The notes under the pieces are model-generated. The model did no database searches. It was not told the DNA's origin and saw only the letters and a program-made list of their open reading frames with translations. Made by a program: the position numbers and the translations under genes. Source: a virus. Taken from it: DNA of 64,000 nt. Shown one piece after another: positions 1 through 64,000 of the stretch (within the stretch, counting starts at the first letter, position 1; the number at the start of each line of letters is the position of its first letter). The stretch covers positions 1-64,000 of the IMG/VR virus record IMGVR_UViG_3300039309_000025; one strand, 5' to 3'.

Positions 1-36
1 CGCGGCTGAAGCCGGCGGCTTTGTAACTAAGCCATG

Positions 37-1122
37 CTAAACAGCAGCACAACTCGCTACGTTCGGCCCGCTTACAGTGGCCCTGCCAGCTATTACCCTG
101 GCAGCGTTGGTATCCGCGTGCGCCGCGAAACCGCATGTAGCGCAACGGAATGTCGATTGGTTGGGGCGGTTGCCCTTGTCGGTGTGCCCGCAAAGGGAAC
201 ACTCCCGGCTGCTGTTCCTGGGATTCACGGCGACCAGGCAAACACCCGCCCGTTTCGCCTTGTACTCCAGGAACGCCCGCAACTGAGCGAAGGCCCAACT
301 GTGCAGAACTCCCCGTTGCCGCCGTGTAGCCCTTATCCGTTCGCGTATCCCCGTCAATTCCTCGACGGCGATCCCGCGCCCGGTGCGTTCTGCGGCGGCA
401 ACGATCTGCTTAGAAATAACATGGTTGACGTGCTTGGCAAAGCGGCGTTCTTTGCCGGACAGTTTCTGCAACCGCCGCTTGGCCGAGCGGGTCCGCCTGG
501 CTTGCAGTTTGGCGCGAAGCCTGCGCTGGCGGTGCCGAACCGATTTGATCTCGCTCCCGCTGTACAGGTTGCCATCCGAATCGGCGGCGATCTGCGCTAC
601 CCCGAGATCGACACCCAAGAAACCATCGGGCTGCGCCATCTTCGGATTCGGAGCCGAGCAGTTTGCCAAGACGTACCACTTGCCGCGGACGTGGGCCAAA
701 TCGGTCTCGCCTTTACGATTTGCCAGCATGGTCCGTTGATGCTCGCCGCAGACGAAAGGGATTTTCAAGCGGCCATCGAGAGACCATATCGAGATAGTAG
801 AGGCCTCCAGGTCGTAGGACAGGATGCGCTGGTCGTAAGCCGCCGAACCCATGGCGCGAAACGTGCGCTTCGCCTTGCGGTCCAACTTGTAGGCGTCGGC
901 TACTTTGGAAATACAGCGAACCGCCGCTTGTGCGGAGACACCGAAGAGATTCCGGGCCTCCCGATAGCAGAGTCGGTGAAGGTCGAACTGCCGGAACGTC
1001 TTCGATTCCCACGCCACACCGCTTATGTAGTTGCAGGCGGCATTGCAGGCGGCCAACGTGCGGCTCAGCACCGCGCCCTGCTCGGCAGTAGGTTCGAGTT
1101 TGAGTTGGGCCGTCAGGTTCAC
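37..1122 (-). CDS. tnpB: TnpB RNA-guided nuclease of IS200/IS605 element
   Basis: This 361-aa protein begins at GTG directly after the tnpA stop codon (TGA then GTG), so the two are co-transcribed. RuvC-like catalytic residues are visible as D172 (GVDLGV), E254 or E255 (IAVEEL) and D337 (HADTNAA). A zinc ribbon is formed by C308, C311, C327 and C330. TnpB family proteins cut DNA guided by an RNA (omega-RNA) made from the 3' end of the element; here that would map to about 1-100. All key residues are present, so it is probably active. It differs from the second TnpB at 61498-62604. Confidence 0.92.
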   Translation of the reverse strand: MNLTAQLKLEPTAEQGAVLSRTLAACNAACNYISGVAWESKTFRQFDLHRLCYREARNLFGVSAQAAVRCISKVADAYKLDRKAKRTFRAMGSAAYDQRILSYDLEASTISIWSLDGRLKIPFVCGEHQRTMLANRKGETDLAHVRGKWYVLANCSAPNPKMAQPDGFLGVDLGVAQIAADSDGNLYSGSEIKSVRHRQRRLRAKLQARRTRSAKRRLQKLSGKERRFAKHVNHVISKQIVAAAERTGRGIAVEELTGIRERIRATRRQRGVLHSWAFAQLRAFLEYKAKRAGVCLVAVNPRNSSRECSLCGHTDKGNRPNQSTFRCATCGFAAHADTNAARVIAGRATVSGPNVASCAAV

Positions 1123-1524
1123 TCAGGATTCCTTCTGCCGCTCGATGTATTTCTGAATGGTCGCGGTGGACACAGCGCCCGCGCTGCCTACGTAATAGCT
1201 CCTGCTCCACATCGAAGGCAGCCGCGACTTCAGGGCCGGGAACTTCTCCCGCAATTCGTGCGACGTGTAGCCCTTGATCTGGTTGGCGATGTGCTGAGGT
1301 GCGTGCGTCGGGGGAGCCTTCAGGAACAGGTGAACATGGTCAGGCCTCACCTCAAGAGCGACGATCTCACAGTAGAGTTCCGCCGCCTTTGCCACAATCA
1401 GCGACCGGAGGGCGACTTCAACCTCGCCCACGAGAACTTTACGCCGATATTTTGGGCACCAAACGAAGTGATACGTCAGCGTCGAAACACTGCCCCGAAG
1501 ATGCCGGTAACGTTCAACGCTCAC
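1123..1524 (-). CDS. tnpA: IS200-type Y1 (HUH) transposase
   Basis: This 133-aa protein is the usual size for TnpA of this family. The HUH motif is H63-V64-H65 (in RPDHVHLF) and the catalytic tyrosine is Y126 (TIQKYIE). I chose the GTG at 1524 because it lies 7 nt after a perfect -10 box. The longer reading frame starting at 1569 would include the promoter itself. The enzyme cuts and rejoins single-stranded DNA at the element ends. It is followed immediately by tnpB. Confidence 0.92.
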   Translation of the reverse strand: MSVERYRHLRGSVSTLTYHFVWCPKYRRKVLVGEVEVALRSLIVAKAAELYCEIVALEVRPDHVHLFLKAPPTHAPQHIANQIKGYTSHELREKFPALKSRLPSMWSRSYYVGSAGAVSTATIQKYIERQKES

Positions 1525-1531
1525 AGTTCCT

Positions 1532-1560
1532 ATTATACTCTGCCATTCGATAGCTGTCAA
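1532..1560 (-). promoter_or_regulatory. Consensus sigma70-type promoter of tnpA
   Basis: On the minus strand TTGACA (1560-1555) and TATAAT (1537-1532) are separated by exactly 17 nt, both perfect consensus hexamers. The GTG start of tnpA begins 7 nt after the -10 box, so the transcript should be leaderless or nearly so. Confidence 0.85.
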
Positions 1561-1652
1561 CCAAAACAAAGCGAGAAGCAGGCGACCAATGCGGTCGCCG
1601 CGCTATCCCTCCGCATGGCTGAAGCCAGCGGTTTCTCGCGCAAAGGAGTTTC

Positions 1653-2006
1653 ATGAAAACCCAGCGTAGGCTGAAGCCACGGCGCGGGCCTCCAGGGATA
1701 CCAGAGCAGGAGTGGAGGAACCCAGCGTACTTGGCGTTTCTTCGTCGTGAAGGACTTTGCATAGCGTGTCTTAAGACCGGGAAAAGACGTGCGGGACTGG
1801 GTTCCTGCGACCCTGCTCACGGTTCCGTAAACGGCATGGGGTCAAAAGGGCCCGACAAAGAGGCCGTCCCTCTGTGTCGCATCCACCACGACGAAATGCA
1901 CCGTATCAATTGGCCCCTGTTCCAGAATTTCTACGAGTTCAACCGTTACGATGTTGCGGCATACTGGTGGGAGAGGTTTAAGTCATGGCAGGAGACTTCG
2001 ACGTAA
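1653..2006 (+). CDS. HNH-like nuclease (phage recombination nuclease type)
   Basis: This 117-aa protein has a good ribosome binding site (AAAGGAG, 5 nt before ATG). It carries paired cysteines (CIAC, about residues 35-38), DPAH at about 53-56, and PLCRIHHDEMH at about 73-83. This is the layout of compact treble-clef nucleases in phage recombination modules (YbcO/DUF968-like), which is a fold-level assignment from motifs. It opens a tight plus-strand operon, overlaps the next start by 22 nt, and sits with a RusA-like gene, which supports a DNA-processing role. The IS element lies just upstream and may have displaced its promoter. Confidence 0.7.
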   Translation: MKTQRRLKPRRGPPGIPEQEWRNPAYLAFLRREGLCIACLKTGKRRAGLGSCDPAHGSVNGMGSKGPDKEAVPLCRIHHDEMHRINWPLFQNFYEFNRYDVAAYWWERFKSWQETST

Positions 2007-2206
2007 GCCGGGATGAGGAAAGGTTGCGTTTTGACCTGAACGCCTATGTTATCGGGAAAGAGGTCATCGGCCTTGCCGCTCGCCATGACCGGGTAGAGCT
2101 TTACCTGAGCGACAACCGGATGGTTGCGTTTGAGGTTTGCGGACCTGATATTGTGATTGCAATCGCGGTCCCTAGACCGTTGATTGAGACAGGGAGGGTG
2201 CAGTGA
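1985..2206 (+). CDS. Small hypothetical protein, plus-strand operon
   Basis: This 73-aa protein is not recognised. It is an acidic, beta-rich sequence with alternating hydrophobic residues (VELYLSDNRMVAFEV) and no signal peptide or cysteines. The start overlaps the nuclease gene by 22 nt and the end overlaps the next start by 4 nt (GTGA), so it is translationally coupled on both sides. Inclusion rests on this packing and on protein-like composition. Confidence 0.6.
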   Translation: MAGDFDVSRDEERLRFDLNAYVIGKEVIGLAARHDRVELYLSDNRMVAFEVCGPDIVIAIAVPRPLIETGRVQ

Positions 2207-2586
2207 GCGACGAGTCCCACGTTGTACCGATTAACCTAGCGTCCAAATCAGCCCACAATAAAGAAACCCGGCCTCTGTATAACGAAGAAGGTGAGCAGAT
2301 TGGGATGGCCACCTTGGAATGCGAGATAACCTACTCGCGGGTCATCCAAGCGGGGGAAGACACCTACCTCATGGTGGACGAAAAGAACTGGGATGTAGCG
2401 CGCGGACGGTTTCCCTGGAAGATGACCGCGCGCACCCTCCCTGTGACGGCTCGCAAGTTAGGAATGGCTATGGTGGCCAAAACGGATTACGCTGGCTATG
2501 TTCTGATTGAGATCGGCGAGCATATGTTCGTGGTTCCTGAACGGCACACGGAGGCGCTATGCAGGATGTACCCACAGAACCCATAA
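2203..2586 (+). CDS. Hypothetical protein, plus-strand operon
   Basis: This 127-aa protein starts at GTG within a GTGA overlap with the preceding stop. It is not recognised. The middle (about residues 25-115) looks like a mixed alpha/beta domain with several predicted strands. Codons 4-8 (ESHVV) are written across a copy of the dispersed palindrome at 2214-2227, just inside the gene start. The end overlaps the RusA-like gene by 28 nt. Confidence 0.65.
   Translation: MSDESHVVPINLASKSAHNKETRPLYNEEGEQIGMATLECEITYSRVIQAGEDTYLMVDEKNWDVARGRFPWKMTARTLPVTARKLGMAMVAKTDYAGYVLIEIGEHMFVVPERHTEALCRMYPQNP
2214..2227 (+). promoter_or_regulatory. Dispersed palindrome site 1
   Basis: GTCCCACGTTGTAC, one half-site perfect, located at codons 4-8 of the gene that starts at 2203. 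It belongs to the genome-wide set described in the findings. Confidence 0.75.
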
Positions 2587-2954
2587 CAATTAGATTCTTG
2601 GGGTTCGCATCGAAAAAGAACTTCTGGCGTCCCGGCAAAAACGGTAGAGGAATCTACCTCGACAAGAAGACTCGCGCCTTAGTCGAGCGTATGGAGCTTC
2701 AGGTGCCCGCTGAAGTTAGAGACTTGCGATTGGAAAGCCCTGACATGATCTGGACCTTCCGGTATACCAACGGTCACGCTGACCGCGATGGGATCATGGT
2801 CACAGTACTCGATATCCTACAGAAATATGGTGTGCTGGTCAACGATTCGATCACAAGGTGTAATGGTCTGTGGACGGTTCACCCGGCTGAACGTGGGGAG
2901 TACGATGAAGTTGAGGTGACACTGATACCGAGAGAGCCCCGTGTCCCACATTGA
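2559..2954 (+). CDS. RusA-like Holliday junction resolvase
   Basis: This 131-aa protein follows the RusA pattern: a strand with a basic 'FWRPG' segment at about 22-27, then conserved acids D75, D77, D85 and D96 in the arrangement ADRDG...VLDIL...LVNDS. In RusA the aspartates bind metal and cut four-way junctions, and 'gv..dDs' is the family signature. Its length matches RusA (about 120 aa). A resolvase here would process branched DNA before packaging or resolve recombination intermediates, in keeping with the nuclease at the head of the operon. It overlaps the next start by 14 nt. Confidence 0.75.
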   Translation: MQDVPTEPITIRFLGFASKKNFWRPGKNGRGIYLDKKTRALVERMELQVPAEVRDLRLESPDMIWTFRYTNGHADRDGIMVTVLDILQKYGVLVNDSITRCNGLWTVHPAERGEYDEVEVTLIPREPRVPH

Positions 2955-3240
2955 GCACATCCGAGACAAGTTAGCTAATCTGGAGGTCCGCCAACTACTG
3001 CGGGACGCCTCACGCCGACAGGCTAGCATCTTAAGGAAAGCCTACCGTTTCCGCAAGCTGGGAAGATTCGACCACCTCTTACATTTACAATGTGGGATGA
3101 CCTTGTGCTACGACAGGGCAGGAAAGTTGTGTTGGGCAAGCGCACCCAGAATCACTCAGGATAACAATCAGCAGTGCGAGATGGAGTTCATCTCCGACTC
3201 CGACCCCGCTTTGCCTTCCGTTTCTTCACCACAGAGTTAG
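2941..3240 (+). CDS. Hypothetical protein, last gene of plus-strand operon
   Basis: This 99-aa protein starts at GTG, overlapping the resolvase end. The N-terminal 40 residues are helical and basic (LRDASRRQASILRKAYRFRK), and the tail is acidic and serine-rich. It is not recognised. The first codons cover a degenerate palindrome copy (GTCCCACATTGAGC, 2943-2956). The last 53 nt overlap the convergent gene at 3188-3373, so the two operons collide tail to tail with no visible terminator. Confidence 0.55.
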   Translation: MSHIEHIRDKLANLEVRQLLRDASRRQASILRKAYRFRKLGRFDHLLHLQCGMTLCYDRAGKLCWASAPRITQDNNQQCEMEFISDSDPALPSVSSPQS

Positions 3241-3373
3241 CCGCTCTTATGGCGGCACCCTCTGAGTACCCGCGTTCCAACATGCTGTTCGAAACGTGGC
3301 TCCATTGTCTCTGGGCCTTTCGGCTTTTCGCTTTTTTCGTGTGGCGCTTGGCATCACTTGGTTTCCAGGGCAT
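3188..3373 (-). CDS. Small basic conserved phage protein
   Basis: This 61-aa protein starts MPWKPSDAKRHTKKA and has QW, AN and AIRAAN motifs followed by a strongly basic tail (KKRKAKRGRSRR). I recognise the layout 'MPW...HTKKA...QW...N..L..G..E..AIRAAN' from many small phage and plasmid proteins of unknown function. It is the last gene of the long minus-strand structural run and overlaps the convergent plus-strand gene by 53 nt. The tail suggests nucleic-acid contact. Confidence 0.7.
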   Translation of the reverse strand: MPWKPSDAKRHTKKAKSRKAQRQWSHVSNSMLERGYSEGAAIRAANSVVKKRKAKRGRSRR

Positions 3374-3382
3374 AATATCCTC

Positions 3383-5308
3383 CTAATTGTGACCTGTTAG
3401 GGGCGGATTTTGGATTACGGTGCCGTTCAAAAACTTGGTCCACTTCCGAATTCCGGCCTTATTGCGCCCGAGTGGTTCTACTTCAATGCTCTTGATCTTG
3501 CCGCCGTATCGAGAAAGCATTTTAGAGACATTCGCTGGGGCTTGGTCTGAATCGTATTCGAGGGCACTGATCGTTTTCCCGCTGGCGTCTTTGGCTGTCA
3601 GTCGTATGCCCTCAAGGTTTACTTCGGTGGCCTTCTCGAATATAGATCGCACGGCTTGATGTAGTTCCTGTTGTTCTGACGTCTCGGGAGCGCTGGAGCC
3701 CTTCTGCGCCCCCTCAGTTTTCGGAGGGGCGGTCGCCGATTCGGGCGGAAGATTGGCTAGCGCTCCCGAATCCTTTTCACGTCCTTTTGGAGTCCCACGT
3801 TGTACTTCAGGTGGTGGGGAAGGCTTTTCTCCTGCCTTTAATTTCGCTTCCAGTTCCGCGATCCGCTTATTGTTAGCCGCAATCTTGTCCTCGGGGGATT
3901 CCTTTGCGACAACGGGTTCAGGAGGAAGGGAGGGCTTCCCTGCGGGTTCCCCCGTTTTTGGCATTTCCACCACATTCTGCTTGTGTGGAGGATTTTCCAG
4001 CACACCCATTTTCTCGGGACTCGGGACTGGCAAGACAGGCTCTTTCCCTTGGCTTGCCATGGCCTCCCTACGCACTCCAGAAACCTGAGAACGGCCTATG
4101 GATTCCGGGGTGGGCTCAGGTGGCGGGGCCGCAGTCGAAGCAGTGGCGGGCTTCTGTGGGCCAGCAGCGGGGGTTTCCTGGGAAACCGGGGTAGGAATAG
4201 ACTTCGGGGATGGCTTGGCGGGTGGTTTGGTCTCCTGTACTCGCTCAGGTGGCTTCGCTAAAGGCTTTCCCGCTGCTGGGGTCTTGGCTTGTCGAGCTTC
4301 AAACTTCTTCAGGGCGTCATCAAGAAGTCGTTGCTTTTCCGCTTCGGTGGCGTTGGCGACTTTGTCCCAGGCGGTTTGGGCGGGTGACAGCTTGGGAGAT
4401 TCAGTCTTGGCCTCTGGAGGGGGTGGGGCGGGCGGACCAACAGGACCTTCTGGCCCCTTCGGAGTTTCCACGGTGGGCTTCGCTTCGACTGGAGGCTTAC
4501 CGGCCTTACCGCCTTTGGTCGCTGCTGCAATTAGGGCTATGTCACCTAAAGCGCGAGCGGCCTGCTTTCCGACTTCACGGTAATTACCAGATTGGAGCGC
4601 ATCTGCCGCCTCTGGAAAAGACTGAATAAAGTCATAACTCTGTGCGCCGATAAAGCCAGTTTTTATCATTTTACCTAGAACGTTTATGGCTTTGGCCGCT
4701 CGCGGAAAATTGGCGAGTTTGGATTCCGGTAGCAGTATCGACCCAATAAGAAAGGCTGCGTTGAGCGGAGATGTCATACTGAGTCCGGTGTCGGCCAGTC
4801 CTTCACCTAACCCCGCCGAGAACTCCTGAACATTCTTAGGCGCTCCAGCTACTTTAGGGATTTCCTGGGCAGCCCAAGCGGCACCTTTCTCAACAGCAGG
4901 CTTGACGACTCCCTGTACTACCTCAGACGGCAGAAACGCCAGCCCTGGGAGTACGGAACCGCCGGTCAACTGGTTCTTGATTGCCGTGCCTACCTCGGAC
5001 AAGGAGGGAAAATGTGCTTTGCCGGATGGTTCAGGCGGACTCTCAGGCTTACCGTTGGCGGATTTCGGGGCACCGTCTGACGGCTCAAGGCCCTTGATAC
5101 TGTACAGGTTGTTAAACCCAGGAACGTGCCCTTGCATGTACTGGGCCCATTGTTGTGGGGTTATTTTACCCGGAGTCTCCTTAAGCATCTGCTTGGTGGC
5201 CTGCCGGTAGACGTCGTACTTCGGGTCACCCGATGTCACAGCCTGTTTCATCTTAGTCGCGAACTCTTCTGCGGTGACTTCGCGAGGTTTCTGGGGCTGA
5301 GGGGTCAT
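3383..5308 (-). CDS. Large proline/lysine-rich putative virion-associated protein
   Basis: This 641-aa protein is translationally coupled to the upstream gene (ATGA overlap). Residues 1-75 are a helical region, about 105-250 contain hydrophobic helices with small residues (LPGLAFLPSEVV, AAFLIGSILLPES), and about 255-540 are low complexity, rich in P, K, E and A. The C-terminal 80 residues look folded (VNLEGIRLTAKDASGK). The hydrophobic helices and position next to two other very large proteins fit an internal virion/ejection protein, but no family is recognised. A palindrome copy lies at 3792-3805 within it. Confidence 0.6.
   Translation of the reverse strand: MTPQPQKPREVTAEEFATKMKQAVTSGDPKYDVYRQATKQMLKETPGKITPQQWAQYMQGHVPGFNNLYSIKGLEPSDGAPKSANGKPESPPEPSGKAHFPSLSEVGTAIKNQLTGGSVLPGLAFLPSEVVQGVVKPAVEKGAAWAAQEIPKVAGAPKNVQEFSAGLGEGLADTGLSMTSPLNAAFLIGSILLPESKLANFPRAAKAINVLGKMIKTGFIGAQSYDFIQSFPEAADALQSGNYREVGKQAARALGDIALIAAATKGGKAGKPPVEAKPTVETPKGPEGPVGPPAPPPPEAKTESPKLSPAQTAWDKVANATEAEKQRLLDDALKKFEARQAKTPAAGKPLAKPPERVQETKPPAKPSPKSIPTPVSQETPAAGPQKPATASTAAPPPEPTPESIGRSQVSGVRREAMASQGKEPVLPVPSPEKMGVLENPPHKQNVVEMPKTGEPAGKPSLPPEPVVAKESPEDKIAANNKRIAELEAKLKAGEKPSPPPEVQRGTPKGREKDSGALANLPPESATAPPKTEGAQKGSSAPETSEQQELHQAVRSIFEKATEVNLEGIRLTAKDASGKTISALEYDSDQAPANVSKMLSRYGGKIKSIEVEPLGRNKAGIRKWTKFLNGTVIQNPPLTGHN
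3792..3805 (+). promoter_or_regulatory. Dispersed palindrome site 2
   Basis: GTCCCACGTTGTAC with flanking A/T, inside the coding region of the 641-aa protein where it is read as EVQRGTP. Confidence 0.75.
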
Positions 5309-8300
5309 TTCTTCACCACATTCCCAAAGGCATCGTATTCAACTTGAGAGCCAGCAACTTGCCTCTGCTTTTTTCGTTTATCCGAACGGTATCCCCGAAT
5401 CACCGAGCGCGGATCAACCTTATTTATCGCAGCCGCTGCCAACACTTCCGAGGCCATATCCCAGTTATTTAGGTCGGCAGCGTTGCCGTATTCCTTAATG
5501 GCGGTAGTCAGACTCATCCCCCTACGTGTCGGGAAGCCGAATAACTGGGAACTGGCCGTGGGGGCCGCAATGGTTTCAGGGAACAACTTGTGGGCTCCCT
5601 TCTGGATTACTCCACGAGCAACCAAAGGGATTCCCAATGCCTCCGCGCTCGCATAGAGACGCTGTGTGGCCTGTTCTCCGCCGCTTGCTCGTGGGTTGAT
5701 TTCTTCGAAACCGCTGCCCGGTTCGTGATAACCAAGTTGTACGATACTCCAGCGAAGCGGCAGGGATAACTTGTTACCCAGTGTCTCAATTGGCGACATC
5801 AGCCAACCCATTGGCTCACGAAACCCCTTGCCTAATTCGAGATAACGCTGCGAGCCATCTGGATTATAACCGACAGATACATTAAAGGCATTTGTGGTGA
5901 GACTGTCGAGGTATTGATCTCCTACACGAGCGGGGGGGCCTGGGTTGTCCCAAGAAAAATGTGCTCCTTTTTTACCGCTGCGATCTTCCGTTTTAAAATA
6001 TCCACTTAAGGCGTAGTTGAGTGCTTGCGTCGTCAGAAACCAGGATAATGCCGCTCCCGTCACGTATTTGCTTGTAATTCGAGAAGCCGCTTCGTTCTCG
6101 AACCCACTGGTTAGCACGCGAAGCCTCGATACTGACCAGCCAGGAGCAAGCATAAGGAAGTTCAACGCCTGTCTCGCCCGTGGACTAATGAGCATTTTCT
6201 CCCAACTGACGGCCCCGTAGGCGTTATTTACATGATTGGCAACGGTGCGCCCCAGGTCGTCGATTCGTTCTGGTGTTGCATCCTTGCCTAACTTTGGGAG
6301 TTCATCGGCCATGATGGTTTCATAAGCATCCAGCATCGTTCCTTGGTGATAGTAGTCCCAAAGAGCGCTATCCCATGAGGACATCAACGATGCCATCGTT
6401 CTGACAGGACCACCGGAGACCTTGGCAAAAATGTTATTACTGGCCGTCATGTCTCTCAGCCGGTCAATCAGCCATCCCTCACGTTCTTCGCTGTTCAGGT
6501 TAAGGCCACGCCCTAATGCCTCGCGCACAATTGAAGGGTCCATGCGCATCACTGGGGGGCGATCACCTGATCGACCAATGGCTTCGTAGACGCCAGACTT
6601 CACCCCACTAAAGAAGTGCGGATTAAATAAAAAGGTTTGCCGCAAGGCATCTCCAGCACGAACTCCTTTTGGCGTCTTGCCGATCCCCGGCAGCGGCTTA
6701 CGGAGAGCGTAGATCGCCCGACCCTGTTCACTCAGCGTGTTGTAGTGGAACATCGAGAAAGTGAATATCGCTCGCTTTCCGAGGGCTCGCATCGTGTCCA
6801 GGGCTCCGAACAGGGTCGTCTTACCGGATTCTCCTATTGTCGGTAGGCCGTGACCGAATACAGAGTTTACTGCCATGTCGAAGTCTGGGTGGACATAAAC
6901 GGGACGGCGCTCAAAGTACGGCATGTGTTCTTTGGTGGTAGTGCCAGCGTAAGTCACGCGGTAAAGAGCCTCGGCATCCGTTGCCCGCTTCCATCCATTT
7001 AGGCCAAGGTCCTTTGCTTCCGTTTCAGTGACAATTGTTCCCATGCTACGGAGCCAATTCGCCATCCTAACGTTCGCAATCACCTGAGTTGCGGTATCCG
7101 CACGAAGTTTTAAGACATCTGCGACGTCGGTATATTTAGGTTTTAACCCGTACTCCTCGATTCCTGTTTTGTACCCTGGAATCTTACGCTCCTTAAGATA
7201 GGGGTCGTGCATCAGCGTGCGAGACACCCCGGCGCGAAATGCGGGGTCGCGTCCCTTAAAGTCCCACATCTGGGTCAGATACGCCTCGGATTCCTGGAGA
7301 GACACTGAGTCTCCCCACGCGGCGCGCAGTAAATCGTCCTGCTCTTTAGTCCACTTACGAAGTTCTGGCAACCATTGCCGCGCTTCCTTTGAAAGGCCGA
7401 CTTCATCTGCTGTTGCATCGCCCTGTATGACGTATCCTAACTTTCGAATATCCCTATCGGCAACTGGAACCTCTGCTTTAAAATCGTAGAGGAAGCTGTT
7501 GATGTCAAAGTTTCTTATGGCTTTAAAGGCTGCTCTGTCAGCGACAATGTCAGCCGATATTTGCAAAAGCTTAGGTTTCGGCACGTCGAATACATCCGCT
7601 ATGTCCCTGGCACCTTGGTGTTCGTAAAGTTTTTGGAGTCCCTTTGACGGCGCTTCAGCTTTGGCTTTTTCGAGCATCGGAATCTTAGCTTCGTCGGGAG
7701 CCTGAGCGATCTGCTTCCGCAGGGCCGATCTTTCCTCTAAGGGAACGAGGCGATACCCAGCGGTCCTAGCGACTAGGGTTTTAGCCCCCGCCTTAGCCGC
7801 TCCTAGCGACGTGACAATATCAGCAATCGCATCGGCCCAATCCTCAGGCGAGCCACTCTTGAAAGCCTTGGTTGATTTAGGGGCGGCCTGCATCAACCCC
7901 CCGAAACCAATTCCGAGGTCTACAATACCAGCTACCGGCGCAGTAGCAGGGAATAAATGCGCTGCCGTCAGGGCCAAGCCCACCGGAGAGGTGACGAAAT
8001 CCACAACCTCAGGAGGGGCCTTGCCGAGTTCGACAGCAAAGCGAGACATCCAGTCAGCACCCTTGGATCTCTGGATGGAACGAGGGAGTATGGTTTTTGC
8101 CAGCTTGTCGTAGGCTTCTGTGACCGTTGTTCCTTTCCCAAAGTACTTTAATAGAGATGTCGTCGCTATGTTCCCCTTTGGGGCGTTGGGTTGCGGTGCG
8201 GCTTCTTGTTTGGGTGCCGATTCGAAGATATCCGGCAACGATGGAGTAACTGTCTTGTTTTCGGCAGACGAACGAGGAGGAGGGCTCGGCGGAAGGCTCG

Positions 8301-8340
8301 GTGGTTTCTGCTCGAAAATGTCAGGGAGTTGGTCTGCCAC
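5305..8340 (-). CDS. Very large putative internal virion / DNA ejection protein
   Basis: This 1011-aa protein is not recognised by sequence. It opens with a proline-rich segment holding two copies of LPDIFE (residues about 5-10 and 35-40). A hydrophobic helix follows at about 115-150 (VGLALTAAHLFPATAPVAG), then long alpha-helical stretches, and a tail of basic residues. Its size, mostly helical content, isolated hydrophobic segments and position downstream of tail genes match internal virion proteins of podoviruses (T7 gp15/gp16 role), which build the ejection channel. That role is inferred from context. The stop overlaps the next start by 4 nt. Confidence 0.6.
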   Translation of the reverse strand: MADQLPDIFEQKPPSLPPSPPPRSSAENKTVTPSLPDIFESAPKQEAAPQPNAPKGNIATTSLLKYFGKGTTVTEAYDKLAKTILPRSIQRSKGADWMSRFAVELGKAPPEVVDFVTSPVGLALTAAHLFPATAPVAGIVDLGIGFGGLMQAAPKSTKAFKSGSPEDWADAIADIVTSLGAAKAGAKTLVARTAGYRLVPLEERSALRKQIAQAPDEAKIPMLEKAKAEAPSKGLQKLYEHQGARDIADVFDVPKPKLLQISADIVADRAAFKAIRNFDINSFLYDFKAEVPVADRDIRKLGYVIQGDATADEVGLSKEARQWLPELRKWTKEQDDLLRAAWGDSVSLQESEAYLTQMWDFKGRDPAFRAGVSRTLMHDPYLKERKIPGYKTGIEEYGLKPKYTDVADVLKLRADTATQVIANVRMANWLRSMGTIVTETEAKDLGLNGWKRATDAEALYRVTYAGTTTKEHMPYFERRPVYVHPDFDMAVNSVFGHGLPTIGESGKTTLFGALDTMRALGKRAIFTFSMFHYNTLSEQGRAIYALRKPLPGIGKTPKGVRAGDALRQTFLFNPHFFSGVKSGVYEAIGRSGDRPPVMRMDPSIVREALGRGLNLNSEEREGWLIDRLRDMTASNNIFAKVSGGPVRTMASLMSSWDSALWDYYHQGTMLDAYETIMADELPKLGKDATPERIDDLGRTVANHVNNAYGAVSWEKMLISPRARQALNFLMLAPGWSVSRLRVLTSGFENEAASRITSKYVTGAALSWFLTTQALNYALSGYFKTEDRSGKKGAHFSWDNPGPPARVGDQYLDSLTTNAFNVSVGYNPDGSQRYLELGKGFREPMGWLMSPIETLGNKLSLPLRWSIVQLGYHEPGSGFEEINPRASGGEQATQRLYASAEALGIPLVARGVIQKGAHKLFPETIAAPTASSQLFGFPTRRGMSLTTAIKEYGNAADLNNWDMASEVLAAAAINKVDPRSVIRGYRSDKRKKQRQVAGSQVEYDAFGNVVKK

Positions 8341-8343
8341 CTT

Positions 8344-9951
8344 TTATCCCCCAGGCAGACGATCTACGTCTTCGCTAGTGAACCCGCTTGACGAATCCCC
8401 CTTGGCCCGTTGTTTCTTGTGCTGGTTGTAGAGGACGTCAAGCATATGATCGCGATCTGTTTCAGCTTGTTTCAGTTGCTTTTGCTCGGCTTCGTTATTG
8501 AGTTTGTCAGCCGCCGCCCGATCACTTGGGGGAGCCATGGAAAGGGAAATCCTGGTAGCTTCGCTGTCGTGTCGAGAGTTGATTCTTTCTACCTCGTTCG
8601 CATATCGCCCGTAAATCGACTGCTCACGGTTAAAAAAATTCTCGTCCTGGCGTAAGTCGGCAATCTCTGACGATGCGCTTCGTTCATACGCCTCTCCAGG
8701 AGTCAAGATGTATTGTTTAGTATTCGGGTCGTACATCTGATATTTATTTTCACCCTTTGCGCCCTTAACGACTCCGATCTTTTCTAGTGGATTACGAGGT
8801 GGATGATACACCCCGGTTTCCTTGAGCCAACCTTGCATGTCAGCAGGAAGCGGCAGTTTGGTCATTGGGTCAACCATCGTATCCAGTCGTGGGTCATATT
8901 CCGCTGCCACTTGTTGCGTTGGGTCCTGTGGGTTAGACAGGTTCACACGTTCACGTTTTCCGTACATCTCGTCAATAGCTACGTCCCGCAGCGACCGTGG
9001 GCTCCCTGGTACTTGCCCGGTTGTAACAGGCTCAGGAGGCTGCTGGGGACGGGAGGCTCCGCCCTGATACATCGGGCTGAAATTAGCGTTGGCGACCGGC
9101 TGTCGCCGCGCTACGAGGGACGGGGGGCCTGCGGGATGACTCCCTCTCCGAGCCGCCTCTTGTTCGTCAATAATCTTTTGCTCCAAACGCTTCATTGGGT
9201 CGGCCGGAAGCGGTGGATACTGCGCCAACTGCCTGGATTCCCATTCGGCAGCTTGTTTTTGATCGCCGCCAAAGATCTGAACGACCTTATCATGCAATCC
9301 CTTAGTAGCCCCATAGGCTTCTTCTAGGTTGGAGACTCCTTTGGTTGCGTCTTGGTACTGCTGCGTAATTGTCGAGAGCGCCTTAGTCTTCGAGAACTCC
9401 GGTTTCACGCTGCCATCGGGATTGTAATAGGTGGCCTGAAGTATGTCTCCTGTTTTTCCAGGATCGGGTCCGCCTTTGGGCATCTTGCCGCCCGTCAGAC
9501 CTTCCGCTAAGTCGTGCAAGGCATGAATTACCAGCCCATGCTGGTTCTTCTGCGTGTCATCCTTCCCCTTCCCCGCGCTCTTGTCTTTCCCTGATCCCTT
9601 TGGGAGTACTTCCTTGATGGCGTACCCTTGCTCTTGAAAGAACTGCTGCCGGATCTTATTTTTGGCCTCTTCGCTCAACTCAGGGTCCTTGAGCATCATA
9701 TTGACCTGGCTCACGAATCCCTGTTGCCGCTTGAATTTCTCATCTTCTTGTTGGGCGTATTTGGCCTTGCGGCCTTTCGTTACGCCTTCAAGGAATTTCT
9801 CGATTCCGTAAGCGATGCCCGCAGCCTTACCGGGATAGGCTTGTGGTGCCTGAATTGGCTGTTGAGGTTGCGGTTGTAGCCAGTTTGAGAACGGCCCAGC
9901 GTAAAAATTCGGATCAGGAGGAGAGAAAACAGACTGGTTGTTGTCAGCCAT
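8344..9951 (-). CDS. Putative internal virion protein, Gln/Pro-rich N-terminus
   Basis: This 535-aa protein begins with an N-terminal low-complexity region (QPQPQQPIQAPQAYPG). A helical charged segment follows at about 55-115, then a Lys/Gly-rich linker and alternating disordered and helical parts to the end. There are no cysteines or enzyme motifs. It lies directly upstream of two very large proteins, with only 3 nt before the 1011-aa gene, so the three form one translational block. It is probably a minor virion or ejection component. No homolog is recognised. Confidence 0.6.
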   Translation of the reverse strand: MADNNQSVFSPPDPNFYAGPFSNWLQPQPQQPIQAPQAYPGKAAGIAYGIEKFLEGVTKGRKAKYAQQEDEKFKRQQGFVSQVNMMLKDPELSEEAKNKIRQQFFQEQGYAIKEVLPKGSGKDKSAGKGKDDTQKNQHGLVIHALHDLAEGLTGGKMPKGGPDPGKTGDILQATYYNPDGSVKPEFSKTKALSTITQQYQDATKGVSNLEEAYGATKGLHDKVVQIFGGDQKQAAEWESRQLAQYPPLPADPMKRLEQKIIDEQEAARRGSHPAGPPSLVARRQPVANANFSPMYQGGASRPQQPPEPVTTGQVPGSPRSLRDVAIDEMYGKRERVNLSNPQDPTQQVAAEYDPRLDTMVDPMTKLPLPADMQGWLKETGVYHPPRNPLEKIGVVKGAKGENKYQMYDPNTKQYILTPGEAYERSASSEIADLRQDENFFNREQSIYGRYANEVERINSRHDSEATRISLSMAPPSDRAAADKLNNEAEQKQLKQAETDRDHMLDVLYNQHKKQRAKGDSSSGFTSEDVDRLPGG

Positions 9952-10045
9952 AAAGGGCCTCTTCGGTGCTACAATACAAGTTGGGCCACGGGAACGCTGT
10001 TGACGTTCTCATGGCCCTGAACACCCGATCCACTGGAGGGATCAG

Positions 10046-10549
10046 ATGCCCAAGACCAAGTGTAAACCACTTCCTGAAATCCCCCAACGCTACATCGATA
10101 AATTCCGCTCGCTCATCGAAGTCGGGGGACCAGATGAATGCTGGCCCTACAGGGGCAAAAAGAACAACAAGGGATACGGGCAGGTCGTTATCTATAGAAA
10201 CGACATCGAGCGCAAATTGCTGGCGAACCGCATCGCATATTTCCTTCACTATGGCGAAGATCCGTACCCGTTTCTGGTGTGCCATACTTGCGACAACCCA
10301 CCATGCTGTAATGGAAAACATCTGTTTAAAGGAACGCACCACACCAACCACGAAGACATGGCCAACAAAGGCAGAGGAACTCGCGGCGAATGGGATGCAA
10401 TGGCTAAGCTCACCGCTCCTAGGGTGTTGAAAATCAGGGAACTCTGGGCGAGCGGGAGATGGAGTCAGCCGACTATTGGGAGAATGTTCGGCGTTACTCG
10501 ATCGACTATTGGCCAAATCGTCAGACGTGAACACTGGAAGCATATTTAA
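10046..10549 (+). CDS. Free-standing HNH homing endonuclease
   Basis: This 167-aa protein is on the plus strand inside a minus-strand structural run and has its own ribosome binding site (GGAGGG, 5 nt before ATG). The N-terminal HNH domain shows CWPY...GYG, NRIAYFLHYGE, VCHTCDNPPCCNGKHLF and HHTNHEDM (about residues 32-115), the signature of phage HNH_3 endonucleases. The C-terminal 45 residues hold a helix-turn-helix (VLKIRELWASG...IGRMFGVTRSTIGQIV) for site recognition. Such genes spread by cutting genomes that lack them. It ends 3 nt before the convergent gene at 10553. Confidence 0.88.
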   Translation: MPKTKCKPLPEIPQRYIDKFRSLIEVGGPDECWPYRGKKNNKGYGQVVIYRNDIERKLLANRIAYFLHYGEDPYPFLVCHTCDNPPCCNGKHLFKGTHHTNHEDMANKGRGTRGEWDAMAKLTAPRVLKIRELWASGRWSQPTIGRMFGVTRSTIGQIVRREHWKHI

Positions 10550-10552
10550 CCC

Positions 10553-11173
10553 TCAGAACTTAAAGTTTGGGTTCGAGAACGCTCCCCCGGCTGCGGTTCC
10601 CAGACCGCCCAACCCTTCACCAATAACCCCAAGCTTCGCGGCCTGCTGCTGCTCCTGCACATTCATAACGGCCTGTTCGCTCTGCGAAGCCCCGCTGTAG
10701 CCACTCAACGCTGCGCCTAATTGTTGAAGTCCGAATGCCCCTACGCCAGACCCGATGTTTGCCAGAGTGGTTGGGGCCTGGTTAATCATCCCGGCTTCGG
10801 TATTCGCCGTCGTCGTTGCCCGTTGAGTCTGGAGATTTGCCAACGCCGCATCCCTTGCCGGTCCTGGCGGGATGTTATTCATGATTTGTTCTTGCGAAGC
10901 GTTAAACCCGCTGGTGATAGTGGAAATAGTGGGCATCGCCGCCGCTAGAGCCGCTGAACGATCACCTGAGGCTAAAGCCGTCTGCTGAGCGATGAGCGGC
11001 TGTTGAAGTTCTAGGGCTTCGGTCTGATTGGCCATGGCTTGCGGGGTTTCCGCTGTGGCGACGGCTGTCTCCTGGTTGGCTGTGTTGGTCACCGGCTGCG
11101 TGGAAGGCCCACCGCGGGTGATTAGGCTGAGACGGGAGACGTACCCGAATCGCCTCCATTGCGAATTGGTCAT
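10553..11173 (-). CDS. Ala/Gln-rich putative virion protein
   Basis: This 206-aa protein is rich in A, Q, T and G. It has a helical core with spaced Gln (LELQQPLIAQQTALAS) and a C-terminal Gly/Ala segment (GEGLGGLGTAAGGAF). The pattern resembles small internal virion proteins such as T7 gp14-type, which are alanine-rich and helical and precede larger ejection proteins. That is a position- and composition-based inference. A palindrome copy ends 14 nt upstream of its ATG. Confidence 0.55.
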   Translation of the reverse strand: MTNSQWRRFGYVSRLSLITRGGPSTQPVTNTANQETAVATAETPQAMANQTEALELQQPLIAQQTALASGDRSAALAAAMPTISTITSGFNASQEQIMNNIPPGPARDAALANLQTQRATTTANTEAGMINQAPTTLANIGSGVGAFGLQQLGAALSGYSGASQSEQAVMNVQEQQQAAKLGVIGEGLGGLGTAAGGAFSNPNFKF

Positions 11174-11176
11174 GCT

Positions 11177-11749
11177 TTAACCCCCAGTCCCACGTTGTAC
11201 TCGCCAGTCCTCCCTAGTCAGGTAGGACATGACGGCGTCGGCAGGAACTCCATGGTACGATGCGAACTTTGGCAGAGGGGGTAAAAAAGTGAAGCCGAGC
11301 CGTCTCCCAAAAATCAGGGTGGCCCGGTTGTCAGCGAGGCTCAAGCCGTACAGGATATCAAGGTTTTCCGTTTCAAACGAATACTCAAGGGTCTTCTCGA
11401 TCAACCGCAAAGGAATCCGGTGGTGCATGTATTCCCTGAATATTACGAACCCGCAATCGGCTTTCCGTCCTCCAGAACCTCCCCGGATGCTCCAGAGCCA
11501 CGCGAGACCGGCCAAGCGTGCTTCATGGGCATCGTTGCGGATAAAACAGCCGAGATAGCGGTTGTCCTTGGCTTCAAGCCACCCGATGAACTCTTTGAGA
11601 GTGGGGACGTGGCTGAAGAAGACTGTCTCCAGAAGGTTATCGGCCTCCATCTGAATATAGGCTCTGGCCATCAAACTCTGAGAAATGTCGCTGGCTACGA
11701 ACACCTCTGGGTGCGCTTTTATCTGGAGTACGCTGGTAGCGGTAGCCAT
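11177..11749 (-). CDS. GNAT-family acetyltransferase-like protein
   Basis: The 190-aa protein from the ATG at 11749 (a TTG at 11803 would add 18 residues) matches the GNAT fold in order: strands with LAGLAWLWSIRG, then a GFVIFREYMH segment where the acetyl-CoA loop belongs, then LSLADNRATLIFGRRLGFTF, the usual 'N..a...y.k.GF' end. The canonical R/Q-x-x-G-x-G/A loop is not clear, so activity is uncertain. Similar proteins occur between tail genes of many phages, possibly as structural or modification enzymes. Confidence 0.65.
   Translation of the reverse strand: MATATSVLQIKAHPEVFVASDISQSLMARAYIQMEADNLLETVFFSHVPTLKEFIGWLEAKDNRYLGCFIRNDAHEARLAGLAWLWSIRGGSGGRKADCGFVIFREYMHHRIPLRLIEKTLEYSFETENLDILYGLSLADNRATLIFGRRLGFTFLPPLPKFASYHGVPADAVMSYLTREDWRVQRGTGG
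11187..11200 (+). promoter_or_regulatory. Dispersed palindrome site 3
   Basis: GTCCCACGTTGTAC with flanking A/T. It encodes the last residues (VQRGT) of the GNAT gene and lies 14 nt upstream of the ATG of the next gene (11173). Confidence 0.8.
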
Positions 11750-11787
11750 CACTTTCAACTTTAGTCTTATGTCGTTAAAAACACAAT

Positions 11788-12891
11788 CTAAGCCCTCAAC
11801 CAAAACGAACAGGTGAAGTACGCCGGTAACCCACCGTTTGCCACAGTTGGCGGATTGATGAGCGCCTGTGAAACCGTCACGTTATGGGTGTGCGTCTTCA
11901 GCGTGACCTGATTTCCGGTCCCTGTACTCACGGCAACGTCCGCGCCGCTTTCGCTGATAGTGCTGGCGCTTGCCGGTACTTCCAGTGTTGGGCTCGTAGC
12001 GGGGTTAACTGTTTCGCCGTAACCTCCGCCGAAGATGGCCGCTACGGTTCCGTTATAGTTGGGCGGAGTAACGCTAGTCGTTCCCCCAGTTGCCGTGGTG
12101 CAAGTATGTGCAGCCCCATCGCACGGGTACCATACCCCGCCTGGGGGAGCCGCCGCCGCCATCACGATGAACTGGGAACCGGGATCTCCCGGCGCATTAC
12201 CCCAAGCAGTGCCGCTCCAAAGCCATTCGTGCATGTAAGTCTGATCGCTGAAACGAAATCCCGCATCGCTGCTCGACAAGTCTGTGGGCATATTCGCGTA
12301 GGAAGACGTAAACACACCGCTTTGGTAAACCCACACATTTGTCCCCGAGATTTTTTGGACGACGTAGGTTACTTGCCGGTCGCTGAATGTGGAATTGCTT
12401 TCGAAGAATTGTGTCCCGGCCGGATACTTGGATGCCGGATAATGGGCTAGGCGGTTGGCATGGGTGTCGATCAACGTAAAAGGACCACTTGTTGAGATAC
12501 CCGCTCCCGATGAAGGGGTCACATCCTGCCATGCCGATCCGCTCCATCGGTATAACTTGACCGGGGTCGTGCTGGTCAATAGCAAGACTCCCGCATCACT
12601 CGATATCAGATTTCCACTCCCCGAAGTCGTGCCGTAGATGATCCCCGCGACATAGGCCCACTGAGATGCACCGCTTATCATCTGCGATTGGTAGGCTACA
12701 TTCTGATCGGTAGCCACGAAGATGCTTTTCGGGTATTTGGCTGCCGGGTAATTGACCCGGTTGGCGTAAATGTCCGAATACACTACCCCGTCATCGGTGA
12801 CTATCTGTTCACAGATTCTTTGAATGAGTGTATTGAAGCGGGTGCAGGCTCCAGTGAAGTCGGATTGAGTACAACCGAAGGGGACGTTCAT
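11788..12891 (-). CDS. Tail fibre with repeated modules and collar-like C-terminus
   Basis: This 367-aa protein has two roughly 95-residue repeats starting at about residues 40 and 145. Each reads '(Y/H)ANR..(Y)PA(A/S)KYP...V.Y..QxISG...WVYxxG...SSDAG...W.W(S)GxAW'. The end carries a phage tail collar-type domain: VWYPCDGA, PPNYNGT, GGGYGE and THTHNV. Collar domains usually sit at the tips of short tail fibres and can bind receptors. Its start overlaps the nozzle-like gene stop by one base (TGATG). Confidence 0.75.
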   Translation of the reverse strand: MNVPFGCTQSDFTGACTRFNTLIQRICEQIVTDDGVVYSDIYANRVNYPAAKYPKSIFVATDQNVAYQSQMISGASQWAYVAGIIYGTTSGSGNLISSDAGVLLLTSTTPVKLYRWSGSAWQDVTPSSGAGISTSGPFTLIDTHANRLAHYPASKYPAGTQFFESNSTFSDRQVTYVVQKISGTNVWVYQSGVFTSSYANMPTDLSSSDAGFRFSDQTYMHEWLWSGTAWGNAPGDPGSQFIVMAAAAPPGGVWYPCDGAAHTCTTATGGTTSVTPPNYNGTVAAIFGGGYGETVNPATSPTLEVPASASTISESGADVAVSTGTGNQVTLKTHTHNVTVSQALINPPTVANGGLPAYFTCSFWLRA

Positions 12892-15800
12892 CAGCCGCCG
12901 CCTTCCCCGAGAGTCATCATTTCGCTGAAGGTGATTTGTTTGTAAACCGCGTGCCGGTCAGATCCCAAGTATAGAAGTTCCAAGCCGCTCCCTTCCGCAA
13001 AAAACATAAACGGCGATGAGGAGTCCAACTGGACCCGGTAAGTCTTAGACTTGTTCAACCCGCTCCCCCATACGCTAGGGAGAAGGAATCTCTCCTCTGA
13101 ACGGGTAGCGTGGGCAGGAAGTGTTACTTCAAACGTGCCAGTGTCAGAAATAAGCGTCAGCGTCACCGGCGCCGGACACAGGTACTTCCACCATCCCTGC
13201 TTGACCAATTTCCAAAACTTCCAGCCACATGTCTGCTCGTAGCTATCCCAGTGGGTGACGGCGGCTGGCTCTTTGACGTGATCGAGACTCCAGTCCCAGA
13301 GTTTGAAGGCCCCATTCGGGATAATCACTAATCGCCACTGCGTCCCACTCAGATTCGATGGGCAGGCTACCACAACCCTACGGTTGTCATAGGTGGTGTT
13401 CACTGGGAAGGTGGCGACTGTCCCAGCTTCGCCAGTTTGTAGATTGACTCCGGCTAAAGTTCCTTCTGTGTCTACGGTTAGAATTAGATTTCTCGCCAAC
13501 TTTAAGAACGGCCACCCGAACGAGTTCCACGGCGTACACAGTATGCTGTCAGGAGGATCTGGGGAGTTCTCCTGGTTGAATGGTGCCCAACGGGAAACTC
13601 CCCAATTATAGACTTGGGATAGTCCTCCACTACCAGCCGTAACAAGCAGTCTCCACATCTTTCCGAAGACGTCCACCGGAAGCGCGTAATTGACCTTTCG
13701 ACTTGTAACTACACCAGTGTGGGAGAAGGAGAAGACCGAGCCATTCTCGTTTTCAAGAACGATATTCGCGGCGATCCCTCCCGTGTTCGCATCCAACCAA
13801 ACCCAAGTAGGGTTCTTGTCATCCGGGGTTTCAGCGTCACGCCACGGTAACCACAATATCTGGGTCGGAGGGGCTTGAGATGTTCCCTCTGTAAACGGCG
13901 TCCATCTTGCTAGTCCCCAATCGAACACCTGTGCTTTACCCTTCGTTCCCGGCGTTAGAATAAGCCGCCACATCTTACCGAACGTGTCTGCTGGTATCGG
14001 GTAAGAGTTCTTGCGGTTGTCCACCGTTCCCGTATGCGTAAATGGGAACACATCTCCAGTCTCGTTTACCAACTGACATGCACAAGCGATGTTAGCCGTG
14101 TCCATATCAACCCAGACCCAAGTCGGGTTTTCCTCGACTGGTCCCTGTGCTGGCTTCCATGGGGTTGAGTAGATGATGTCCGCAGGATAGTCCGTCTTGT
14201 CGAAGGTGTACTTCCACTGCTTGAAACCGATTGGCAGAGGGGTTGTGATTGGATACAGACGGATCAATTTGGCAATCGTATCCACAGCGATGGGGAAGGT
14301 ACACTTGCTTCTGTCGCCAGTCAGCGTAAACTGTCCCACGTTGGACACCAGCGTTCCACCACCGATTCCATTGATGATGTCGAGTTGCAGGACTACGTTA
14401 GTGCCCGTAGCGGCAAGCGACAGATCCCATTCGACCGTCACTGTCCTCAAATACTTGTCGTAACCATGCCCGAGATCATCCCAATCTCCAGAGTGAACCA
14501 CGTCGGCCTTGTCCGCCTTCTGGAAAGAGAACCGATGGCTGAACAATTGAAACATCCCGCCGTCAGTGGCAATCGAGGTTTGAGTGGTGTCCACAAATAA
14601 CCGCCACTTTTTACCGATCAGTCCAGGGGGTATGGTGATGTTTCTGCGCCGGTCTTTTTCTGTAGTGGTTACAGTGAAGGTCCAGGGATTTCCACCAATC
14701 ATCACATTCGCTCCGTCTGCCTGGACGTTAACGGTGACCGGCCAGTTATTCGTATTCACTTCCAGGTCAATCTGGTTGGCGTATTTGTCGTACTCGTATC
14801 CGTCGTCCTCCCAAGGGGTATAGGACACAATGTCGGGCGGGTAATCCTCCTTTTCAAAGTCCACATTCAAGATGCGGAAGAAGAACGTGGAGGCCGTATT
14901 GAGAGTGAACCCACCCTCAGGACCCCCAAGAGCAATGGGCCGCAGGCGAACTTCCTTGACAATGGTTCCATCGGCTATCGGGAACGTCTTCAATGTCCGA
15001 CCAGCTCCGCTGATGTCGGCAGTGAGGAGGGTAAACGACTGGACAGCTTCTCCGTACAGGAAAGAATCGCGTCCCGTGAGGACGTCCATGACGATGGTTT
15101 GGTCAATTCCCCGAATAACGTCAAACTCCACCGTCATTTGGTAAAGCCGCTTGTCGTACTTATAGCCAAGGTTCATCCAATCAGTAGCCCCGCTGGTCGT
15201 CTGGATGCCAACGTCGTAATACTTCATGACCAGCGAATAGAAGGTCATTCTGGCCGGATAAGCTTGACCATAGATTCGATACGAAAAGGCCCTCGCTTCC
15301 TGACCATAAACCGTGGGTGGAGTTCCAGCAACCATGCCGGGGAGAAGCGAAATTAACTTTCTTCCAACAGTGCTGCCCGATTGGTAGTCGCTGAGGGGAA
15401 GAGTCACCGTGATCGTATTCACTGCCACATCGGAATAGTTCAACAGGATGTCGATACTTAGAGTCGCGGTTGCAGTATTCCCGGTGACATCGAGATCAAG
15501 CAAGGCTTCCTGTAGTACCTTCTGTGATTCAGGAGAGCCGAAATCAAACCACGGCAGAGAGACCGAGAATGCGATGGGGCCTCCCTGCGTCGTTGGATCG
15601 GTCGTAAATGAGTCGCTAGTGAAGTTATAGTACGCGACGGTGGGCGGAAATCCAGGAACAACAGTGACTGGCACGATGGTTTCCTGGTCGTGCATCACGA
15701 ACGATACGTTATCCAGCCCGGTCACTGACTCGATCATCATGCCAGTATCGGGTTCCGTGTAAGCGACAAAATCCAGATTGAATCCAACACTTACAAACTC

Positions 15801-17939
15801 CTTCCACCTATCCCCAAACCTTGGCTCACAGATCAAGCGCAAATAAGACCCCCCAACCGCTGGGTACAGGAGATGGACCTCTCCTCGGACATATTCCATC
15901 AAACATTGGGACCAGCGTGAGGTATCTATTGGAAAGAACTGATTTTCAGTCTGACCCATCGACACCAGGCCGACTGGACCGCCGCCGTGGAAGATATTAT
16001 CAATCGCCTCCGATCTCTTTCTGAGGTTACCTCCATCCCATGAATACACTCCGTCAACCGCCAGAAACCAAATTTCGGTATCCGTCTGGCACCATGCCCT
16101 GCGCCCGACTACACCCCTATTGGTAACCTGAACTGGCTGCACCAGAGATCCGTCGAGAATCAGCGTCTCGAAGAGCGAGTAAAGATTAAGCGAAACAATC
16201 TGGCCGCGAAACACGCAGAGATCTTTAATAGGATTGGACGGTGTTCCAGCCGCCACCACAGCTACAGATCCATCGGCGGGAGTGACCGCAACGGCTTCTG
16301 GCTGATCGCCTTTGGTCCGGTAAATGTAGTGCGGATTATTGGGATCTCCAGCGATGACCAAGAACTGTTGGTACGGAATCACCGTGAAGCATGGTTGGTT
16401 ACAGATAGTGTCGATCTCGAAAGCGCCTTGCGGATACGCCGAATGAGTATGCTGAAAAAATGCGATGAACTGATTCGCTCCTGTTATCTTTTGGATGATA
16501 ACGTCCTCAGGATTGTCGTAGTACAAGTGCATCAGGGTTCCGGCTGTCACCCCAACTAAACTCCCATAGCCCGTAGCTAAGGTGACTGTCACCCAACCAG
16601 GGTTAGGTCCTGTGGTTAGTTGCGCCGTGGTAATCGCTGCGGAGAAATTTCCCGTGATCGGTTGAGGGGGGCCGCTTGGGACTGGCGGATCGTTGTCCGT
16701 AACCAATAGCCGATTCGGCTCCAAGTCCACATCGGCGACATTATCGATAAACGCTACCTGTGTGGGCGGCGACGTTATGGGCGGGTTCGCCAAGGACCCA
16801 ACAAGCCTCCAAGCGTCGTAAAGTAACCCGCCGCGCCGGTAGATGTTAATGGTCCCAATTTGCGGGTCGCTGCTACCGTAGACCAAAACTTTGACGGCCT
16901 GGAACAGAACGGACGCCGGTTGGCCAGAATAAGACAGCCCGTCCCCACCGAATCCAGCTTGAGTGGCCGCGCTGTCCGTCAGCATTGTCTGGGAGGGGTT
17001 GCCTTCGTTATTGGTGTCTGAGGCCACGAACGTGTAACGGTAATCATAAGGAGTCGAACTGCTCGGGCTGTTGGGTGTGCCGCCGTTCAAATTACCCGTT
17101 CCACCGATCGTGAACACTACAGTGCTTTGACCAGGATTCCCTACTAGTCCGCCGCCACCCTGAAATTGGATTGTAGGTTGTGAGGTATAGCCCGTGCCTC
17201 CGCTTATCATCGTGAAAGACGTTAGACTTCCGGCAGAATCTCCAGGTTGGATGATTGAAGTGAATGTCCCGTTGGCTCCAGTTCCTCCACCACCAGTGGT
17301 TGTCCAAGTTCCGTATGGGACGAAGCAATCGTCATGCCCTGCCGTGAAGACCAATGAGATTAGGCGGCCTTGTGAGCTTGATGCGTTGTACGCCGCGACC
17401 AGAGGCACTCCCGCCGCTGGCAAGATGCCCCAGTTATGCAGGACGTTACCATTTGGGAGCGTAGTCGAATACGGGGATGCTCCGTTATCCTTGAGCATCT
17501 GAAGTTCACTGGCGATGAAGGCCCAACTTCCACCCACGTTACCAGCCGCGTAGGCGGCCATTCGGAAAGACTTGCTCGTAAAGTTCGATAAGGTATTGAT
17601 GTTCGGAGCGACTTCAGTGAAGGTGTTGTAATCTAAGGTCCTATATAGACCTGTTACCCCAATCAATGATGTCGCTCCAATGTACCTAGGATTGGTCGAA
17701 GGGACTAGCGGATTCTCCCCAGGGGTATTAACCAGTTTTTGAATGCCGTAAGCGAAGCTGGGTCCAGAGAGTGTACCGCCGATTGATCTCCTGCCGGACC
17801 TTGTGGAAAGCGAGCCCTCCTGCTTGACTTCGCAGTTAGACATGGATCGGTACTGACTGTCCTTGAGAAGGTTCGCGGCCTCCTTTGTTATGAGACCATT
17901 GGAACCGAATTGAAACTTCACCGACTTTGGATCAGCCAT
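12891..17939 (-). CDS. Giant nozzle-like tail protein with tandem beta-domains
   Basis: This 1682-aa protein has an N-terminus (GSNGLITKEAANLL...MSNCEVKQEGSLSTRSGRR) that follows the plan of tail nozzle/tubular-B-type proteins: an early glycine-rich strand, then 'N....G.l..R.G'. Residues about 1-850 form one large beta-rich unit. The second half is a string of about seven related modules of roughly 100 residues, with repeated W-x-D(L)G-x-x-YDK, WVW(V/L)D, GK(M/K)WRL and ..YP.DI.. signatures. These look like stacked beta-sandwiches extending the tail. Two palindrome-free kilobases flank one palindrome copy at 14333. Confidence 0.7.
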   Translation of the reverse strand: MADPKSVKFQFGSNGLITKEAANLLKDSQYRSMSNCEVKQEGSLSTRSGRRSIGGTLSGPSFAYGIQKLVNTPGENPLVPSTNPRYIGATSLIGVTGLYRTLDYNTFTEVAPNINTLSNFTSKSFRMAAYAAGNVGGSWAFIASELQMLKDNGASPYSTTLPNGNVLHNWGILPAAGVPLVAAYNASSSQGRLISLVFTAGHDDCFVPYGTWTTTGGGGTGANGTFTSIIQPGDSAGSLTSFTMISGGTGYTSQPTIQFQGGGGLVGNPGQSTVVFTIGGTGNLNGGTPNSPSSSTPYDYRYTFVASDTNNEGNPSQTMLTDSAATQAGFGGDGLSYSGQPASVLFQAVKVLVYGSSDPQIGTINIYRRGGLLYDAWRLVGSLANPPITSPPTQVAFIDNVADVDLEPNRLLVTDNDPPVPSGPPQPITGNFSAAITTAQLTTGPNPGWVTVTLATGYGSLVGVTAGTLMHLYYDNPEDVIIQKITGANQFIAFFQHTHSAYPQGAFEIDTICNQPCFTVIPYQQFLVIAGDPNNPHYIYRTKGDQPEAVAVTPADGSVAVVAAGTPSNPIKDLCVFRGQIVSLNLYSLFETLILDGSLVQPVQVTNRGVVGRRAWCQTDTEIWFLAVDGVYSWDGGNLRKRSEAIDNIFHGGGPVGLVSMGQTENQFFPIDTSRWSQCLMEYVRGEVHLLYPAVGGSYLRLICEPRFGDRWKEFVSVGFNLDFVAYTEPDTGMMIESVTGLDNVSFVMHDQETIVPVTVVPGFPPTVAYYNFTSDSFTTDPTTQGGPIAFSVSLPWFDFGSPESQKVLQEALLDLDVTGNTATATLSIDILLNYSDVAVNTITVTLPLSDYQSGSTVGRKLISLLPGMVAGTPPTVYGQEARAFSYRIYGQAYPARMTFYSLVMKYYDVGIQTTSGATDWMNLGYKYDKRLYQMTVEFDVIRGIDQTIVMDVLTGRDSFLYGEAVQSFTLLTADISGAGRTLKTFPIADGTIVKEVRLRPIALGGPEGGFTLNTASTFFFRILNVDFEKEDYPPDIVSYTPWEDDGYEYDKYANQIDLEVNTNNWPVTVNVQADGANVMIGGNPWTFTVTTTEKDRRRNITIPPGLIGKKWRLFVDTTQTSIATDGGMFQLFSHRFSFQKADKADVVHSGDWDDLGHGYDKYLRTVTVEWDLSLAATGTNVVLQLDIINGIGGGTLVSNVGQFTLTGDRSKCTFPIAVDTIAKLIRLYPITTPLPIGFKQWKYTFDKTDYPADIIYSTPWKPAQGPVEENPTWVWVDMDTANIACACQLVNETGDVFPFTHTGTVDNRKNSYPIPADTFGKMWRLILTPGTKGKAQVFDWGLARWTPFTEGTSQAPPTQILWLPWRDAETPDDKNPTWVWLDANTGGIAANIVLENENGSVFSFSHTGVVTSRKVNYALPVDVFGKMWRLLVTAGSGGLSQVYNWGVSRWAPFNQENSPDPPDSILCTPWNSFGWPFLKLARNLILTVDTEGTLAGVNLQTGEAGTVATFPVNTTYDNRRVVVACPSNLSGTQWRLVIIPNGAFKLWDWSLDHVKEPAAVTHWDSYEQTCGWKFWKLVKQGWWKYLCPAPVTLTLISDTGTFEVTLPAHATRSEERFLLPSVWGSGLNKSKTYRVQLDSSSPFMFFAEGSGLELLYLGSDRHAVYKQITFSEMMTLGEGGG
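14333..14346 (+). promoter_or_regulatory. Dispersed palindrome site 4
   Basis: GTCCCACGTTGGAC, deep inside the nozzle-like gene, read on the minus strand as VSNVGQ. Confidence 0.75.
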
Positions 17940-17960
17940 GTTATTACATCGACCACACCG

Positions 17961-19904
17961 TCACTGAATCCAACTGCCCATCACCAGCGGAGGGAGAGCG
18001 CCCGGCATCGTGCCATCGCTCGCGGCGTTCGCCTGGTTGATGTTAAGCGGCTGGTACCAGCTCGCCATCGTCGCGTAAATGATGTGCGGATCGCACTTCG
18101 ACGGGGGGGCTACGCTGGTGATCCCCGCTGTCGCCGCTAGCGGAACATTGAACAGCGCCATGCAATTGGCTAGGTCCGCCATCGTTCCCGGCCCTCCGAT
18201 CAGCGCATCGTAGTCCACCAAGCCCCGGTAAGGACCCACTCCTGCATAGCCGGTGCTCGATCCACTCGGCATATTCGACCACACCGGGCTCACGCTGGAG
18301 ATATCTCCATAGGTCGCGCTCGGATGGGCTGCCGTGCCGTTGTCCCAGTGGTTGCCTTGAGCCGCCGAAGGCCAATAATTATTCGTGTTCCCCGCCGTCC
18401 AGTTGTTGCATGCCGCACCGCCCCACGTGCAGGCGGTTGCATTGTAGGTATTGCTCGTGTCCGGCTCGATACCGTAAGTCCACCCGAAGACTAGGTTGTC
18501 TTTGGCAATCACGTTGACATCGGCGTTGCCGGTAGATTCGCCGGGGGAGAGCCCTTGACTTTCGCCTGCCGCGTCGGGCAGCGATGCGATGACCGTGTTG
18601 TGAGACTCGGTGGTCCCGTTTGTGCCGCCGTTGCCGATGGAGTGAAAACAGATGTTTGTGTTGACGGGCTCGCTGCCGATTACCAGACCCACGTTGCGCG
18701 TCACGCAGACGTTGTGGGCGAAGATGAAATTCGTCGTGTTCGCCGAGCCATTGTACTGAAGCACTCCGCCGCAGCCCTGGCACGCGTTGACGCTCCGCAC
18801 GTTCGGCGTGATGCCGATGTTGTATTGGTAGATTGCAGTGCCCGTTCCGCCCGCCTGTCCCGTGCCGTCGTAAATCTCGTACTGATCGGTGTGGATGTTG
18901 GTCGTGTTCGATGGAACCAGCACGATTGAGTCGGGAGTGTTCGAATTGGAATAGTACGTGGTAGCCACGTCGCCGACCACGTTGTATTGGGTCAAGATCG
19001 GGCTCAGCAGATTGCCGCCCCAGGAACCGGCTCCAAGCAACGGACCTTCATGGGCGCTCGAAGAAAACCACCCGTTCCCGCTGAGCGTCAGAGAAAACGC
19101 CTCATTCGGACTGGTCGCACCCTGATAGAACGTCATGGCGCTTTGCGGATTCATTGCCACGTTGTTCTCGACCAGAATGGGCTTTTCACTGTAGTTCGTG
19201 TAGTCGCAGATCAAGGCGGTGGTCGAGTTGCATCCCGTATCGGCCGAAAAGCCGATCCAGAGGTTGTTCTCAATAAGGGTCGAACCCCCATTCCCCCAGA
19301 CGCTATGGGCTTGGATCGCGTCCCAGCCGCCGCCGGAGAACACCGCGTCGATCAGCTGAAAGCCCGGGGTGCTGCCGCTGTTCCCGAAACCGACGTTGAT
19401 ACATTGAATGCTCGCGGCGGAAGAGCCGCAGGGCGACGCAACGATCACGTTTTGCAGATTCCAGACCGCATCGCCGTAAGATCCGCAACTGCTATCGGCG
19501 TGAAATGCGATGGGAGACGTACCGTTCACCGAGTTGACCGTGACGTAGTTGGACGGGCTTGCAGCGCTGAAATCGAGCGTTCCGCTCTGGCAGACATCGA
19601 AGCCGAACATACTGGTGCCCCAGACCGTTCCGGTGCTTGCAAAGAGATAGTTCCGAATCCCGGCACCGTCGAGCTTCAGATCTCCTTGAACCTTGATCAG
19701 CCCCCCCACCGTCCATGTGGGAATGTTGTTAGTCACCGTATCGCCAGCAGCGATTACGACGGCATAGCCCGTCCCGTTGGGCACAACTCCCCCAGCCCAC
19801 GTTGACGTGCTGTTGGCCGGGCCGCCGCCACTGCCGTTCGACGTAACGGTGGTGACGGCGAAACTGAGCGAGCAGAAAGCGAAAATGGCAAGGATGGTCT
19901 TCAT
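17961..19904 (-). CDS. Secreted right-handed beta-helix tail-spike-like protein
   Basis: This 647-aa protein overlaps the upstream spike stop by 4 nt (ATGA), which fixes the start. It opens with a Sec-type signal peptide (MKTILAIFAFCSLSFA, cleavage probably after A16). The body has the short repeated turns of a pectate-lyase-like solenoid: N- and G-rich strands such as LIENNLWIG, ILVENNVAM, FIFAHNVCV and VIAKDNLVF. Cysteines are frequent (CGSY, CQGCGG, CTWGGAACNN), as in an exported, disulphide-stabilised protein. Beta-helix spikes bind or cut surface polysaccharide. A signal peptide on such a protein is odd for a phage. Confidence 0.75.
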   Translation of the reverse strand: MKTILAIFAFCSLSFAVTTVTSNGSGGGPANSTSTWAGGVVPNGTGYAVVIAAGDTVTNNIPTWTVGGLIKVQGDLKLDGAGIRNYLFASTGTVWGTSMFGFDVCQSGTLDFSAASPSNYVTVNSVNGTSPIAFHADSSCGSYGDAVWNLQNVIVASPCGSSAASIQCINVGFGNSGSTPGFQLIDAVFSGGGWDAIQAHSVWGNGGSTLIENNLWIGFSADTGCNSTTALICDYTNYSEKPILVENNVAMNPQSAMTFYQGATSPNEAFSLTLSGNGWFSSSAHEGPLLGAGSWGGNLLSPILTQYNVVGDVATTYYSNSNTPDSIVLVPSNTTNIHTDQYEIYDGTGQAGGTGTAIYQYNIGITPNVRSVNACQGCGGVLQYNGSANTTNFIFAHNVCVTRNVGLVIGSEPVNTNICFHSIGNGGTNGTTESHNTVIASLPDAAGESQGLSPGESTGNADVNVIAKDNLVFGWTYGIEPDTSNTYNATACTWGGAACNNWTAGNTNNYWPSAAQGNHWDNGTAAHPSATYGDISSVSPVWSNMPSGSSTGYAGVGPYRGLVDYDALIGGPGTMADLANCMALFNVPLAATAGITSVAPPSKCDPHIIYATMASWYQPLNINQANAASDGTMPGALPPLVMGSWIQ

Positions 19905-22900
19905 GGGTGTACGATGGTGAGCCGCGCGCTCAGCAGCGACGCGGTAGCCGAAGAACCGAGCGTATCGGAACCGTTGCGGTAGATCCTGCCGAATAGCATC
20001 GGCCCTGGCGTGCCTGCAACGCAAGCGCTGGGCAGCGTGAGGGTCTGCGGCCCAATGGCGTTCGAATAGCTCGCCGTAGTCTGCGCGGTGCTGGTGTACG
20101 ACCGCGCCGAATCCCAAGCGGGATCGAGGCTCGCGCCTGTCGCGGGAACACAGGCCAATTGCAGATACCACGTGGCCGCACCGCTGGTCGCCGTGGTCAA
20201 CCACTCCAGATCGAAGGTCACTGAGGTCCAGGAGTTTGAAAGCTGCGTCTGAAAGACCACCGCTGCCTGCGTTCCAGTCGCCGCGCCAAGGAAATCTACC
20301 TGGCCGAAAATGTTGTTGGTGAGTCCTGCGTGGGGGTTGAATTGCACCTGGTTCGTCCCGGCCGCGAAAGAGAAATTGCAGCCCGCCACTCCCAGTTGCG
20401 AGAGACACTTGAACTCGCGCAGATCTGTCGTAGTGCTGACGGGGATCTCCGCACTCACGTTTGAGCCGCTCACTTGGAACGTGGCGTTTTGATAACCGGA
20501 TGCCGCCGCTGGAGTCGTGCCGTTGAAGTTCGGCGACGTTACAGCGGAGCCATTCACGTTAACACTTCCGCCTCCTCCGCCTCCACCACTTCCGCCTCCG
20601 CATACAGCCGCTCCAGCTACCCACGTGACATCCGAGCCGGTGCCCGAGGTGGAACATGCCCCAATCGTACAGTTCGAACAGTACATCTTCGAGCCGTTGC
20701 CGATCTGCCCGTTGGCGGTCAATTGGCTGATCTGCGAGTAGGTCTGCGGCTGGTAGGAGTGGACAAAGATTTTCCCTGGATTCCCCTCGCTGTTCATGTT
20801 CCAGGCAAGTGCTCCGTTCGTGATGGTGCTCGTAAGGTTGTCGAACTCGCCGATGGTGCCGATGCCGTACTCGAAGATCTTATAGCCGGTCGGCGTGGAT
20901 TGGTCATCGAGAATCGTAAGATTGCGGACGTGGAACTCGGTTGTAACACCGAGAGCGAGCGCATAGTTTGGGCCGCCGTAGAATGAACCTGCCCCAGCAC
21001 CCCACTTTCTGGCCACGTCTCGCAGCGTCAGGCCGTTGACACTTACCAGGCCGCTCGATGTTTCCGACAGCCCAATGTCGTCCAGATTCTCAAAGTAACT
21101 ATTGGACACTTCGAGGCGGTTCACGTAGGCATTCACCCCATAGGACGGACCACCGGAAATCGTCACGTTGCTCAGTTGGAGGGTGGAGGTGTTCCCAATT
21201 GCAGCCCAGTCCACAATTCCTCCCATCATCGACTGCGGATTCGTGGAAAGAATTTGCACGTTCGTCATCTGAACGAACGGGTTACTTCCAAGATAAAAAT
21301 TCGCGGTGCATCCCAACCACCGGCATTGAGGTCCTGCCATCCCACCGCCCCGGATAATAATATTAGAATAAGAAATGCTGGAGTTGGTCGGATTGTACGG
21401 CGCCTGACGCACCGGATCGTCCACCATGCCCTCTAGTAGTCCATTGCTCCATGCCACGTTACTAAGTTGGGTCGTGTCGATATTTTCACCGTTCTTGACG
21501 GTGAAATTGCTGACCGTCGCGCCGCGCTCCTGATCTATCCCGCCAGGAGCGTTGTGGATTGAGATCGATTCATCACTTGAGTTGGTCACCTGGAGATCCG
21601 AGGCGACTAGATCGACATCACCATTGGAGAGTAGACAACCCGCTACATTCAAACATTGCACACCCTGAATCAACGGGTGATCGTTGAATTGACTAATCAG
21701 GACGTTCCCAGTGCCACCCGTGCTGCGAAAGTTCGTGACGGTCGGGTAATAGGCATCCTGGATCTGGAAGGCCAACGGAGCCTCAGATGTGACCACCGCG
21801 CGCGTCGTCCAAACCCATAATCCATCCACCGTCCAGTTGGTAAACTTGGCCCGCGTGCCGCCTTCGAAGTAAAATCCATCGGCGTTTTGTTGATTGTCGA
21901 GCACGAAACGAGCTCCGCCAGACATCGCCCACTCCTGAGAGAATCCGGTACAGGTTGCAATGTGGAATGGAGCCGATGCTGGTGTGTAAATATGATAATC
22001 GCCATCTGGCATATAAATGCTGGTGCCTAGCGAACAAGCGGCGGCAACTGCGGCTGAATTGTCTGGAGCATATTGATAGGTCGCTCCCGCCGGGAAATCG
22101 GGTGAGAAGGACGGACTCACCGTAAGCGTCGTGTTGTTCGTCACGCTCTGGACTACGCTTCGCTGCGGGTGGTGCTGGTAGGTCCAGCCCGCACCGATCA
22201 GCACAGCGGTGTCGGCGCAGGTCCCGTTGGACACTCCCGAGGTCGCAAAGGTGAACGTCTTCGGGTAATCGCCAGTACCCACGCCGGTGATCGTGTGTGC
22301 GCCATTCATGTCGGCGCACGTCCCGGTCGAGCCGTTCACGTAGTAGACCGAATCGCCGACCGTGAACCCAGGCCATTGAAGTGACGTACAGGTGGCCACG
22401 TTGGAAGTGATCGAGCAACTGAGGTGAGGGGTCGGCGTCACACCGCTGAGAGTGATCGAGTCGGACGCGTAAAACCCATTTGCCACGCCGCTGGTGGTGA
22501 TTTCAAAGTTATAGCTTGATGTGGGATCGTTCGTGAAAAACGCTGGCTCGTTGGTGATCGAGTAGGTCCCGTTCAAGGAGCTATTGCCGGTGCCAGCGAT
22601 GGTGACGTTGGCTCCGCTCGCCAGTCCATGCGGACTGTTGCAAGTGACGTACCCGACGTTCGCCGCAACCACTATGTTGCAGGCGTACTGACCCGCGCCG
22701 ACTTGCGGGTACATCGTGTGCTGCGTGGTGACGTGATAGGTGTCCACCACCTGGTAGATGGTCCAGCATTGGCCGGGGGCATTGTTGAGGGTGCCCCCGT
22801 AGATCGTCGAGCAGATAACGTCGCCTTTGCTCAACCCGGTGGTGGTCGCGCCGCCGAAGAAAGTGACAATTGAGCCGATGGACTGGATGCCCAATTCGTC

Positions 22901-23941
22901 CGGGCCGCTGGGCTGGCTGGTGATGTAGCCCGTTCCCGAGTGAACGGTGTCGTAAACGATGATCGGCTGATTAGCCGAAAACAACGTCGTGAAGGAGGTC
23001 CCTGTTCCGGTGACGGTAGCACCGCTTGTTGCCACCGTCCCGAGTCCGGCGAGCGCCGCTTGTCCGCCGACAATTGCCGAGGTGAAACTCGTAGGAGAGC
23101 TGGAGGTTTTGCCGCCCTGTCCGGGGCACCCCGAGGTGGTGTCGTTTCCGCTGGCGTCCAAACATAGCGGGGTGCCTGCCGACCCCGACACTGTTCCCGC
23201 CATTTGAACTTTATTCGTATACGTTCCCTGCGAGTTACCATTGAGCAAATTGGCAAGTCCGCTCGCCGCAGTGGTACCACCCGTGCCGCCCTGGCCTACG
23301 AGTAACGGAAAACTAAGGACGAAGCACCCCGAGGTGGTGTCGTTTCCGCTGGCGTCCAAACATAGCGGGGTGCCTGCCGACCCCGACACTGTTCCCGCCA
23401 TTTGAACTTTATTCGTATACGTTCCCTGCGAGTTACCGCTCAAGAGATTTGCGAGTCCTGTGGCGGCGGTAGTCCCCCCGGTTCCTCCCTGAGCAAGGGT
23501 TAACGGAAAACTAAATGCCCCTACTCCGGTTGAAAAGAAGGGGGTTCGCAGGGCCGTGTAAGTCACCACGGCATTGCCAGTGATTGCAATCTGGATGTAC
23601 TTGTGGTTCCCGTTTCCGTAGGCGATAGGCGGGCTGCTCGATTGAGTTATCTGTGAGGCCGTCCCATAACTCGTCCATGGACCCGAACAGGATACATCGG
23701 AGTAATTGAGGGCAACGGTCCAAGTGCCAGACCCGGAGACAACGCCAACAGAGTGGTAATAGTTGGAGCGTGAAATTGCCGACACATTGGACACCACACC
23801 AGGGCATCCAGGGATTTCTCCCGCCCAGCTAGAACTGATTCCGTAGATGACCGTTTGCAGGACAGCCTGTTGCACGGACTGTGCGAACAGAAGTCCCACG
23901 TGGGACGCCGCGAGGAGGGATATCAGGGCAAGTTTGCGCAT
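19901..23941 (-). CDS. Secreted large tail-spike-like protein (beta-helix)
   Basis: The 1346-aa protein from the ATG at 23941 (GTG at 23947 is an alternative; AGGAG precedes the ATG) begins with a signal peptide ending ...GLLFA-QS at about residue 21. Residues about 150-270 contain two near-identical 'LAQGGTGGTTA(A/T)GLANLL.GNSQGTYTNKVQ' fibre modules made by a 114-bp DNA duplication. The centre (about 640-1090) holds a beta-helix domain introduced by SIYMPDGDYHIYTP, a typical spike entry motif. A glycine run and a jelly-roll-like C-terminus (TWYLQLACVPATG) follow. Adjacent spike at 17961 is translationally coupled. A palindrome copy lies inside the signal-peptide codons. Confidence 0.78.
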   Translation of the reverse strand: MRKLALISLLAASHVGLLFAQSVQQAVLQTVIYGISSSWAGEIPGCPGVVSNVSAISRSNYYHSVGVVSGSGTWTVALNYSDVSCSGPWTSYGTASQITQSSSPPIAYGNGNHKYIQIAITGNAVVTYTALRTPFFSTGVGAFSFPLTLAQGGTGGTTAATGLANLLSGNSQGTYTNKVQMAGTVSGSAGTPLCLDASGNDTTSGCFVLSFPLLVGQGGTGGTTAASGLANLLNGNSQGTYTNKVQMAGTVSGSAGTPLCLDASGNDTTSGCPGQGGKTSSSPTSFTSAIVGGQAALAGLGTVATSGATVTGTGTSFTTLFSANQPIIVYDTVHSGTGYITSQPSGPDELGIQSIGSIVTFFGGATTTGLSKGDVICSTIYGGTLNNAPGQCWTIYQVVDTYHVTTQHTMYPQVGAGQYACNIVVAANVGYVTCNSPHGLASGANVTIAGTGNSSLNGTYSITNEPAFFTNDPTSSYNFEITTSGVANGFYASDSITLSGVTPTPHLSCSITSNVATCTSLQWPGFTVGDSVYYVNGSTGTCADMNGAHTITGVGTGDYPKTFTFATSGVSNGTCADTAVLIGAGWTYQHHPQRSVVQSVTNNTTLTVSPSFSPDFPAGATYQYAPDNSAAVAAACSLGTSIYMPDGDYHIYTPASAPFHIATCTGFSQEWAMSGGARFVLDNQQNADGFYFEGGTRAKFTNWTVDGLWVWTTRAVVTSEAPLAFQIQDAYYPTVTNFRSTGGTGNVLISQFNDHPLIQGVQCLNVAGCLLSNGDVDLVASDLQVTNSSDESISIHNAPGGIDQERGATVSNFTVKNGENIDTTQLSNVAWSNGLLEGMVDDPVRQAPYNPTNSSISYSNIIIRGGGMAGPQCRWLGCTANFYLGSNPFVQMTNVQILSTNPQSMMGGIVDWAAIGNTSTLQLSNVTISGGPSYGVNAYVNRLEVSNSYFENLDDIGLSETSSGLVSVNGLTLRDVARKWGAGAGSFYGGPNYALALGVTTEFHVRNLTILDDQSTPTGYKIFEYGIGTIGEFDNLTSTITNGALAWNMNSEGNPGKIFVHSYQPQTYSQISQLTANGQIGNGSKMYCSNCTIGACSTSGTGSDVTWVAGAAVCGGGSGGGGGGGSVNVNGSAVTSPNFNGTTPAAASGYQNATFQVSGSNVSAEIPVSTTTDLREFKCLSQLGVAGCNFSFAAGTNQVQFNPHAGLTNNIFGQVDFLGAATGTQAAVVFQTQLSNSWTSVTFDLEWLTTATSGAATWYLQLACVPATGASLDPAWDSARSYTSTAQTTASYSNAIGPQTLTLPSACVAGTPGPMLFGRIYRNGSDTLGSSATASLLSARLTIVHP
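23126..23239. repeat. 114-bp direct repeat, copy 1 (in spike gene)
   Basis: Identical to 23324-23437, 198 bp (66 codons) apart, so the reading frame is kept. It encodes a duplicated fibre module with 'NSQGTYTNKVQMAGTVSGS'. Confidence 0.9.
23324..23437. repeat. 114-bp direct repeat, copy 2 (in spike gene)
   Basis: Second copy of the repeat at 23126-23239. The 100% identity suggests a recent duplication or ongoing gene conversion. Confidence 0.9.
23893..23906. promoter_or_regulatory. Dispersed palindrome site 5 (perfect)
   Basis: GTCCCACGTGGGAC, a perfect 14-bp palindrome within the first 20 codons of the large spike gene, read as SHVGL inside the signal peptide. Confidence 0.85.
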
Positions 23942-23991
23942 CGGCACTCCTGTCTCACGGCGAGAGGGAAGCGCCTGAAATCAGTATACTT

Positions 23992-24735
23992 CTATCCTTT
24001 ATCCTCTGGTAGGGGGATTTCGCCCGTGATGGCTTGGAGTGCCGAGATCGTTTCCCGATACTGCGCATGGGAGAATGCCGCTGCCTGCGCATTCTTCAGT
24101 TCATTATCCCCGCTATAGACCCGCTCGTGGATGCCCCAAAGAAGCCCTACGAGGGCTATGTCGTCCGGCAGCAGGGGAATTGTATCGTTCACCGTCGCCA
24201 TCTGCGTGTTGGTCTTTCTGGTGCCCACAATGGTCAATCCCCGGTGCTGATCGGGAGTCCACACCACGCTATTTCCATCCGTGATGCTGAACGAGTCGTA
24301 TTGCCCATGTGGAGGGTCTGGCTCATTCGGGCCTGGGATGTAAACAGAGTCGTAGTTTGGAGCCGGAGCCAAGCCGATAGTCTTCGGAGGCAGGTTGTCG
24401 GTGTAGTACCCAATGGGTATATCCAACTCGCGCCGCCATCCTCTTCTCGTGTTGTTCATGTCGGAAACGGTAACTTTCGGCAGCCACCGACCCGCAAGAA
24501 AGACCTGCTCGATCGCCATAATGTCGTCAGGGACGGTGTAGGTCGGGACGCCCGCGAACACCGACATGGTCCACACGCGCTTGATACAGCCGGTTTGTTT
24601 GAGGAAATCGAGGAGGGTCAGATTGGCAAGATCCAAGAATTGAGCTGGCGTAATGCAACCAAGAACAAGACCGTTTGGTGGATCTTCTAAATAGTCGTAG
24701 CAAAGTCGATTATAGATGTCGGTCAGCGTTGCCAT
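23992..24735 (-). CDS. Tail adaptor/connector-like protein
   Basis: This 247-aa protein has an N-terminal helical region (TDIYNRLCYDYLEDPP, LANLTLLDFLKQTG), a beta insertion with YTVPDDI, and a C-terminal helix pair (LPDDIALVGLLWGIHERVYSGDNELKNAQAAAFSHAQYRETI). This plan (helices, 'Y.vP.di', 'D.iPlLPd....l...........d...a....') is shared by the proteins at 25009 and 26751 and by gp4/gp11-type head-tail adaptors of podoviruses. It shares one base region with the next gene (start 24735, end 24735). Confidence 0.6.
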   Translation of the reverse strand: MATLTDIYNRLCYDYLEDPPNGLVLGCITPAQFLDLANLTLLDFLKQTGCIKRVWTMSVFAGVPTYTVPDDIMAIEQVFLAGRWLPKVTVSDMNNTRRGWRRELDIPIGYYTDNLPPKTIGLAPAPNYDSVYIPGPNEPDPPHGQYDSFSITDGNSVVWTPDQHRGLTIVGTRKTNTQMATVNDTIPLLPDDIALVGLLWGIHERVYSGDNELKNAQAAAFSHAQYRETISALQAITGEIPLPEDKG

Positions 24736-24977
24736 CAGGACTCACCTGGTTCGATCTCTCGGCTTTCCTCGATCCGTTCGATCAAGTCGTCGGCCTCTTC
24801 CTCAGAACAGTCCGTCGTCTTCCCCCAGCCGTCATAGAACCCTTCGTCAGTGAACCAGTGCTCCAATCCTGTTGCATCCGTGAGATGATTCAGAACCTTC
24901 CCCAAGGACGCGCTGACGGGAGGCACTAAGGTTAGGATTTCAATCATTCCGCTTTCCCACTGAACACGCAGCTTCAT
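24735..24977 (-). CDS. Small acidic hypothetical protein
   Basis: This 80-aa protein starts at ATG 24977, preceded by GGAG. The N-terminal half reads as beta strands (LRVQWESGMIEILTLVPP); the C-terminal half is acidic helix (CSEEEADDLIERIEESREIEP). It is not recognised. It lies between two adaptor-like genes and its stop overlaps the start of the downstream one, so it is part of the tail-assembly block. Confidence 0.6.
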   Translation of the reverse strand: MKLRVQWESGMIEILTLVPPVSASLGKVLNHLTDATGLEHWFTDEGFYDGWGKTTDCSEEEADDLIERIEESREIEPGES

Positions 24978-25008
24978 GCTGCTTCGCTCCATACTGGAAG
25001 TGCTTGCT

Positions 25009-25674
25009 TCACAACGAACCTTTCCCCTCAGCGGGCTCAAGTTCCTTGGCCAGGAAATAGCGAGGGAATACCACAGACTCATACAGGAGCATCGCTTTTA
25101 TACCCCGCACGAATTCTTGGTACACAAGGCTGGCCGCATTGAACGGCGCTCCCACCTCCTTCAACATGATTCTTCCGCGCACATATTTGACTAGTACTTC
25201 CGCCAGTTCGTCATTCAGATCCACCACGTCTCCAGCGTTCACCAGCGGCGTTATGGGGGCCACTCCCTGGACTTCCAGCAGCCCGCCTCCATTCGCGTCC
25301 AAGGGGTGAATCCCGAAGACAGTCAATCCCAAAGGGAACCAGCGGGCTACCTGACCTTCCCATTGGTTTGAATCCACGGCCCAGTTCCGAAATCTCTGCG
25401 CGAGTTTGGCGAGGCTGTATTTTTCCAATTCCTGCTCTTCGTAGTAAACCTTCGTCGGGATCAAGATACCAGAAGGGATCGAGTAGAGCAGTTGGTTGGC
25501 AACGGTGAATCCGGGGACTGGTATGGTGTTCTGGTTCCAGCCGACCAAAAGGTTAGTGCGTCTAAGGACCTCGTTTAAGATTGACGTGACCTGCGCAGGC
25601 ACATAGAGGCCAGTGTTATTGTCCAACCCGTCCCATACGAGTTGCTGAAGCGTACTGAGGGTGAACGTGGGCAC
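25009..25674 (-). CDS. Tail adaptor/connector-like protein
   Basis: This 221-aa protein has the same plan as the products of 23992-24735 and 26751-27929: N-terminal helices (LQQLVWDGLDNN, VTSILNEVLRRTNLL), a YSIPSGIL beta turn, and C-terminal helices (LNDELAEVLVKYVRGRIMLKE, AASLVYQEFVRGIKAMLLYE). I infer a ring-forming connector between portal and tail. The start codon region resembles a weak palindrome copy (GCCCACGTTCAC) but I do not count it. Confidence 0.6.
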   Translation of the reverse strand: MPTFTLSTLQQLVWDGLDNNTGLYVPAQVTSILNEVLRRTNLLVGWNQNTIPVPGFTVANQLLYSIPSGILIPTKVYYEEQELEKYSLAKLAQRFRNWAVDSNQWEGQVARWFPLGLTVFGIHPLDANGGGLLEVQGVAPITPLVNAGDVVDLNDELAEVLVKYVRGRIMLKEVGAPFNAASLVYQEFVRGIKAMLLYESVVFPRYFLAKELEPAEGKGSL

Positions 25675-25899
25675 CTAATTCCTCACCCCTTCGTAAAGTC
25701 CGGGAACATGGTCCGGTTCTGAGTACTCTCGGAGGTCCGCAGAGTGGTGGATCACTGCTGGCGGATTCAGTTCCTCATCTACGAACGGCAGGCATTGGCA
25801 ATGTCTTGAGCGAGCATGAACCATCCAGTCATCGACGGGAACAATGTGGTTTTCGTTTTCCACAACCCACACTTCCCAACCTGAATTTGACTGGCTCAC
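25675..25899 (-). CDS. Small hypothetical phage protein
   Basis: This 74-aa protein is rich in W, V, H and acidic residues (WEVWVVENENHIVPVDDWMVHA). It has two histidines and a C-x-C (HCQCLP) that could bind metal. It abuts the adaptor-like gene (stop 25675, next start 25674), so it is in the same unit. No family is recognised. Confidence 0.6.
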   Translation of the reverse strand: MSQSNSGWEVWVVENENHIVPVDDWMVHARSRHCQCLPFVDEELNPPAVIHHSADLREYSEPDHVPGLYEGVRN

Positions 25900-25905
25900 G
25901 TAGGC

Positions 25906-26124
25906 TCACCGCCTTGTTGCGCCGCGCTTCCTTTTCCGGTGCTGCGCCGCCCGCTTGAAGTTCTCGGCCATAACAGCCTTACGCTTTGCTAGCCCACCCT
26001 TGCGTTTCGCTGCCGCGATCTTGGAACGAGTCGCCTTACCAAAGCTCCCAACGGTTCCGCGTTTCTCCATGGATTCGCGGGCTGCCTGCATCCACTTGCC
26101 GCGCTTCTTGCTCTTGCGTGCCAT
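25906..26124 (-). CDS. Small very basic protein with KGKW-type N-terminus
   Basis: This 72-aa protein has about one third K+R and begins MARKSKKRGKWMQAARESM. It contains the pattern 'GKWMQAA...KRGTVGSFGKATRSKIAAAKRKGGLAKRKAVMAENF', which resembles short basic phage proteins of the 'KGKWIQKAIKKPGAL' type. It probably binds nucleic acid or is packaged with DNA, by composition only. It ends 7 nt before the gene at 25899. Confidence 0.65.
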   Translation of the reverse strand: MARKSKKRGKWMQAARESMEKRGTVGSFGKATRSKIAAAKRKGGLAKRKAVMAENFKRAAQHRKRKRGATRR

Positions 26125-26157
26125 GCTTCCTCCCTGATCTCACGGCAGTTCAGAGAG

Positions 26158-26436
26158 TCAATCACAGACCGAATCGCCGCTCCTAAAGGTCCCTCCGCCG
26201 CGAGTCTTTCGTTTTGCCATGACGCCGATAGCCTTCCAGTCATGTTTGCGTTGCTTGATTTCGGCGTCGGTAGGCGGAGTCCAATGGCCAAGTTGAGCAG
26301 GGCCGTTGAATATCACCTTGTCTCGGTCCTCGATCCGTTGCTTGGCTTGCATCGCCGCCTGGTCTGGTCCTTTCAGATTCTTGCCGTAAAGCGGCGTCAG
26401 ATGGCTGATGTGCCGTTCGAAATTTGCTTGTCCCAT
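26158..26436 (-). CDS. Small hypothetical protein
   Basis: This 92-aa protein is helical and basic with HTP-type turns (HISHLTPLYGKNL, LGHWTPPTDAEIKQRKHDWKAI). Gln and Lys are abundant. It is not recognised. It sits 5 nt after the end of the gene at 26442 and before a very basic protein, in a run of small genes between two adaptor-like genes. Confidence 0.55.
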   Translation of the reverse strand: MGQANFERHISHLTPLYGKNLKGPDQAAMQAKQRIEDRDKVIFNGPAQLGHWTPPTDAEIKQRKHDWKAIGVMAKRKTRGGGTFRSGDSVCD

Positions 26437-26441
26437 AATGG

Positions 26442-26705
26442 TTATCCTCTTTCCGATGTCCCCAGCGCACGCAAGACGTAAACGGCTTCGTCGGCCATGT
26501 AGTGCTTAGCCATAAATGCTGCCAGTCGATTGGCTATCGTCCCGATGCTTTCCGAAGCGACTCCATTTACATAGGGGATTCTCTTTATCCCTCGGCGATT
26601 AGGCATAGCCACCAATTGGGACATGGCCCGACTGTCGGTACGGATGTAGCGGTACTTTTCGTTCTCGGCAACCGTTTCCGATTTACACTCCGCGCTTCGT
26701 CCCAC
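26442..26705 (-). CDS. Small basic hypothetical protein with start inside the palindrome
   Basis: This 87-aa protein has a GTG start at 26705 that is preceded by AGGAGG with 6-nt spacing and lies inside the palindrome copy at 26699-26712. A protein bound there would cover the start codon and ribosome binding site. The sequence has two helical segments (GTIANRLAAFMAKHYMADEAVYVLRAL) and no recognised domain. This is one of the clearest cases of a site placed over a translation start. Confidence 0.65.
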   Translation of the reverse strand: MGRSAECKSETVAENEKYRYIRTDSRAMSQLVAMPNRRGIKRIPYVNGVASESIGTIANRLAAFMAKHYMADEAVYVLRALGTSERG

Positions 26706-26712
26706 GTTGAAC
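26699..26712 (+). promoter_or_regulatory. Dispersed palindrome site 6 (over start codon)
   Basis: GTCCCACGTTGAAC on the plus strand. The GTG start codon of the minus-strand gene at 26705 and its AGGAGG are within or next to it. Confidence 0.8.
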
Positions 26713-26750
26713 CTCCTAACTTGATTGTACCGAAACGCACGACACGGCTC

Positions 26751-27929
26751 CTAGTACGCACCCGGTTGATAGGCTGCATGATTGACATACCAGTTCCACG
26801 TCGGAGCGAATTGATTCATCTGTAATCTGTAATCCTGAAGGTCAGTAAGATAACGACCCTGATCGCTCTGGATCGCATTTTCCATCAGGCGCTCGAATTC
26901 TTTTTCCCAATACATCGCTCCCTGCGGATCATTAAAAGGGTCCTTTGATCTGTCGTTGGGGATGACACGAGTCCGAAGACAATCAGCCACGGCTCCGGCG
27001 ATAAAGATTTGCGGGTTAAGAAACGGAGGGAGCATGTCATTTGGCTGTTTTAGAGTAGGCCACCCGTCTTCGTACACAACCCCGATACCGTATGCGCCGG
27101 TTTGTATCGGCCAGATGGCCCACTGCATACAACCACCTGGGTCTGGAGGCATACTTATCAGTTCCTCCGGGTTTCCGCCCTGCTGTAGTTGAGGATCTTG
27201 GAATGCTAGCCAGTCGCTAGTCTTCCCTATCCCGACCACGTTCCCCGCGATCGCATCGTAAGCGTACAACATTCGTCTGGCCGTTGAACTCGGGATCGTT
27301 GATCCGGCAGGTATAGGCTTAGCGTAAAGCATGAAAATGTAGTACGTGATCCCCGTCTGTGGAACCCCACCATACGGCATGTCCGTTTGAAGCGTTGTAC
27401 TTGAAGTCACTGCTTGAACGGTCGGCACGTATGTTCCAGTGTTCAACTGAAGCCCCGCCAAACTCGATGCCTGCAACGTCACGCCAGTTGCGTGAGGATA
27501 TTGGCAATACGCCGTGAATTTATTTCCCCTGATGCTCTGGACACTAATTACTTCGGTGCTCGCGGGAGTTCCCTGATCCAGCAGGAGATACATGCCCTGG
27601 TTAATCCCGGTAAGCGAACCTGGTTGAATTTCCACGTACCCCGGTGAGTCGGTGATCGGAGTCGCCAAGACCGTATTCACAGCGTCGTTTACTGGCCAGT
27701 TCGTCCCAACCCCCACAACTTGATTAGAGCCTGAGGTGAGAGTCAGAGTCCCTCCGTCGTTATACTGGGCGGGGACCACCATGATCCCCATACGCATCAG
27801 GTCCGACCAGTTATGCGCATCAACTACATTGGAGATTCTGCGATTGATGAGATTCTTGACTAGCGTTTCTGGACGGGGACAGATTTCCCTGACTTGGCCC
27901 TGCGCATCCCATAGCGAGATTCCCGACAT
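26751..27929 (-). CDS. Adaptor/connector-like protein with inserted beta-domain
   Basis: This 392-aa protein has an N-terminal helical segment (LVKNLINRRISNVVDAHNWSDLMR) that resembles gp11/P22-gp4-type adaptors ('I..rrlgdv.d.h.Ws.L'). A large beta-rich insertion follows at about 55-200 (TLTSGSNQVVGVGTNWP is typical of phage tail 'bacterial Ig/needle' insertions). The C-terminal helical region ends LNPQIFIAGAVADCLR...YWEKEFERLMENAIQSD. It is the largest of three related-looking proteins in 23992-27929. Confidence 0.62.
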   Translation of the reverse strand: MSGISLWDAQGQVREICPRPETLVKNLINRRISNVVDAHNWSDLMRMGIMVVPAQYNDGGTLTLTSGSNQVVGVGTNWPVNDAVNTVLATPITDSPGYVEIQPGSLTGINQGMYLLLDQGTPASTEVISVQSIRGNKFTAYCQYPHATGVTLQASSLAGLQLNTGTYVPTVQAVTSSTTLQTDMPYGGVPQTGITYYIFMLYAKPIPAGSTIPSSTARRMLYAYDAIAGNVVGIGKTSDWLAFQDPQLQQGGNPEELISMPPDPGGCMQWAIWPIQTGAYGIGVVYEDGWPTLKQPNDMLPPFLNPQIFIAGAVADCLRTRVIPNDRSKDPFNDPQGAMYWEKEFERLMENAIQSDQGRYLTDLQDYRLQMNQFAPTWNWYVNHAAYQPGAY

Positions 27930-27932
27930 CGG

Positions 27933-28217
27933 TTACTTCCTTGGGGGCCAAAACCACTTCCCCGGTTCGGGGGATTCGGAATACTGAACTGAAGTTTTCC
28001 AAACCAGCCCAAGAGGTTGCGGGGTGGCGCTCGCGTAGCTGTAGAACCCGTTGTTGGACCAGTCGGGGAAGACGCTCAGGTTGACCGTTCCTGTGTCTTG
28101 GACCACGGATACCACCATGGCCGCGACTACTTCTCCGGCATGATGTTTCTGGTCCGGCCTGAGGTCCTGTTCTTGAATGCAATAGTAAACGATCCGTCCG
28201 ATGACCAGCCCGTCCAT
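27933..28217 (-). CDS. Small hypothetical phage protein
   Basis: This 94-aa protein begins MDGLVIGRIVYYCIQEQD, a beta-rich start seen in many small phage proteins ('GRiV.y'). The middle is hydrophobic beta (GEVVAAMVVSVVQDTGTVNLSVFPDW) and the end is WFWPPRK. Function is unknown; it is probably a small-barrel structural or accessory protein. It has a ribosome binding site (AGGAG) and ends 3 nt before the adaptor-like gene. A palindrome copy lies about 50 nt upstream. Confidence 0.65.
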   Translation of the reverse strand: MDGLVIGRIVYYCIQEQDLRPDQKHHAGEVVAAMVVSVVQDTGTVNLSVFPDWSNNGFYSYASATPQPLGLVWKTSVQYSESPEPGKWFWPPRK

Positions 28218-28266
28218 TGAATACTCCTAAGCGAAGCGTATCACTAATTTACAGGGAAATGAAGGG

Positions 28267-28280
28267 GCCCAACGTGGGAC
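28267..28280 (-). promoter_or_regulatory. Dispersed palindrome site 7
   Basis: On the minus strand GTCCCACGTTGGGC, one mismatch from consensus at the outer edge. It begins in the TAG stop codon of the gene at 28280-28468 and is preceded by TATA, giving TATAGTCCCACG. Confidence 0.75.
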
Positions 28281-28468
28281 TATAAGCCTTTGTCGAACAT
28301 CGCTGGGTTTACTTTCCTGTCTCCAGAAGGCTTATGCCATGGTCCATCAGGTGAGCGGTCCTTTAATCTCCGCCATGCTCCACACACGTAACACCACATC
28401 GCTAAACCTCCAAGGATAATCCAGCAGTTCCTTTCGTGACGACAATACTGCCTTCTCCTGCAAGCCAT
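28280..28468 (-). CDS. Small Cys/Trp-rich protein
   Basis: The 62-aa protein from the ATG at 28468 (preceded by a GGGG stretch) has five cysteines (MACRRRQYCRHERNC, WCYVCGAW), which could form a zinc-binding knuckle. A 'GPWHKPSGDRKVNPAMF' tail follows. Its TAG stop is part of palindrome site 7. No family is recognised; a small treble-clef or host-takeover protein is possible. Confidence 0.5.
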   Translation of the reverse strand: MACRRRQYCRHERNCWIILGGLAMWCYVCGAWRRLKDRSPDGPWHKPSGDRKVNPAMFDKGL

Positions 28469-28503
28469 ATTATCCCCTGCCAAACGCGCGTACCCCTTGA
28501 AGA

Positions 28504-28785
28504 CTACTCCACGAAGCCGTAGAGTGGTTCAATTTTGACGTTCAAGGCGTTCTGAAACGTCCCAGTCGCTTTGCCACCTGCTCCGTAGATAGCGCTCTGG
28601 TAACCTCCCGCCGTCACAGCGACGGCGGAACTTGGATCTTGCGCTGCAAGACACGCCGCGATCAGCGCCGCCGCCGCCTGTCTGACTGTTTCTTCTGGCT
28701 CGACACACGGGTTCTTGGCGAACTGCGTGGCGAGTTTGGCAGCTACCGGAATTGGTCTGCCAACACTGCTTACTCCCCAAGACAT
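28504..28785 (-). CDS. Hypothetical protein, Ala-rich
   Basis: This 93-aa protein has a strong ribosome binding site (AAAGGAG, 7 nt before ATG), which fixes the start at 28785. It has an alanine-rich helix (VRQAAAALIAACLAAQDPSSAVAV) followed by a small-residue beta segment ending in NVKIEPLYGFVE. It is unrecognised and precedes the cysteine-rich small gene in the same direction. Confidence 0.6.
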   Translation of the reverse strand: MSWGVSSVGRPIPVAAKLATQFAKNPCVEPEETVRQAAAALIAACLAAQDPSSAVAVTAGGYQSAIYGAGGKATGTFQNALNVKIEPLYGFVE

Positions 28786-28804
28786 ATTGTTTCTCCTTTG
28801 TTTT

Positions 28805-29170
28805 TTAGATGCTCCTGCCGATGCCCGGGATAACCCCACTGAACTCCGGCAAGACCTTTCCGTCTCCTTCCATCATTGCCCACAAATGCAAACAGTGCGC
28901 ATGGATGTTGACGTAATTCTCCTCTGGCGGGAAGACCGCGTAAGCATAGAGGTCACTGCCTATAAAAGCGTTCTTGATCTTCACGGTGTCATCGTGGTTT
29001 GGTGTCCAAGACTTGCGAGAATAAGACACATGTAGCCATTGGCGACCATCCTCTTTCTCTTCGCAGTCCACCAGGACCCGTAACCCGCCATCTTTCTCGC
29101 GAACGGCATAGCCGTCTCCCCACTTCTGGATGACCTCCCATCCTTTTGGGCACTCGAATTTCCAGTCCAA
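28805..29170 (-). CDS. DUF7694-like conserved phage protein
   Basis: This 121-aa protein contains WLHVSYSRKSWTPNHDDTVKIKNAF, then Y-x-N-IHAHCLHLW. The pattern (histidine-containing 'h.S.sr...p..dd...iK..F.G.d.......P....yvn....hHLW') is widespread in phages and is known to me as DUF7694-type, function unknown. I chose the TTG at 29170 because AGGGGG precedes it by 6 nt and the upstream gene ends at 29182. That start lies inside palindrome site 8. Confidence 0.65.
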   Translation of the reverse strand: MDWKFECPKGWEVIQKWGDGYAVREKDGGLRVLVDCEEKEDGRQWLHVSYSRKSWTPNHDDTVKIKNAFIGSDLYAYAVFPPEENYVNIHAHCLHLWAMMEGDGKVLPEFSGVIPGIGRSI

Positions 29171-29178
29171 CGTGGGAC
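29165..29178 (-). promoter_or_regulatory. Dispersed palindrome site 8 (over start codon)
   Basis: Minus strand GTCCCACGTTGGAC with the probable TTG start codon of the gene at 29170 within it. Confidence 0.8.
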
Positions 29179-29181
29179 CCC

Positions 29182-29883
29182 CTATCTCTTTCCGATCACC
29201 ATCTCCCCACCTGTGGGGATCGGCATCGTCTGCACGGCGCTTCGATCGTAGTCTGCATTCGTGACCTTGTGGGTTCGCAAATGGTAACTCTCGATTAGGG
29301 GAGAGATGTAGGTCTTGATCCCCAACCTCCGCAGGCGTATAAAGAGCGAGAAGTCCTCGGACCATTGGCCGATGATGTCGAACGGCTGTTCCCCTAATTC
29401 GTTCTGAATCCGGTCGAATACCCGGCGTTTTACCAACAGGCATCCGGCCCCCACACACGATACTTGCTGGAGCATGGCGTTCCAGTCCAGTTCCGCGATG
29501 GTCACGAAGCCTTGGGTTTCTTCGTTCCAATGAAAGGCCACTGGGAGGTGAGGGTAGACCTTGTACCTATAGAGGGCCGAAAGCACTTCCACATCGCACT
29601 TCTTCATCAACTGAATCATACGAACCGCGATGTCGGGGTCAAAAGCATGATCGGTATCCAACATCAGCAGCCAGTCTCCCATCATCCCCTTCACAAGCTG
29701 ATTTCTCGCGGAGGAATGGTAAGAAGTGCTCGGGGCCATCAAGTGAACATACTCACCGGGCTTACAAAGGAACTCGGAGTCGAACTGTATCATTTGGGCA
29801 AGGGACCAGCAGAACTCCCACGGCACCGAGGGAACGGATCCCATGATCCCAAGGGTCCCAATCGGCTTATTCATCAGCAGCAT
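29182..29883 (-). CDS. Glycosyltransferase family 2-like protein
   Basis: This 233-aa protein shows 'SSARNQLVKGMMGDWLLMLDTDHAFDPD' at about 56-84, the GT-A fold with a DxD-type metal motif (LDTDH). It also has SEDFSLFIRLRRLGIKTYISP at about 181-201, the acceptor/'ED' region of GT2 enzymes. The N-terminus lacks the first strand of a full GT2, so it is a compact version. GGAG precedes the ATG. It lies in a four-gene sugar-modification block and probably decorates phage virion sugars or host surface glycans. Confidence 0.75.
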   Translation of the reverse strand: MLLMNKPIGTLGIMGSVPSVPWEFCWSLAQMIQFDSEFLCKPGEYVHLMAPSTSYHSSARNQLVKGMMGDWLLMLDTDHAFDPDIAVRMIQLMKKCDVEVLSALYRYKVYPHLPVAFHWNEETQGFVTIAELDWNAMLQQVSCVGAGCLLVKRRVFDRIQNELGEQPFDIIGQWSEDFSLFIRLRRLGIKTYISPLIESYHLRTHKVTNADYDRSAVQTMPIPTGGEMVIGKR

Positions 29884-29886
29884 GGT

Positions 29887-30555
29887 TCACTCCAGTGGCG
29901 GCAGGTCTTCGTGCTCAAATCGTTCAATCTGTTGTTTGGACCACTCCGGGTCATACAGATGACGGAAGGGGTGCTCCCAAAACGCATCATGGTTTAAAGC
30001 CACGGCGGGGTTGTCGATCAGATTCCAGAATTTCCACCCCCGCTTGCTCGCCCGAAACGCGACGCTTTGATTGTCGCAAGCCCATTTCTGGTCCATGCGC
30101 TCATCGAACCCGCCGATGTCCTTCAATGCCTTCAGTGGTGCCGCTGCCCAATCGGCCTCCCAGTTCATCCAATGCGGTTCACCGCGATTTTCAGATCTCC
30201 ACTCTTTGACTAAGGGTGTCTTGTAGAACATCTTCCCGTTCATCTCCCAATACCCAGGAGCCTTCGGGACAGGGGCGGTGAAGAAGTACCCCGACATGGA
30301 TCTGAATGCCTCAACAAACTTCTGAAGTCCGTCGCGCTCAAACCAGAGCCAGTCCTCAGCTACCACCACCAGTTTCCCGCGCGCCCTACGGAGCATCGAG
30401 TTGAATGCGGCGTTGAGCCGATGCTCTTTTCCGCTGTCGATCTCCACCAGCCATTCAAAATCTTGGCACGTCTGATCCTTCAGGGATTGCTCGATGGGCC
30501 GAAGGGCCTGAAGCCCCCTAATTGTGGGGCTGAGAACACTGACCAGAGGCGTCAT
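29887..30555 (-). CDS. Glycosyltransferase family 2 protein
   Basis: This 222-aa protein has an N-terminal GT2 signature (PLVSVLSPTIRG...LIEQSLKDQTCQDFEWLVEID), LNAAFNSMLRRARGKLVVVAEDW for the nucleotide-sugar site, and GGFDERMDQKWACDNQ for the acceptor-side acidic motif. It overlaps the upstream phosphatase stop by one base (TAATG) and is 3 nt from the next glycosyltransferase. The role is transfer of an activated sugar; the acceptor is unknown. Confidence 0.8.
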   Translation of the reverse strand: MTPLVSVLSPTIRGLQALRPIEQSLKDQTCQDFEWLVEIDSGKEHRLNAAFNSMLRRARGKLVVVAEDWLWFERDGLQKFVEAFRSMSGYFFTAPVPKAPGYWEMNGKMFYKTPLVKEWRSENRGEPHWMNWEADWAAAPLKALKDIGGFDERMDQKWACDNQSVAFRASKRGWKFWNLIDNPAVALNHDAFWEHPFRHLYDPEWSKQQIERFEHEDLPPLE

Positions 30556-31016
30556 TAGAAATTACCGTCCGCAACTTGAAAGACCCGTAGGCCACGAGCG
30601 CGGTACATGTCCACTACTTGCTTACGATCCTCAAAGACTCCACCGATTTCAACTCCTCCTGGCCTGTCTTTAATGAGTTGGTCGAGCAACTCCGATTTCA
30701 CAACGGAATCTTCTCGGTGGTCCCCTTGCTTGCGCATGTACAGGCCGCTAAACTGGACATCGTGCTTCACAAGCCATGAAGTAGTCGCGGCCTCCACTTC
30801 GTCGCTTCGCCCCGATATGAGGACTATTCCGTATCCGGCATCCCATAGAATCCTGGCGACTCGGATCACTTCATCTATTGGCTTATCGTTGGGACAAGCC
30901 GCGAAGAAAGCGCGCCAATCTGCCGCGTTTGGTGTGTGGTCTGGCTTGCGAGTGATTAGGTGAAGGCGATGCGATAAATCCGCGAGGGTACCGTCAATGT
31001 CAAATATATAAATCAT
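30555..31016 (-). CDS. HAD phosphatase, polynucleotide kinase 3'-phosphatase type
   Basis: The 153-aa protein starts at the ATG overlapping the upstream stop (ATGA), 8 nt after GGAGGA. HAD motifs: D6 and D8 in FDIDGT (motif I), S68 in LISGRSD (II), K107 in VVKSE (III), D130 in VFEDR (IV). 'YMRKQGDHREDSVVKSELL' matches the 3'-phosphatase half of T4 polynucleotide kinase. The kinase half is missing. Alternatively it acts on sugar phosphates, which would suit its place among glycosyltransferases. Confidence 0.82.
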   Translation of the reverse strand: MIYIFDIDGTLADLSHRLHLITRKPDHTPNAADWRAFFAACPNDKPIDEVIRVARILWDAGYGIVLISGRSDEVEAATTSWLVKHDVQFSGLYMRKQGDHREDSVVKSELLDQLIKDRPGGVEIGGVFEDRKQVVDMYRARGLRVFQVADGNF

Positions 31017-33220
31017 CTCAGCCATCCTCCGGGAGGCTTGGCGTGATCCCACTTCTTCTTGAAGATCTCCATGTTCCGGTCGTACCTTCGACGAAACTCT
31101 TCTTGGTCATAATACGAGCGGAAGGTTTGGCCTTGAAGGTGTTGGGCTCTAACGGGTTTAACGGCGATTGTAAACCCGGCGATTCTGGCTCGCGCCAGAA
31201 AATCGTCATCGAGAAATCCGTATCCTCCGTTGAACTCCTCGTCATAAACGTATCCGCCGACAGCCTCGTAGACGTTTCTCGGGATGCACCACAGCGAGGT
31301 TTCCAGCTTCATCTGGCCAGTCAATACGAAGGTCTCAGGTGCCCACGAAGTAACCGTTTCTGGGACTGCCATTGTCTCCAGCCAATCGGGATCTTCGATC
31401 ATAACGTCATTGCACACGATGAAAATAAACTGCCCTTGCGCTTTTTCGAAGGCTAAATTGATGGCGGTGGCCTCTCCTTTCTGATCGGCAACGATGATCT
31501 CGATCCCTTCGGGGGAGTTCTGTTTGATTAACCCAAGGCTTCGGGCCGACATCTCCCTGACTTTACCTTCTGGATCGTAATCCACAAACACTACAGAGTA
31601 CTTCGGTCTGTCGTCCACTGCTACCACCCCTTCCCCACATACTGGGTCAAATCCATACTCGATTGGGTATCGGACAATTGCCTTCAAATGCGCTTCCCTC
31701 AGCCACGAGTCGATCACTTCAGGAGGACAGTGATGGTGCTCACCATATCCCGATGGTGCTATGGAGTCGTCTGGATTCGGATGCCGCGTGTCATTCGGAA
31801 CAGTGAAGACAATCCTGCCACCGGGTTTCAGCAGTTCCTTGAACTTCAAGAGTTGCTTGGGAACCGCGTCCGTGGGAAAGTGCTCCAGAATCTCTGTCGC
31901 GGCCACAACATCGAACGAATGCCGCTGAAACGGTCGGGGGAGGTCGCGGGCGTCTGAAATGATGTCCGCTGCGTTGGGTTTACAAAGGTGCTTGTCGAAC
32001 TCGTACTTGTCAAGATTAACGGCACCGATCTTCCGCATTTCTCCGCCATCGTCGCAACACCCTACATTCAGAATCTTCCCCTGACCCTTAGAGTGCTTGA
32101 GCGCAAAGATGAACTGTGCGCCGGTGTTTTTGTGATCCTCGACACCATACATCCATGTCTCGATGAAGTCGATGTACCGCTCCCAGTTGAAGGTAGATCT
32201 TGCCCACGGCATCATGTCGGCGCGGATCTGCTCTTGCAGTCCCACGTTGGACGCCAGCTTGTAAATCTCCCCAACATACCGGGCCTGCGTTAACGGATCT
32301 TCTGGATCACCAAAGATCCAGATTCCATGAAGGCAATAGTCTCCCGCTGCCCATGTTGGGGAAATGATCGGGATGGCACCCAGCGCCATTTCTTCGATAC
32401 CAGAAATAAACCCCGTTTCCGTAAACAGCGTCGGGTGAGCCGACATCCCACAGGACAATTTCTCCTGGTATAGCCGCTTCTGCCCGATCCTGCCCAGATG
32501 AGTGACCCCCGGTTGTTTCATCTCCCGCATGGCCTCATCGTAAATCAGCTTCCACTGATTGGTCGGCGGGTTCGAGGCGATGATCTTCTCCATGTTGTCG
32601 AACCCGTAGGCAATGACCAATTCAAGGTCATGCACCCACTGACGCGCTTTACGGAAGATCTTCAACAGGGGGAGGAGTCCGCGATCAGGAGAACTGGCAA
32701 AGATGATCTTCCTTGGATTTCTCGTGGGCACGCCTTCGGCCTCGATCTCCCGTATCAAGTCGTTTCGGATGCCATTGAACCCCTGGCACACCTTCTTGGC
32801 GTATTTGGGGTACTCTTTCATCGTGAAACTGGCATGAGTCGGGCAGAGAGCGATAAAGCGGTCTAATTTCTCCCACCGTTCCTCGGTAAGGTGGGGGTAG
32901 AACACATCTTGGCTAACCAATGACAAGACCTGTCCGGGATGCTCAAGGGGGAAATTATCGAGGACCTCTGGGCACCGAGACACGAACCACCATCCAGGCC
33001 GGGTGTAATCGGCCTCAGAAAGGGGTAGCCAGCGCGTCCCTAGCCACTCAGGGGGCGTATCCTGCCGCAGGGGGGCGTAGACCACCACCTCGTGCCCGCG
33101 CCTCGCCAAGCGCCTAGAAACCTCCACAACGGCGGTCTCCGAACCGCCTATTCCGGGGTCCTCAGGGTTGCGCATATCCCAAGGCTCGAAAGTGACGGGG
33201 CTGATGATCGTTACCTGCAT
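31013..33220 (-). CDS. Three-domain GT4 - methyltransferase - GT2 fusion
   Basis: This 735-aa protein joins three enzymes. Residues about 1-365 are a GT4-like glycosyltransferase (GGSETAVVEVSRRLARRGHEV; TLFTETGFISGIEEMALGAIPI for the GT-B sugar-nucleotide site). Residues about 375-530 are a class I SAM methyltransferase (ILNVGCCDDGG as motif I, FDVVAATEILEHF as motif IV, LKPGGRIVFTVPN). Residues about 540-735 are a GT2 (VVFVDYDPEG, INLAFEKAQGQFIFIVCNDV, GGYGFLDDDFLARARIAGF). Fused sugar-transfer and methylation suggests synthesis of a methylated glycan. Site 9 of the palindrome lies within. Confidence 0.82.
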   Translation of the reverse strand: MQVTIISPVTFEPWDMRNPEDPGIGGSETAVVEVSRRLARRGHEVVVYAPLRQDTPPEWLGTRWLPLSEADYTRPGWWFVSRCPEVLDNFPLEHPGQVLSLVSQDVFYPHLTEERWEKLDRFIALCPTHASFTMKEYPKYAKKVCQGFNGIRNDLIREIEAEGVPTRNPRKIIFASSPDRGLLPLLKIFRKARQWVHDLELVIAYGFDNMEKIIASNPPTNQWKLIYDEAMREMKQPGVTHLGRIGQKRLYQEKLSCGMSAHPTLFTETGFISGIEEMALGAIPIISPTWAAGDYCLHGIWIFGDPEDPLTQARYVGEIYKLASNVGLQEQIRADMMPWARSTFNWERYIDFIETWMYGVEDHKNTGAQFIFALKHSKGQGKILNVGCCDDGGEMRKIGAVNLDKYEFDKHLCKPNAADIISDARDLPRPFQRHSFDVVAATEILEHFPTDAVPKQLLKFKELLKPGGRIVFTVPNDTRHPNPDDSIAPSGYGEHHHCPPEVIDSWLREAHLKAIVRYPIEYGFDPVCGEGVVAVDDRPKYSVVFVDYDPEGKVREMSARSLGLIKQNSPEGIEIIVADQKGEATAINLAFEKAQGQFIFIVCNDVMIEDPDWLETMAVPETVTSWAPETFVLTGQMKLETSLWCIPRNVYEAVGGYVYDEEFNGGYGFLDDDFLARARIAGFTIAVKPVRAQHLQGQTFRSYYDQEEFRRRYDRNMEIFKKKWDHAKPPGGWLR
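32240..32253 (+). promoter_or_regulatory. Dispersed palindrome site 9
   Basis: GTCCCACGTTGGAC, in the GT4 domain coding region, read on the minus strand as ASNVGL. Confidence 0.75.
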
Positions 33221-33508
33221 CTAAAGGTACTCCGCAGCGGTCGGCTGCACGGTTATCATTTTGACGGGCTGGAGTTTCTGGTGGAAAGTCATCTGCTGAA
33301 GCCAGAGGTTGCCGGAAAATAGAACATCGAAACGTTCTTTCCATGTGAACCTCCACCGGGTGGTCACTACCCCATCTGGCCTAGAACTGATGATCGACGG
33401 AAGGGGCAAGTACTCAGGTTGGTCCTTGGCGATGACTGTCTCGTTGTACATCTTGGCGTCTGCCATCGACGGGTGACGCAACAAAACTGGTGAACACGGG
33501 TATGGCAT
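33221..33508 (-). CDS. Small hypothetical protein
   Basis: This 95-aa protein reads beta-rich (MYNETVIAKDQPEYLPLPSIISS, RWRFTWKERFDVLFSGNLWLQQMTF) and resembles small phage proteins that precede carbohydrate-modifying genes. It is not assigned to a family. It is contiguous with the fusion glycosyltransferase (33221/33220) and follows AGGAGG upstream. Context suggests an accessory virion or glycosylation protein. Confidence 0.55.
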   Translation of the reverse strand: MPYPCSPVLLRHPSMADAKMYNETVIAKDQPEYLPLPSIISSRPDGVVTTRWRFTWKERFDVLFSGNLWLQQMTFHQKLQPVKMITVQPTAAEYL

Positions 33509-33550
33509 CTAATTTCCTCCTGTGTGCCCCGAGAATAAGCACTCGTGGGA

Positions 33551-33889
33551 CTACTTCTCCATTTGATTCGGCGTAGTGAGAGGTTTCACAACCCCCTTGG
33601 GAGCTTCGGGTGGCCTGACCAACTCCAACTTGTCGGTCAGCGTGCAGTTCTCGCATTTAGCCGCTTTCCGTGCAGCGGTCGCCGCTTGATCGAAGGCCGA
33701 TTGCGCCACTTCGTGTTGCTTGTACAGGCCGTTGAACTGAATCTGGATTTGCGCCATCTGGTTCTCGATGGTCAATAAAGTGATCTTGGCGTCCTGAAGC
33801 TTCACTTTTTCCGCATCGGGAATCTTGGGCTGTTCTTGGGATTGAGCAAAAGCGAGGGAAGCCAGCAGAGAGAGAAGGACCGTTTTCAT
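33551..33889 (-). CDS. Secreted coiled-coil protein
   Basis: This 112-aa protein has an N-terminal signal peptide (MKTVLLSLLASLAFA-QS, about residue 15), then a coiled coil (residues about 25-75: LLTIENQMAQIQIQFNGLYKQHEVAQSAF). A CENC pair and a proline-rich tail follow. It resembles the product of 40476-40790 in plan. It should act in the periplasm or on the cell surface, where a spanin-like, fibre-chaperone or receptor-masking role is possible. Its own leaderless promoter lies at 33897-33925, so it starts a transcription unit. Confidence 0.7.
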   Translation of the reverse strand: MKTVLLSLLASLAFAQSQEQPKIPDAEKVKLQDAKITLLTIENQMAQIQIQFNGLYKQHEVAQSAFDQAATAARKAAKCENCTLTDKLELVRPPEAPKGVVKPLTTPNQMEK

Positions 33890-33896
33890 GACTCTG

Positions 33897-33925
33897 AGTA
33901 TAGGGATTTACGTTGGTAGAGTCAA
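33897..33925 (-). promoter_or_regulatory. Promoter of the secreted coiled-coil gene, leaderless
   Basis: TTGACT (33925-33920), 17 nt, TATACT (33902-33897). The ATG at 33889 begins 7 nt after the -10 box, so there is no room for a ribosome binding site. Confidence 0.78.
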
Positions 33926-34007
33926 GAGACTTTCTCCGGCATATCCCAGATCAAGCGTGTACTGCGGCAACCAGTAGCAGGCGCTTCCCGGCTCAATCAC
34001 TCGATAA

Positions 34008-34184
34008 CCTTATGGCGGATCGCGGTGGCCACCGCCGGATGCGCCGGGTGAGCAGTACGTGCTGCTGCGAATCGGTGACCAATTATTCCGCGTGTGCGTC
34101 AGCGTAACTGCCGAGGAAATTGAGGGGGACGCCCGCCTTCTTGCAATCCGCCAACCCGCCCCCGGACCCGACAGAAAAGCCTAG
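34008..34184 (+). pseudogene. Possible gene remnant (plus strand, no ATG)
   Basis: An open frame after an upstream TAA has protein-like composition (GEQYVLLRIGDQLFRV, then VSVTAEEIEGDARLLAIRQ) and is GC-rich, but lacks an ATG. A GTG at 34059 would give 41 residues. It could be a decayed host-derived gene or a coincidental frame. I could not tell which. Confidence 0.25.
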
Positions 34185-34191
34185 TTCTGTC
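34170..34191. other. Perfect 7-bp hairpin after a stop codon
   Basis: GACAGAA pairs with TTCTGTC around an 8-nt loop, immediately after the stop of the gene ending at 34192. There is no T-run on the minus strand, so it is at best a weak terminator or an mRNA 3'-end protector. Confidence 0.5.
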
Positions 34192-35793
34192 TTAGTGAAA
34201 CGCCGTAATCAGCATACCTAGCGATTGACTCGGATTGACAACAAAATTGAAGCTTAGTTGTGTCTGCGCTGTGTCAAAGAAGTGGAGGCCGACATCGCCA
34301 TTTGTGAGTCCACTCGAATCACCGCCGCAAACCCCGGCAGTCGTGACGGAACAAGCGTTGATGGCGGTTGGGCACGGGAAATCGTCCACTACACCGGTCG
34401 GACCTGAGACAGACAGAACAGGCCCCGTTCCCATTGTGCCAGTACCAATCAATAAATCATTGGTTTCGCCTGGAGTTATCAGTGGCACCCCGGATATCGA
34501 GGCACCCGTGGATGGAGTGCTGCCCGCTGTCGTGTCCTTAAAGACAGATGAGGATGTGATTTGAGTACTGCCAGAGCCAGCCGTTGCTGCCGTGTCGAGA
34601 GAGGTAGCTGTGGTGCAGTAATAAGTCAGAAGGTCGTTGCCTCCGCCAGCGCTGACGGCACTAATCGTATAGGTATTGGGGTTTGAGATCGTGACGCTGT
34701 GGTACCAGACCGTCCCACTTCCACCACCATTTGACACGCTGGAAAAATTATTACTGAGACTATCCGAGACACTTGTCACGTAAGAAGCATCGTCGGTGAC
34801 AACCACCATGGTTGTATTTGTGGGACACGGAATGTTTTGCACATATGTAGCCGCCACATTAGACATATTCTGCGAGGATGCGAGCACCTGTGCCCCAGAT
34901 CCAGTCGGGGCCGACCCTCCCGAACCGGGCTTGAACGCAGCAGCCATGATAGTGAATGAATCATGGGTTGTTTGAGAGATTGTGACCGCGGGAGTAAAGC
35001 TCGTCGCCGTGGCTATGCAATACATCTCCAGATGACCGGCAAATGTATTCTCATCCAATAGAGTGCAGCCGGAGGGTATCGTGATCGCGCCCCAGGCGTT
35101 GCCCTGCTGTATCGTGTTGTTTTCGCTCTCATCATCCACTTCGATATAGACAAGATCGCCCACCACCACGGTGATCCCTGTGCCGGAAATGTTCGGAGCC
35201 GTGTTATTGGTTGGAACTACAGCAGTCTTGCAGGAACTAGTTCGCAGGGCACCCGTCGTAGCAATATTATAGAAACTTCCAAGGCCGAAATAAAAATCTC
35301 CTGTTTTATGCCCCCACGTCACGGTTACTTGTGTTGGGGTGGTGGTTGCAGGGGGGACAAAATTCATCGCGTAGTAGATGTTATGATCTGCTCCATTTGG
35401 AATCGCAATCCCAGCGTCCTTGCAACCTGAACCGACCGTGAAAGTTGAGTTCCACGTATTCCCGCTTCCGCTGTTGCCATTGTCCGTCAGAGTTGGCGTG
35501 CAGGGTGACGCGCACGTTTGGACATATCCATTGCCGGTAGTGGGATTGTTGGGCCATTCCCCCGAGACGATTACGAGGGAGCCGGTGGTCACGCCGTTGG
35601 GCCAAGCGGTCGGGTCTAGCGTAAAAATAGGAGCGTTCATACCAGTGGTTGTTGAACGCGTGATTACATTCTTGCCGAAAAATTGGGTCAACGACGGAGT
35701 ACCACCTGAAGCATGGGAGCCCATCGTCCCTGGACCCGGCATTGGAATCTGATGCCAGGACAGCGAGAGGAGAACAAGAGAAAGTAAAATCAT
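34192..35793 (-). CDS. Secreted fibre-like protein
   Basis: This 533-aa protein has a short hydrophobic N-terminus (MILLSLVLLSLSW) that resembles a signal peptide without the basic start. The rest is Ser/Thr/Gly/Asn-rich beta, with internal similarity between the two halves (SFTIMAAAFKPGSGGSAP / LTYYCTTATSLDTAATAG). Several cysteines are present. The start overlaps the 1357-aa gene by 4 nt. Probably a receptor-binding or decoration protein. Confidence 0.6.
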   Translation of the reverse strand: MILLSLVLLSLSWHQIPMPGPGTMGSHASGGTPSLTQFFGKNVITRSTTTGMNAPIFTLDPTAWPNGVTTGSLVIVSGEWPNNPTTGNGYVQTCASPCTPTLTDNGNSGSGNTWNSTFTVGSGCKDAGIAIPNGADHNIYYAMNFVPPATTTPTQVTVTWGHKTGDFYFGLGSFYNIATTGALRTSSCKTAVVPTNNTAPNISGTGITVVVGDLVYIEVDDESENNTIQQGNAWGAITIPSGCTLLDENTFAGHLEMYCIATATSFTPAVTISQTTHDSFTIMAAAFKPGSGGSAPTGSGAQVLASSQNMSNVAATYVQNIPCPTNTTMVVVTDDASYVTSVSDSLSNNFSSVSNGGGSGTVWYHSVTISNPNTYTISAVSAGGGNDLLTYYCTTATSLDTAATAGSGSTQITSSSVFKDTTAGSTPSTGASISGVPLITPGETNDLLIGTGTMGTGPVLSVSGPTGVVDDFPCPTAINACSVTTAGVCGGDSSGLTNGDVGLHFFDTAQTQLSFNFVVNPSQSLGMLITAFH

Positions 35794-38700
35794 CGCTCCA
35801 CCCTCCAGTTTACCTCAGCCCCGCTTGCCACGGTTAAAGATCCAGTGGACCAGTTGCAGACTTGGAAGTTCACGTTGTTTGTCGTTGGATAAGCAGTGAT
35901 TGCTAAGCCACCCGTAGTAGCTGGAGTGAATCCGGTGACCGCTCCCCACGCCGCATTCGGGGTGAACGAGATAACATCAGTTGAGGCCACTCCAGATGCC
36001 GAGATGGTCAAAGTAGCACAACTTGTGCTAGTAATCGCCCCTAGACTATTCAATGATCCAGTCGAGGATGATGCAGTCGTACCCGTGGCAATAGTTTGGG
36101 GAATGTTGTACGCAGTACCACCTGCAAGGGCGAGGGTAGCGGCTCCAGATACTCCTGCCGTTCCCGAGCCACTCTTGGCACCGCCCGCTCCAGTGACCAA
36201 CGCGATATTCCCTCCCGCGCCACCAGAATCATTACCCGCCCCGCCTGCCCCGCCAGTGCCCGAGGTGATAGTGATTGTCCCACCAGCACCTCCCACTGTG
36301 GAGGTGGTGCCCGAGCCGGTCGCTGCACCTCCTGTACCGCCTGCGATGGCCGGAGAACTACCAACGCCTCCAGTGTTGGTCCCAGTTGACGAGGTAGCAC
36401 CGCCCGCCACGCCACTGATATTGAAGAGGGTTGTGGCTGTCGTACCGTTGCCGCCTGCGCTGGCTGGAGCTGTTCCTGCTAGTGTCAACCCAGAACTGGA
36501 AGTAATAGGATACGTGAAGGTAGCGTCGGCGGTGGGGTTGGCCAAGCCAGATGTTGACTTATCGAGCGTGATTGCAGGTAGATCACCGGAGGCAATGGTT
36601 CCCCATACTGGCGCTGCACTGACCGTCCCGTTGCCCGTCTGGACTAGGAAGTTTTTAGTACTGGTGGTGTTGCCCGCCAGACGGGTGGGCGCTGGAGTAG
36701 AGTTCTCATAAATCAAATCTCCGAGGGTGTTCATCGGGTTAGTGAGAATGTTCGACCATGAGGTTGTGCCTGATCCATTGGTGGTGAGGGAGTACCCATT
36801 TGTGCCCCCGGTGGGCGGCAGGGTGAAAGTGTAGTTGGCTGTTGCCGCGCTAGCTAGGATTGTGTGGAAGGCGGCACTGGGGTTAGCCAGTTGGAGAGTG
36901 CCGCCCACGCTGTTGTCCACGCCCAGAGTTACAGCCGCCGTCCAGGAGGATGCGGAGGTGCTGGAAGCGTTGGGAACAGTTCCCGCCGCAGCGGAGGTGG
37001 CGTTCGTGCCACCCTGAGCGATGGTCACATTCGCTTCACTACCAACCGCGTAAGTCGAACCGGCAAAGGTCGCTATTCCAGCACTAGGTTGGCTAGTAGC
37101 ATACACCAATCCACTAGCAACGATTGGACCTATTACAGTAATACTGCTAGCAGGAGCGGCAAAGTTTAGCGTAGTAGTGTTAGTCGTGCCCAACACTAAC
37201 TGGTTTGTAGCAGCCGTAATAGTCTGAGCAGCAGTAAACGTATTAGCTCCCAGCGTGGCAAGAGTACTTGTAACGTTAGGAGCAGTAACAGTCACTGCTC
37301 CAGAACTAGTGGGGAACGACAAAGTGGTCAGATTAGAACCAGCACCAAATATCAACTGGTTAGACGTAGGGGAGAAAGTCTGTGCGGTACTCCAGGTATT
37401 TGCTTGCCCGATACCAGGAATAGTTTGAGAAGTCGTTGGCATGGTAAAGGTTGCTGTACCACCCAACGCAAACGTAGCGGTATAGGCTCCTGTCTCTGTT
37501 ATACCGCCGCCACTTGCGATAGACAATCCAGTAACCGTAGTAGCCGCAATCGCTCCAGTACCAATCACTGCCAACGCACCAGCGGAACTCATTTGTACCC
37601 CGTTACCGTTGCTGTCGAACCGGACGGGGTGTGCCGCTGATCCAGACGCCGTACTAACTCGAAAGATATTACCAGTACCTGTGTTACTGGCCGTATCCGT
37701 CAACTCAAATAAATCTATAGCAGATCCAGTCGTAGAATTGTAGGTAAGAGTGGTAGTGTCGGCCGCCATTGTAAGCGATAGATTGCCAGTTGGATTTCCA
37801 ATAGAACTCCAGCCTGGACTACCTCCCGATGGACAGGTCTGGAAAGATGGGGTAGTAGTCCCATAGCTAGTTGCACCAGACATCAAACATTGTCCATTAC
37901 CTGTGGGAGTTACCCATGTTGGATTTGTTGCACCAGACATCAACGCACTATACGCGGTCGTTGCTAACCCGGCAAGTGCTGTTGGGGATGATCCATATAC
38001 AAGATATCCTGCGGTCATTGACGTTGGGTAGGCAATGGTTGAGAAGATTGGATTCGCCGCTCCCTGTCCAATGAGAGGCATATTAGATGCCCCCTGTGCC
38101 GTGGACACCGGGGATGACCCAGAAGCTCCGGCAAGCACCACCCCGTATTGCGTGAGGAGACTTCCGCAAGATATAGCTGTCGAGGTCGATCCGTAAAGAA
38201 TGCCGCCCTGCGTACAGGAGCTTGGGTGAGAAACCGTAGAGTACGCCGGAGTTGCAGATGCCCCTTGGCCGACCAACGGCATATTTAGCGCTCCTGCTGC
38301 AAGCCTTGCCGCCGCTCCCGACGAACCACCAACAAATAAGTCCCCGGTCGTCGTTAAGGGGTAATTCGTGAGTGATGCGATGGCTGGAACGTAGGAAGCC
38401 GTAAGCGCTGTCCCATTCCATACTCCAGAGCTAATCGTACCAACCGATGTCAAGCTTGATCCAGTGCCACAAATCCCAGTCTGCGGGTTTAATAGTTCCC
38501 AGTAAGTTCCATCATAAGTGGCAATGGCGACAGCGGTTGTCAATATATCGTTGGCAACCAAAGCGCTCTGCCCGCACTTGGTAATCGTCGGAGAGCTAAG
38601 GCCGTTGACCGTTAAGGTGGGAGCGGCGGCGGTATTAGCTGCCGTAGCCTTCCACATCACCGTTAATCCAGCGACCATTAATGTAGCTGGCGGAGCCAAC

Positions 38701-39863
38701 GTCACGGTTTGCGCCTGAGCGGTCCCGCCACCCGCAGCGTACTCTGTTGAATCCAAGTCAGCCCAGCTTTTATATGAACCAACCGCTGAAGATCCGCCAC
38801 TCGCCAACATCTGGTTAGCCGTGCCCGCCGTGCCTGATTGCACTGCCCCAGTCGAAGTCGTGCCTCCGAACAGAGGCGCATAGGCCGTCAGGGATGTCGC
38901 TCCCGTACCTCCACCAGCGACAAGAGCCGTACCAAAAGAAGGGGTCGTTGAAGACCCGCCAGAGACTAAAGGAACTCCGCTGGTTCCGCTGGTAGCAATC
39001 CAAGTAGGGTTCGTCGCTCCAGCCCCAAGAACCCCATAGGCCGTAGTGGCTAAGTTGGCGAGTGCTGTAGCGCTCGACCCATAAACGAGTCCCCCTGCGG
39101 TCATTGCAGTTGGATACGCGATCGAAGAAAAGACCGGATTCGCCGCGCCTTGGCCTATTAGCGGCATGTTAGATGCCCCCTGTGCACTAGCTGTGGGAGA
39201 TGACCCAGCACCACCACCAAATAACACCCCGTATTGAGTTAATGCCGCTGAACTAGCCCAGGAAGATGCACTGCTGAAATAAGGGATACCTCCGTTGTTG
39301 CCTGCTACAGTCAACGCAGGAGTGGTCGTTGCTGAACCAACCGAGATCAATCCGCCCGTAAAGCTTACACTAGTGACGGTCCCGTTTATTGCCGAGGTCG
39401 TTAATAGATCCCCGTTCACATCATGAAATTGCCAGCCCGCTGCCGTGCTCATAATCGCCGAGGTGTTCGCAGCCATCGTCATTGGCGCTAGAATCTCGTA
39501 TGCGGCGGTTGTGCCATTTACGTAGAGCGTGACAGATGACACTGAAGAACCACTCGCATTTACCAACTCGATTGAAGTTATATAGGTGTTCACGGTGGAT
39601 GTGCCCGTATAAAGAGCGCTCCCGGTAGATGTCGGCAGTTGGCCTTGGGCTAACACGCCGGGAGTTGTTATGTATGGGGCCGACGTGCTCACAGTGGTGC
39701 CAAAGATGGTGTAGGTGACCGCACTTGCGGTCCCCGCAGATCCATAGATTGTGCCGCTAGGTGCCAGCGTGAATAGTTCATTGTATGGCACGCCGACCGT
39801 CGAGATTGGCTGTTGCGCCAACGCTGGCAAGCACAATACGAGGATAGGCAGGAACTTCCTCAT
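35790..39863 (-). CDS. Secreted giant repetitive fibre protein
   Basis: This 1357-aa protein has a clear signal peptide (MRKFLPILVLCLPALA-QQ). The body is made of repeated fibre modules, including two or three copies of 'ASNMPLIGQGAANP(V/I)FS(S/T)IAYPT.MTAG.LVYGS'. A glycine-rich low-complexity region precedes the C-terminal domain (about residues 1185-1290). No cysteine-rich or enzyme motifs are seen. Low complexity and repeats fit a long tail fibre. Translational coupling with 34192-35793 (4-nt overlap) suggests the two assemble together. Confidence 0.72.
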   Translation of the reverse strand: MRKFLPILVLCLPALAQQPISTVGVPYNELFTLAPSGTIYGSAGTASAVTYTIFGTTVSTSAPYITTPGVLAQGQLPTSTGSALYTGTSTVNTYITSIELVNASGSSVSSVTLYVNGTTAAYEILAPMTMAANTSAIMSTAAGWQFHDVNGDLLTTSAINGTVTSVSFTGGLISVGSATTTPALTVAGNNGGIPYFSSASSWASSAALTQYGVLFGGGAGSSPTASAQGASNMPLIGQGAANPVFSSIAYPTAMTAGGLVYGSSATALANLATTAYGVLGAGATNPTWIATSGTSGVPLVSGGSSTTPSFGTALVAGGGTGATSLTAYAPLFGGTTSTGAVQSGTAGTANQMLASGGSSAVGSYKSWADLDSTEYAAGGGTAQAQTVTLAPPATLMVAGLTVMWKATAANTAAAPTLTVNGLSSPTITKCGQSALVANDILTTAVAIATYDGTYWELLNPQTGICGTGSSLTSVGTISSGVWNGTALTASYVPAIASLTNYPLTTTGDLFVGGSSGAAARLAAGALNMPLVGQGASATPAYSTVSHPSSCTQGGILYGSTSTAISCGSLLTQYGVVLAGASGSSPVSTAQGASNMPLIGQGAANPIFSTIAYPTSMTAGYLVYGSSPTALAGLATTAYSALMSGATNPTWVTPTGNGQCLMSGATSYGTTTPSFQTCPSGGSPGWSSIGNPTGNLSLTMAADTTTLTYNSTTGSAIDLFELTDTASNTGTGNIFRVSTASGSAAHPVRFDSNGNGVQMSSAGALAVIGTGAIAATTVTGLSIASGGGITETGAYTATFALGGTATFTMPTTSQTIPGIGQANTWSTAQTFSPTSNQLIFGAGSNLTTLSFPTSSGAVTVTAPNVTSTLATLGANTFTAAQTITAATNQLVLGTTNTTTLNFAAPASSITVIGPIVASGLVYATSQPSAGIATFAGSTYAVGSEANVTIAQGGTNATSAAAGTVPNASSTSASSWTAAVTLGVDNSVGGTLQLANPSAAFHTILASAATANYTFTLPPTGGTNGYSLTTNGSGTTSWSNILTNPMNTLGDLIYENSTPAPTRLAGNTTSTKNFLVQTGNGTVSAAPVWGTIASGDLPAITLDKSTSGLANPTADATFTYPITSSSGLTLAGTAPASAGGNGTTATTLFNISGVAGGATSSTGTNTGGVGSSPAIAGGTGGAATGSGTTSTVGGAGGTITITSGTGGAGGAGNDSGGAGGNIALVTGAGGAKSGSGTAGVSGAATLALAGGTAYNIPQTIATGTTASSSTGSLNSLGAITSTSCATLTISASGVASTDVISFTPNAAWGAVTGFTPATTGGLAITAYPTTNNVNFQVCNWSTGSLTVASGAEVNWRVER

Positions 39864-39864
39864 A

Positions 39865-40479
39865 TTACTGGTAGTACGCCGTCAAAGACATTGTAGTGCA
39901 ACCAGTTGTGGTTGACCCAGCATCCGCAGTAGCCGCCGCAAAGCCAATGCCGCTAGTAAAATTCTCCAGCGCAAGCTGTCCAGGCGCAATGGTAAGCCCA
40001 AGTCCAGCCTGTACCATATAGGAATCCACTACTCCCGTTCCAATGCTCGGCACGCCAGAGTTGTTATAAAACTGAAGGAAACACGTCACGGTGCCATAGT
40101 TGCTTGCGGAAAATCCGTAGAGGTTCCCGGCACTGCCCTTAATGTTTAAGGCCGTTCCCGTGTAGGTATGGTGATACATAGTGAAAGCATACGTGGCCGA
40201 GGTGCTGGGAGTAGTCGGTGAAACCGACAGGGCATTCGTCACGTAGGCATTCACCCCGATGACATTACCTGACGGGGCCGACCCATAAGCGGTAGGAGTG
40301 GCTGTAATTGAAGAGCCTCCTTCTTGTGATAAATTGACGCTCACGGGAATCATACTGGAGATGCCTTGCACGGTGATTACTCCAGGCGCAGCAGTGCCCG
40401 CCGTCCCAGATCCAGTTACGGGTTGCTGCGCCAAGGAGACACCGGCACAGAGAGTGAGTGCCGCGAATAATTTTCTCAT
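39865..40479 (-). CDS. Secreted small fibre-like protein
   Basis: This 204-aa protein has a signal peptide (MRKLFAALTLCAGVSLA-QQ). The mature part is Gly/Ser/Thr/Ala-rich beta with two cysteines (TVTCFLQFYNN, TTGCTTMS). It is immediately upstream of the giant fibre (2-nt gap) and starts within the end of the next upstream gene (ATGA overlap). It may form the base or chaperone of the fibre. No family is recognised. Confidence 0.65.
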   Translation of the reverse strand: MRKLFAALTLCAGVSLAQQPVTGSGTAGTAAPGVITVQGISSMIPVSVNLSQEGGSSITATPTAYGSAPSGNVIGVNAYVTNALSVSPTTPSTSATYAFTMYHHTYTGTALNIKGSAGNLYGFSASNYGTVTCFLQFYNNSGVPSIGTGVVDSYMVQAGLGLTIAPGQLALENFTSGIGFAAATADAGSTTTGCTTMSLTAYYQ

Positions 40480-40790
40480 TTCTGTTTCCTTTCAATCCAT
40501 TCGAAGTCGTCGTTAATGTCCCAGTGCTTTTCATCGGCGCGGCAGAGTTCACGTACTTGTTTTCGCCAAACCTCAATCTTTTCGTTAAGCTCCTTCAGTT
40601 CTTTTTCGGCTTCCTTTTGGTCTATCTGGGCTTGGAGGATTTGATTCCTGTCCGTCATGACACGCTGGAGGGCTACGTAAGCCTTCCTAGTAAGTTGTAG
40701 CACTTCCACTTTTTGCGCGTCCGTCACGGGGGCTGGCTTCTCATCGGAGAATGCCACCAGCGAGGCGAGCAGGAGGATAAGCGTTCTCAT
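40476..40790 (-). CDS. Secreted coiled-coil protein
   Basis: This 104-aa protein has a signal peptide (MRTLILLLASLVAFS). Residues about 25-85 form a long coiled coil of K, E and Q (KAYVALQRVMTDRNQILQAQ, EKELKELNEKIEVWRKQVREL). It resembles 33551-33889 in plan. Either a spanin-like periplasmic bridge or a fibre-assembly factor; no lysis gene is adjacent. Start overlaps the upstream 43-aa gene by 4 nt. Confidence 0.65.
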   Translation of the reverse strand: MRTLILLLASLVAFSDEKPAPVTDAQKVEVLQLTRKAYVALQRVMTDRNQILQAQIDQKEAEKELKELNEKIEVWRKQVRELCRADEKHWDINDDFEWIERKQK

Positions 40791-40918
40791 AGGCTATCTA
40801 GATGCCTCTTGTGGATACGGCGGCGGTCGGCGTAATTACGTATCGCCCGAGTCCACCGGCCAATCGGCTCTAACGCAATCAAGATCGCGCAAGCCATAAT
40901 GACATCTACCTGCCACAT
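40787..40918 (-). CDS. 43-aa protein with hydrophobic N-terminus
   Basis: Residues 4-18 are hydrophobic (VDVIMACAILIALEP), followed by a basic tail (RNYADRRRIHKRHLDSL). The start directly follows the TAA of the upstream gene (TAAATG), and the stop overlaps the next start (ATGA), so it is tightly coupled on both sides. It may be a small membrane protein (holin- or spanin-like size). It is supported mainly by packing. Confidence 0.6.
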   Translation of the reverse strand: MWQVDVIMACAILIALEPIGRWTRAIRNYADRRRIHKRHLDSL

Positions 40919-41275
40919 TTACGTAAACTCCGTTACCGAGAGAAGGCCACCGATGGCACTACTGACCGCAGCAATCGATCCCTTCCAGCACGCATCCTGG
41001 TAGATTCGGCTACTACCGTCTCCAACGGTTCCGCCAGCAGGGAGTGATATATGAAATGCGCTCGATGTAGGATTTGCCCCTAGCCCGATGTAGATCACGG
41101 TTGTCCCTAAGTTCTGGAGCATGAAACTCAGTCGGGCTGGGTTGGCTGGTAGGACTGTCGCGGCCCCAAGTCCAACCGTGGTTTGACTCGGGGCGCTGGC
41201 TGTCGTAGAAATAGGCCCTTGCGTTATCGAAATCCCGTTGAGGGGGTTGACGCGAGGTGCCGGACAATAACCCAT
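40919..41275 (-). CDS. Small structural-type protein
   Basis: This 118-aa protein is beta-rich, with 'RLSFMLQNLGTTVIYIGLGANPTSSAFHISLPAGGTV...IYQDACWKGSI', the pattern of virion decoration or head-associated proteins in phages ('i.n.s...iyig.g.....'). A ribosome binding site (AGGAAGG) precedes its ATG. It is the first gene after the terminator at 41350-41398, with a promoter and palindrome site 10 in front, so it opens a transcription unit leading to the fibre genes. Confidence 0.65.
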   Translation of the reverse strand: MGYCPAPRVNPLNGISITQGPISTTASAPSQTTVGLGAATVLPANPARLSFMLQNLGTTVIYIGLGANPTSSAFHISLPAGGTVGDGSSRIYQDACWKGSIAAVSSAIGGLLSVTEFT

Positions 41276-41292
41276 ACTGCCCTTCCTAAGCC

Positions 41293-41306
41293 GTCCAACG
41301 TTGGAC
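41293..41306. promoter_or_regulatory. Dispersed palindrome site 10 (at promoter start)
   Basis: GTCCAACGTTGGAC, a perfect palindrome variant. It lies just downstream of the -10 box at 41314-41319, over the expected transcription start of the gene at 41275. Confidence 0.82.
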
Positions 41307-41313
41307 TAATTTA

Positions 41314-41342
41314 ATGGTATTGCCTTGCACAATCACGGTCAA
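41314..41342 (-). promoter_or_regulatory. Promoter with operator at its start
   Basis: TTGACC (41342-41337), 17 nt, TACCAT (41319-41314), followed by palindrome site 10 at 41293-41306. The -10 matches consensus at four of six positions. Confidence 0.6.
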
Positions 41343-41349
41343 GCAATAC

Positions 41350-41398
41350 CAAAAATAACGCCGCGCCCATCGGATCATTGACCCGACAGACGCGGCGC
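41350..41398 (-). terminator. Rho-independent-type terminator
   Basis: On the minus strand a 7-bp G/C stem (CGCCGCG / CGCGGCG) with an inner 4-bp stem (TCGG/CCGA) is followed by a T-rich run (TTATTTTT). It sits after the gene ending at 41422 and before the promoter of the next unit. Confidence 0.75.
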
Positions 41399-41421
41399 TT
41401 TCCCTCTGCCGTGAGAGCCTG

Positions 41422-41880
41422 TTAGATGTATTCAAGCGTGACCGTGACGCCGCCTACCGGAGGCAACGCACCGGGAATTGACCAGCGCCAGCCGAGGCCG
41501 TCACCGACCGCCAATACAGTCAATACGGTCGAGTTGAACAGCGTGCCCTGCTGATAAACGTCCACCGCCGAGAAGTGAGATATGGTGGAAGCCAACACGT
41601 TCGCCGAAGACCCGAGTGGCGTTGAGCCAACCGCGTGAACCAGCATACCGGCGGTCGAACCCAGAACGCTGTGGCGCTCCGTCACCGCCACCACTTGACA
41701 CGGCGCATCGGCGGTAAAGATGTGATTGGTGATTGAGGTCTGGTAGGACGATCCAGCCGGGGAGCTTCCCGTCAATTGCCCCTGCCATGCGATTGTGTAC
41801 GAGACCTGCGACGGAGTGACTGGGTTGTATGCTCCAGCCGGGTTGAACTGCGATCCGCTTTGATAAACGTTGGTAATCAT
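41422..41880 (-). CDS. Putative head decoration/structural protein
   Basis: The 152-aa protein from ATG 41880 (GAGAGG upstream) has a beta-sandwich-like sequence with VVAVTERHSVLGSTAGMLVHAVGSTPLGSSANVL, typical of small proteins found beside the capsid gene. It may be a structural or decoration protein. The longer reading frame to 42120 overlaps the next gene and is not used. Confidence 0.6.
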   Translation of the reverse strand: MITNVYQSGSQFNPAGAYNPVTPSQVSYTIAWQGQLTGSSPAGSSYQTSITNHIFTADAPCQVVAVTERHSVLGSTAGMLVHAVGSTPLGSSANVLASTISHFSAVDVYQQGTLFNSTVLTVLAVGDGLGWRWSIPGALPPVGGVTVTLEYI

Positions 41881-41899
41881 AATCCTCTCTTGACCTCCA

Positions 41900-42448
41900 T
41901 TAACTGCTCGTCGGGGCCGGGCTTGAGCTAGTACTGGTGCTGGCATCTTCCACTTGCCACTGCGTTCCGTCCGACAGCAGCGTGACTGCCGATTCGTCCG
42001 AGTGGAAGGTGATCGTGGTGTGGGCGTTCCCGAGATTCTGCCCCGACTGGCAGACCACAGTTCCGTTGCCAGCACCCACTCTAGCGATCGTGATGGACTT
42101 GCCGACGAAAACCGTGGCATCGCACAGCGTTACTGCAAACGCGCTGGTTCCAGTCATGACGACATAATCGTCGGTGGCTCCGTTGACGGTGTACGCCGCC
42201 GAAACCGAGGTAGGCTTGGACACCCACGCAGCTATCTTCTGCCAAGCCCCGCCAGGGTAGGTCGTGCTGGGAGCGCTCACCAACTTGTAAATAAGCGGCT
42301 GGCCAGCGGAGGCGGACGTGATCCAGATCAGGTCCCCGAGTTTGAGGTTCATCCCGGTCACGTCCGACGAAGCCGTAGGCAGCGTATTGGCGTAGAACAT
42401 CTGCTGTTCGCTGGGAAGATAAGCCGGAGTCGCAATGAAAGACGGCAT
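41900..42448 (-). CDS. Putative structural protein beside capsid
   Basis: This 182-aa protein contains YVVMTGTSAFAVTLCDATVFVGKSITIARVGAG, a beta-strand pattern resembling 'trimeric/decoration' domains of tailed phages (strands with 'vt...itivr.g.gt'). The tail end is Ser/Thr/Pro-rich. It is unassigned and lies downstream of 42458. Likely a head protein. Confidence 0.6.
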   Translation of the reverse strand: MPSFIATPAYLPSEQQMFYANTLPTASSDVTGMNLKLGDLIWITSASAGQPLIYKLVSAPSTTYPGGAWQKIAAWVSKPTSVSAAYTVNGATDDYVVMTGTSAFAVTLCDATVFVGKSITIARVGAGNGTVVCQSGQNLGNAHTTITFHSDESAVTLLSDGTQWQVEDASTSTSSSPAPTSS

Positions 42449-42457
42449 GAATCCTCC

Positions 42458-42982
42458 TTAGAGCACGCTCGAATTGAGCACGATGTTGTTGGCAACGTAC
42501 TGTGACGGAGTCGTCACACGGAACATGGCGACGTCGATATTCAACACGCCAGCCGTGCAGTGAGCCAAGGTGTCACCTGTTGGCGTAAAGGTCACCTGGG
42601 GGGTGACCGCCGACAACTGACCCATCGGCTGTGCGAACGTCTCCTGGATGGTCGTGTCGGCCACCGCCTGGAACACATTGAACGGCTGAGTGAAGAAGTT
42701 GGTTGTCCCGCCCGACTTCCCTACACTGACCGTCATCCCAGTGAGCGAACCGCCGGTGAACGATGTCGAGTGCTTGACCCGCATGTAGAGCAGAAAACTG
42801 CCCTGCGGGAACGTCATCGCAGTGCTCGTGTTATACGGCGGCCCGCTCAGCGTGTTGTAGAGATTGAACGTGTACGCCACGCCGGAGCTGGTGCTCGTAG
42901 TCTGGAGGTCCAGATAGGTGAACTGGAAACTCCAAAACTGGATTGTGCCGCCGAGATTGCCTGCTAATCCTTGTTGTGTCAT
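42458..42982 (-). CDS. Putative structural protein following the major capsid
   Basis: This 174-aa protein is beta-rich with alternating aromatic and small residues (IQFWSFQFTYLDLQTTSTSSG, FPQGSFLLYMRVKHSTSF). No enzyme motif or signal peptide is seen. Being the first gene after the capsid, a decoration or minor head role is likely. A clear ribosome binding site precedes the ATG at 42982 (AGTGAGGATC). Not assigned. Confidence 0.6.
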   Translation of the reverse strand: MTQQGLAGNLGGTIQFWSFQFTYLDLQTTSTSSGVAYTFNLYNTLSGPPYNTSTAMTFPQGSFLLYMRVKHSTSFTGGSLTGMTVSVGKSGGTTNFFTQPFNVFQAVADTTIQETFAQPMGQLSAVTPQVTFTPTGDTLAHCTAGVLNIDVAMFRVTTPSQYVANNIVLNSSVL

Positions 42983-43033
42983 TTACATGATCCTCACTTC
43001 TTTTTCCTCTGCCACGCAACTCATTGAAAACAC

Positions 43034-44503
43034 TCAGAAAAGCGTCGAGGCGAGTTTGAAACAGGTCCGGGGGCTTGGCACCATTAGATTTGAGCCGCTA
43101 AGGAACTGGCCGCTCACATCGATCGAGTTGTTCACGCCCTTGAATCCGGTAAACCCGAATTGAAACAGGTCTACCTGGGAGAAGTACCACTCCACGTAGG
43201 CCGTGTTCAATCCGAACATCTTGCCGATCGGCGAGCTACCCGAAGGAAGATACCGCGAAATGACCACATCGGCGGCATTGAACCTGAAGTTCTGGAATCC
43301 CACGTTGGCCAGATCGTTGTCTTTATTCTCATACCGCATTGCAGGCTGCGTGCCCTGCCAGATCAAGTTCCAGCCGTTCTGTGTGACCACTATCAGGTCC
43401 GGGTGATCCGAGCCCCAACAGGCGTTTCCATAGGCCGTGTTGAGTTGTGCCAAGGTGAACGTGGTCACCGTGGCCTGATAGGCATTCAGCCCGCCAACGG
43501 TGCCAGTCGTCAAACCATTGATATCGGTTCGGTTCTGGCCGCCGACTTGGGAGTAATTTGTTCCGTCGTCGATCCACTCATCAAATCCGTTCAGGTATTT
43601 AGCCCGCGCACCCTGCCCGTTCTGGTACATATTGACGGCCAGGATCTTCGCCATCTTCAATGAGGCGTTGAGGAACTTCATCTCTACCTGATTGAAAATC
43701 GCCTCTTGGCCATCGTCGTTCATCGCGTCCCATCCGTATAGCGTGATGTTTACCCACGCTACCTTCAGGTCCACCGTGATCGCCGCGTCGGTCGTAACGA
43801 AGTTGATGTCCATCGTTTCGCCCTTGCCCATAAAATCGCCGAGGAGTTCCCCAACAATCACGGGCCTCCTTACGCGGCTGTTGCCCGCGAATCGTTCTGC
43901 TCTCTGCTGACTGAGCCTAGTAAATGCAGGATCTGCACCGTAGATGATCGTTCGTGTTGCGACCGGGTTCGCTATTCCCGGCCTTCTCACACTTTCATGT
44001 GAGACCAGACCATATCATCACCCCGAAGGGTGCCGCGCGCTTCCGAGCACTTGCCCGTACTCCCCGAAGGGATGGCCGTTGAACGTTCCCATTTCTGGGC
44101 TTCGCTGCTGATTACCCCGAAGGGCTTCCCAGCAATTCACGCGGTTTTCGAGGCGGCTTTCACCGCCAAGGGACTATCAGTTAATCCGTTGTCTTCTCTA
44201 CGATGTAATCGTACACATCCTTGATGTTGCGACCGGGTTCGCTATTCCCGGCCTTCTGCAAGTTTCCCAGCAGAGCAGATCATCTCATCGGCCCGCTTCG
44301 GGTCGCCTCGCGCTTCGGGCCGCTTGGCCCTACTCCCTCTCGGGATGATCGTTGAACCTTCCGACTCTCGTCGGCTTGGCTGCTGATTGCCTTGCCCGCC
44401 AATTCGGGTTTAGGTGTCCCAGCAATTCACGAGGTTTGCATAACCGATCTCTCGGCTAAGGCCCTATGTCTAAGGCGTCCAGCTCCGTTAGCTGCAAGGC
44501 CAT
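43034..44503 (-). CDS. Major capsid protein, split by two group I introns
   Basis: Exons are 44473-44503 (31 nt), 44184-44218 (35 nt) and 43034-43948 (915 nt). Spliced, they give one 326-aa frame starting MALQLTELDAYVYDYIVEKT, with AGGAGG 9 nt before the ATG. Exon 3 (unspliced 318-aa frame from 43990) is HK97-like in outline: an N-arm, GELLGDFMGKGETMDINFVTTD, a helical region with 'IFNQVEMKFLNASLKMAKILAVNMYQNGQ', and a beta-rich end. The introns, spliced as predicted, join the frame without any change. Endonuclease VII lies divergently upstream. Capsid identity rests on position between scaffold and head genes plus fold pattern. Confidence 0.8.
43297..43310. promoter_or_regulatory. Dispersed palindrome site 11 (weaker)
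   Basis: ATCCCACGTTGGCC, 12 of 14 match, inside the capsid third exon, read on the minus strand as ANVGF. Confidence 0.55.
43949..44183 (-). ncRNA. Group I intron B (235 nt) in capsid gene
   Basis: P1: GGAUU (exon/intron junction) pairs AGUCC with a U-G at the cut. P7: GGCCA (in GTTCAACGGCCA, 44073-44084) pairs with UGGUC (CCAGACCATATC on the plus strand, 44005-44016). P10: UGAU in the guide pairs with AUCA at the 3' exon start (43948-43945). P-like AATTGCTGGGAA and Q-like AATCAGCAGC are present. The last base is G (43949). There is no ORF inside. It shares 33 identical bases (43955-43987) with intron A. Confidence 0.85.
44219..44472 (-). ncRNA. Group I intron A (254 nt) in capsid gene
   Basis: P1: GCCUU pairs AGGGC, with U-G at the splice site. 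P10: ACAU in the guide pairs with AUGU at the 3' exon start (44218-44215). P7: GATCA (in TTCAACGATCA) with TGATC (S element GATGAGATGATCTGC). This P7 differs from intron B by two compensated changes (GGCCA/UGGUC), so it is covariation. Q-like AATCAGCAGC is present. No ORF. The 33-nt 3' hairpin (44225-44257) is identical to intron B. Confidence 0.87.
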
Positions 44504-44523
44504 TCTACGTACCTCCTATTTCA

Positions 44524-44552
44524 TTGACATTGAGTAGGGGTTGGCGTACACT
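44524..44552 (+). promoter_or_regulatory. Leaderless promoter of endonuclease VII gene
   Basis: TTGACA (44524-44529), exactly 17 nt, TACACT (44547-44552). The ATG at 44559 follows after 6 nt. It starts between the divergent capsid start codon (44503) and the endonuclease gene. Confidence 0.82.
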
Positions 44553-44558
44553 AAACGT

Positions 44559-45266
44559 ATGGAACAACCCCAGCAAACAAAGATCAGACTGAGTACTCGC
44601 GTGTACAAGGCCTGTCCTCACTGCGGAGAACAACATTCCGCCAGAGAAATATGGCCGCACCGAAAACGGTGCGAGCTTAACCCTAAGAACCTGCCGAAGA
44701 CGATAAAAGAGGCCCCAAAGAAAGGTCCGGGAATGCCTGTGTCTTGCAACTACTGCGGACACAAGACCGTGCAGTTGCTTCTTCAGAGACATTTCGCAAC
44801 CTGCCCGAATATCACGATCCTCGAAGGACAGAAGGTCTGTACTATCTGCCAATCCATCCTGTCGATAGATGACTTTTCGGCTCATTGCAGATCTCCGGGC
44901 GGAAGAAGCAACATCTGCAAGAAGTGCGCCTGCGCGAGATCTACGACTTGGTATCACACGCCGAAGAATCACATGTCCCGTAGAGAACGTATGGAATACA
45001 AACTCTACGGCCTCAGTCCAGAAGGACGAAAGTCCCTTGAGACTGCGCAGAACGGTCTGTGCGCCATTTGCGGTAAGCCGCCCAGCGGAGGACCGAAGAA
45101 CGAGAGGCTGGCCGTCGATCACAATCACAATTTCCCCGGCACTCACCGAGCACTCCTTTGCGAGAAGTGCAATACAGGCCTCGGTGGGTTTTTGGACGAC
45201 CCGGCCTTGCTCGTCAAGGCAATCGCTTACCTTGCGAGTCACCGAAAGATCGCCGCTGTTTCCTAG
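44559..45266 (+). CDS. Endonuclease VII-like (HNH/His-Me) nuclease
   Basis: This 235-aa protein has the endonuclease VII signature at its C-terminus: LYGLSPEGRKSLETAQNGLCAICGK (about 149-173), DHNHNFPGTHRALLCEKCNTGLG (187-209), with a Cys4 zinc site (C168, C171, C201, C204) and catalytic D187-H188. The N-terminal half adds two CxxC zinc fingers at 19-38 and 63-82 and a further CxxC pair, possibly for DNA targeting. T4 endonuclease VII resolves branched DNA; many phage copies are homing enzymes. It is plus-strand, so outside the introns it neighbours. Confidence 0.85.
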   Translation: MEQPQQTKIRLSTRVYKACPHCGEQHSAREIWPHRKRCELNPKNLPKTIKEAPKKGPGMPVSCNYCGHKTVQLLLQRHFATCPNITILEGQKVCTICQSILSIDDFSAHCRSPGGRSNICKKCACARSTTWYHTPKNHMSRRERMEYKLYGLSPEGRKSLETAQNGLCAICGKPPSGGPKNERLAVDHNHNFPGTHRALLCEKCNTGLGGFLDDPALLVKAIAYLASHRKIAAVS

Positions 45267-45289
45267 CCTCATCTTGCCTTTCGGGAGCG

Positions 45290-46213
45290 CTATACTGCGC
45301 TCCCGCTCATTTCCTTCTCTAACTTCTTCTGGACGTACTGCTGCGAGATGATCCCTTTACCTAAAGGCGCTTCAATGGCGTCGCCTTCCTTGGGCTTCAA
45401 CCGTTCCAGTTGGCGCCGCTGCAAAGGTCCCAGCTTCCTTCCGCCACCGCCGCCGTCCACAATCGTCGGACTGTGCCCGCTCAACGCCGCTGCTTGCTTG
45501 CGGCCCTCCGCAATGCCTTCTTCGCGAGCCGCCTTCTTCTCCGCTTCACGGGTCGCCGTATCGCGTGCTGCGAACTTATCCTTGTAGAAGTCGTTGTAGG
45601 CTTCGTCTGGGTCGATGTTCGCCATCGATGTTTTCTTAGCTTCGGCCAACTTCTTCATGTGCTCGAAGACGGCGGGCGCATCCAAGGCCTCTCCGAAGGT
45701 CTTCTCGTGCGCCCCGAATTTCGGCGTCAATTTCTGGTAGACCTCCTGGAAGCGATTGCCCCAACCGTTGATAGTCGAGTTCAGTTCGGGGCGGATTTCC
45801 TTGTCCCGAAATTCCGTCAGCTTCGAGGTCAGCGTGTTCACATCCACCACGCCCTTCGCGGTCAGCGATTCATCGATCAACTTCTTTACGTCTTCGGCGG
45901 TCATATCAAGTTCTCCACGCGCCCGCAACTTCTCCACCTCTGCGGTGGCTTCGGCTAGTGATGTCCGAACGCGGCTGTGTTCTTGTTCCCACATAGGCCA
46001 ATCTGTTTCCTTGAAGTGCCGCCATTTCTCCAACTCCTCGACTACCGGAGGCAGAGTTTCGTATTGAAGTGCTTTGACCCTGGGAAGTAATGGTTCCACT
46101 TGCTCCCCAAGTTCGGCATATCGTTTCACGGCAGGATACTTCTCGGAGATGGCCTTGAGACTGTTGCGTTCGCCGTCATCGGCGATCGCGGCTAATAGGT
46201 TCTCAAAGGGCAT
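45290..46213 (-). CDS. Scaffold/capsid assembly protein
   Basis: This 307-aa protein is strongly helical and charged (LRARGELDMTAEDVKKLIDES, EAEKKAAREEGIAEGRKQAA) with few cysteines. It lies between portal-side genes and capsid, the classic place for a scaffold. A long heptad-like region spans about 70-150. The C-terminal part has the basic clusters (RRQLERLKPKEGD) that scaffolds use to bind capsid. Assignment is from position and composition. Confidence 0.7.
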   Translation of the reverse strand: MPFENLLAAIADDGERNSLKAISEKYPAVKRYAELGEQVEPLLPRVKALQYETLPPVVEELEKWRHFKETDWPMWEQEHSRVRTSLAEATAEVEKLRARGELDMTAEDVKKLIDESLTAKGVVDVNTLTSKLTEFRDKEIRPELNSTINGWGNRFQEVYQKLTPKFGAHEKTFGEALDAPAVFEHMKKLAEAKKTSMANIDPDEAYNDFYKDKFAARDTATREAEKKAAREEGIAEGRKQAAALSGHSPTIVDGGGGGRKLGPLQRRQLERLKPKEGDAIEAPLGKGIISQQYVQKKLEKEMSGSAV

Positions 46214-46225
46214 CTTTATTCTCTC

Positions 46226-46594
46226 TTACATCACCGGACTGGGAGGTCCGGCTGATGGGTTAGACGGCGGTTGCGGCGGCACTACCGGGCTACCCTTGGC
46301 CATTCCGCTCCGCTGTGCTTTCTTCTGGATCTCTTCGGCGAGTTTCATGCCCGCTTCGGCGATCGGTTTGAACAGTGGAACCAATGAGGGGTCGAAGGAT
46401 TCCAATAGGGTTTTCGTCTCACCCACCCACTGGTCGAGCTTTTGAATCTGCCCCATCACCTGTTGCACGACCTGCATCCCATCCTGGGGCTGATTGACGC
46501 CTTGCGCTGAGAATACCGATTGCTGCTGCTCTGGAGGGGCCTGCTGTTGCTGGATAATGTCAGGAGGCAGCGGAGGTGTGGTGCCCGTGGCCAT
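46226..46594 (-). CDS. Gln/Pro-rich small head-assembly protein
   Basis: This 122-aa protein has PPDIIQQQQAPPEQQQ at the N-terminus, a helix at about 45-95 (QIQKLDQWVGETKTLLESF) and a Pro-rich C-terminus. Helical core with disordered flanks, 12 nt upstream of the scaffold gene, suggests a scaffold partner or head accessory. No family is recognised. GTG/ATG starts agree with an ATG. Confidence 0.6.
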   Translation of the reverse strand: MATGTTPPLPPDIIQQQQAPPEQQQSVFSAQGVNQPQDGMQVVQQVMGQIQKLDQWVGETKTLLESFDPSLVPLFKPIAEAGMKLAEEIQKKAQRSGMAKGSPVVPPQPPSNPSAGPPSPVM

Positions 46595-46903
46595 TTACGC
46601 CTTCTTGGTCCGATTCTTCCCTTCGAACGAGTGCTGCATAGTTGTCTCGCTCATCCCGTCCTTGTCGTATGGGCTGCTTGCCTTCCTCGACAAATTGACA
46701 AGCGTGGCCCCGTCGTGCGAGTGCTCGCCATGACTCTGCCTATCGCCGAAGGCGGCGACTGGATTCGGTTTACGGCTGAGGGAAACCTGGGTTGCCGTGA
46801 TATGGGCGTTCGGTTTGGGACCGCCTCGATCCGGCATATCTTTCGGGCCTTGGGCTAACTTCTCCTTGCTCGAAGTTGCGTGAAAGTTTTGAGGGTATTT
46901 CAT
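46595..46903 (-). CDS. Small hypothetical protein in head module
   Basis: This 102-aa protein has repeated small motifs (TQVSLSRK..., TLVNLSRKASS) and is basic and histidine-rich in the middle (DRQSHGEHSHDG). It is not recognised. It lies in the portal-to-scaffold interval, one base from 46226-46594. Real by spacing and strand, low functional confidence. Confidence 0.5.
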   Translation of the reverse strand: MKYPQNFHATSSKEKLAQGPKDMPDRGGPKPNAHITATQVSLSRKPNPVAAFGDRQSHGEHSHDGATLVNLSRKASSPYDKDGMSETTMQHSFEGKNRTKKA

Positions 46904-46906
46904 AGA

Positions 46907-46969
46907 CTATCTCCGGTACACGCGCTTGTTACGGCGCGATGCCTTCTTCCTGCCCTTCTTTCTGGCCAT
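46907..46969 (-). CDS. 20-aa very basic peptide
   Basis: ATG at 46969, TAG stop at 46907-46909. The product MARKKGRKKASRRNKRVYRR is 13 of 20 basic. A weak GGAAAAA precedes the ATG. It contains the same 'KGRK' motif as the 14-aa peptide upstream and the 33-aa peptide at 49549, so it looks like one of a family of micro-proteins. Confidence 0.5.
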   Translation of the reverse strand: MARKKGRKKASRRNKRVYRR

Positions 46970-46999
46970 AAATTTTTTCCGTGGTCATGCTGGAATAAA

Positions 47000-47042
47000 G
47001 GGTGGCCTATTTTCTTGACTTAGGCACGCCACCGGGCCACCC
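47000..47042 (-). terminator. Possible terminator
   Basis: Perfect 8-bp stem GGGTGGCC / GGCCACCC with an inner loop of 27 nt; on the minus strand it is followed by TTTATT. The T-run is short, so this is a moderate candidate. Confidence 0.5.
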
Positions 47043-47061
47043 CAGCGGGAGGCGTGTTGGG

Positions 47062-47106
47062 TTACTTGCGACCGTGCTTGCGGCCTTTCTTTCCCCGACG
47101 TGCCAT
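47062..47106 (-). CDS. 14-aa basic peptide
   Basis: Product MARRGKKGRKHGRK, with a good ribosome binding site (GGGAGG, 6 nt before ATG). The 9 basic residues in 14 and the strong SD make translation likely. It is similar in composition to the peptides at 46907 and 49549. It may condense DNA or RNA; function is unknown. Confidence 0.6.
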   Translation of the reverse strand: MARRGKKGRKHGRK

Positions 47107-47199
47107 GGTGGGCCTCCCTTCGTAAAAGTCCTCAAACGGAACCTGAGGCTGTAATAAACGTACTACAAGTCAATGAAAGGGGATGCTTCCCAACGTGTC

Positions 47200-47228
47200 T
47201 AGACAGTTGCTCACTTTCTGGCTATTCT
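47200..47228 (+). promoter_or_regulatory. Leaderless promoter of the Phd/YefM-like gene
   Basis: TAGACA (47200-47205), 17 nt, TATTCT (47223-47228); the GTG at 47236 begins 7 nt later. A poor palindrome-like sequence lies over the -35 but is not counted. Confidence 0.6.
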
Positions 47229-47235
47229 TGGATCA

Positions 47236-47475
47236 GTGGCTACCCCTAAAGACTTGAAACTATGGACTTCCGAGATTCCTCACTTCCCATTCGTAGACCC
47301 TAATCTTGAGTACATCGGAACTAGCAAACTGAGGCTTCTAAATGCTAAGGCGCTGCGCCAACTAAGACGACCAATAGTTGTTCAGGACCAGATCACCAAC
47401 AAGCCATTGGTAGTGATCGTCAAGTACGAGCACTACCTCCAGGTTCAAAGGATTCTCTTGGAGGGATACGAGTGA
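47236..47475 (+). CDS. Phd/YefM-like small regulator
   Basis: This 79-aa protein starts at GTG. The sequence from residue 24 on (YIGTSKLRLLNAKALRQL..PIVVQDQITNKPLVVIVKYEHYLQVQRILLE) follows the Phd/YefM antitoxin plan: 'I..s.lR...ak.L..l..piv..d....lpl.vlv.ye.Yl..q'. No toxin gene is adjacent on the same strand. It may be an orphan regulator or defence-escape protein. It is monocistronic with its own leaderless promoter and ends just before palindrome site 12. Confidence 0.6.
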   Translation: MATPKDLKLWTSEIPHFPFVDPNLEYIGTSKLRLLNAKALRQLRRPIVVQDQITNKPLVVIVKYEHYLQVQRILLEGYE

Positions 47476-47483
47476 TGGCGGTA

Positions 47484-47497
47484 GTCCCACGTGGGAC
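47484..47497. promoter_or_regulatory. Dispersed palindrome site 12 (perfect)
   Basis: GTCCCACGTGGGAC, flanked A/T to give the perfect 16-mer AGTCCCACGTGGGACT. It lies between two convergent genes and overlaps the TGA of the minus-strand frame ending at 47498. Confidence 0.9.
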
Positions 47498-47623
47498 TCA
47501 ACTCAGCGATAGTTCGAGCATCGTGCCACCGCGCTCTCCGTTCGGATGCTTCCACTGACCAAGATCGCGTACCACAACCATGTACCCCCAACCCCCTCTT
47601 TGTACGTGAAGGTAGAGAGACAT
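47498..47623 (-). CDS. Possible 41-aa protein after the portal gene
   Basis: Reading MSLYLHVQRGGWGYMVVVRD from the ATG at 47623, with a protein-like tail (GQWKHPNGERGGTMLELSLS). It overlaps the portal end by 22 nt in another frame (the portal stops at 47646) and has no clear ribosome binding site. Supported only by composition and by the stop abutting a palindrome. Confidence 0.35.
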   Translation of the reverse strand: MSLYLHVQRGGWGYMVVVRDLGQWKHPNGERGGTMLELSLS

Positions 47624-47645
47624 CAAGGTGAACGGGGTCCAGGCG

Positions 47646-49514
47646 CTATACGGGTGAGCCCTGTCGCTGACTTCTCGTTTGACGCGGCGTTCTTCCTGCA
47701 CCCTTCGGCCCTCCACCAATACCCGCCTCGTGTTCTTTCTGCATTTCCTGTATGACAAGGTCTGCGTTCTCCGGGAATTCCGCTTGCCGATAAAGACCGT
47801 GAAGTGACAGAGCGCCCATCTTGAAATACGTGGCCGCCCTCACCTCCTTCTGCATTCTACTCGTTCCGTGAGTCGATCCAGGAGCGATCTTCATACTGAA
47901 TGCCCGCCAGAAATCCTCCTTCGGTGCCGAGGAAGGAACCATGGTCCCAGCGTCGTAATCGAAGTCTTCCGGCGTCATCCCGTCTGCCCCCAGCACTCTC
48001 ATACGTCCGCTTAAAGTGGCGTACTGGAAGACGTTCGATACCATCTGTGACCCAGCTTCTTCTAATGCGATCTCAAGGTAGCGGCTTTCCAATTGGAATG
48101 GACCGCTCAACGTCTCCCTCATCTGTTCGATGGCTTCACCTCCCGGCACTTGCTTTTTCTTGGCGATGCCGGAGATGTCCAATGATCCAGAACGTTTCTT
48201 GATCGTCTCGACGAGATACCGGAGAAACTCTCCGATGTACGGAGGCAGATTCGGCGGGTCCATGTAGCGGAAGTCACCGGGTTGGGCGATTGGGTTCATC
48301 AGAATTTTTTGCGCCGGTTTAGCGGGTTGGAAGGCATCCCACACCACTTCGGCCATCGCACCACGCTTGCCCACTACGTTCAGGTTCAACGCTCTCTTTA
48401 CGGCTTCCTCTACTCCGGCACCGATGCTATTCGTGGCTTGGCACTGTGGGATCAATCTTCGGTACTTCGAGATTCCACCGGGGCTCCACACGCAGGGATT
48501 CAACTGAAGCATCGTGAAAGGATACAGTCCGTGCCAGAAGGGGCTTGGACCGTCGTACATGATCCGATCCCCGGCGAAAATCACCAGCCTCTTACGCGGG
48601 AATAATCTTGCTCCTGGGGGCACAAGATAGTGGTAATTGTACTGACTGGGATGAAGGTCCTGATTCTGAACGAACACTTCATTGCCAGATTCATTGATCG
48701 ACCAATCGTCGAAATAGACCTCCTTCAACTCGATCACTGGGAACGGTACGTAGGTCCCTTCGGATTCTCGAACTGGACCGCCGCGCTGCGACATCTTGTG
48801 CTTCATGGCGGGACTCATCGCATTCCACGTGTACTCAGGCACGCTAGAAGGTCGAACGTACTTGTCCTGAGAAAGTGACCGGCTCAGGTTGACCGTGTAC
48901 TTTTCCAGCCCTTGGCATTTCTCTTTGCCGAACTTGGCGTAGAAGTACGGGAGTGGTTTGTAGTTCTGATAGATGACCGCTGCCGATTCCTGTATCTTTC
49001 CGTTACAGAGAACCGGAATCACCTGATCGGCCCCGTGCGCTGAAAACTGGAATTGGTTTTCTCCGGCTACGTGCTTCAGGAATCCTGTCCCAAATAGCGC
49101 ATGGTCCAGCCACTCCACCACAATCGCATCCAGGTTCATGTTGAACCACAGCGACCGGATGTACTTGTGAACCGTCTCGGCTTGCTTTTTGTACGCCTCG
49201 ACCGATGACGTGATGTCGATAGTAGGGCGGATCTGACTCAATGACGACAGGGCTTCTAAACGCATATCACCCATGTAATCGTCATAGTACTTTGACCTGT
49301 AGTCTGGACGTGTCGAGGGATACCAGTTGCCGTCCAAGTAGTCCAGGATTCTTTCGATCTCTTGCAGGTCCCGCCAAGAGCGCATTTCCTCCATCCCCTG
49401 GCGGAGAAGGGCGTCGCGCCAACCTAGAAGTTTTCTAGAGTATTGGTCAGGGAAATCGCGCGAGCCAGAATTGCGTTCGACGGATGCGCGAGGAACGATC
49501 GCTAACGAAGCCAT
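47646..49514 (-). CDS. Portal protein
   Basis: This 622-aa protein is the largest protein in the head cluster. It shows the portal pattern: long helical N-terminus with LDGNWYP, 'IRSLWFNMNLDAIVVEWLDHALFGTGFLKH' at about 118-148, 'LVIFAGDRIMYDGPSPFWHGLYPF' at about 310-333 and 'PFQLESRYLEIALEEAGSQM' near 480. Portal proteins form the 12-subunit packaging ring. A 123-bp fragment coding residues about 397-437 is duplicated at 58193-58315. The C-terminus is Gly/Arg-rich. Adjacent head genes support the call. Confidence 0.82.
   Translation of the reverse strand: MASLAIVPRASVERNSGSRDFPDQYSRKLLGWRDALLRQGMEEMRSWRDLQEIERILDYLDGNWYPSTRPDYRSKYYDDYMGDMRLEALSSLSQIRPTIDITSSVEAYKKQAETVHKYIRSLWFNMNLDAIVVEWLDHALFGTGFLKHVAGENQFQFSAHGADQVIPVLCNGKIQESAAVIYQNYKPLPYFYAKFGKEKCQGLEKYTVNLSRSLSQDKYVRPSSVPEYTWNAMSPAMKHKMSQRGGPVRESEGTYVPFPVIELKEVYFDDWSINESGNEVFVQNQDLHPSQYNYHYLVPPGARLFPRKRLVIFAGDRIMYDGPSPFWHGLYPFTMLQLNPCVWSPGGISKYRRLIPQCQATNSIGAGVEEAVKRALNLNVVGKRGAMAEVVWDAFQPAKPAQKILMNPIAQPGDFRYMDPPNLPPYIGEFLRYLVETIKKRSGSLDISGIAKKKQVPGGEAIEQMRETLSGPFQLESRYLEIALEEAGSQMVSNVFQYATLSGRMRVLGADGMTPEDFDYDAGTMVPSSAPKEDFWRAFSMKIAPGSTHGTSRMQKEVRAATYFKMGALSLHGLYRQAEFPENADLVIQEMQKEHEAGIGGGPKGAGRTPRQTRSQRQGSPV
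48204..48326. repeat. 123-bp identical repeat, portal copy
   Basis: Identical to 58193-58315, 10 kb away on the same strand. Similarity continues on the right with changes for about 40 bp. It codes portal residues about 397-437 (PAKPAQKILMNPIAQPGDFR...). Confidence 0.92.
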
Positions 49515-49548
49515 AGGTGCCTCAAATCGTCCTCACGGCAGGGGAGAT

Positions 49549-49650
49549 TCAGCGCCGCGCCTTTAGTTTGCGTTCGGCGCGATGAGGGGCATTTGGCTGG
49601 CGAGGGCTGTTGCCTCCCTTCACCTTCCGGCCTTTGTGGCCTCGTTTCAT
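49549..49650 (-). CDS. 33-aa basic peptide
   Basis: ATG at 49650 with GGAGG 7 nt upstream. Product MKRGHKGRKVKGGNSPRQPN... ends RKLKARR, with 12 basic residues out of 33 and the shared HKGRK motif. It lies between the Clp-like gene and portal. Micro-protein family with 14-aa and 20-aa relatives downstream of the portal. Confidence 0.65.
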   Translation of the reverse strand: MKRGHKGRKVKGGNSPRQPNAPHRAERKLKARR

Positions 49651-49727
49651 AGAGGAGCCTCCTGCGCTTATCCTAAGCTATTTCTTTGGATTCGGCAACG
49701 TTACCTACACTGTTCAGCCTACATCAA

Positions 49728-49741
49728 GTCCCACGTTGGGC
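49728..49741 (+). promoter_or_regulatory. Dispersed palindrome site 13
   Basis: GTCCCACGTTGGGC, 13 of 14 match, in the intergenic gap upstream of the 33-aa peptide gene. Confidence 0.7.
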
Positions 49742-49788
49742 CCATGTTCGCTTAAGGAGCATTCCATAATCTACCACCAAATGGCTAA

Positions 49789-50340
49789 TCACGGTTTGCG
49801 CCACGTCAAACCGGCGTGCGAGCGGCGGATGGCGCGGGCCAGCGCGGAGATCACTTTCTCGCTGAATTCCGACAGTAGGGAGCTTTCCTTGGGCCGGGTG
49901 GGAGCTTTCTCGCTCTGCGAACGTTGCAATTCTTCGCGGATGGTGGCAAGGCGCAGGCCGCGCTCATGCAGGATTCCGGCGGCGAAACACTTCTCCTCGC
50001 GCAGCAGGCCGAGCAGCAGGTGCTCGGTGCCGATGTGCTTGTGGTTGAGGCGCTCGACTTCCTCGGCCCCGTAAGCGAGCACGCGCTTGCATTCGTGGCT
50101 GAGTGGCAGCTCGACGGAAGTGGAGACCTTTTCCCGGGGCGCGGTATGCCCCTCGATCTGTTTGCGGATCGATTCCACCGCGCTGTCCGAGCGCAGAAAG
50201 CGGTTCGCCAGCGCCTTGTCCTCGCGCAGCAGGCCCAGCAGCAGATGCTCCGTCTCGATATAGGGACTGCCGAACTTCCTGGACTCATAGCGGGCGACGA
50301 AGATCACCCGCCTCGCTTTTTCCGTGTATCGCTCAAACAT
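49789..50340 (-). CDS. Stand-alone ClpC N-terminal (Clp repeat) protein
   Basis: The 183-aa protein from the ATG at 50340 contains two Clp N-repeats (FERYTEKARRVIFVARYESRKFGSPYIETEHLLLGLLRED and LSHECKRVLAYGAEEVERLNHKHIGTEHLLLGLLREEKCF) with the classic GxEHLLLGLLRE. It ends in a short Ser/Lys tail and has no ATPase domain. GC content is markedly higher than the neighbours, with high GC third positions, so it is likely host-derived. It resembles Terriglobia stand-alone Clp N proteins. It could bind ClpC or the unfoldase and alter proteolysis. Neighbour of the Ntn hydrolase. Confidence 0.88.
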   Translation of the reverse strand: MFERYTEKARRVIFVARYESRKFGSPYIETEHLLLGLLREDKALANRFLRSDSAVESIRKQIEGHTAPREKVSTSVELPLSHECKRVLAYGAEEVERLNHKHIGTEHLLLGLLREEKCFAAGILHERGLRLATIREELQRSQSEKAPTRPKESSLLSEFSEKVISALARAIRRSHAGLTWRKP

Positions 50341-50378
50341 AGGATTTGCGAAGCCCCCGGTAGATCGTTTCACTGTCG

Positions 50379-51242
50379 TCAGGATACATCATTATCGACG
50401 TTTGGTTCTGGCTTTGCGGGGATGTCCTCTTCGAGAAAATCTTCAGCAAAGGTGATCTTTGGAATTTTGTATGGTCGCAATTTATTTTCGAAATACTTAA
50501 AGCCTTTATCGCTGATGCTGTACTTTTGGGCACCGCCAACAATAATGTCAACGCTAGTTCCGGTTCCAACATCACGACTCCGCTCCGCCGCAAACTTGGC
50601 GCGTAGTAGTTCATAAATGCAGGCCCCAAGCGTTATAGTGTCGGGATCGTACATCTCATTCTGACAAAGAAACGCCTGAGCAATGTCTGACCCAGTGCCG
50701 ATTGTTGAATAGTCGTTTTCCCAATGTACTTCGCCGGAAAGATCAACACGAACGATCTGTCCGTATTGTTCCGCATCGAATAACGCAATCAACAACTCTG
50801 CGCCAAGGTTCAAATGGCGTATCTCGTGCCACACATCGTCGTAGTGAGATTCTCGGAGCCATTCCCGCCCGTGTTTAGAGAATTCCTCAAAGTCCATGTT
50901 AAGGGTCATACTAACGAAGTGATTTACTAATTTACGCTTCACATTGCGGCACGCCGCTCTCAATCCCTCAAGTAAGGCGTCGATATGCAAATCGGTATCT
51001 GCCGGATTAGACTCTCGCATGTATCCACGTATCGCTGGATCACAAGCGTTAAGTAATTGATCGGCGCGTGTCGGTTGTCCAGAAATCAAGATCGAGCAGT
51101 GCGATTCTCCTTCTTCGATTTCTCGTAGCTTGTCTGCATCGTCCGAAGTTATTAGCGTGCCTTTGTTAACCTGCCAGTCACGGCACAAAACTAGCGTTGA
51201 CTTTGCTTGGTAGGTGCAGGTTGCGGCAATACACAGCGTCAT
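50379..51242 (-). CDS. Proteasome-beta-like Ntn hydrolase
   Basis: The 287-aa frame from 51242 reads MTLCIAATCTYQ. If Met is removed, T1 is the nucleophile; D21 (in LCRD) and K37 (in DADKL) lie in the positions of D17 and K33 of proteasome beta subunits, with the same 16-residue spacing. The rest shows the beta-sandwich pattern (GESHCSILISGQPTRADQLL). A GTG start at 51314 would add 24 residues as a possible propeptide. It belongs to a bacterial 'MTLCIAA' family thought to be proteasome-related. It probably forms a self-processing hydrolase. Adjacent to the Clp N-domain gene. Confidence 0.75.
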   Translation of the reverse strand: MTLCIAATCTYQAKSTLVLCRDWQVNKGTLITSDDADKLREIEEGESHCSILISGQPTRADQLLNACDPAIRGYMRESNPADTDLHIDALLEGLRAACRNVKRKLVNHFVSMTLNMDFEEFSKHGREWLRESHYDDVWHEIRHLNLGAELLIALFDAEQYGQIVRVDLSGEVHWENDYSTIGTGSDIAQAFLCQNEMYDPDTITLGACIYELLRAKFAAERSRDVGTGTSVDIIVGGAQKYSISDKGFKYFENKLRPYKIPKITFAEDFLEEDIPAKPEPNVDNDVS

Positions 51243-51310
51243 GGCCTCAGGCTCCTCTGTGTATTGATCCTCACAGATTTCCTGTGGGTGTGTCGAGTAT
51301 ATTTGTGCCG

Positions 51311-51769
51311 TCACGACGCCTCTTTGGCTTCGGCAACCTGTTGTTTCTTTTCGGCTTCCTTGAGGTCACGTAATGTGGCGGTAGCTTTCTGCAATTTCCT
51401 CCCATCTTCGGAGGCTTCACAATTGCTTGGGAGTTCGGATGGGAGGGCCACACCATTGCTGCGGCACCACTCTTTTTGCTGTTGGAAGGTTTCTATGTAG
51501 CGGGGCTTAGGTTTGCCGTCCGGGGTATTCCTGTCCCAGACCCAGTGGTGAAGGTCCTGGCGGTCGCCATCGTCTAGGGATCTGTCCACGTATTTCCGTC
51601 CCATATCTCCCATGAAGGGACTGGCGAACGAACTGGGTATCTTCTCCGTTCTTTCCCCGCACTCTTCGCAGGGCTCAGTCGGATCGTCCCAGTGTTTATA
51701 GAAGTGCTCCACAATCAGACCACGGTTGCCGCAGGTCTTGGAGACGCACACTGACTCAAAAACTGGCAC
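51311..51769 (-). CDS. Zinc-ribbon protein
   Basis: This 152-aa protein has an N-terminal CxxxC...CxxC pattern (CVSKTCGNRG and PCEECGERTEK), a zinc ribbon of the FmdB/'C-C-G' kind. The middle is acidic with 'KPRYIETFQQQKEWCRSNGVALP', a motif of phage zinc-ribbon proteins, and a Lys/Glu-rich coiled end. It may bind DNA or another phage protein. The stop overlaps the start of the longer Ntn frame. Confidence 0.7.
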   Translation of the reverse strand: MPVFESVCVSKTCGNRGLIVEHFYKHWDDPTEPCEECGERTEKIPSSFASPFMGDMGRKYVDRSLDDGDRQDLHHWVWDRNTPDGKPKPRYIETFQQQKEWCRSNGVALPSELPSNCEASEDGRKLQKATATLRDLKEAEKKQQVAEAKEAS

Positions 51770-51772
51770 AAT

Positions 51773-52264
51773 CTACTCCTGTCCCACGTGGGACTCCTGA
51801 ACTGGCCGTAAGGCCATCTCCAAGCTTTCTATTGCCGCCTTAGTTGCTGCGGCTACCTCGCACAGATCAGCAAGGCTTTCTCGTGGTATATTAATTGATC
51901 GGAACTCAGCCAAACGGATGGCTGGATATATCTGACCAGTAAACGGTCCTTCGTGACCTCTCTTGAAGCCAGTGAACCCGTATTTAACAGTCCTGCCAAG
52001 GGTTCTATTGGCGATCATGCGCCTTACCAATTCATTAGCCGCTGGGATCAGGATAGAGTCTTCTTGTTTCCGACGAGCAGCCTCATTTTTATCAATGAGG
52101 TAGAACTCAACGTCTATGGTCTTGCAGGAGGCTACCGCCTCAATATCCGCTCCTTCAAGGTTTTCAGTCGCACAGTCTGATCCGTACAACGTTATGTGGC
52201 CTTCGTTCCTGCGAAGAAATTCAAGTGCGAGTAACCTGTATTTGTCCTTGTCGAGTTCGAACAT
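51773..52264 (-). CDS. Hypothetical protein
   Basis: The 163-aa protein starts at ATG 52264, one base inside the upstream stop (TGATG). It is mostly helical and acidic and contains GSDCATENLEGADIEAVASC. The last residues, ESHVGQE, are written across palindrome site 14. Not recognised. It lies between terminase and Ntn genes in the same unit. Confidence 0.6.
   Translation of the reverse strand: MFELDKDKYRLLALEFLRRNEGHITLYGSDCATENLEGADIEAVASCKTIDVEFYLIDKNEAARRKQEDSILIPAANELVRRMIANRTLGRTVKYGFTGFKRGHEGPFTGQIYPAIRLAEFRSINIPRESLADLCEVAAATKAAIESLEMALRPVQESHVGQE
51781..51794. promoter_or_regulatory. Dispersed palindrome site 14 (perfect)
   Basis: GTCCCACGTGGGAC, a perfect palindrome. It encodes SHVGQ at the C-terminus of the gene ending at 51773. 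Confidence 0.9.
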
Positions 52265-52839
52265 CACACCGCCTCCGTATGGCTCTCTGCGATGTCCTGG
52301 AACAGCCCGCCGCCCAGAGACTCCTGAATCAGTTTGACCAGATCGGTGCCTGTCTCGAACTTACCGCCCAGAAGTGTTTCTAGGGCCTGCTTGTCTTTGG
52401 GCATCATGCGGACCAAGTGAGGATAGCCGGAGTTTCCCATATTGTATTGCATCGGGTCTCCGTCTATGAAGATGTCCCAGATGTCCTGGATCAGCTCTTT
52501 CACGGTTCGCCCTTGAGATGTTGCGGCCTCCTGGTAATAGTCTTCGTATACCGGGTCCACGGAGCACCGGAACGTCAACTTGCCCTCTTCGCGGCCCGCC
52601 GCCTCCGCCAATAGCGGCAAGAGTTCTTCGCCGGAAGTCGGTTCTAAGCCGGTGGACTCCGTGATGCGCGCCATCTCGTTCGGGGTGAGCATCAGCCCGC
52701 CGCCTGAAACGTCCTTTAAGAGTGTCTGGATGATCTGGGTGAGCTTCTGAACTTCGTTCTCATCCCCCTCGACCATGGTCATTAGGGGTCCGATGTCGTT
52801 CTCGGATAGCTCAAGTTGAATGTTGTACTTAACGCTCAC
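52264..52839 (-). CDS. Hypothetical protein after terminase
   Basis: This 191-aa protein is unassigned. It starts MSVKYNIQLELSENDIGPL (beta then helix), has an acidic middle (GREEGKLTFRCSVDPVYEDYY) and helices near the end (LETLLGGKFETGTDLVKLIQES). No signal peptide. Probably an accessory of DNA packaging or assembly by position. Coupled to the downstream gene. Confidence 0.6.
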   Translation of the reverse strand: MSVKYNIQLELSENDIGPLMTMVEGDENEVQKLTQIIQTLLKDVSGGGLMLTPNEMARITESTGLEPTSGEELLPLLAEAAGREEGKLTFRCSVDPVYEDYYQEAATSQGRTVKELIQDIWDIFIDGDPMQYNMGNSGYPHLVRMMPKDKQALETLLGGKFETGTDLVKLIQESLGGGLFQDIAESHTEAV

Positions 52840-52881
52840 GGCTTTCTCCTTGGGTTTTATAGTACTCCCGTTTCCCCTTGA

Positions 52882-55128
52882 CTACAAGTCCTCAATCCTC
52901 GGTTCATAAGGCTGGCCTTCCGGCTTCTTCCCCATCAACGTCATCAGTCCTTCAAAACCCAACGAGTTGGGCAGTTGGATTTCCAGCGAAATAGCCTTCA
53001 GTTGGATCGAGCCGCATTGCGGACAACGGTATTCTCGTTCCGGGTTATCGCAGACCCACGGCCATTTGCCTTCCGAGTCCACCGTCTCCCCGTACCGGCA
53101 AGTCTGACAGTAACACCGATACCGCGCGGGCTTCTGGACTTCCACTACGCCTGGAACGCGAACGCGGCCTCCTTCGTCACAGTCCATTTCATGGGCGCAG
53201 TAAAGAGAGATGAGACCGGCAAGGAGTTCGTCGTCGTGAAACGTTTCCTCAGCCCCGAAGGTCCGCGAGTCAGCCTCTTCTTTCCGGTAAGTGGTCATTT
53301 CCTCTGCAAAGTTTGCTGACCTAATTACCCAAGTGTGAGACAAGAGCCAGTCCACTCCCGTCTGATGAAGGTACGCCTTCGTATTCACTTTGGTGTACCA
53401 ATGCCATTTCCCGGACAAAGGGTGCAGGGAGTCCAGATGTTTCCACCGGAAGACATTTGGGTACTGATAAAAAATCAGCACATCGTCACCAACAGTCTGA
53501 TAGACGTTGTACTCGATGCACATCAAGGCGTCGTTGTACCACCTTCCAATGACGTTACAGTAGAAGGCCAATTCCTTGGGCTTGGTGTGGTTATCCCTCC
53601 AGACCGCCACTTGCTCATCGGGCTGGCCAAACTTACCGATCTTGTTGACGAAGATCACACTGTAGTCTTGGCCGATTCCTTCGCTCGGGTCCACTCCAAC
53701 TGAGTACTCAACGCCCAGTAGCGGCTCCTCCCAGACCCAAAAAGGGGTCTCGTCTTGGCGATGATCGACATTGCACCCCTTGATGTAACACCGGCCATCT
53801 TCTCCGCCCGCCCCGTGGATTTCGCCGGTTTCCCGATAAATCTTTCCCTTCCTGACTGGATTCCGATCTACGGTCGAATTCACCCACTCGCGGCAGGCAT
53901 CGTTGAACATCACGAAACCACTTACCTGCCAAGCGTCCTCGGCGGTGACGGCCATTTCCTGAAGCCACTGTTTCTTGGCCTTCTCCCCCTGTTCTTCAGC
54001 TTGCTCGCGGTTGTCCTGATGCCAATAGCATTGCTCGTCCGTCAGCACCATCGGTTGCAAGGTTCCCGTGTCACAGTCGGGGCACTTTGCTCCACTGACC
54101 GATTCTCCGAATAACGCGGCTTTGCGCCACTTCCGACAATTCGCGCACGTCAGCCATTCCTTCTTGGCCCGCTCCCGCATCAGTCTCTCTGGTTCTTGAA
54201 TGCACCAACCGTTCGGAGGAGCCAGAACTCTGGTTGTCTCGAAGAAGCTCGGAAGAAACAGTGGATACCAACGTGGCCATTTGCCTTGATCCATACGCCG
54301 CTCACACGCTCTCCAGATTCGATGCGCAGCGGTTCCGGCTCCTTCACCCGTCCCTTCGATGAATCCGAAGACTTGCGGTTTATCAGCCATCGAGTTGCCT
54401 AAATCGGCGTTGACAATGCGCTCTAAGTCGTCCTCAAGGTAGCCACAAAACTCTGAGACGTGGGCCGCGTCTACAGCGATCCCTTGTCCTACTCCAGAGT
54501 ATTGGTTCGACCATTGCACCATTACACGAGAGTTCATGCCAGGATGTCTTAAACGGAGTAGCGGGTCCTCATTCTCGAAGAATAAGCCCGTCTCTTCTTT
54601 ACGGCTGGACTGCATCGGCTTCAACCACCACGGCATGTTGTCGTAGATGTACAGCATATAGCCGAATAAGTAAGAAGAGTGCGCCCGATCAACCGAGACT
54701 ACGATGGCTCTCGTATTTGGAAAGAACATCGCCCGCCAAGCGATCATCGCTTCAATCAAAGTCGAGCAGCCCAATTGGCGAGCTTTCAAAATCAAAATCT
54801 TCTGTGCTCTGCCCTTGGCCTTCAGTTCGTAGTACTTATCGAGAATGATGAACTGGCTTTCCCAGAGTGATAGGAGTTGTCGCTTCAGTTCCTTCGTAGT
54901 GATCCAGAAGTAATTTCTCGCGGCGTAGCTGAAATCGTTTCGGCAGGCACGGGCTTGTTCGACGATGGCCGCTTTGAGCTTCTTCCCGTCAGCCAACCCC
55001 TCAATCAGTTCAAATCTTTCGATAGAGGGGATCAGGTCCCAGTCTTCTTCCCTAATCTTCAGTTTTAAGGGGAGGTCCCGATCCAAGTACTCGATCATGG
55101 CGGATACGCCAGGGTCGCGTCGCCACAT
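52882..55128 (-). CDS. terL: Terminase large subunit with zinc ribbons
   Basis: This 748-aa protein carries Walker A KARQLGCST (115-123), a Walker B-like VDAAH (219-223), and nuclease acids D480 (VGVDPSEG), E539 (CIEYN) and D near 645 (HDDELL). Two zinc ribbons are inserted: CANC...CPDC at about 328-352 and CYCQTC...CPQC near 690-725. The large size (usual about 500-600) comes from these insertions. TerL powers packaging and cuts the genome. The ATG at 55128 has GAGGA upstream. Small terminase lies directly upstream, leaving a 2-nt gap. Confidence 0.9.
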   Translation of the reverse strand: MWRRDPGVSAMIEYLDRDLPLKLKIREEDWDLIPSIERFELIEGLADGKKLKAAIVEQARACRNDFSYAARNYFWITTKELKRQLLSLWESQFIILDKYYELKAKGRAQKILILKARQLGCSTLIEAMIAWRAMFFPNTRAIVVSVDRAHSSYLFGYMLYIYDNMPWWLKPMQSSRKEETGLFFENEDPLLRLRHPGMNSRVMVQWSNQYSGVGQGIAVDAAHVSEFCGYLEDDLERIVNADLGNSMADKPQVFGFIEGTGEGAGTAAHRIWRACERRMDQGKWPRWYPLFLPSFFETTRVLAPPNGWCIQEPERLMRERAKKEWLTCANCRKWRKAALFGESVSGAKCPDCDTGTLQPMVLTDEQCYWHQDNREQAEEQGEKAKKQWLQEMAVTAEDAWQVSGFVMFNDACREWVNSTVDRNPVRKGKIYRETGEIHGAGGEDGRCYIKGCNVDHRQDETPFWVWEEPLLGVEYSVGVDPSEGIGQDYSVIFVNKIGKFGQPDEQVAVWRDNHTKPKELAFYCNVIGRWYNDALMCIEYNVYQTVGDDVLIFYQYPNVFRWKHLDSLHPLSGKWHWYTKVNTKAYLHQTGVDWLLSHTWVIRSANFAEEMTTYRKEEADSRTFGAEETFHDDELLAGLISLYCAHEMDCDEGGRVRVPGVVEVQKPARYRCYCQTCRYGETVDSEGKWPWVCDNPEREYRCPQCGSIQLKAISLEIQLPNSLGFEGLMTLMGKKPEGQPYEPRIEDL

Positions 55129-55130
55129 GA

Positions 55131-55634
55131 CTATTCCTCGACCGGCTTGGTCTTCTCGTACTCCACGGGGGTGGCAACCAGATCCACCACTCTGCGAGCT
55201 GGTCCTAACTGGCGGGTTTCCTGTTCGTCAGCCAACATGCGGAAGATAGCGTCCGGTGTAGCCAGCCCCTTGGAACCTGAGGCGCTGATATTGGCTGTCT
55301 GATTATTGTTGTTCTGTTGGACGTTGACAACCGTGCCCGCCTTGCCACCTTCTACTAAGCCGTACATCTGGGCCACAAGTCTCATCGCCGCCACATCTCC
55401 CGCTTCTACGCTAATCTCCAAGTTATGGAATAACTTAAATAGGTGCTTGATGGCGTGAAAGGCCTGGATTTTCCCTTGAATGGAACGGCTGGAGAGGTTC
55501 TTGGCGGTGACCTTGATGCCAGCGAATTTCTCGGGAATAACCAGTGGGGGAGCGGGGTTCAACGTGGGACTGCTGGCAACCTGCTTGATCTGGGTTGCGA
55601 TGGGGGTCACTTTCGGCTTCTTTTTGTCCGCCAC
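55131..55634 (-). CDS. terS: Putative terminase small subunit
   Basis: This 167-aa protein starts at a GTG 6 nt after a -10 box. It is helical in the middle (IQAFHAIKHLFKLFHNLEISVEAGDVAAMRLVAQMYGLV), as in small terminases, and has Asn/Gln repeats (NVQQNNNNQTANI). Position just before TerL and size fit TerS, but no helix-turn-helix is obvious, so the assignment is from context. Palindrome site 15 lies at codons 22-26, read as PTLN. Confidence 0.6.
   Translation of the reverse strand: MADKKKPKVTPIATQIKQVASSPTLNPAPPLVIPEKFAGIKVTAKNLSSRSIQGKIQAFHAIKHLFKLFHNLEISVEAGDVAAMRLVAQMYGLVEGGKAGTVVNVQQNNNNQTANISASGSKGLATPDAIFRMLADEQETRQLGPARRVVDLVATPVEYEKTKPVEE
55557..55570 (-). promoter_or_regulatory. 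Dispersed palindrome site 15
   Basis: Minus strand GTCCCACGTTGAAC, near the start of the small terminase gene, about 65-80 nt downstream of its promoter. Confidence 0.75.
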
Positions 55635-55640
55635 GACCCC

Positions 55641-55668
55641 AATATAGCAGACTTACTTTAAGAGTCAA
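55641..55668 (-). promoter_or_regulatory. Leaderless promoter of the terminase operon
   Basis: TTGACT (55668-55663), 16 nt, TATATT (55646-55641). The GTG of the small terminase gene begins 6 nt after the -10 box. It lies just downstream of the terminator at 55674-55718. Confidence 0.78.
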
Positions 55669-55673
55669 TCTGA

Positions 55674-55718
55674 ACAAAAAAATCGGCTGTGGCCGCAACG
55701 GAGGATGCAGCCACAGCC
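55674..55718 (-). terminator. Strong intrinsic terminator
   Basis: Perfect 9-bp stem GGCTGTGGC / GCCACAGCC with a 16-nt loop, followed on the minus strand by GATTTTTTTG. It ends the transcript of the 55742-56083 gene and separates it from the terminase operon. Confidence 0.9.
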
Positions 55719-55741
55719 AGATCCAGACGCGGATTGAAAGT

Positions 55742-56083
55742 TTAGGTGGCCGATGTTGGTAATTCCGCTACGGCTGCGTCGGCGGCGGTCTTTGCGGTTG
55801 CCGCCTGCGTGACCAGATTCGTCAGGATCGTCTGCGTCGCGGGACTCAATACGTCCCCTTGGTTGGCGATCGACTGCTGAAGCTGTGTAATGGTGGCCTC
55901 CAGGCCGGTGATGCCGGTTGCAAGCGTGGCTACATCCCCTTGCAAGGCTGTGATGGAACCTTGAATTGCCGTCAGTTGCGTTGCGATTGCGCTCATTTGT
56001 CTCTCCAGAAACGATTGGCCTGCTAGTATAGCAGCGAGTTGAATCCCGATGCCTGCCAGCGGATTTTGAATAGGCCAGTTCAT
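55742..56083 (-). CDS. Small helical coiled-coil protein
   Basis: This 113-aa protein has a long heptad repeat: MSAIATQLTAIQGSITALQG and then TLATGITGLEATITQLQQSIANQ, at about residues 30-85. No signal peptide. Similar small coiled-coil proteins are found in tailed phages with unknown function. It ends at a strong terminator. ATG at 56083 is chosen from the frame; a second Met in the heptad is an alternative. Confidence 0.65.
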   Translation of the reverse strand: MNWPIQNPLAGIGIQLAAILAGQSFLERQMSAIATQLTAIQGSITALQGDVATLATGITGLEATITQLQQSIANQGDVLSPATQTILTNLVTQAATAKTAADAAVAELPTSAT

Positions 56084-56178
56084 AGAACGATGGTACTACA
56101 CCTTGGGACTTATACTATATAATTCCCTTCGTTTTCGTCGGTTTCTACTCTCATTTCCTAACCTCTCTGCCTGACCCT

Positions 56179-56463
56179 CTACTGCGTAATCTCTTTGACT
56201 CTAAGGAAGCGGTAATCGTCATACGCTCCTTCCTTAAAATACTTGTCATGGTTATGACCGGCGTTATCTACCGCCGATAGATATTGCTCTTTCGTGGCAG
56301 TCCCAGTGACCTTAAAGGTATGACTGGCGATCGTCACCAAATCATCAATTTCGGGGGCCAGCCCTGCCTTGAATGCTATGATCCCTATTCGGGAAAGCTC
56401 TTCAGCAATACGATCCGTTGGCTCACGTAACCGGGGATCATAGCATTCAGGGCGCTGTCCCAT
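56179..56463 (-). CDS. Hypothetical protein containing a 16-bp inverted repeat
   Basis: This 94-aa protein reads acidic N-terminal helices (TDRIAEELSRIGIIAFKAGL) and a C-terminal basic region (HNHDKYFKEGAYDDYRFLRVKE). The DNA carries a perfect 16-bp inverted repeat at 56370-56385 and 56434-56449, encoding ECYDPR and the region near GIIAFKAG. Not recognised. Confidence 0.55.
   Translation of the reverse strand: MGQRPECYDPRLREPTDRIAEELSRIGIIAFKAGLAPEIDDLVTIASHTFKVTGTATKEQYLSAVDNAGHNHDKYFKEGAYDDYRFLRVKEITQ
56370..56449. repeat. 16-bp perfect inverted repeat
   Basis: TGAATGCTATGATCCC at 56370-56385 and its exact reverse complement at 56434-56449, with a 48-nt spacer, inside the coding region of the gene at 56179-56463. 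It would form a stable stem. Confidence 0.8.
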
Positions 56464-56474
56464 CTATTTGCCCT

Positions 56475-56846
56475 TCACTCTGGCAACGCCTGGACCATTT
56501 CGCGCACGTCGCGCATACTAACGCCAGCAGCCAAGAGGTCGCGCGCACTGACGCCAGCAGCCAAGAGGGCGCGCGTACTGACGCCAGCGGCCAAGAGGTA
56601 GCGCGCACTAAAGCCAGCGACCCAGAGGGCGCGCGCACTGACGCCAGCGACCCAGAGGTCGCGCGTACTGACGCCAGCGGCCAAGAGGTCGCGCGCACTG
56701 ACGCCAGCAGCCAAGAGGTCGCGCGCGATAACGCCAGCAGCCACGAGGTCGCGCGTACTAACGCCAGCAGCCCACTTTTCTTTGATGGCTGATATATCAG
56801 CTTCCAGTCGATCCAGTTCCTTCAATAACTCAGATTTCGTTTGCAT
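56475..56846 (-). CDS. Ten-residue repeat protein (AAGVSARDLL)
   Basis: The 123-aa protein has a Lys/Glu N-terminal helix, then nine or so tandem copies of 'AAGVS(A/T)RDLL' at about 26-115, coded by 30-bp DNA repeats. The repeats start at a regular 10-residue period with hydrophobic faces, so an elongated repeat solenoid is likely. It resembles 'DL..AG.s...L' style repeats (pentapeptide- or decapeptide-like). A good ribosome binding site (GGAGAGA, GACG, ATG) precedes it. Function is unknown; possible DNA mimic or scaffold. Confidence 0.7.
   Translation of the reverse strand: MQTKSELLKELDRLEADISAIKEKWAAGVSTRDLVAAGVIARDLLAAGVSARDLLAAGVSTRDLWVAGVSARALWVAGFSARYLLAAGVSTRALLAAGVSARDLLAAGVSMRDVREMVQALPE
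56521..56760. repeat. Tandem 30-bp repeats (8 full units)
   Basis: Eight 30-bp units start at 56521, 56551, 56581, 56611, 56641, 56671, 56701 and 56731, with partial copies on both sides. Unit example ACGCCAGCAGCCAAGAGGTC followed by GCGCGCACTG. The opposite strand is also open across the array. Confidence 0.92.
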
Positions 56847-56912
56847 CGTCTCTCTCTCCTAAACATGTGGCGTCCGTCCATTCGATCTTGCTGTGGCTGT
56901 CCCATCTACTTC

Positions 56913-57881
56913 CTAACCTCCTGGCCTGGGGGGAACCAGCCGTGAATTGGCCACACTCTGATCCCTCAAGGATGACTGCAAAATCGAATCCTCATGCTTA
57001 GAAGCTCTAGGGTCGGATATGGACCGAAAACCTTTTTGCATCTGCCCTTCTTGCTTTGTAAGCCGGTCGCCCATCGGAAGGTTGTCAGTGTCGAAATTTC
57101 CAATCTCCCTTAATGGAGGGGAATCACCGATCTCCGCCGGAGACATGTACTTCGGGCGGGGCTTGTACATTGCCTTCAATTGCTCCAGGATTTCATCGAG
57201 CGCCGCGCTAATGTCCTGCTTTTCGTCGTAGACGCTGAAGGTCTTGCGAGCTACCAATAGGCCAAGAGATGTAGGCTGTCCTTCAACAGCTCCCCCGCCA
57301 GCACTATCCGACACGGCATCGTGCTTGTAGGTCAAATGAACCAGTCCCATCCCGGCCTGGTTGAGGACATTCTTGCGCGCCCGTAAAGTCAACTTTCCTT
57401 CCAGCCCCCTCGGCTCGAATTCGATGTAGTCCGGTGAATTATCGTTAATAAGAGCAATCAGATCCGACACGTCCCACTTAGGGTTTTCCGTTAGGTTTGA
57501 TGGCCTTTTTCCTGTGACTGCCCGCCTGCGGACGGTTCCCGCCGTGAATACCTTACGCTTTATATCGGCGGGCTTATGCTCGTCGAATCCCGGATCTCCC
57601 GGCATTAAAATTACGCTCTTGGCCTCTCCGGGGTCCGTAGCAACGTCTTTATGGAGCACCACGGCTCCCAGTGGCGGGGGAGGGTGAACGTCCAACGTGG
57701 GACTCGGCACGCCCGGTGGAACCGTGGCAATACCGGATTCCTCCGTGTTCATGTCATAGAGCATTTCCACCGTGTCCACCACGTCCTCGGTGAGTAGAAT
57801 AGAGTCCTGGGTCTTCTTCAGCCCACGGTCGAGGGTCTTCTGAATGTAGCGGGCGAACTTATCCTTGAGTGCTTGGTCCAT
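56913..57881 (-). CDS. Hypothetical protein, possibly DNA- or packaging-associated
   Basis: The 322-aa frame starts at ATG 57881 (AGGAAGC upstream; 57971 is a longer, less likely start). Residues 1-45 are helical (KFARYIQKTLDRGLKKTQDS), then a proline-rich linker, an RKVFTAGTVRRRAVTGKRPS basic patch, and a beta/helix domain (SDLIALINDNSPDYIEFE..GLEGKLTLRARKNV). Not recognised. It has a palindrome copy (57690) in the coding sequence and an inverted repeat in its leader. Confidence 0.6.
   Translation of the reverse strand: MDQALKDKFARYIQKTLDRGLKKTQDSILLTEDVVDTVEMLYDMNTEESGIATVPPGVPSPTLDVHPPPPLGAVVLHKDVATDPGEAKSVILMPGDPGFDEHKPADIKRKVFTAGTVRRRAVTGKRPSNLTENPKWDVSDLIALINDNSPDYIEFEPRGLEGKLTLRARKNVLNQAGMGLVHLTYKHDAVSDSAGGGAVEGQPTSLGLLVARKTFSVYDEKQDISAALDEILEQLKAMYKPRPKYMSPAEIGDSPPLREIGNFDTDNLPMGDRLTKQEGQMQKGFRSISDPRASKHEDSILQSSLRDQSVANSRLVPPRPGG
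57690..57703 (-). promoter_or_regulatory. Dispersed palindrome site 16
   Basis: Minus strand GTCCCACGTTGGAC, in the proline-rich part of the gene at 56913-57881, read as SPTLDV. Confidence 0.75.
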
Positions 57882-57903
57882 GCTTCCTGGCGTCTCTTTC
57901 CTT

Positions 57904-57969
57904 GCAGAGCCTTGAAATTCAGCGCACCCACCTCCCCAGAAATTAGTCCGCCTCACTCCAAGGCTCTGC
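57904..57969. repeat. 11-bp inverted repeat in a leader
   Basis: GCAGAGCCTTG at 57904-57914 and CAAGGCTCTGC at 57959-57969 enclose 44 nt. It lies between the gene at 58058 and the start at 57881, so it could shape the 5' leader of the downstream gene. A second 7-bp hairpin (CCCTCTA/TAGAGGG) lies at about 57974-57992. Confidence 0.6.
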
Positions 57970-58057
57970 ACGGCCCTCTATCCGCTAGAGGGTTGCGTTT
58001 GTACTCCAACCGGCTGCGGTGTATTGTGTTTTAGACTGTCGGGTGTTTTCTCCTTTC

Positions 58058-58381
58058 TTACTGGTTCAGATTACTCGTCGTCGTTTGCGACATATTGGAC
58101 AGGGTTGCAACGTTGTACGACATGGCCCCGACCGGAGCTTTCCCGTAGAAAACGGTGGCTCCACTAGTGGTCGTGGGGAATAGACCGCCTTGCGTCTCGA
58201 CGAGATACCGGAGAAACTCTCCGATGTACGGAGGCAGATTCGGCGGGTCCATGTAGCGGAAGTCACCGGGTTGGGCGATTGGGTTCATCAGAATTTTTTG
58301 CGCCGGTTTAGCGGGGTGTAAAGCATCCCACACCGCTTCGGCCACCACAGCACTCTTGCCCCAGGGGCTATCTTGCTCCAC
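58058..58381 (-). CDS. Portal-fragment chimeric protein
   Basis: This 107-aa protein has residues about 23-63 identical in DNA to part of the portal gene (ending PAKPAQKILMNPIAQPGDFR and onward). The flanking residues differ: N-terminus MEQDSPWGKSAVVAEAVWDALH is close to portal AMAEVVWDAFQ, and C-terminus is a new 40-residue beta/Ser-Thr segment (TQGGLFPTTTSGATVFYGKA). So recombination placed portal sequence in frame inside another gene. It might be a portal-derived assembly factor or decoy. Start is ATG 58381, upstream of which is 58399. Confidence 0.7.
   Translation of the reverse strand: MEQDSPWGKSAVVAEAVWDALHPAKPAQKILMNPIAQPGDFRYMDPPNLPPYIGEFLRYLVETQGGLFPTTTSGATVFYGKAPVGAMSYNVATLSNMSQTTTSNLNQ
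58193..58315. repeat. 123-bp identical repeat, second copy
   Basis: Identical to 48204-48326 (portal). Identity stops sharply at the left side and fades on the right, giving the breakpoints of a duplication. Confidence 0.92.
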
Positions 58382-58398
58382 CGCCTTCTGGACGGTGG

Positions 58399-58599
58399 CT
58401 AGGCGAAAGGGCGGACCAGTACCTCCGCCTTCTGCATATCCACTTTGGGTGCTTCACCACCCATCACGGCAGCAAGGGCGGCGGACTGTCCATCTCGGGC
58501 AATCACAGCCTTGGGGCCAAAGACCAACTTCTCGACGGCCCCTTCTTCGGCTTCTTTCTTGCTCGGCTTCTCGATGATCGCTACTTCAAACAACGGCAT
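58399..58599 (-). CDS. Small conserved phage protein
   Basis: The 66-aa protein has a strong ribosome binding site (AAAGGAG, 7 nt before ATG). Sequence MPLFEVAIIEKPSKKEAEEG...LVFGPKAVIARDGQSAALAAV follows a common small phage pattern ('mplfeVai...pt..e...g..e.lv..p.aviA.d..sA...a'). Function is unknown. Stop is 17 nt upstream of the chimeric gene start. Confidence 0.7.
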   Translation of the reverse strand: MPLFEVAIIEKPSKKEAEEGAVEKLVFGPKAVIARDGQSAALAAVMGGEAPKVDMQKAEVLVRPFA

Positions 58600-58613
58600 T
58601 GCACTTCTCCTTT

Positions 58614-59156
58614 TCAGACTTGATCCTTCATTCTTGCGTTTGGCTCGTATACTAAAGTCTTCTTGGCCCGGTCCATGGCTTCTGCCCAATCTACCCCGTA
58701 ACGTCGCCGGATTCCTTCCGCCCGTTCGCGGAGTTCCGCCTCCTGATCGGTCATGTCCGTGTAGCCGCTTCCATCTCCACCCAGAATCTTAGTCAACCAG
58801 TTGGTCTGGCTCCTGGTGAACTTCTCGAAGGAGAGGGACAGGGAATCCAGGGCGGCGAGTTGCTTGGATGCTTGATCTGTCCGCTCGACACGCCCGCCAA
58901 CAAGACCATCACGAACTAAAGCGAGATTGTCGTTGATCGTTGAAAGATGCGTTCGGGTTATGCCCGCCTGCTCCTGGATGGCTGCGTTCACTTTGCAAAT
59001 CTGGTCGCGGATCTCGGTGAACTCCAGCGATGGCTGGTACACCGTGGGACTGCGCATGACCCTCACGGTGGAGAGTACCATCTTGTAGACGGCCACTACC
59101 ACCGCGATCGCCACGATCCCGTAGCCAATCCACGACATCAAGACTTGCAGCGTCAT
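58614..59156 (-). CDS. Membrane-anchored coiled-coil protein
   Basis: This 180-aa protein has an N-terminal transmembrane helix (WIGYGIVAIAVVVAVYKMVL) followed by a long helical/coiled region (AAIQEQAGITRTHLSTINDN, DQASKQLAALDSLSLSFEKF). The start is fixed by an ATGA overlap with the upstream gene. It could be a holin-like or membrane-adapter protein. It contains palindrome site 17 (59037-59050), read as SPTVYQ. Confidence 0.7.
   Translation of the reverse strand: MTLQVLMSWIGYGIVAIAVVVAVYKMVLSTVRVMRSPTVYQPSLEFTEIRDQICKVNAAIQEQAGITRTHLSTINDNLALVRDGLVGGRVERTDQASKQLAALDSLSLSFEKFTRSQTNWLTKILGGDGSGYTDMTDQEAELRERAEGIRRRYGVDWAEAMDRAKKTLVYEPNARMKDQV
59037..59050 (-). promoter_or_regulatory. Dispersed palindrome site 17
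   Basis: Minus strand GTCCCACGGTGTAC, 13 of 14 match to the GTCCCACGTTGTAC form, in the membrane-anchored protein gene. Confidence 0.65.
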
Positions 59157-59485
59157 TTCGCAACCTTCTTTTTGTGGCTTTTCCTGACCTCGACGAAGTA
59201 ACCTTGGCTCAATAGAAAGTCCGTGCCCGACTTCACATACTGTTGTACGCGGGCCTTGGAGATATCCAGCGCTTGAGTGTACTTCATCCCGATTAAATAA
59301 GCCTTGGTTTCCGGCCACTCCGAACCCTGCAAGAACATAATGGCGGCATTGATCGCAACCTTCAATCGAGTCCGTTTACGATGTGACCAGTCTTCGGGAG
59401 GTTCCGGCGCGCGTTTATAGATACGCGGGTCCGATGCCGTCATACGGCCTTCGCGGATCGCCTTCCTCAGGTCGCGAGGGGTCAT
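59153..59485 (-). CDS. Basic hypothetical protein
   Basis: The 110-aa protein starts at ATG 59485, overlapping the upstream stop by 4 nt (ATGA). It is basic (PRDLRKAIREGRMTAS, KRTRLKVAINAAIMF) with a Lys-rich tail (RKSHKKKVAK), and a region with helix-turn-helix-like spacing (LDISKARVQQYVKSGTDFLL). It may bind DNA. Function unknown. Confidence 0.6.
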   Translation of the reverse strand: MTPRDLRKAIREGRMTASDPRIYKRAPEPPEDWSHRKRTRLKVAINAAIMFLQGSEWPETKAYLIGMKYTQALDISKARVQQYVKSGTDFLLSQGYFVEVRKSHKKKVAK

Positions 59486-59730
59486 TCCAGGATGTCCTCG
59501 GCTCTTTCCAGCCATTCGGGAATCGGTTTGCCGTGGTAGATGAACTCCAAGAAACGAACCGCCATTTCATTGCACGACAGTTCGCTTTGGATGTGGACAA
59601 CGTCGAACACGCTCTCGATGGAGGCGAACCGCTCGATGGCGATGCCGATCTTGTTTGGTCCTTGGCATCCTACTTCATAGCAGAGCCCCAAGGTTTTGAT
59701 GATCTCAAGGGTGAGTTGGAATTTGGTCAT
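59482..59730 (-). CDS. Small hypothetical protein
   Basis: The 82-aa protein starts at ATG 59730; the longer TTG frame to 59751 lacks support. It is mixed alpha/beta with CNEMAVRFLEFIYHGKPIPEWLERAEDIL at its end. It overlaps the upstream 55-aa gene (ATGA) and the downstream gene (ATGA), so it is in a compact coupled run. Unrecognised. Confidence 0.6.
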   Translation of the reverse strand: MTKFQLTLEIIKTLGLCYEVGCQGPNKIGIAIERFASIESVFDVVHIQSELSCNEMAVRFLEFIYHGKPIPEWLERAEDILE

Positions 59731-59894
59731 TGCTTTGGATGCTCCTTCCAATACTTCGCCGTTGCTATAATGGTGTACCCATCTTGGTCTTCGACATTTT
59801 CCCAGCGCCCTGTCGAGATCAAGAACTTCTTCGCCTCATCGTAGGTCATCCCCATTGCTATTTCGAAATCGCTGGGCCTTTGCTCGGGCTTCAT
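59727..59894 (-). CDS. 55-aa small protein
   Basis: The protein starts MKPEQRPSDFEIAMGMTYDE and ends YWKEHPKQ, with a helix-turn-helix-sized acidic/basic pattern. Start codon is within the ParB-like gene stop (ATGA), and its stop is within the next start (ATGA), so translational coupling on both sides supports it. Not recognised. Confidence 0.62.
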   Translation of the reverse strand: MKPEQRPSDFEIAMGMTYDEAKKFLISTGRWENVEDQDGYTIIATAKYWKEHPKQ

Positions 59895-60709
59895 CCCAAC
59901 ACCCCTACCTTCCCATCGCCTTCATACTTTAAGATGATCTCGTCTTCACTGATTTCCTTGACCACCACATTTGTTTCCAGTTGTACCCTGCCCGACTTCC
60001 CTACGACTTTAAGAGCGGCAATCATCCCCGGTTTTGCTGACCACTGCCACGCTGCCTTCGGCCCCTCCATCAACTTCACAACTTCGGCTTCGTCAACCAC
60101 GTCGTTGGTCAAGTAGTCCTGAATTTGGCGCAAAATCATGGCTTTGGTGGGCCGATCGTCGGGCTCCTCGCGTTCGCGGGCCGTCACTCCCCTAGTCGAG
60201 GCTTCCCGCTTGGCCTTCCGTTCCGCCACTTTCTTTTTCTTGGCTTGCTTGGTTTCGCCTCTTCGAATCTCGCCGACCAACGATAAGGAGACGCCAATGT
60301 ACTTGGCGATCTGGGTGTCTTTCCACTCCCCAATCTTCTCGTCGGTTACCGCCAATTCAACGGCGCGTCTTTTGTCGGCATTGGTCAGCCGTGCGCCGTG
60401 ATGGGAGTTTTCCAATAGGGCGTACTTCAGTGCATCGGAGGCGTCCCCATCGTGTATGACGGCGGGGATTTCCAGCTTGTTTTCCTGCCGGTAGGCTTCG
60501 ATGCGATGGAAGCCGTCCGCGACACGGTAGGAGTTGTCTCCGTTACGGAAGATATGAATGGGGTCCATATTCCCGTGCTCCTGAATTAAGGAGCGGTACT
60601 GATGGACCAATCTGGCGTCGAGGGTGATGCGAATTTGGACGGAATTAGTTTCGTCAATTTGCTCGATGGGAACCAGCTTAACGGTTTTCTTGGTGGCAGA
60701 GGGTGTCAT
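59891..60709 (-). CDS. ParB/Srx-fold DNA-binding protein with KorB-like HTH
   Basis: This 272-aa protein has an N-terminal ParB/sulfiredoxin-like domain (residues about 8-100) with the CTP/phosphate motif GFHR at 66-69 (ParB box GERR) and ENSHHG at 100-105 where ParB has its ENxxR box. Residues 107-150 (DKRRAVELAVTDEKIGEWKDTQIAKYIGVSLSLVGEIRR) form a KorB/ParB-like helix-turn-helix. The rest is Lys/Arg-rich linker and a C-terminal beta domain. ParB binds CACGTG-centred parS. Here the ATG follows palindrome site 18 by 7 nt. A CTP-switch sliding clamp or a repressor role is expected. Confidence 0.85.
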   Translation of the reverse strand: MTPSATKKTVKLVPIEQIDETNSVQIRITLDARLVHQYRSLIQEHGNMDPIHIFRNGDNSYRVADGFHRIEAYRQENKLEIPAVIHDGDASDALKYALLENSHHGARLTNADKRRAVELAVTDEKIGEWKDTQIAKYIGVSLSLVGEIRRGETKQAKKKKVAERKAKREASTRGVTAREREEPDDRPTKAMILRQIQDYLTNDVVDEAEVVKLMEGPKAAWQWSAKPGMIAALKVVGKSGRVQLETNVVVKEISEDEIILKYEGDGKVGVLG

Positions 60710-60716
60710 TGTCTTT

Positions 60717-60730
60717 GTCCCACGTTGTAC
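60717..60730 (-). promoter_or_regulatory. Dispersed palindrome site 18 (at ParB-like promoter)
   Basis: Plus strand GTCCCACGTTGTAC, 7 nt upstream of the ParB-like ATG. It overlaps the predicted transcription start, so autoregulation of the ParB-like gene is plausible. Confidence 0.85.
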
Positions 60731-60734
60731 TCGA

Positions 60735-60763
60735 TCTATAGGGTACGCGGAGTCAAGAGTGAA
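60735..60763 (-). promoter_or_regulatory. Candidate promoter of the ParB-like gene
   Basis: TTCACT (60763-60758), 17 nt, TATAGA (60740-60735), then site 18 at 60717-60730 covering the expected start point. The hexamers match consensus at four and five of six positions. Confidence 0.6.
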
Positions 60764-60776
60764 GTCAAGAGGTGTT

Positions 60777-60989
60777 TTAATACCTTCTCAAGACGTTTCC
60801 CTGGATCATCAGTTCAGCCTCCCGTAACACCACGAACCCATGGATTTGCTGAACTTCTTTTTTGGAGTATCCAGAAAGCAGCATGATCTTAGCCGCACGC
60901 ACCCTGGACTCATAGACGGGGTTCGCAGGCTTCGGTCGGCGGTCCTCCACATCATCTTCAATTTGGTGGATCATATAAATGTCGGACAT
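60777..60989 (-). CDS. Small hypothetical protein
   Basis: This 70-aa protein begins MSDIYMIHQIEDDVEDRRP and has a helical C-terminal half (AAKIMLLSGYSKKEVQQIHGFVVLREAELMIQGN) with a turn suggesting helix-turn-helix. The ribosome binding site is weak. Precedes the ParB-like gene. Unrecognised. Confidence 0.5.
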   Translation of the reverse strand: MSDIYMIHQIEDDVEDRRPKPANPVYESRVRAAKIMLLSGYSKKEVQQIHGFVVLREAELMIQGNVLRRY

Positions 60990-61077
60990 AGGATAAGATC
61001 GTTATCCAGAGCCAGAGCCATCGCAATAGCCATGGCCACCGCCATCGCCAGAGCCGTAATCCGGGTCGGAGTTTCAC
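60958..61077 (-). CDS. Possible 39-aa Trp/Arg-rich peptide
   Basis: A GTG frame after AAGGA reads MKLRPGLRLWRWRWPWLLRW, then LWLWITILSYV, so strongly amphipathic. It overlaps the next start by 32 nt. Two other frames here are also protein-like (a Gly/Ser-Asp-rich one without a start, and a hydrophobic ATG frame), so which is used is unclear. Very low confidence. Confidence 0.25.
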   Translation of the reverse strand: MKLRPGLRLWRWRWPWLLRWLWLWITILSYVRHLYDPPN

Positions 61078-61081
61078 GGCC

Positions 61082-61414
61082 TCAGTCCTTCAGCGCCTCG
61101 CGGAGCTTGTCAAGTTCCACTGTGTAGGTCGGTTCTGTGTATTCCCCGCCGTGAATCTTGTACAGAATCCAGACCGACTGGTAGCGCTCATCGGCGTGAA
61201 CCGCATCCAATCTGTTCTTCAAGTCTTCCGCCGCCCGCGCGACGGCGAGCAGGCCTTGCCGCTCTCGTTGGAGTTTCAGGATCTCATCCCGCAGTAGGGG
61301 ATAGCTGCGAAATGCTGCAATGGACCACTTTAAGTCAGCCGATGGCCATTCCTGTGCCACCGCAGCCAGACGCAGTCGGTCCAACTCCGCGATGATCTCG
61401 TTGATGTCAGCCAC
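61082..61414 (-). CDS. Helical hypothetical protein
   Basis: This 110-aa protein starts at GTG with AGGAGG 6-7 nt upstream. It is alpha-helical with repeated Leu/Arg (IIAELDRLRLAAVAQEWPSA, LKLQRERQGLLAVARAAEDL). Unrecognised. A TATA-rich region at about 61450-61470 and a degenerate palindrome (GTCCCAGCGTTGGC) lie upstream, which may be its promoter and operator. Confidence 0.6.
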   Translation of the reverse strand: MADINEIIAELDRLRLAAVAQEWPSADLKWSIAAFRSYPLLRDEILKLQRERQGLLAVARAAEDLKNRLDAVHADERYQSVWILYKIHGGEYTEPTYTVELDKLREALKD

Positions 61415-61497
61415 GTTCTACCTCCTGCCTCAGCACTTGCGCCAACGCTGGGACTTATATACATGATATAGATTGAGATTCAGGGAGTGTTTCAACA

Positions 61498-62604
61498 TCA
61501 ACTTGTAGCCCGCTGTTCTGAGGGGCATAGCCCCGCAAGGCTCATCCCGAGCCTTTTGATGTTTAGTGCCGCGTTGTGATCCCGCCCCAAAGTCAACCCG
61601 CATGAACAGGAATGCACCCGCTCGCTAAGTTCCTTTCGGATGATGACACCACAGCCGCTGCACTTCTGAGATGTCCCCTTCGGGTTGACCGGCACCATCC
61701 ACTTACCAGCGTATTCTGCTTTGTAAGTTACCTGCCAGATCAACAGCCCCCAGGCTGCATCCATGATTGACTTTGCTAACTTGGATCGCACCATATTTCG
61801 GATCTTCAGATCCTCGTGAGCAATTAAATCGTAGTTCGCTACCAGCCACTTGCTGACGTGGTGGATGTAGTTCAACCGCGCACTTGCGGCCCGTTGATGA
61901 GCGCGGCGCAACGCCTCACGCGCACGGAGGCGGTTATGTGACCCGCGCGTCTTGGTTGCTAACGAGCGATTGGCGGAGGCGATCCGATTTTCGTGCTGAC
62001 GTATCCAACGCGGATTCTCAATCTCGGTTCCGTCACTCAGTGTCGCCAGGGTAGTCAGGCCAACATCAATCCCTACCGGGTGCATTACCACGCACTTCTC
62101 TGGGGCGGGGCCGATATCACAGACTACGTTAGCCGTCCATCTCTTGCCATCACGCTTTACCGTGCAGTATTTTGCGCGGCCCCAAATAGGACGCCCACCA
62201 CGCGCCCGAATATCCCCCACGTTCGGTATTTTGATCGAACGCTCGCGGACTACGGGCAAACTGAACCCGAAGGAATCGTACCTGAAACGTGAACGATAAC
62301 GCGGGAACCCCGGCTTCTCGCCAGCCTTGCAACGGCGGTAGAACGCCTTGAATGCCCGGTCAACCCGACGCAACGGGTCACGCTGGATATCACAGGCGAT
62401 CCACTGGAATGCCAGGTCTTTGCGGAGTTCCGTCAACTCCTTCTGCTGGTCATAGTACGTGATCGACTTGTGCTGGAGTTTCCATGCCTCTTTTCGCTCC
62501 TGAATACAGGCGTTCGCAGTCTCGCAGTTATCCTCAAGAATCCGATTCAACTCCGCAACCTGCGTAGCGTTTGGACGAAGACGAAACTGAAAGGTTCTCA
62601 GCAT
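61498..62604 (-). CDS. tnpB: Stand-alone TnpB (orphan OrfB)
   Basis: This 368-aa protein has RuvC residues D180 (VGIDVG), E264 (AHEDLK) and D342 (GRDHNAA), with zinc cysteines at 315, 318, 333 and 335 (CSGCG, CSCG). No tnpA is adjacent, so it is an orphan IS1341-like unit. Its 3' end carries AAGGCTC/GAGCCTT and GGGGC/GCCCC hairpins (about 61508-61560), which may be part of an omega-RNA. It lies between unrelated small phage genes, so it was probably inserted. It differs from the first tnpB. Confidence 0.9.
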   Translation of the reverse strand: MLRTFQFRLRPNATQVAELNRILEDNCETANACIQERKEAWKLQHKSITYYDQQKELTELRKDLAFQWIACDIQRDPLRRVDRAFKAFYRRCKAGEKPGFPRYRSRFRYDSFGFSLPVVRERSIKIPNVGDIRARGGRPIWGRAKYCTVKRDGKRWTANVVCDIGPAPEKCVVMHPVGIDVGLTTLATLSDGTEIENPRWIRQHENRIASANRSLATKTRGSHNRLRAREALRRAHQRAASARLNYIHHVSKWLVANYDLIAHEDLKIRNMVRSKLAKSIMDAAWGLLIWQVTYKAEYAGKWMVPVNPKGTSQKCSGCGVIIRKELSERVHSCSCGLTLGRDHNAALNIKRLGMSLAGLCPSEQRATS

Positions 62605-62627
62605 GTTTCAGCGCACAGGGGAGTCAA

Positions 62628-63035
62628 CTATATAATTCCCTTGACTTTCCTGGGGACCACCCGTCTGACCGGCTTGGATGGATCGGAGATCGGGCCGGAG
62701 ACCATGCGATTGTCGATCTCGGCATTCCCCAGTTTCGGCAGTTCCCCCGTGACTTTCTCGATCGTCTCCGCGATATGCGCCTGAGCTTCGGTTACGGCCA
62801 CCGGAAGGTCCGGTGCCGGGATGTCCCACGGCATCTCCAGATCTTCACCGTCGAATGCCGTCGATTCCACCGGGGTCTCGGCAGGGGAACTCTCCGCAGA
62901 CTTGATTGGCCTTCCGGCTCCCCTCTTCCTTTTTCTGGGGACGTCCCACAGAGGCGACCCGCACTCCGCACAACGTTTCGGAGTTTCCAGGGTAGAGTCG
63001 AAGTCCTCTTCGCAACGAATACAGTGGTAGGTCAT
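62628..63035 (-). CDS. Zinc-ribbon, AT-hook-like protein
   Basis: This 135-aa protein has N-terminal YHCIRCEEDF and RCAECGSPLWD, a Cys4 zinc ribbon, then RKRKRGAGRPIK, an AT-hook-like GRP motif. The rest is acidic and proline-rich (EMPWDIPAPDLPV). Possibly a DNA-binding regulatory or packaging-accessory protein. The end GGIIT-stop (TAG) sequence ATTATATAG matches a motif upstream of the 56083 gene. Confidence 0.7.
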   Translation of the reverse strand: MTYHCIRCEEDFDSTLETPKRCAECGSPLWDVPRKRKRGAGRPIKSAESSPAETPVESTAFDGEDLEMPWDIPAPDLPVAVTEAQAHIAETIEKVTGELPKLGNAEIDNRMVSGPISDPSKPVRRVVPRKVKGII

Positions 63036-63039
63036 TTAC

Positions 63040-63525
63040 TTATGTACCCTCCCTGATTCGCTTGGCGGCTTCCTTCAAGACGTCCCGCCACCCAATGCAG
63101 GAATCTGGTTTATTCCCGGAGACCATCGTGTCTAGAATCTTTGCGCAGCGCTCGGAGATCACTTCACGACCATCAAGCAAAGTGATCCTCTTTTCCGTAA
63201 CCTTCTTAATCATGCGTTTCCTCTTGTTTCCATTGTTCCGCCTCGCCTTCCCGGACGCCCTCTCCACGGTGAGCAACTCGAACTCCTCGGGGGATATGAC
63301 CTTATCGATCTCGACAAATTCGATCGGGCCATCCTCATTATTAATCGACGCTACAAATGGCCAATCGTCAGTGAGTGAGTCCGTCCGAAGTCGATCTCGG
63401 AACCAACAGCAGCCGTCTTCTACTGCGATCTCCAAGTTGAGTTTCGCACCTTCCTCTTGGATTAGATTCCAAAAACGCGCCACGCGCTTAGCGCATTCAT
63501 CAGTCGCTATTCTGATCGATTTCAT
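63040..63525 (-). CDS. Hypothetical protein
   Basis: This 161-aa protein has AGGAGGACCAATC before the ATG. It is alpha/beta with a basic central segment (SGKARRNNGNKRKRMIKKVTE) and 'LLDGREVISERCAKILDTMV'. Possible nucleic-acid binding. Unrecognised. It starts within the end of the upstream gene (26-nt overlap). Confidence 0.6.
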   Translation of the reverse strand: MKSIRIATDECAKRVARFWNLIQEEGAKLNLEIAVEDGCCWFRDRLRTDSLTDDWPFVASINNEDGPIEFVEIDKVISPEEFELLTVERASGKARRNNGNKRKRMIKKVTEKRITLLDGREVISERCAKILDTMVSGNKPDSCIGWRDVLKEAAKRIREGT

Positions 63526-63982
63526 GATTGGTCCTCCTAGGAGCCTCGATCATCTTGAACTTGGTCTCGGTCAGCCATTGGTACAACGTGGTACCGGAAG
63601 CGTTGACCACACGGTAGGGCAAATACACCTCAGCGGCGGAAACCATCGAGGTTTGGATCATGGCGTTCTGCGCCTGCACCCACCTCAATAATTGCCTCCA
63701 GGCAATTCGCTCGGCGTCGCGCATGGCTTTCTCGCGGAAGTCCGCACGGGGCCGCTTGGCTCTGGCTTCGAGCAGCCGGAAGACCGGCTCGATCCTGACC
63801 GGCATGTCGAACAGAACATCCTTCTCGCCGATGCGCATCACCCACCGCAGGCCGGAAACCCTGCCGTCTTTGTAATCCGTGTTGACCGCCGTTGCCCCGG
63901 AACTCACCAGTTCGCCCACAATCTCACTGACTGTCCGCTGAACGGAGACGCCGGTGGTTTCCATGAAAATCGCTTTGCTCAT
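63500..63982 (-). CDS. Conserved phage protein of unknown function
   Basis: This 160-aa protein contains 'FDMPVRIEPVFRLLEARAKRPRADFREKAMRDAERIAWRQLLRWVQAQNAMIQ', a pattern seen across many phages ('mPvri..vf.ll.....r......aervAWRqLlrWvqaqlali'), followed by VYLPYRVV. The role is unknown. Palindrome site 19 (63581-63594) lies within it, read as TTLY. Upstream partial gene overlaps its ATG (ATGA). Confidence 0.7.
   Translation of the reverse strand: MSKAIFMETTGVSVQRTVSEIVGELVSSGATAVNTDYKDGRVSGLRWVMRIGEKDVLFDMPVRIEPVFRLLEARAKRPRADFREKAMRDAERIAWRQLLRWVQAQNAMIQTSMVSAAEVYLPYRVVNASGTTLYQWLTETKFKMIEAPRRTNHEIDQNSD
63581..63594 (-). promoter_or_regulatory. Dispersed palindrome site 19
   Basis: Minus strand GTACCACGTTGTAC, 13 of 14 to the common form, inside the gene at 63500-63982. 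Confidence 0.65.
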
Positions 63983-64000
63983 TTGGGGTCTTCCACTGGG
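63979..64000 (-). CDS. Partial CDS, C-terminal end
   Basis: The window ends in a frame ending ...PVEDPK-stop, where TGA is within the ATGA of the next gene. It is therefore probably the end of a gene in the same operon. Only seven codons are visible. Confidence 0.45.

Follow-up and report, generated by a model that had tools for sequence, protein, structure and literature searches.

Dispersed palindromes along a phage genome and a ParB-family protein as their probable reader

The 64-kb stretch of viral DNA analysed here (the window) carries a 14-bp near-palindrome, GTCCCACGTGGGAC, at places scattered along its length, which raises the question of what such an array does and which protein reads it. 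The sites and the gene discussed below are listed in Table 1, in window coordinates.

The array in the window and across the phage genome

All 19 motif places named in the preliminary description were present, with a single coordinate correction (32240 to 32239). The three copies described as perfect were exact matches to GTCCCACGTGGGAC, and the copy at 41293 was confirmed to be a variant word that is perfectly palindromic. When up to 3 mismatches to GTCCCACGTGGGAC were allowed, 20 matches were counted in the window (3 perfect, 4 with one mismatch, 9 with two, 4 with three) against 3.73 expected, and the maximum in 100 dinucleotide shuffles at the same threshold was 10. The one match additional to the 19 listed places is at 26793 and has 3 mismatches. 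Pairing was found at 10 or more of the 14 positions in 17 of the 19 sites, and at 8 positions in the other two (43297 and 59037).

For the coding control, a weight matrix derived from the same 19 sites was applied to 200 codon-preserving shuffles, in which intergenic bases were randomised too: 19 matches were counted in the real window and a mean of 2.34 (maximum 6) in the shuffles. Comparable counts in such shuffles, which had been named beforehand as speaking against the array, were absent. Copies within genes are read in several frames, as first described: SPTLD at 57690, S(N/H)VG at 14333, 23893 and 32239, ANVG at 43297, and VQRGT at 3792. The 3-mismatch places (26793, 43297, 59037 and 63581) are each doubtful as single sites, because the chance expectation is 3.73 and the shuffle maximum 10; the claim that such a family would almost never occur by chance stands for the whole set and falls for its weakest members. 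Chance or coding bias could account for these 3-mismatch members, which lie at chance level. For the set as a whole this explanation is refuted by the shuffles and by the positional conservation (see below), and its probability is close to nil.

Over the whole phage genome (G001, ~96.4 kb), 31 sites were found. They also cover the recombination and replication regions, beyond the structural genes, so that an array "on the whole structural region" was too narrow a description. A mean spacing near 3 kb had been estimated correctly (3.4 kb in the window, 3.1 kb across the whole phage); even spacing as a design feature was rejected (P = 0.11 in this phage; borderline in G033, P = 0.046). The gene maps are heuristic and coding fractions are thus approximate: 5-6 of the 19 window sites were intergenic, depending on the map. 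Sites were enriched between genes in G000, G033, G034, G025 and G046 (P 0.025 to 6e-6; 30 of 31 sites counted in G033, with site 100722 omitted, and the weak match 5312, one of 12 in G034, dropped here and kept in the positional-conservation test). No intergenic enrichment was found in G040 (3/22, P 0.38).

Table 1. Palindrome sites and the parB gene in the window
Feature	Position	Strand	Context
Site GTCCCACGTTGTAC	2214..2227		Motif match
Site GTCCCACGTTGTAC	3792..3805		Within ORF 3383-5308
Site GTCCCACGTTGTAC	11187..11200		13 b upstream of first start codon of ORF 10553-11173
Site GTCCCACGTTGGAC	14333..14346		In 1682-aa ORF; codon position shared with G034 (PWM 17.2) and G033 (PWM 11.8)
Perfect site	23893..23906		Near start of ORF 19901-23947; retained in G034 and G033
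Site GTCCCACGTTGAAC	26699..26712		Gene junction
Site GCCCAACGTGGGAC	28267..28280		Intergenic
Site GTCCAACGTGGGAC	29165..29178		Matches G033 site position
Site GTCCCACGTTGGAC	32239..32252		Coding; retained in G033 in G033 dialect, lost in G034
Perfect variant palindrome	41293..41306		7 b after TTGACC-17-TACCAT promoter-like element; G033 site coincides
Weak site	43297..43310		Within major-head-protein gene; retained in G033, weakly in G034 (PWM 8.3)
Perfect site	47484..47497		Intergenic, after portal gene
Site GTCCCACGTTGGGC	49728..49741		Intergenic; missing from aligned L093 stretch
Perfect site	51781..51794		Gene junction; retained in L025, G034 and G033; missing in L093/L094
Site GTTCAACGTGGGAC	55557..55570		Near start of ORF 55131-55634; missing in L094
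Site GTCCAACGTGGGAC	57690..57703		Coding; 14/14 in G034, 13/14 in L095, lost in G033
Weak site GTACACCGTGGGAC	59037..59050		Coding; not retained in G034
parB, 272 aa	59891..60709	-	ParB_N domain, HTH and unassigned C-terminal part; GFHR (GxxR) motif
Site GTCCCACGTTGTAC (GTACAACGTGGGAC on gene strand)	60717..60730		7 b before parB ATG, at expected transcription start
parB promoter region	60731..60768	-	Tandem TTGACT elements, TATAGA/TACCCT, upstream of site 60717
Site GTACAACGTGGTAC	63581..63594		Not retained in G033

Positions and dialects in related phages

Weight-matrix searches of two related phages gave arrays of 31 matches (G033) and 12 matches (G034) with a drifted consensus; the ParBs of these phages are 42-48% identical to the window ParB. 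Copies proved to be conserved in position, the check proposed in the preliminary description: 5 of 9 mappable sites in G034 and 7 of 16 in G033 are shared with the window phage, against circular-shift means of 0.14 and 0.31, respectively, and none of 1000 shifts reached the observed values. In codon-aligned comparisons, 4 of 12 showed site loss; five site-relative pairs fell in alignment gaps (11187, 59037 and 81191 in G033; 55557 in both relatives), and no homologous ORF was found for the remaining sites. The G033 copy of site 32239 has taken on the dialect of G033, with a glycine-to-alanine change. The major head protein, whose gene holds site 43297, is itself highly conserved in G034. A G040 site in a different dialect maps 12 b from window site 11187, and none of the 4 mappable G025 sites coincides with a G001 site. 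On the 66.6-kb contig of G038, neither ParB nor array was found; its structural genes are related. The words of the window, G033 and G040 phages are GTCCCACGTGGGAC, GTCCAACGTTGCAC and ATGTCCGAATTCGGACAT.

The exact word is held by 64 stretches of IMG/VR, 22 of which match the window by blastn; two others (L012 and L023) derive from one contig of this phage, and for L025 the match came from a translated search. By translated search the remaining 39 of 64 showed no similarity to the window phage, and the single copies in most of them are estimated to lie at chance level for a 14-mer in a collection of this size. Among these 39, one separate contig kind (L039/L059/L064) carries 2-3 intergenic copies. 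Records G001-G011 were chosen for the exact word, so a match in 11 of 11 carries no test value.

The ParB-family protein and the promoter sites

The protein encoded at 59891-60709 belongs to the ParB family: ParB_N, GxxR and HTH are all present. ParB_N was matched at 34.6 bits (curated cut-off 26.3) and phrog_1033 ("ParB-like partition protein") at 4.6e-18. The GxxR motif (P motif) of the ParB family (PMC12704722) occurs in 3 of 3 ParBs (GFHR at residue 66 of the window ParB; GFHR and GFNR in two relatives). An AF2 model from a 17-sequence alignment (mean pLDDT 78.9), superseding a 3-sequence model (pLDDT 58.1), places HTH helices after the N-domain at residues 110-122, 131-138 and 142-150; its C-terminal third, where a dimerisation domain would be expected, is of low confidence, and residues 1-4 are below pLDDT 50. 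Residues 7-152 align with KorB 8qa9 (Z 13.1, 3.4 A, 136 residues). Over the N-domain, the model also aligns to ParB and Noc (Foldseek match to Noc structure 7nfu), and the KorB/Noc alignments extend to residues 152-153. Structural Z scores were computed for Foldseek's own matches; the highest was sulfiredoxin (13.3 over 78 residues), which ties with KorB because the N-domain fold is common to both.

All four phages of this type (G000/G001, G033, G034 and G039) have a site where parB transcription is expected to start, the ParBs of the three relatives being 34-48% identical to that of the window; neither G040 nor G046 has an array site directly upstream of parB. In G001, the site at the recombination-operon promoter (75596, window-frame) has a strong promoter-like element (P 0.001), as does its homologous site in G034 (28265). 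Of the G001 sites, 3 of the 14 between genes and 1 of the 17 in coding sequence overlap promoter-like elements at P < 0.02; by group, overlap was above random for intergenic sites (P = 0.005) and not above random for coding sites (P = 0.26). The majority of sites have no recognisable promoter. Sites serving solely as promoter operators were rejected as an explanation, since just a minority fit promoter-like elements.

We propose that the palindromes are probably loading sites for the phage's own ParB, acting like Noc or KorB and without ParA. The HTH dimer would recognise the palindrome. Once bound there, the protein would close its N-terminal ParB fold, with CTP as the probable ligand, and the resulting clamp would slide away from the site; from one site per ~3 kb, clamps would coat the entire phage genome. 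ParB at the site of its own promoter would repress parB, ParB at the recombination-operon promoter (75596, retained in G034) may repress early genes, and ParB at the many sites within long operons may organise the genome or dampen transcription.

The array had been called stoperator-like or parS-like. The latter is well supported by the ParB-family gene, the promoter site in four phages and the GT..CACGTG..AC layout; parS is TGTTTCACGTGAAACA, a palindrome with a CACGTG core. The window phage thus shares the CACGTG-core palindrome and the ParB fold with chromosomal ParABS/parS, and differs from it in that no ParA and no ParA-binding motif were found and the sites are dispersed. The same evidence bears on partition of the plasmid type, in which the sites would be centromeres of a plasmid-like prophage. 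The ParB family and the parS-like sites fit such a role; a ParA-like gene (PF13614) was found in 0 of 7 records (the G001 and G033 genomes seem to be closed and the remaining five records are fragments; the control matched in 14 of 14 genomes), the ParA-binding motif [LFI]G[KR]G[LFI] in 0 of 3 ParBs, and the sites are not clustered near an origin or par operon. We consider partition very unlikely.

Noc/NBS of Bacillus subtilis is closer in layout: a ParB-family protein outside a parAB operon that spreads from genome-scattered sites (PMC8429893; PMC12704722). Unlike Noc, the protein here is phage-encoded and has a different site, present every ~3 kb of the phage genome rather than across a chromosome. 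An orphan ParB with dispersed sites is a Noc-type feature, and we infer that this ParB binds these sites. Noc-type proteins also have an N-terminal helix for membrane targeting, and KorB has KorA as a partner that locks its clamp. The OB operator of KorB (plasmid RK2) differs from the window palindrome. KorB, described as a ParB-family clamp and a repressor of a mobile element (PMC11790492), is the best two-domain structural match (8qa9); unlike in the KorB system, most sites of the window phage lie away from recognisable promoters. ParB-only phages such as Lacachita likewise carry a ParB-like gene without parA, and no array is reported in the available text (PMC10286716); close homologs of the Lacachita ParB are annotated as methyltransferase-type, and its architecture therefore probably differs from that of the window ParB.

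Stoperator-like immunity, in which a repressor at dispersed sites halts lysogen transcription and gives superinfection immunity, has a similar layout: cluster A mycobacteriophages are described as having dispersed genome-wide sites in genome-specific dialects, one of them lying at the gene for the regulator itself (PMC6550527). For this layout the term stoperator-like is apt; for orientation it is not. Cluster A stoperators have a different binder and are described as asymmetric (PMC6550527; PMC9283540) and predominantly in one orientation relative to transcription (PMC6550527), whereas near-palindromes carry no such orientation, and an orientation test was inapplicable to sites of which 17 of 19 pair as given above. 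The protein here has a ParB fold, in contrast to the repressor of stoperators, for which a monomer of two domains reading an asymmetric site is described (PMC9283540); a search for a tyrosine integrase found none. This kind of immunity is unlikely in our judgement, and it overlaps with ParB loading, since ParB could itself be a stoperator-type repressor.

Arrays of other palindromes and their possible readers

The de novo palindrome scan covered whole or near-whole records, with reversed words and order-2 shuffles as controls; noise in GC-rich DNA had made an earlier scan of single loci unusable. Other phages proved to carry arrays of their own palindromes, spaced much as in the window phage: G046, a ParB phage otherwise unrelated, has its own array; G025, a relative (contig not closed), has 20 sites of a different palindrome; and Tunturi_1, a cultured phage with a complete genome, has a weaker array with 8 exact copies of GTCC-N6-GGAC (word GTCCAATATYGGAC). 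Besides G000, G033 and G034, arrays occurred in 2 of 5 ParB-bearing records (G040 and G046; no clear array in G041, G043 or G045). Counts were not above shuffles in G038 (5 versus at most 6), G043 (6 versus 7) and G045 (3 versus 7; 60 of 62.5 kb covered), and were uninterpretable in G041 (70% GC; 19 versus 17 in shuffles; 60 of 64.4 kb covered). No clear array was seen in Salisaeta phage SSIP-1, MW202898 or MW202545 (50 of 57 kb covered).

ParB was not detected among all ORFs of at least 60 aa on the unclosed G025 contig (Pfam/PHROG scans covered 23 selected ORFs), nor in the complete genome of Tunturi_1, so that some arrays of this kind must be read by something other than ParB. A serine recombinase-like ORF was read by eye in G025 (L110:12208-12897). 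As arrays do exist without a recognisable ParB, the window array could likewise be read by a different protein. If a further conserved phage protein read the array, with the parB promoter as just one target, arrays without ParB would be explained. The best candidate is a 263-aa protein (95508-96299, window-frame) whose gene adjoins dnaB; it has a Tunturi_1 match (gp51, a possible relative; E 0.0019) and is also found in G025, G033, G040 and G038. Three non-structural G001 ORFs match Tunturi_1, namely 44541-45266 (endonuclease-like, E 5.5e-4), 65402-65827 (to a methyltransferase, E 3.8e-6) and 95508-96299, the only one found in G025. However, its link to Tunturi_1 is weak, G038 has the gene yet no array on its 66.6-kb contig, G046 has an array and no homolog was found there, and the G034 fragment yielded no copy of the gene. 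Searches of PHROGs and PDB gave no match to the protein, no Pfam match passed the cut-off, and profile comparison showed no similarity to ParB (hhalign probability 0.2). We hold this reader to be rather improbable. A single universal reader was rejected, as neither ParB nor the 95508 protein accounts for all the genomes.

A host protein, differing between hosts, would also fit the arrays without detectable phage ParB (G025 and Tunturi_1). Against it, four phages carry a site at the promoter of their own parB, and G038 has related structural genes and no array; we give this reading a very small chance.

Our preferred reading for the window phage thus remains ParB loading, and on balance we lean towards a whole-genome class of such arrays: a palindrome of ~14-18 bp every ~3-5 kb, with old positions, changing dialects (GTCCMACGTKGGAC, GTSCAACGTTGSAC, ATGTCCGRATYCGGACAT, GTCTGKATMCAGAC, GTCCAATATYGGAC, ACCTTCKKATMMGAAGGT) and ParB clamps without ParA. 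Some members would be read by another protein, and the array would serve to coat the infecting genome, to give it structure or to regulate it globally. Such an organisation of a phage genome would be one not described so far.

To our knowledge, the targets of phage ParB-fold proteins outside parAB operons are rarely known. Proteins of this kind are described as widespread and frequently encoded by mobile elements (PMC12704722). Here the genome sequences of several phages show the likely target directly, at conserved positions and in changing dialects, and the binding specificity and role of an orphan phage ParB are therefore directly testable. Tunturi_1 provides a cultured system in which to look for readers of such arrays other than ParB.

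Extent of the array in the phage genome

The preliminary description had placed a near-palindromic 14-bp word at 19 positions of the window. The word or a near copy was found at all 19, the copy listed at 32240 lying at 32239. With up to three mismatches allowed, 20 matches were counted in the window, against 3.73 expected (largest count in 100 shuffles: 10). A symmetric weight matrix was derived from the 19 window sites themselves, all of which scored at least 12; because it was built from the same sites, independent tests carry more weight. The codon-preserving shuffle proposed as a control gave a mean of 2.34 matrix matches (n = 200, maximum 6), against the 19 window sites.

The window belongs to an IMG/VR virus record of 65,989 bases, and the same phage is present as a 96,503-base record (G001, offset 13 bases). 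The end of G001 appears to repeat its start over about 127 bases, so the genome is probably a closed circle of ~96.4 kb. The same matrix gave 31 sites in G001: 19 within the window and 12 outside, the latter running through recombination and replication genes. The suggested mean spacing near 3 kb held across G001 (3.1 kb on average); the evenness of spacing was not significantly above random (P = 0.11). Site centres fell within genes in 17 of 31 cases, against a coding share of ~89% (heuristic gene map). Gene junctions are thus favoured, yet more than half of the sites lie in coding sequence.

Coordinates of features (window frame unless another record is named)
Feature	Position	Strand	Remarks
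ParB-family gene	59891-60709	-	
Site at recombination-operon promoter	75596 (in G001)		P = 0.001
Site at recombination-operon promoter	G034: 28265		P < 0.001
Sigma-70-like factor of relative G025	L110: 14694-15500		
Repeats, ~90-base shift	56467-56851; G001: about 69.4-69.9 kb		related copies elsewhere in genome
Repeats ~198 bases apart	23126-23514		
Portal-gene stretch, 169 bases	48204-48372		repeated at 58193-58361 (95% identity), within small ORF 58058-58381
Adjacent pair of group I introns	43986-44193; 44256-44482	-	
ORF adjoining the introns	44541-45266	+	matches Tunturi_1 endonuclease
TnpB/OrfB-type genes	37-1122; 61498-62604	-; -	PHROG transposase; Pfam OrfB_IS605 and Cas12f1-like TNB; several related ORFs in relatives G038 and G025

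Conservation of the sites in relatives

Three relatives encoding ParB were compared: G034 (51 kb; ParB 48% identical to that of the window) and G033 (103 kb; 42%), reached through scans with the terminase and portal, and G039 (18 kb; about 34-37%, nearly full length), reached through an alignment-based ParB scan. The word occurs in genome-specific forms, here called dialects: G034 had 12 matrix matches with a consensus of about GTCCMACGTKGGAC, G033 had 31 with the drifted consensus GTSCAACGTTGSAC, and G039 had three places within one mismatch of a looser pattern. Sites were also present in two further species known from short contigs alone (the L093 group and L025). At the gene junction that holds window site 51781, where nucleotide alignment ends, L025 carries a perfect copy of the word; this site is absent from L093 and L094. 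In three contigs unrelated to the phage (L059, L064 and L039), perfect GTCCCACGTGGGAC words, two to three per contig, are spaced by ~0.8 kb and seem to precede genes.

Translated alignments mapped nine of the 12 sites in G034 and 16 of the 31 in G033 onto G001. Conservation of many copies in related phages was borne out: five and seven of those mapped, respectively, lay no more than 30 bases from a site in G001 (circular-shift means 0.14 and 0.31; observed counts reached in 0 of 1000 shifts). In codon-aligned comparisons within genes, the site was kept (matrix score of at least 8) in eight of 12 and lost in four (32239 and 59037 in G034; 57690 and 63581 in G033). Two of the eight, at 43297 in a highly conserved head protein, could reflect protein conservation. 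At 32239 the word in G033 is of the type characteristic of that genome, and the encoded protein has alanine in place of glycine; at 57690, G034 has the identical word and the majority of neighbouring codons differ. Identity over the 14 bases was only moderately above the gene background (Fisher P = 0.009 and 0.022), so the coding sites give good but not overwhelming evidence of conservation.

A ParB-family protein as predicted reader

The 272-aa window protein scores 34.6 bits for a ParB_N domain, above the cut-off of 26.3, and has a PHROG match to 'ParB-like partition protein'. The first Foldseek matches of its AlphaFold model (17 sequences, mean pLDDT 78.9) were ParB, Noc, PadC and KorB chains. 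KorB 8qa9 aligned to residues 7-152 (Z 13.1, 3.4 A, 136 residues; VIA-align 2); sulfiredoxin tied with it (Z 13.3 over 78 residues; VIA-align 2), because the N-domain fold is common to both. The GxxR motif was present in three of three ParBs and the ParA-binding motif in none of the three; neither ParA (PF13614) nor tyrosine integrase (PF00589) was found in any of the seven records searched.

A palindrome ends 7 bases before the window ParB start codon, directly after a promoter-like element. All four phages (G001, G033, G034 and G039) carry a site where transcription of parB is expected to begin, with promoter scores above random positions (P = 0.018, P < 0.001, P = 0.007 and P = 0.002, respectively), and G001 and G034 share a second site at the recombination-operon promoter (P values of the promoter scores in the table). 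Because the majority of sites lie away from recognisable promoters, they are unlikely to serve solely as a classical operator set. The ParB-family gene, the parS-like palindromes, the site at its own promoter in four phages and the KorB/Noc-like fold together make ParB the most likely reader in the window phage. The putative clamp would load at many sites and then slide, as do Noc and KorB, described as such clamps in passages of PMC8429893 and PMC11790492; a clamp of this kind would fit the ~3-kb spacing. The putative coating may serve structure, protection or global repression.

Other words, other readers and novelty

Near-palindromic 14-mer families were counted de novo with the reversed word as control, a procedure that also recovers the known words. 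Arrays were found in G040 (83 kb; ParB 40% over the N-terminal part; GTCCGRATYCGGAC, 21 copies), the otherwise unrelated G046 (74 kb; ParB about 29%; CTTCKKATMMGAAG, 19) and G025 (96 kb; terminase about 40%; GTCTGKATMCAGAC, 20), each against 0 for the reversed word; the highest of eight order-2 shuffles per genome gave 6, 8 and 6, and mean spacings were 3.7, 3.4 and 4.9 kb, respectively. Despite the different word, two of nine mappable G040 sites lay no more than 30 bases from a site in G001 (P = 0.008); none of four did in G025. No array exceeded shuffles in G038, G043 or G045.

Searches of G025 with Pfam, PHROG, P0001 and a profile made from 17 ParBs found no ParB, and no end overlap was found in the contig; the region upstream of the terminase, the place of parB in other phages, is present and contains, with other genes, the sigma-70-like factor. 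Tunturi_1, a cultured, complete phage of an acidobacterium (L267 and L271), shows a less pronounced array built from words resembling GTCCAATATYGGAC: eight exact GTCC-N6-GGAC, against 0-4 for seven control words. In a separate count the word family reached 8, against at most 5 in six shuffles. Four of the eight are GTCCAATATYGGAC; seven start GTCCAAT and the eighth GTCCAAG. Thirteen places lie within two mismatches of two seeds. Profile and P0001 searches of this genome at E 10 detected no ParB-like ORF, and HTH-only and C-terminal profiles gave chance-level scores only. Since both genomes carry arrays, a recognisable ParB is not required for them. A widening profile search matched three non-structural G001 ORFs to Tunturi_1, of which only a 263-aa protein beside dnaB is also in G025; it is present in G038, which has no array, and absent from G046, which has one.

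In the open-access titles and abstract openings found for phage ParB or dispersed palindromes, no such array was described. The main text of a ParB-fold survey (PMC12704722) contains neither 'dispersed' nor 'genome-wide', and that of the Tunturi paper (PMC11924767) does not contain 'ParB'. The authors of a 2023 paper write that they know of no characterised phage with a ParB gene alone (PMC10286716). Orphan ParB with dispersed sites is rated as an already known kind, of which the phage array is a variation; there is a reasonable chance that arrays that change dialect form a class of their own.
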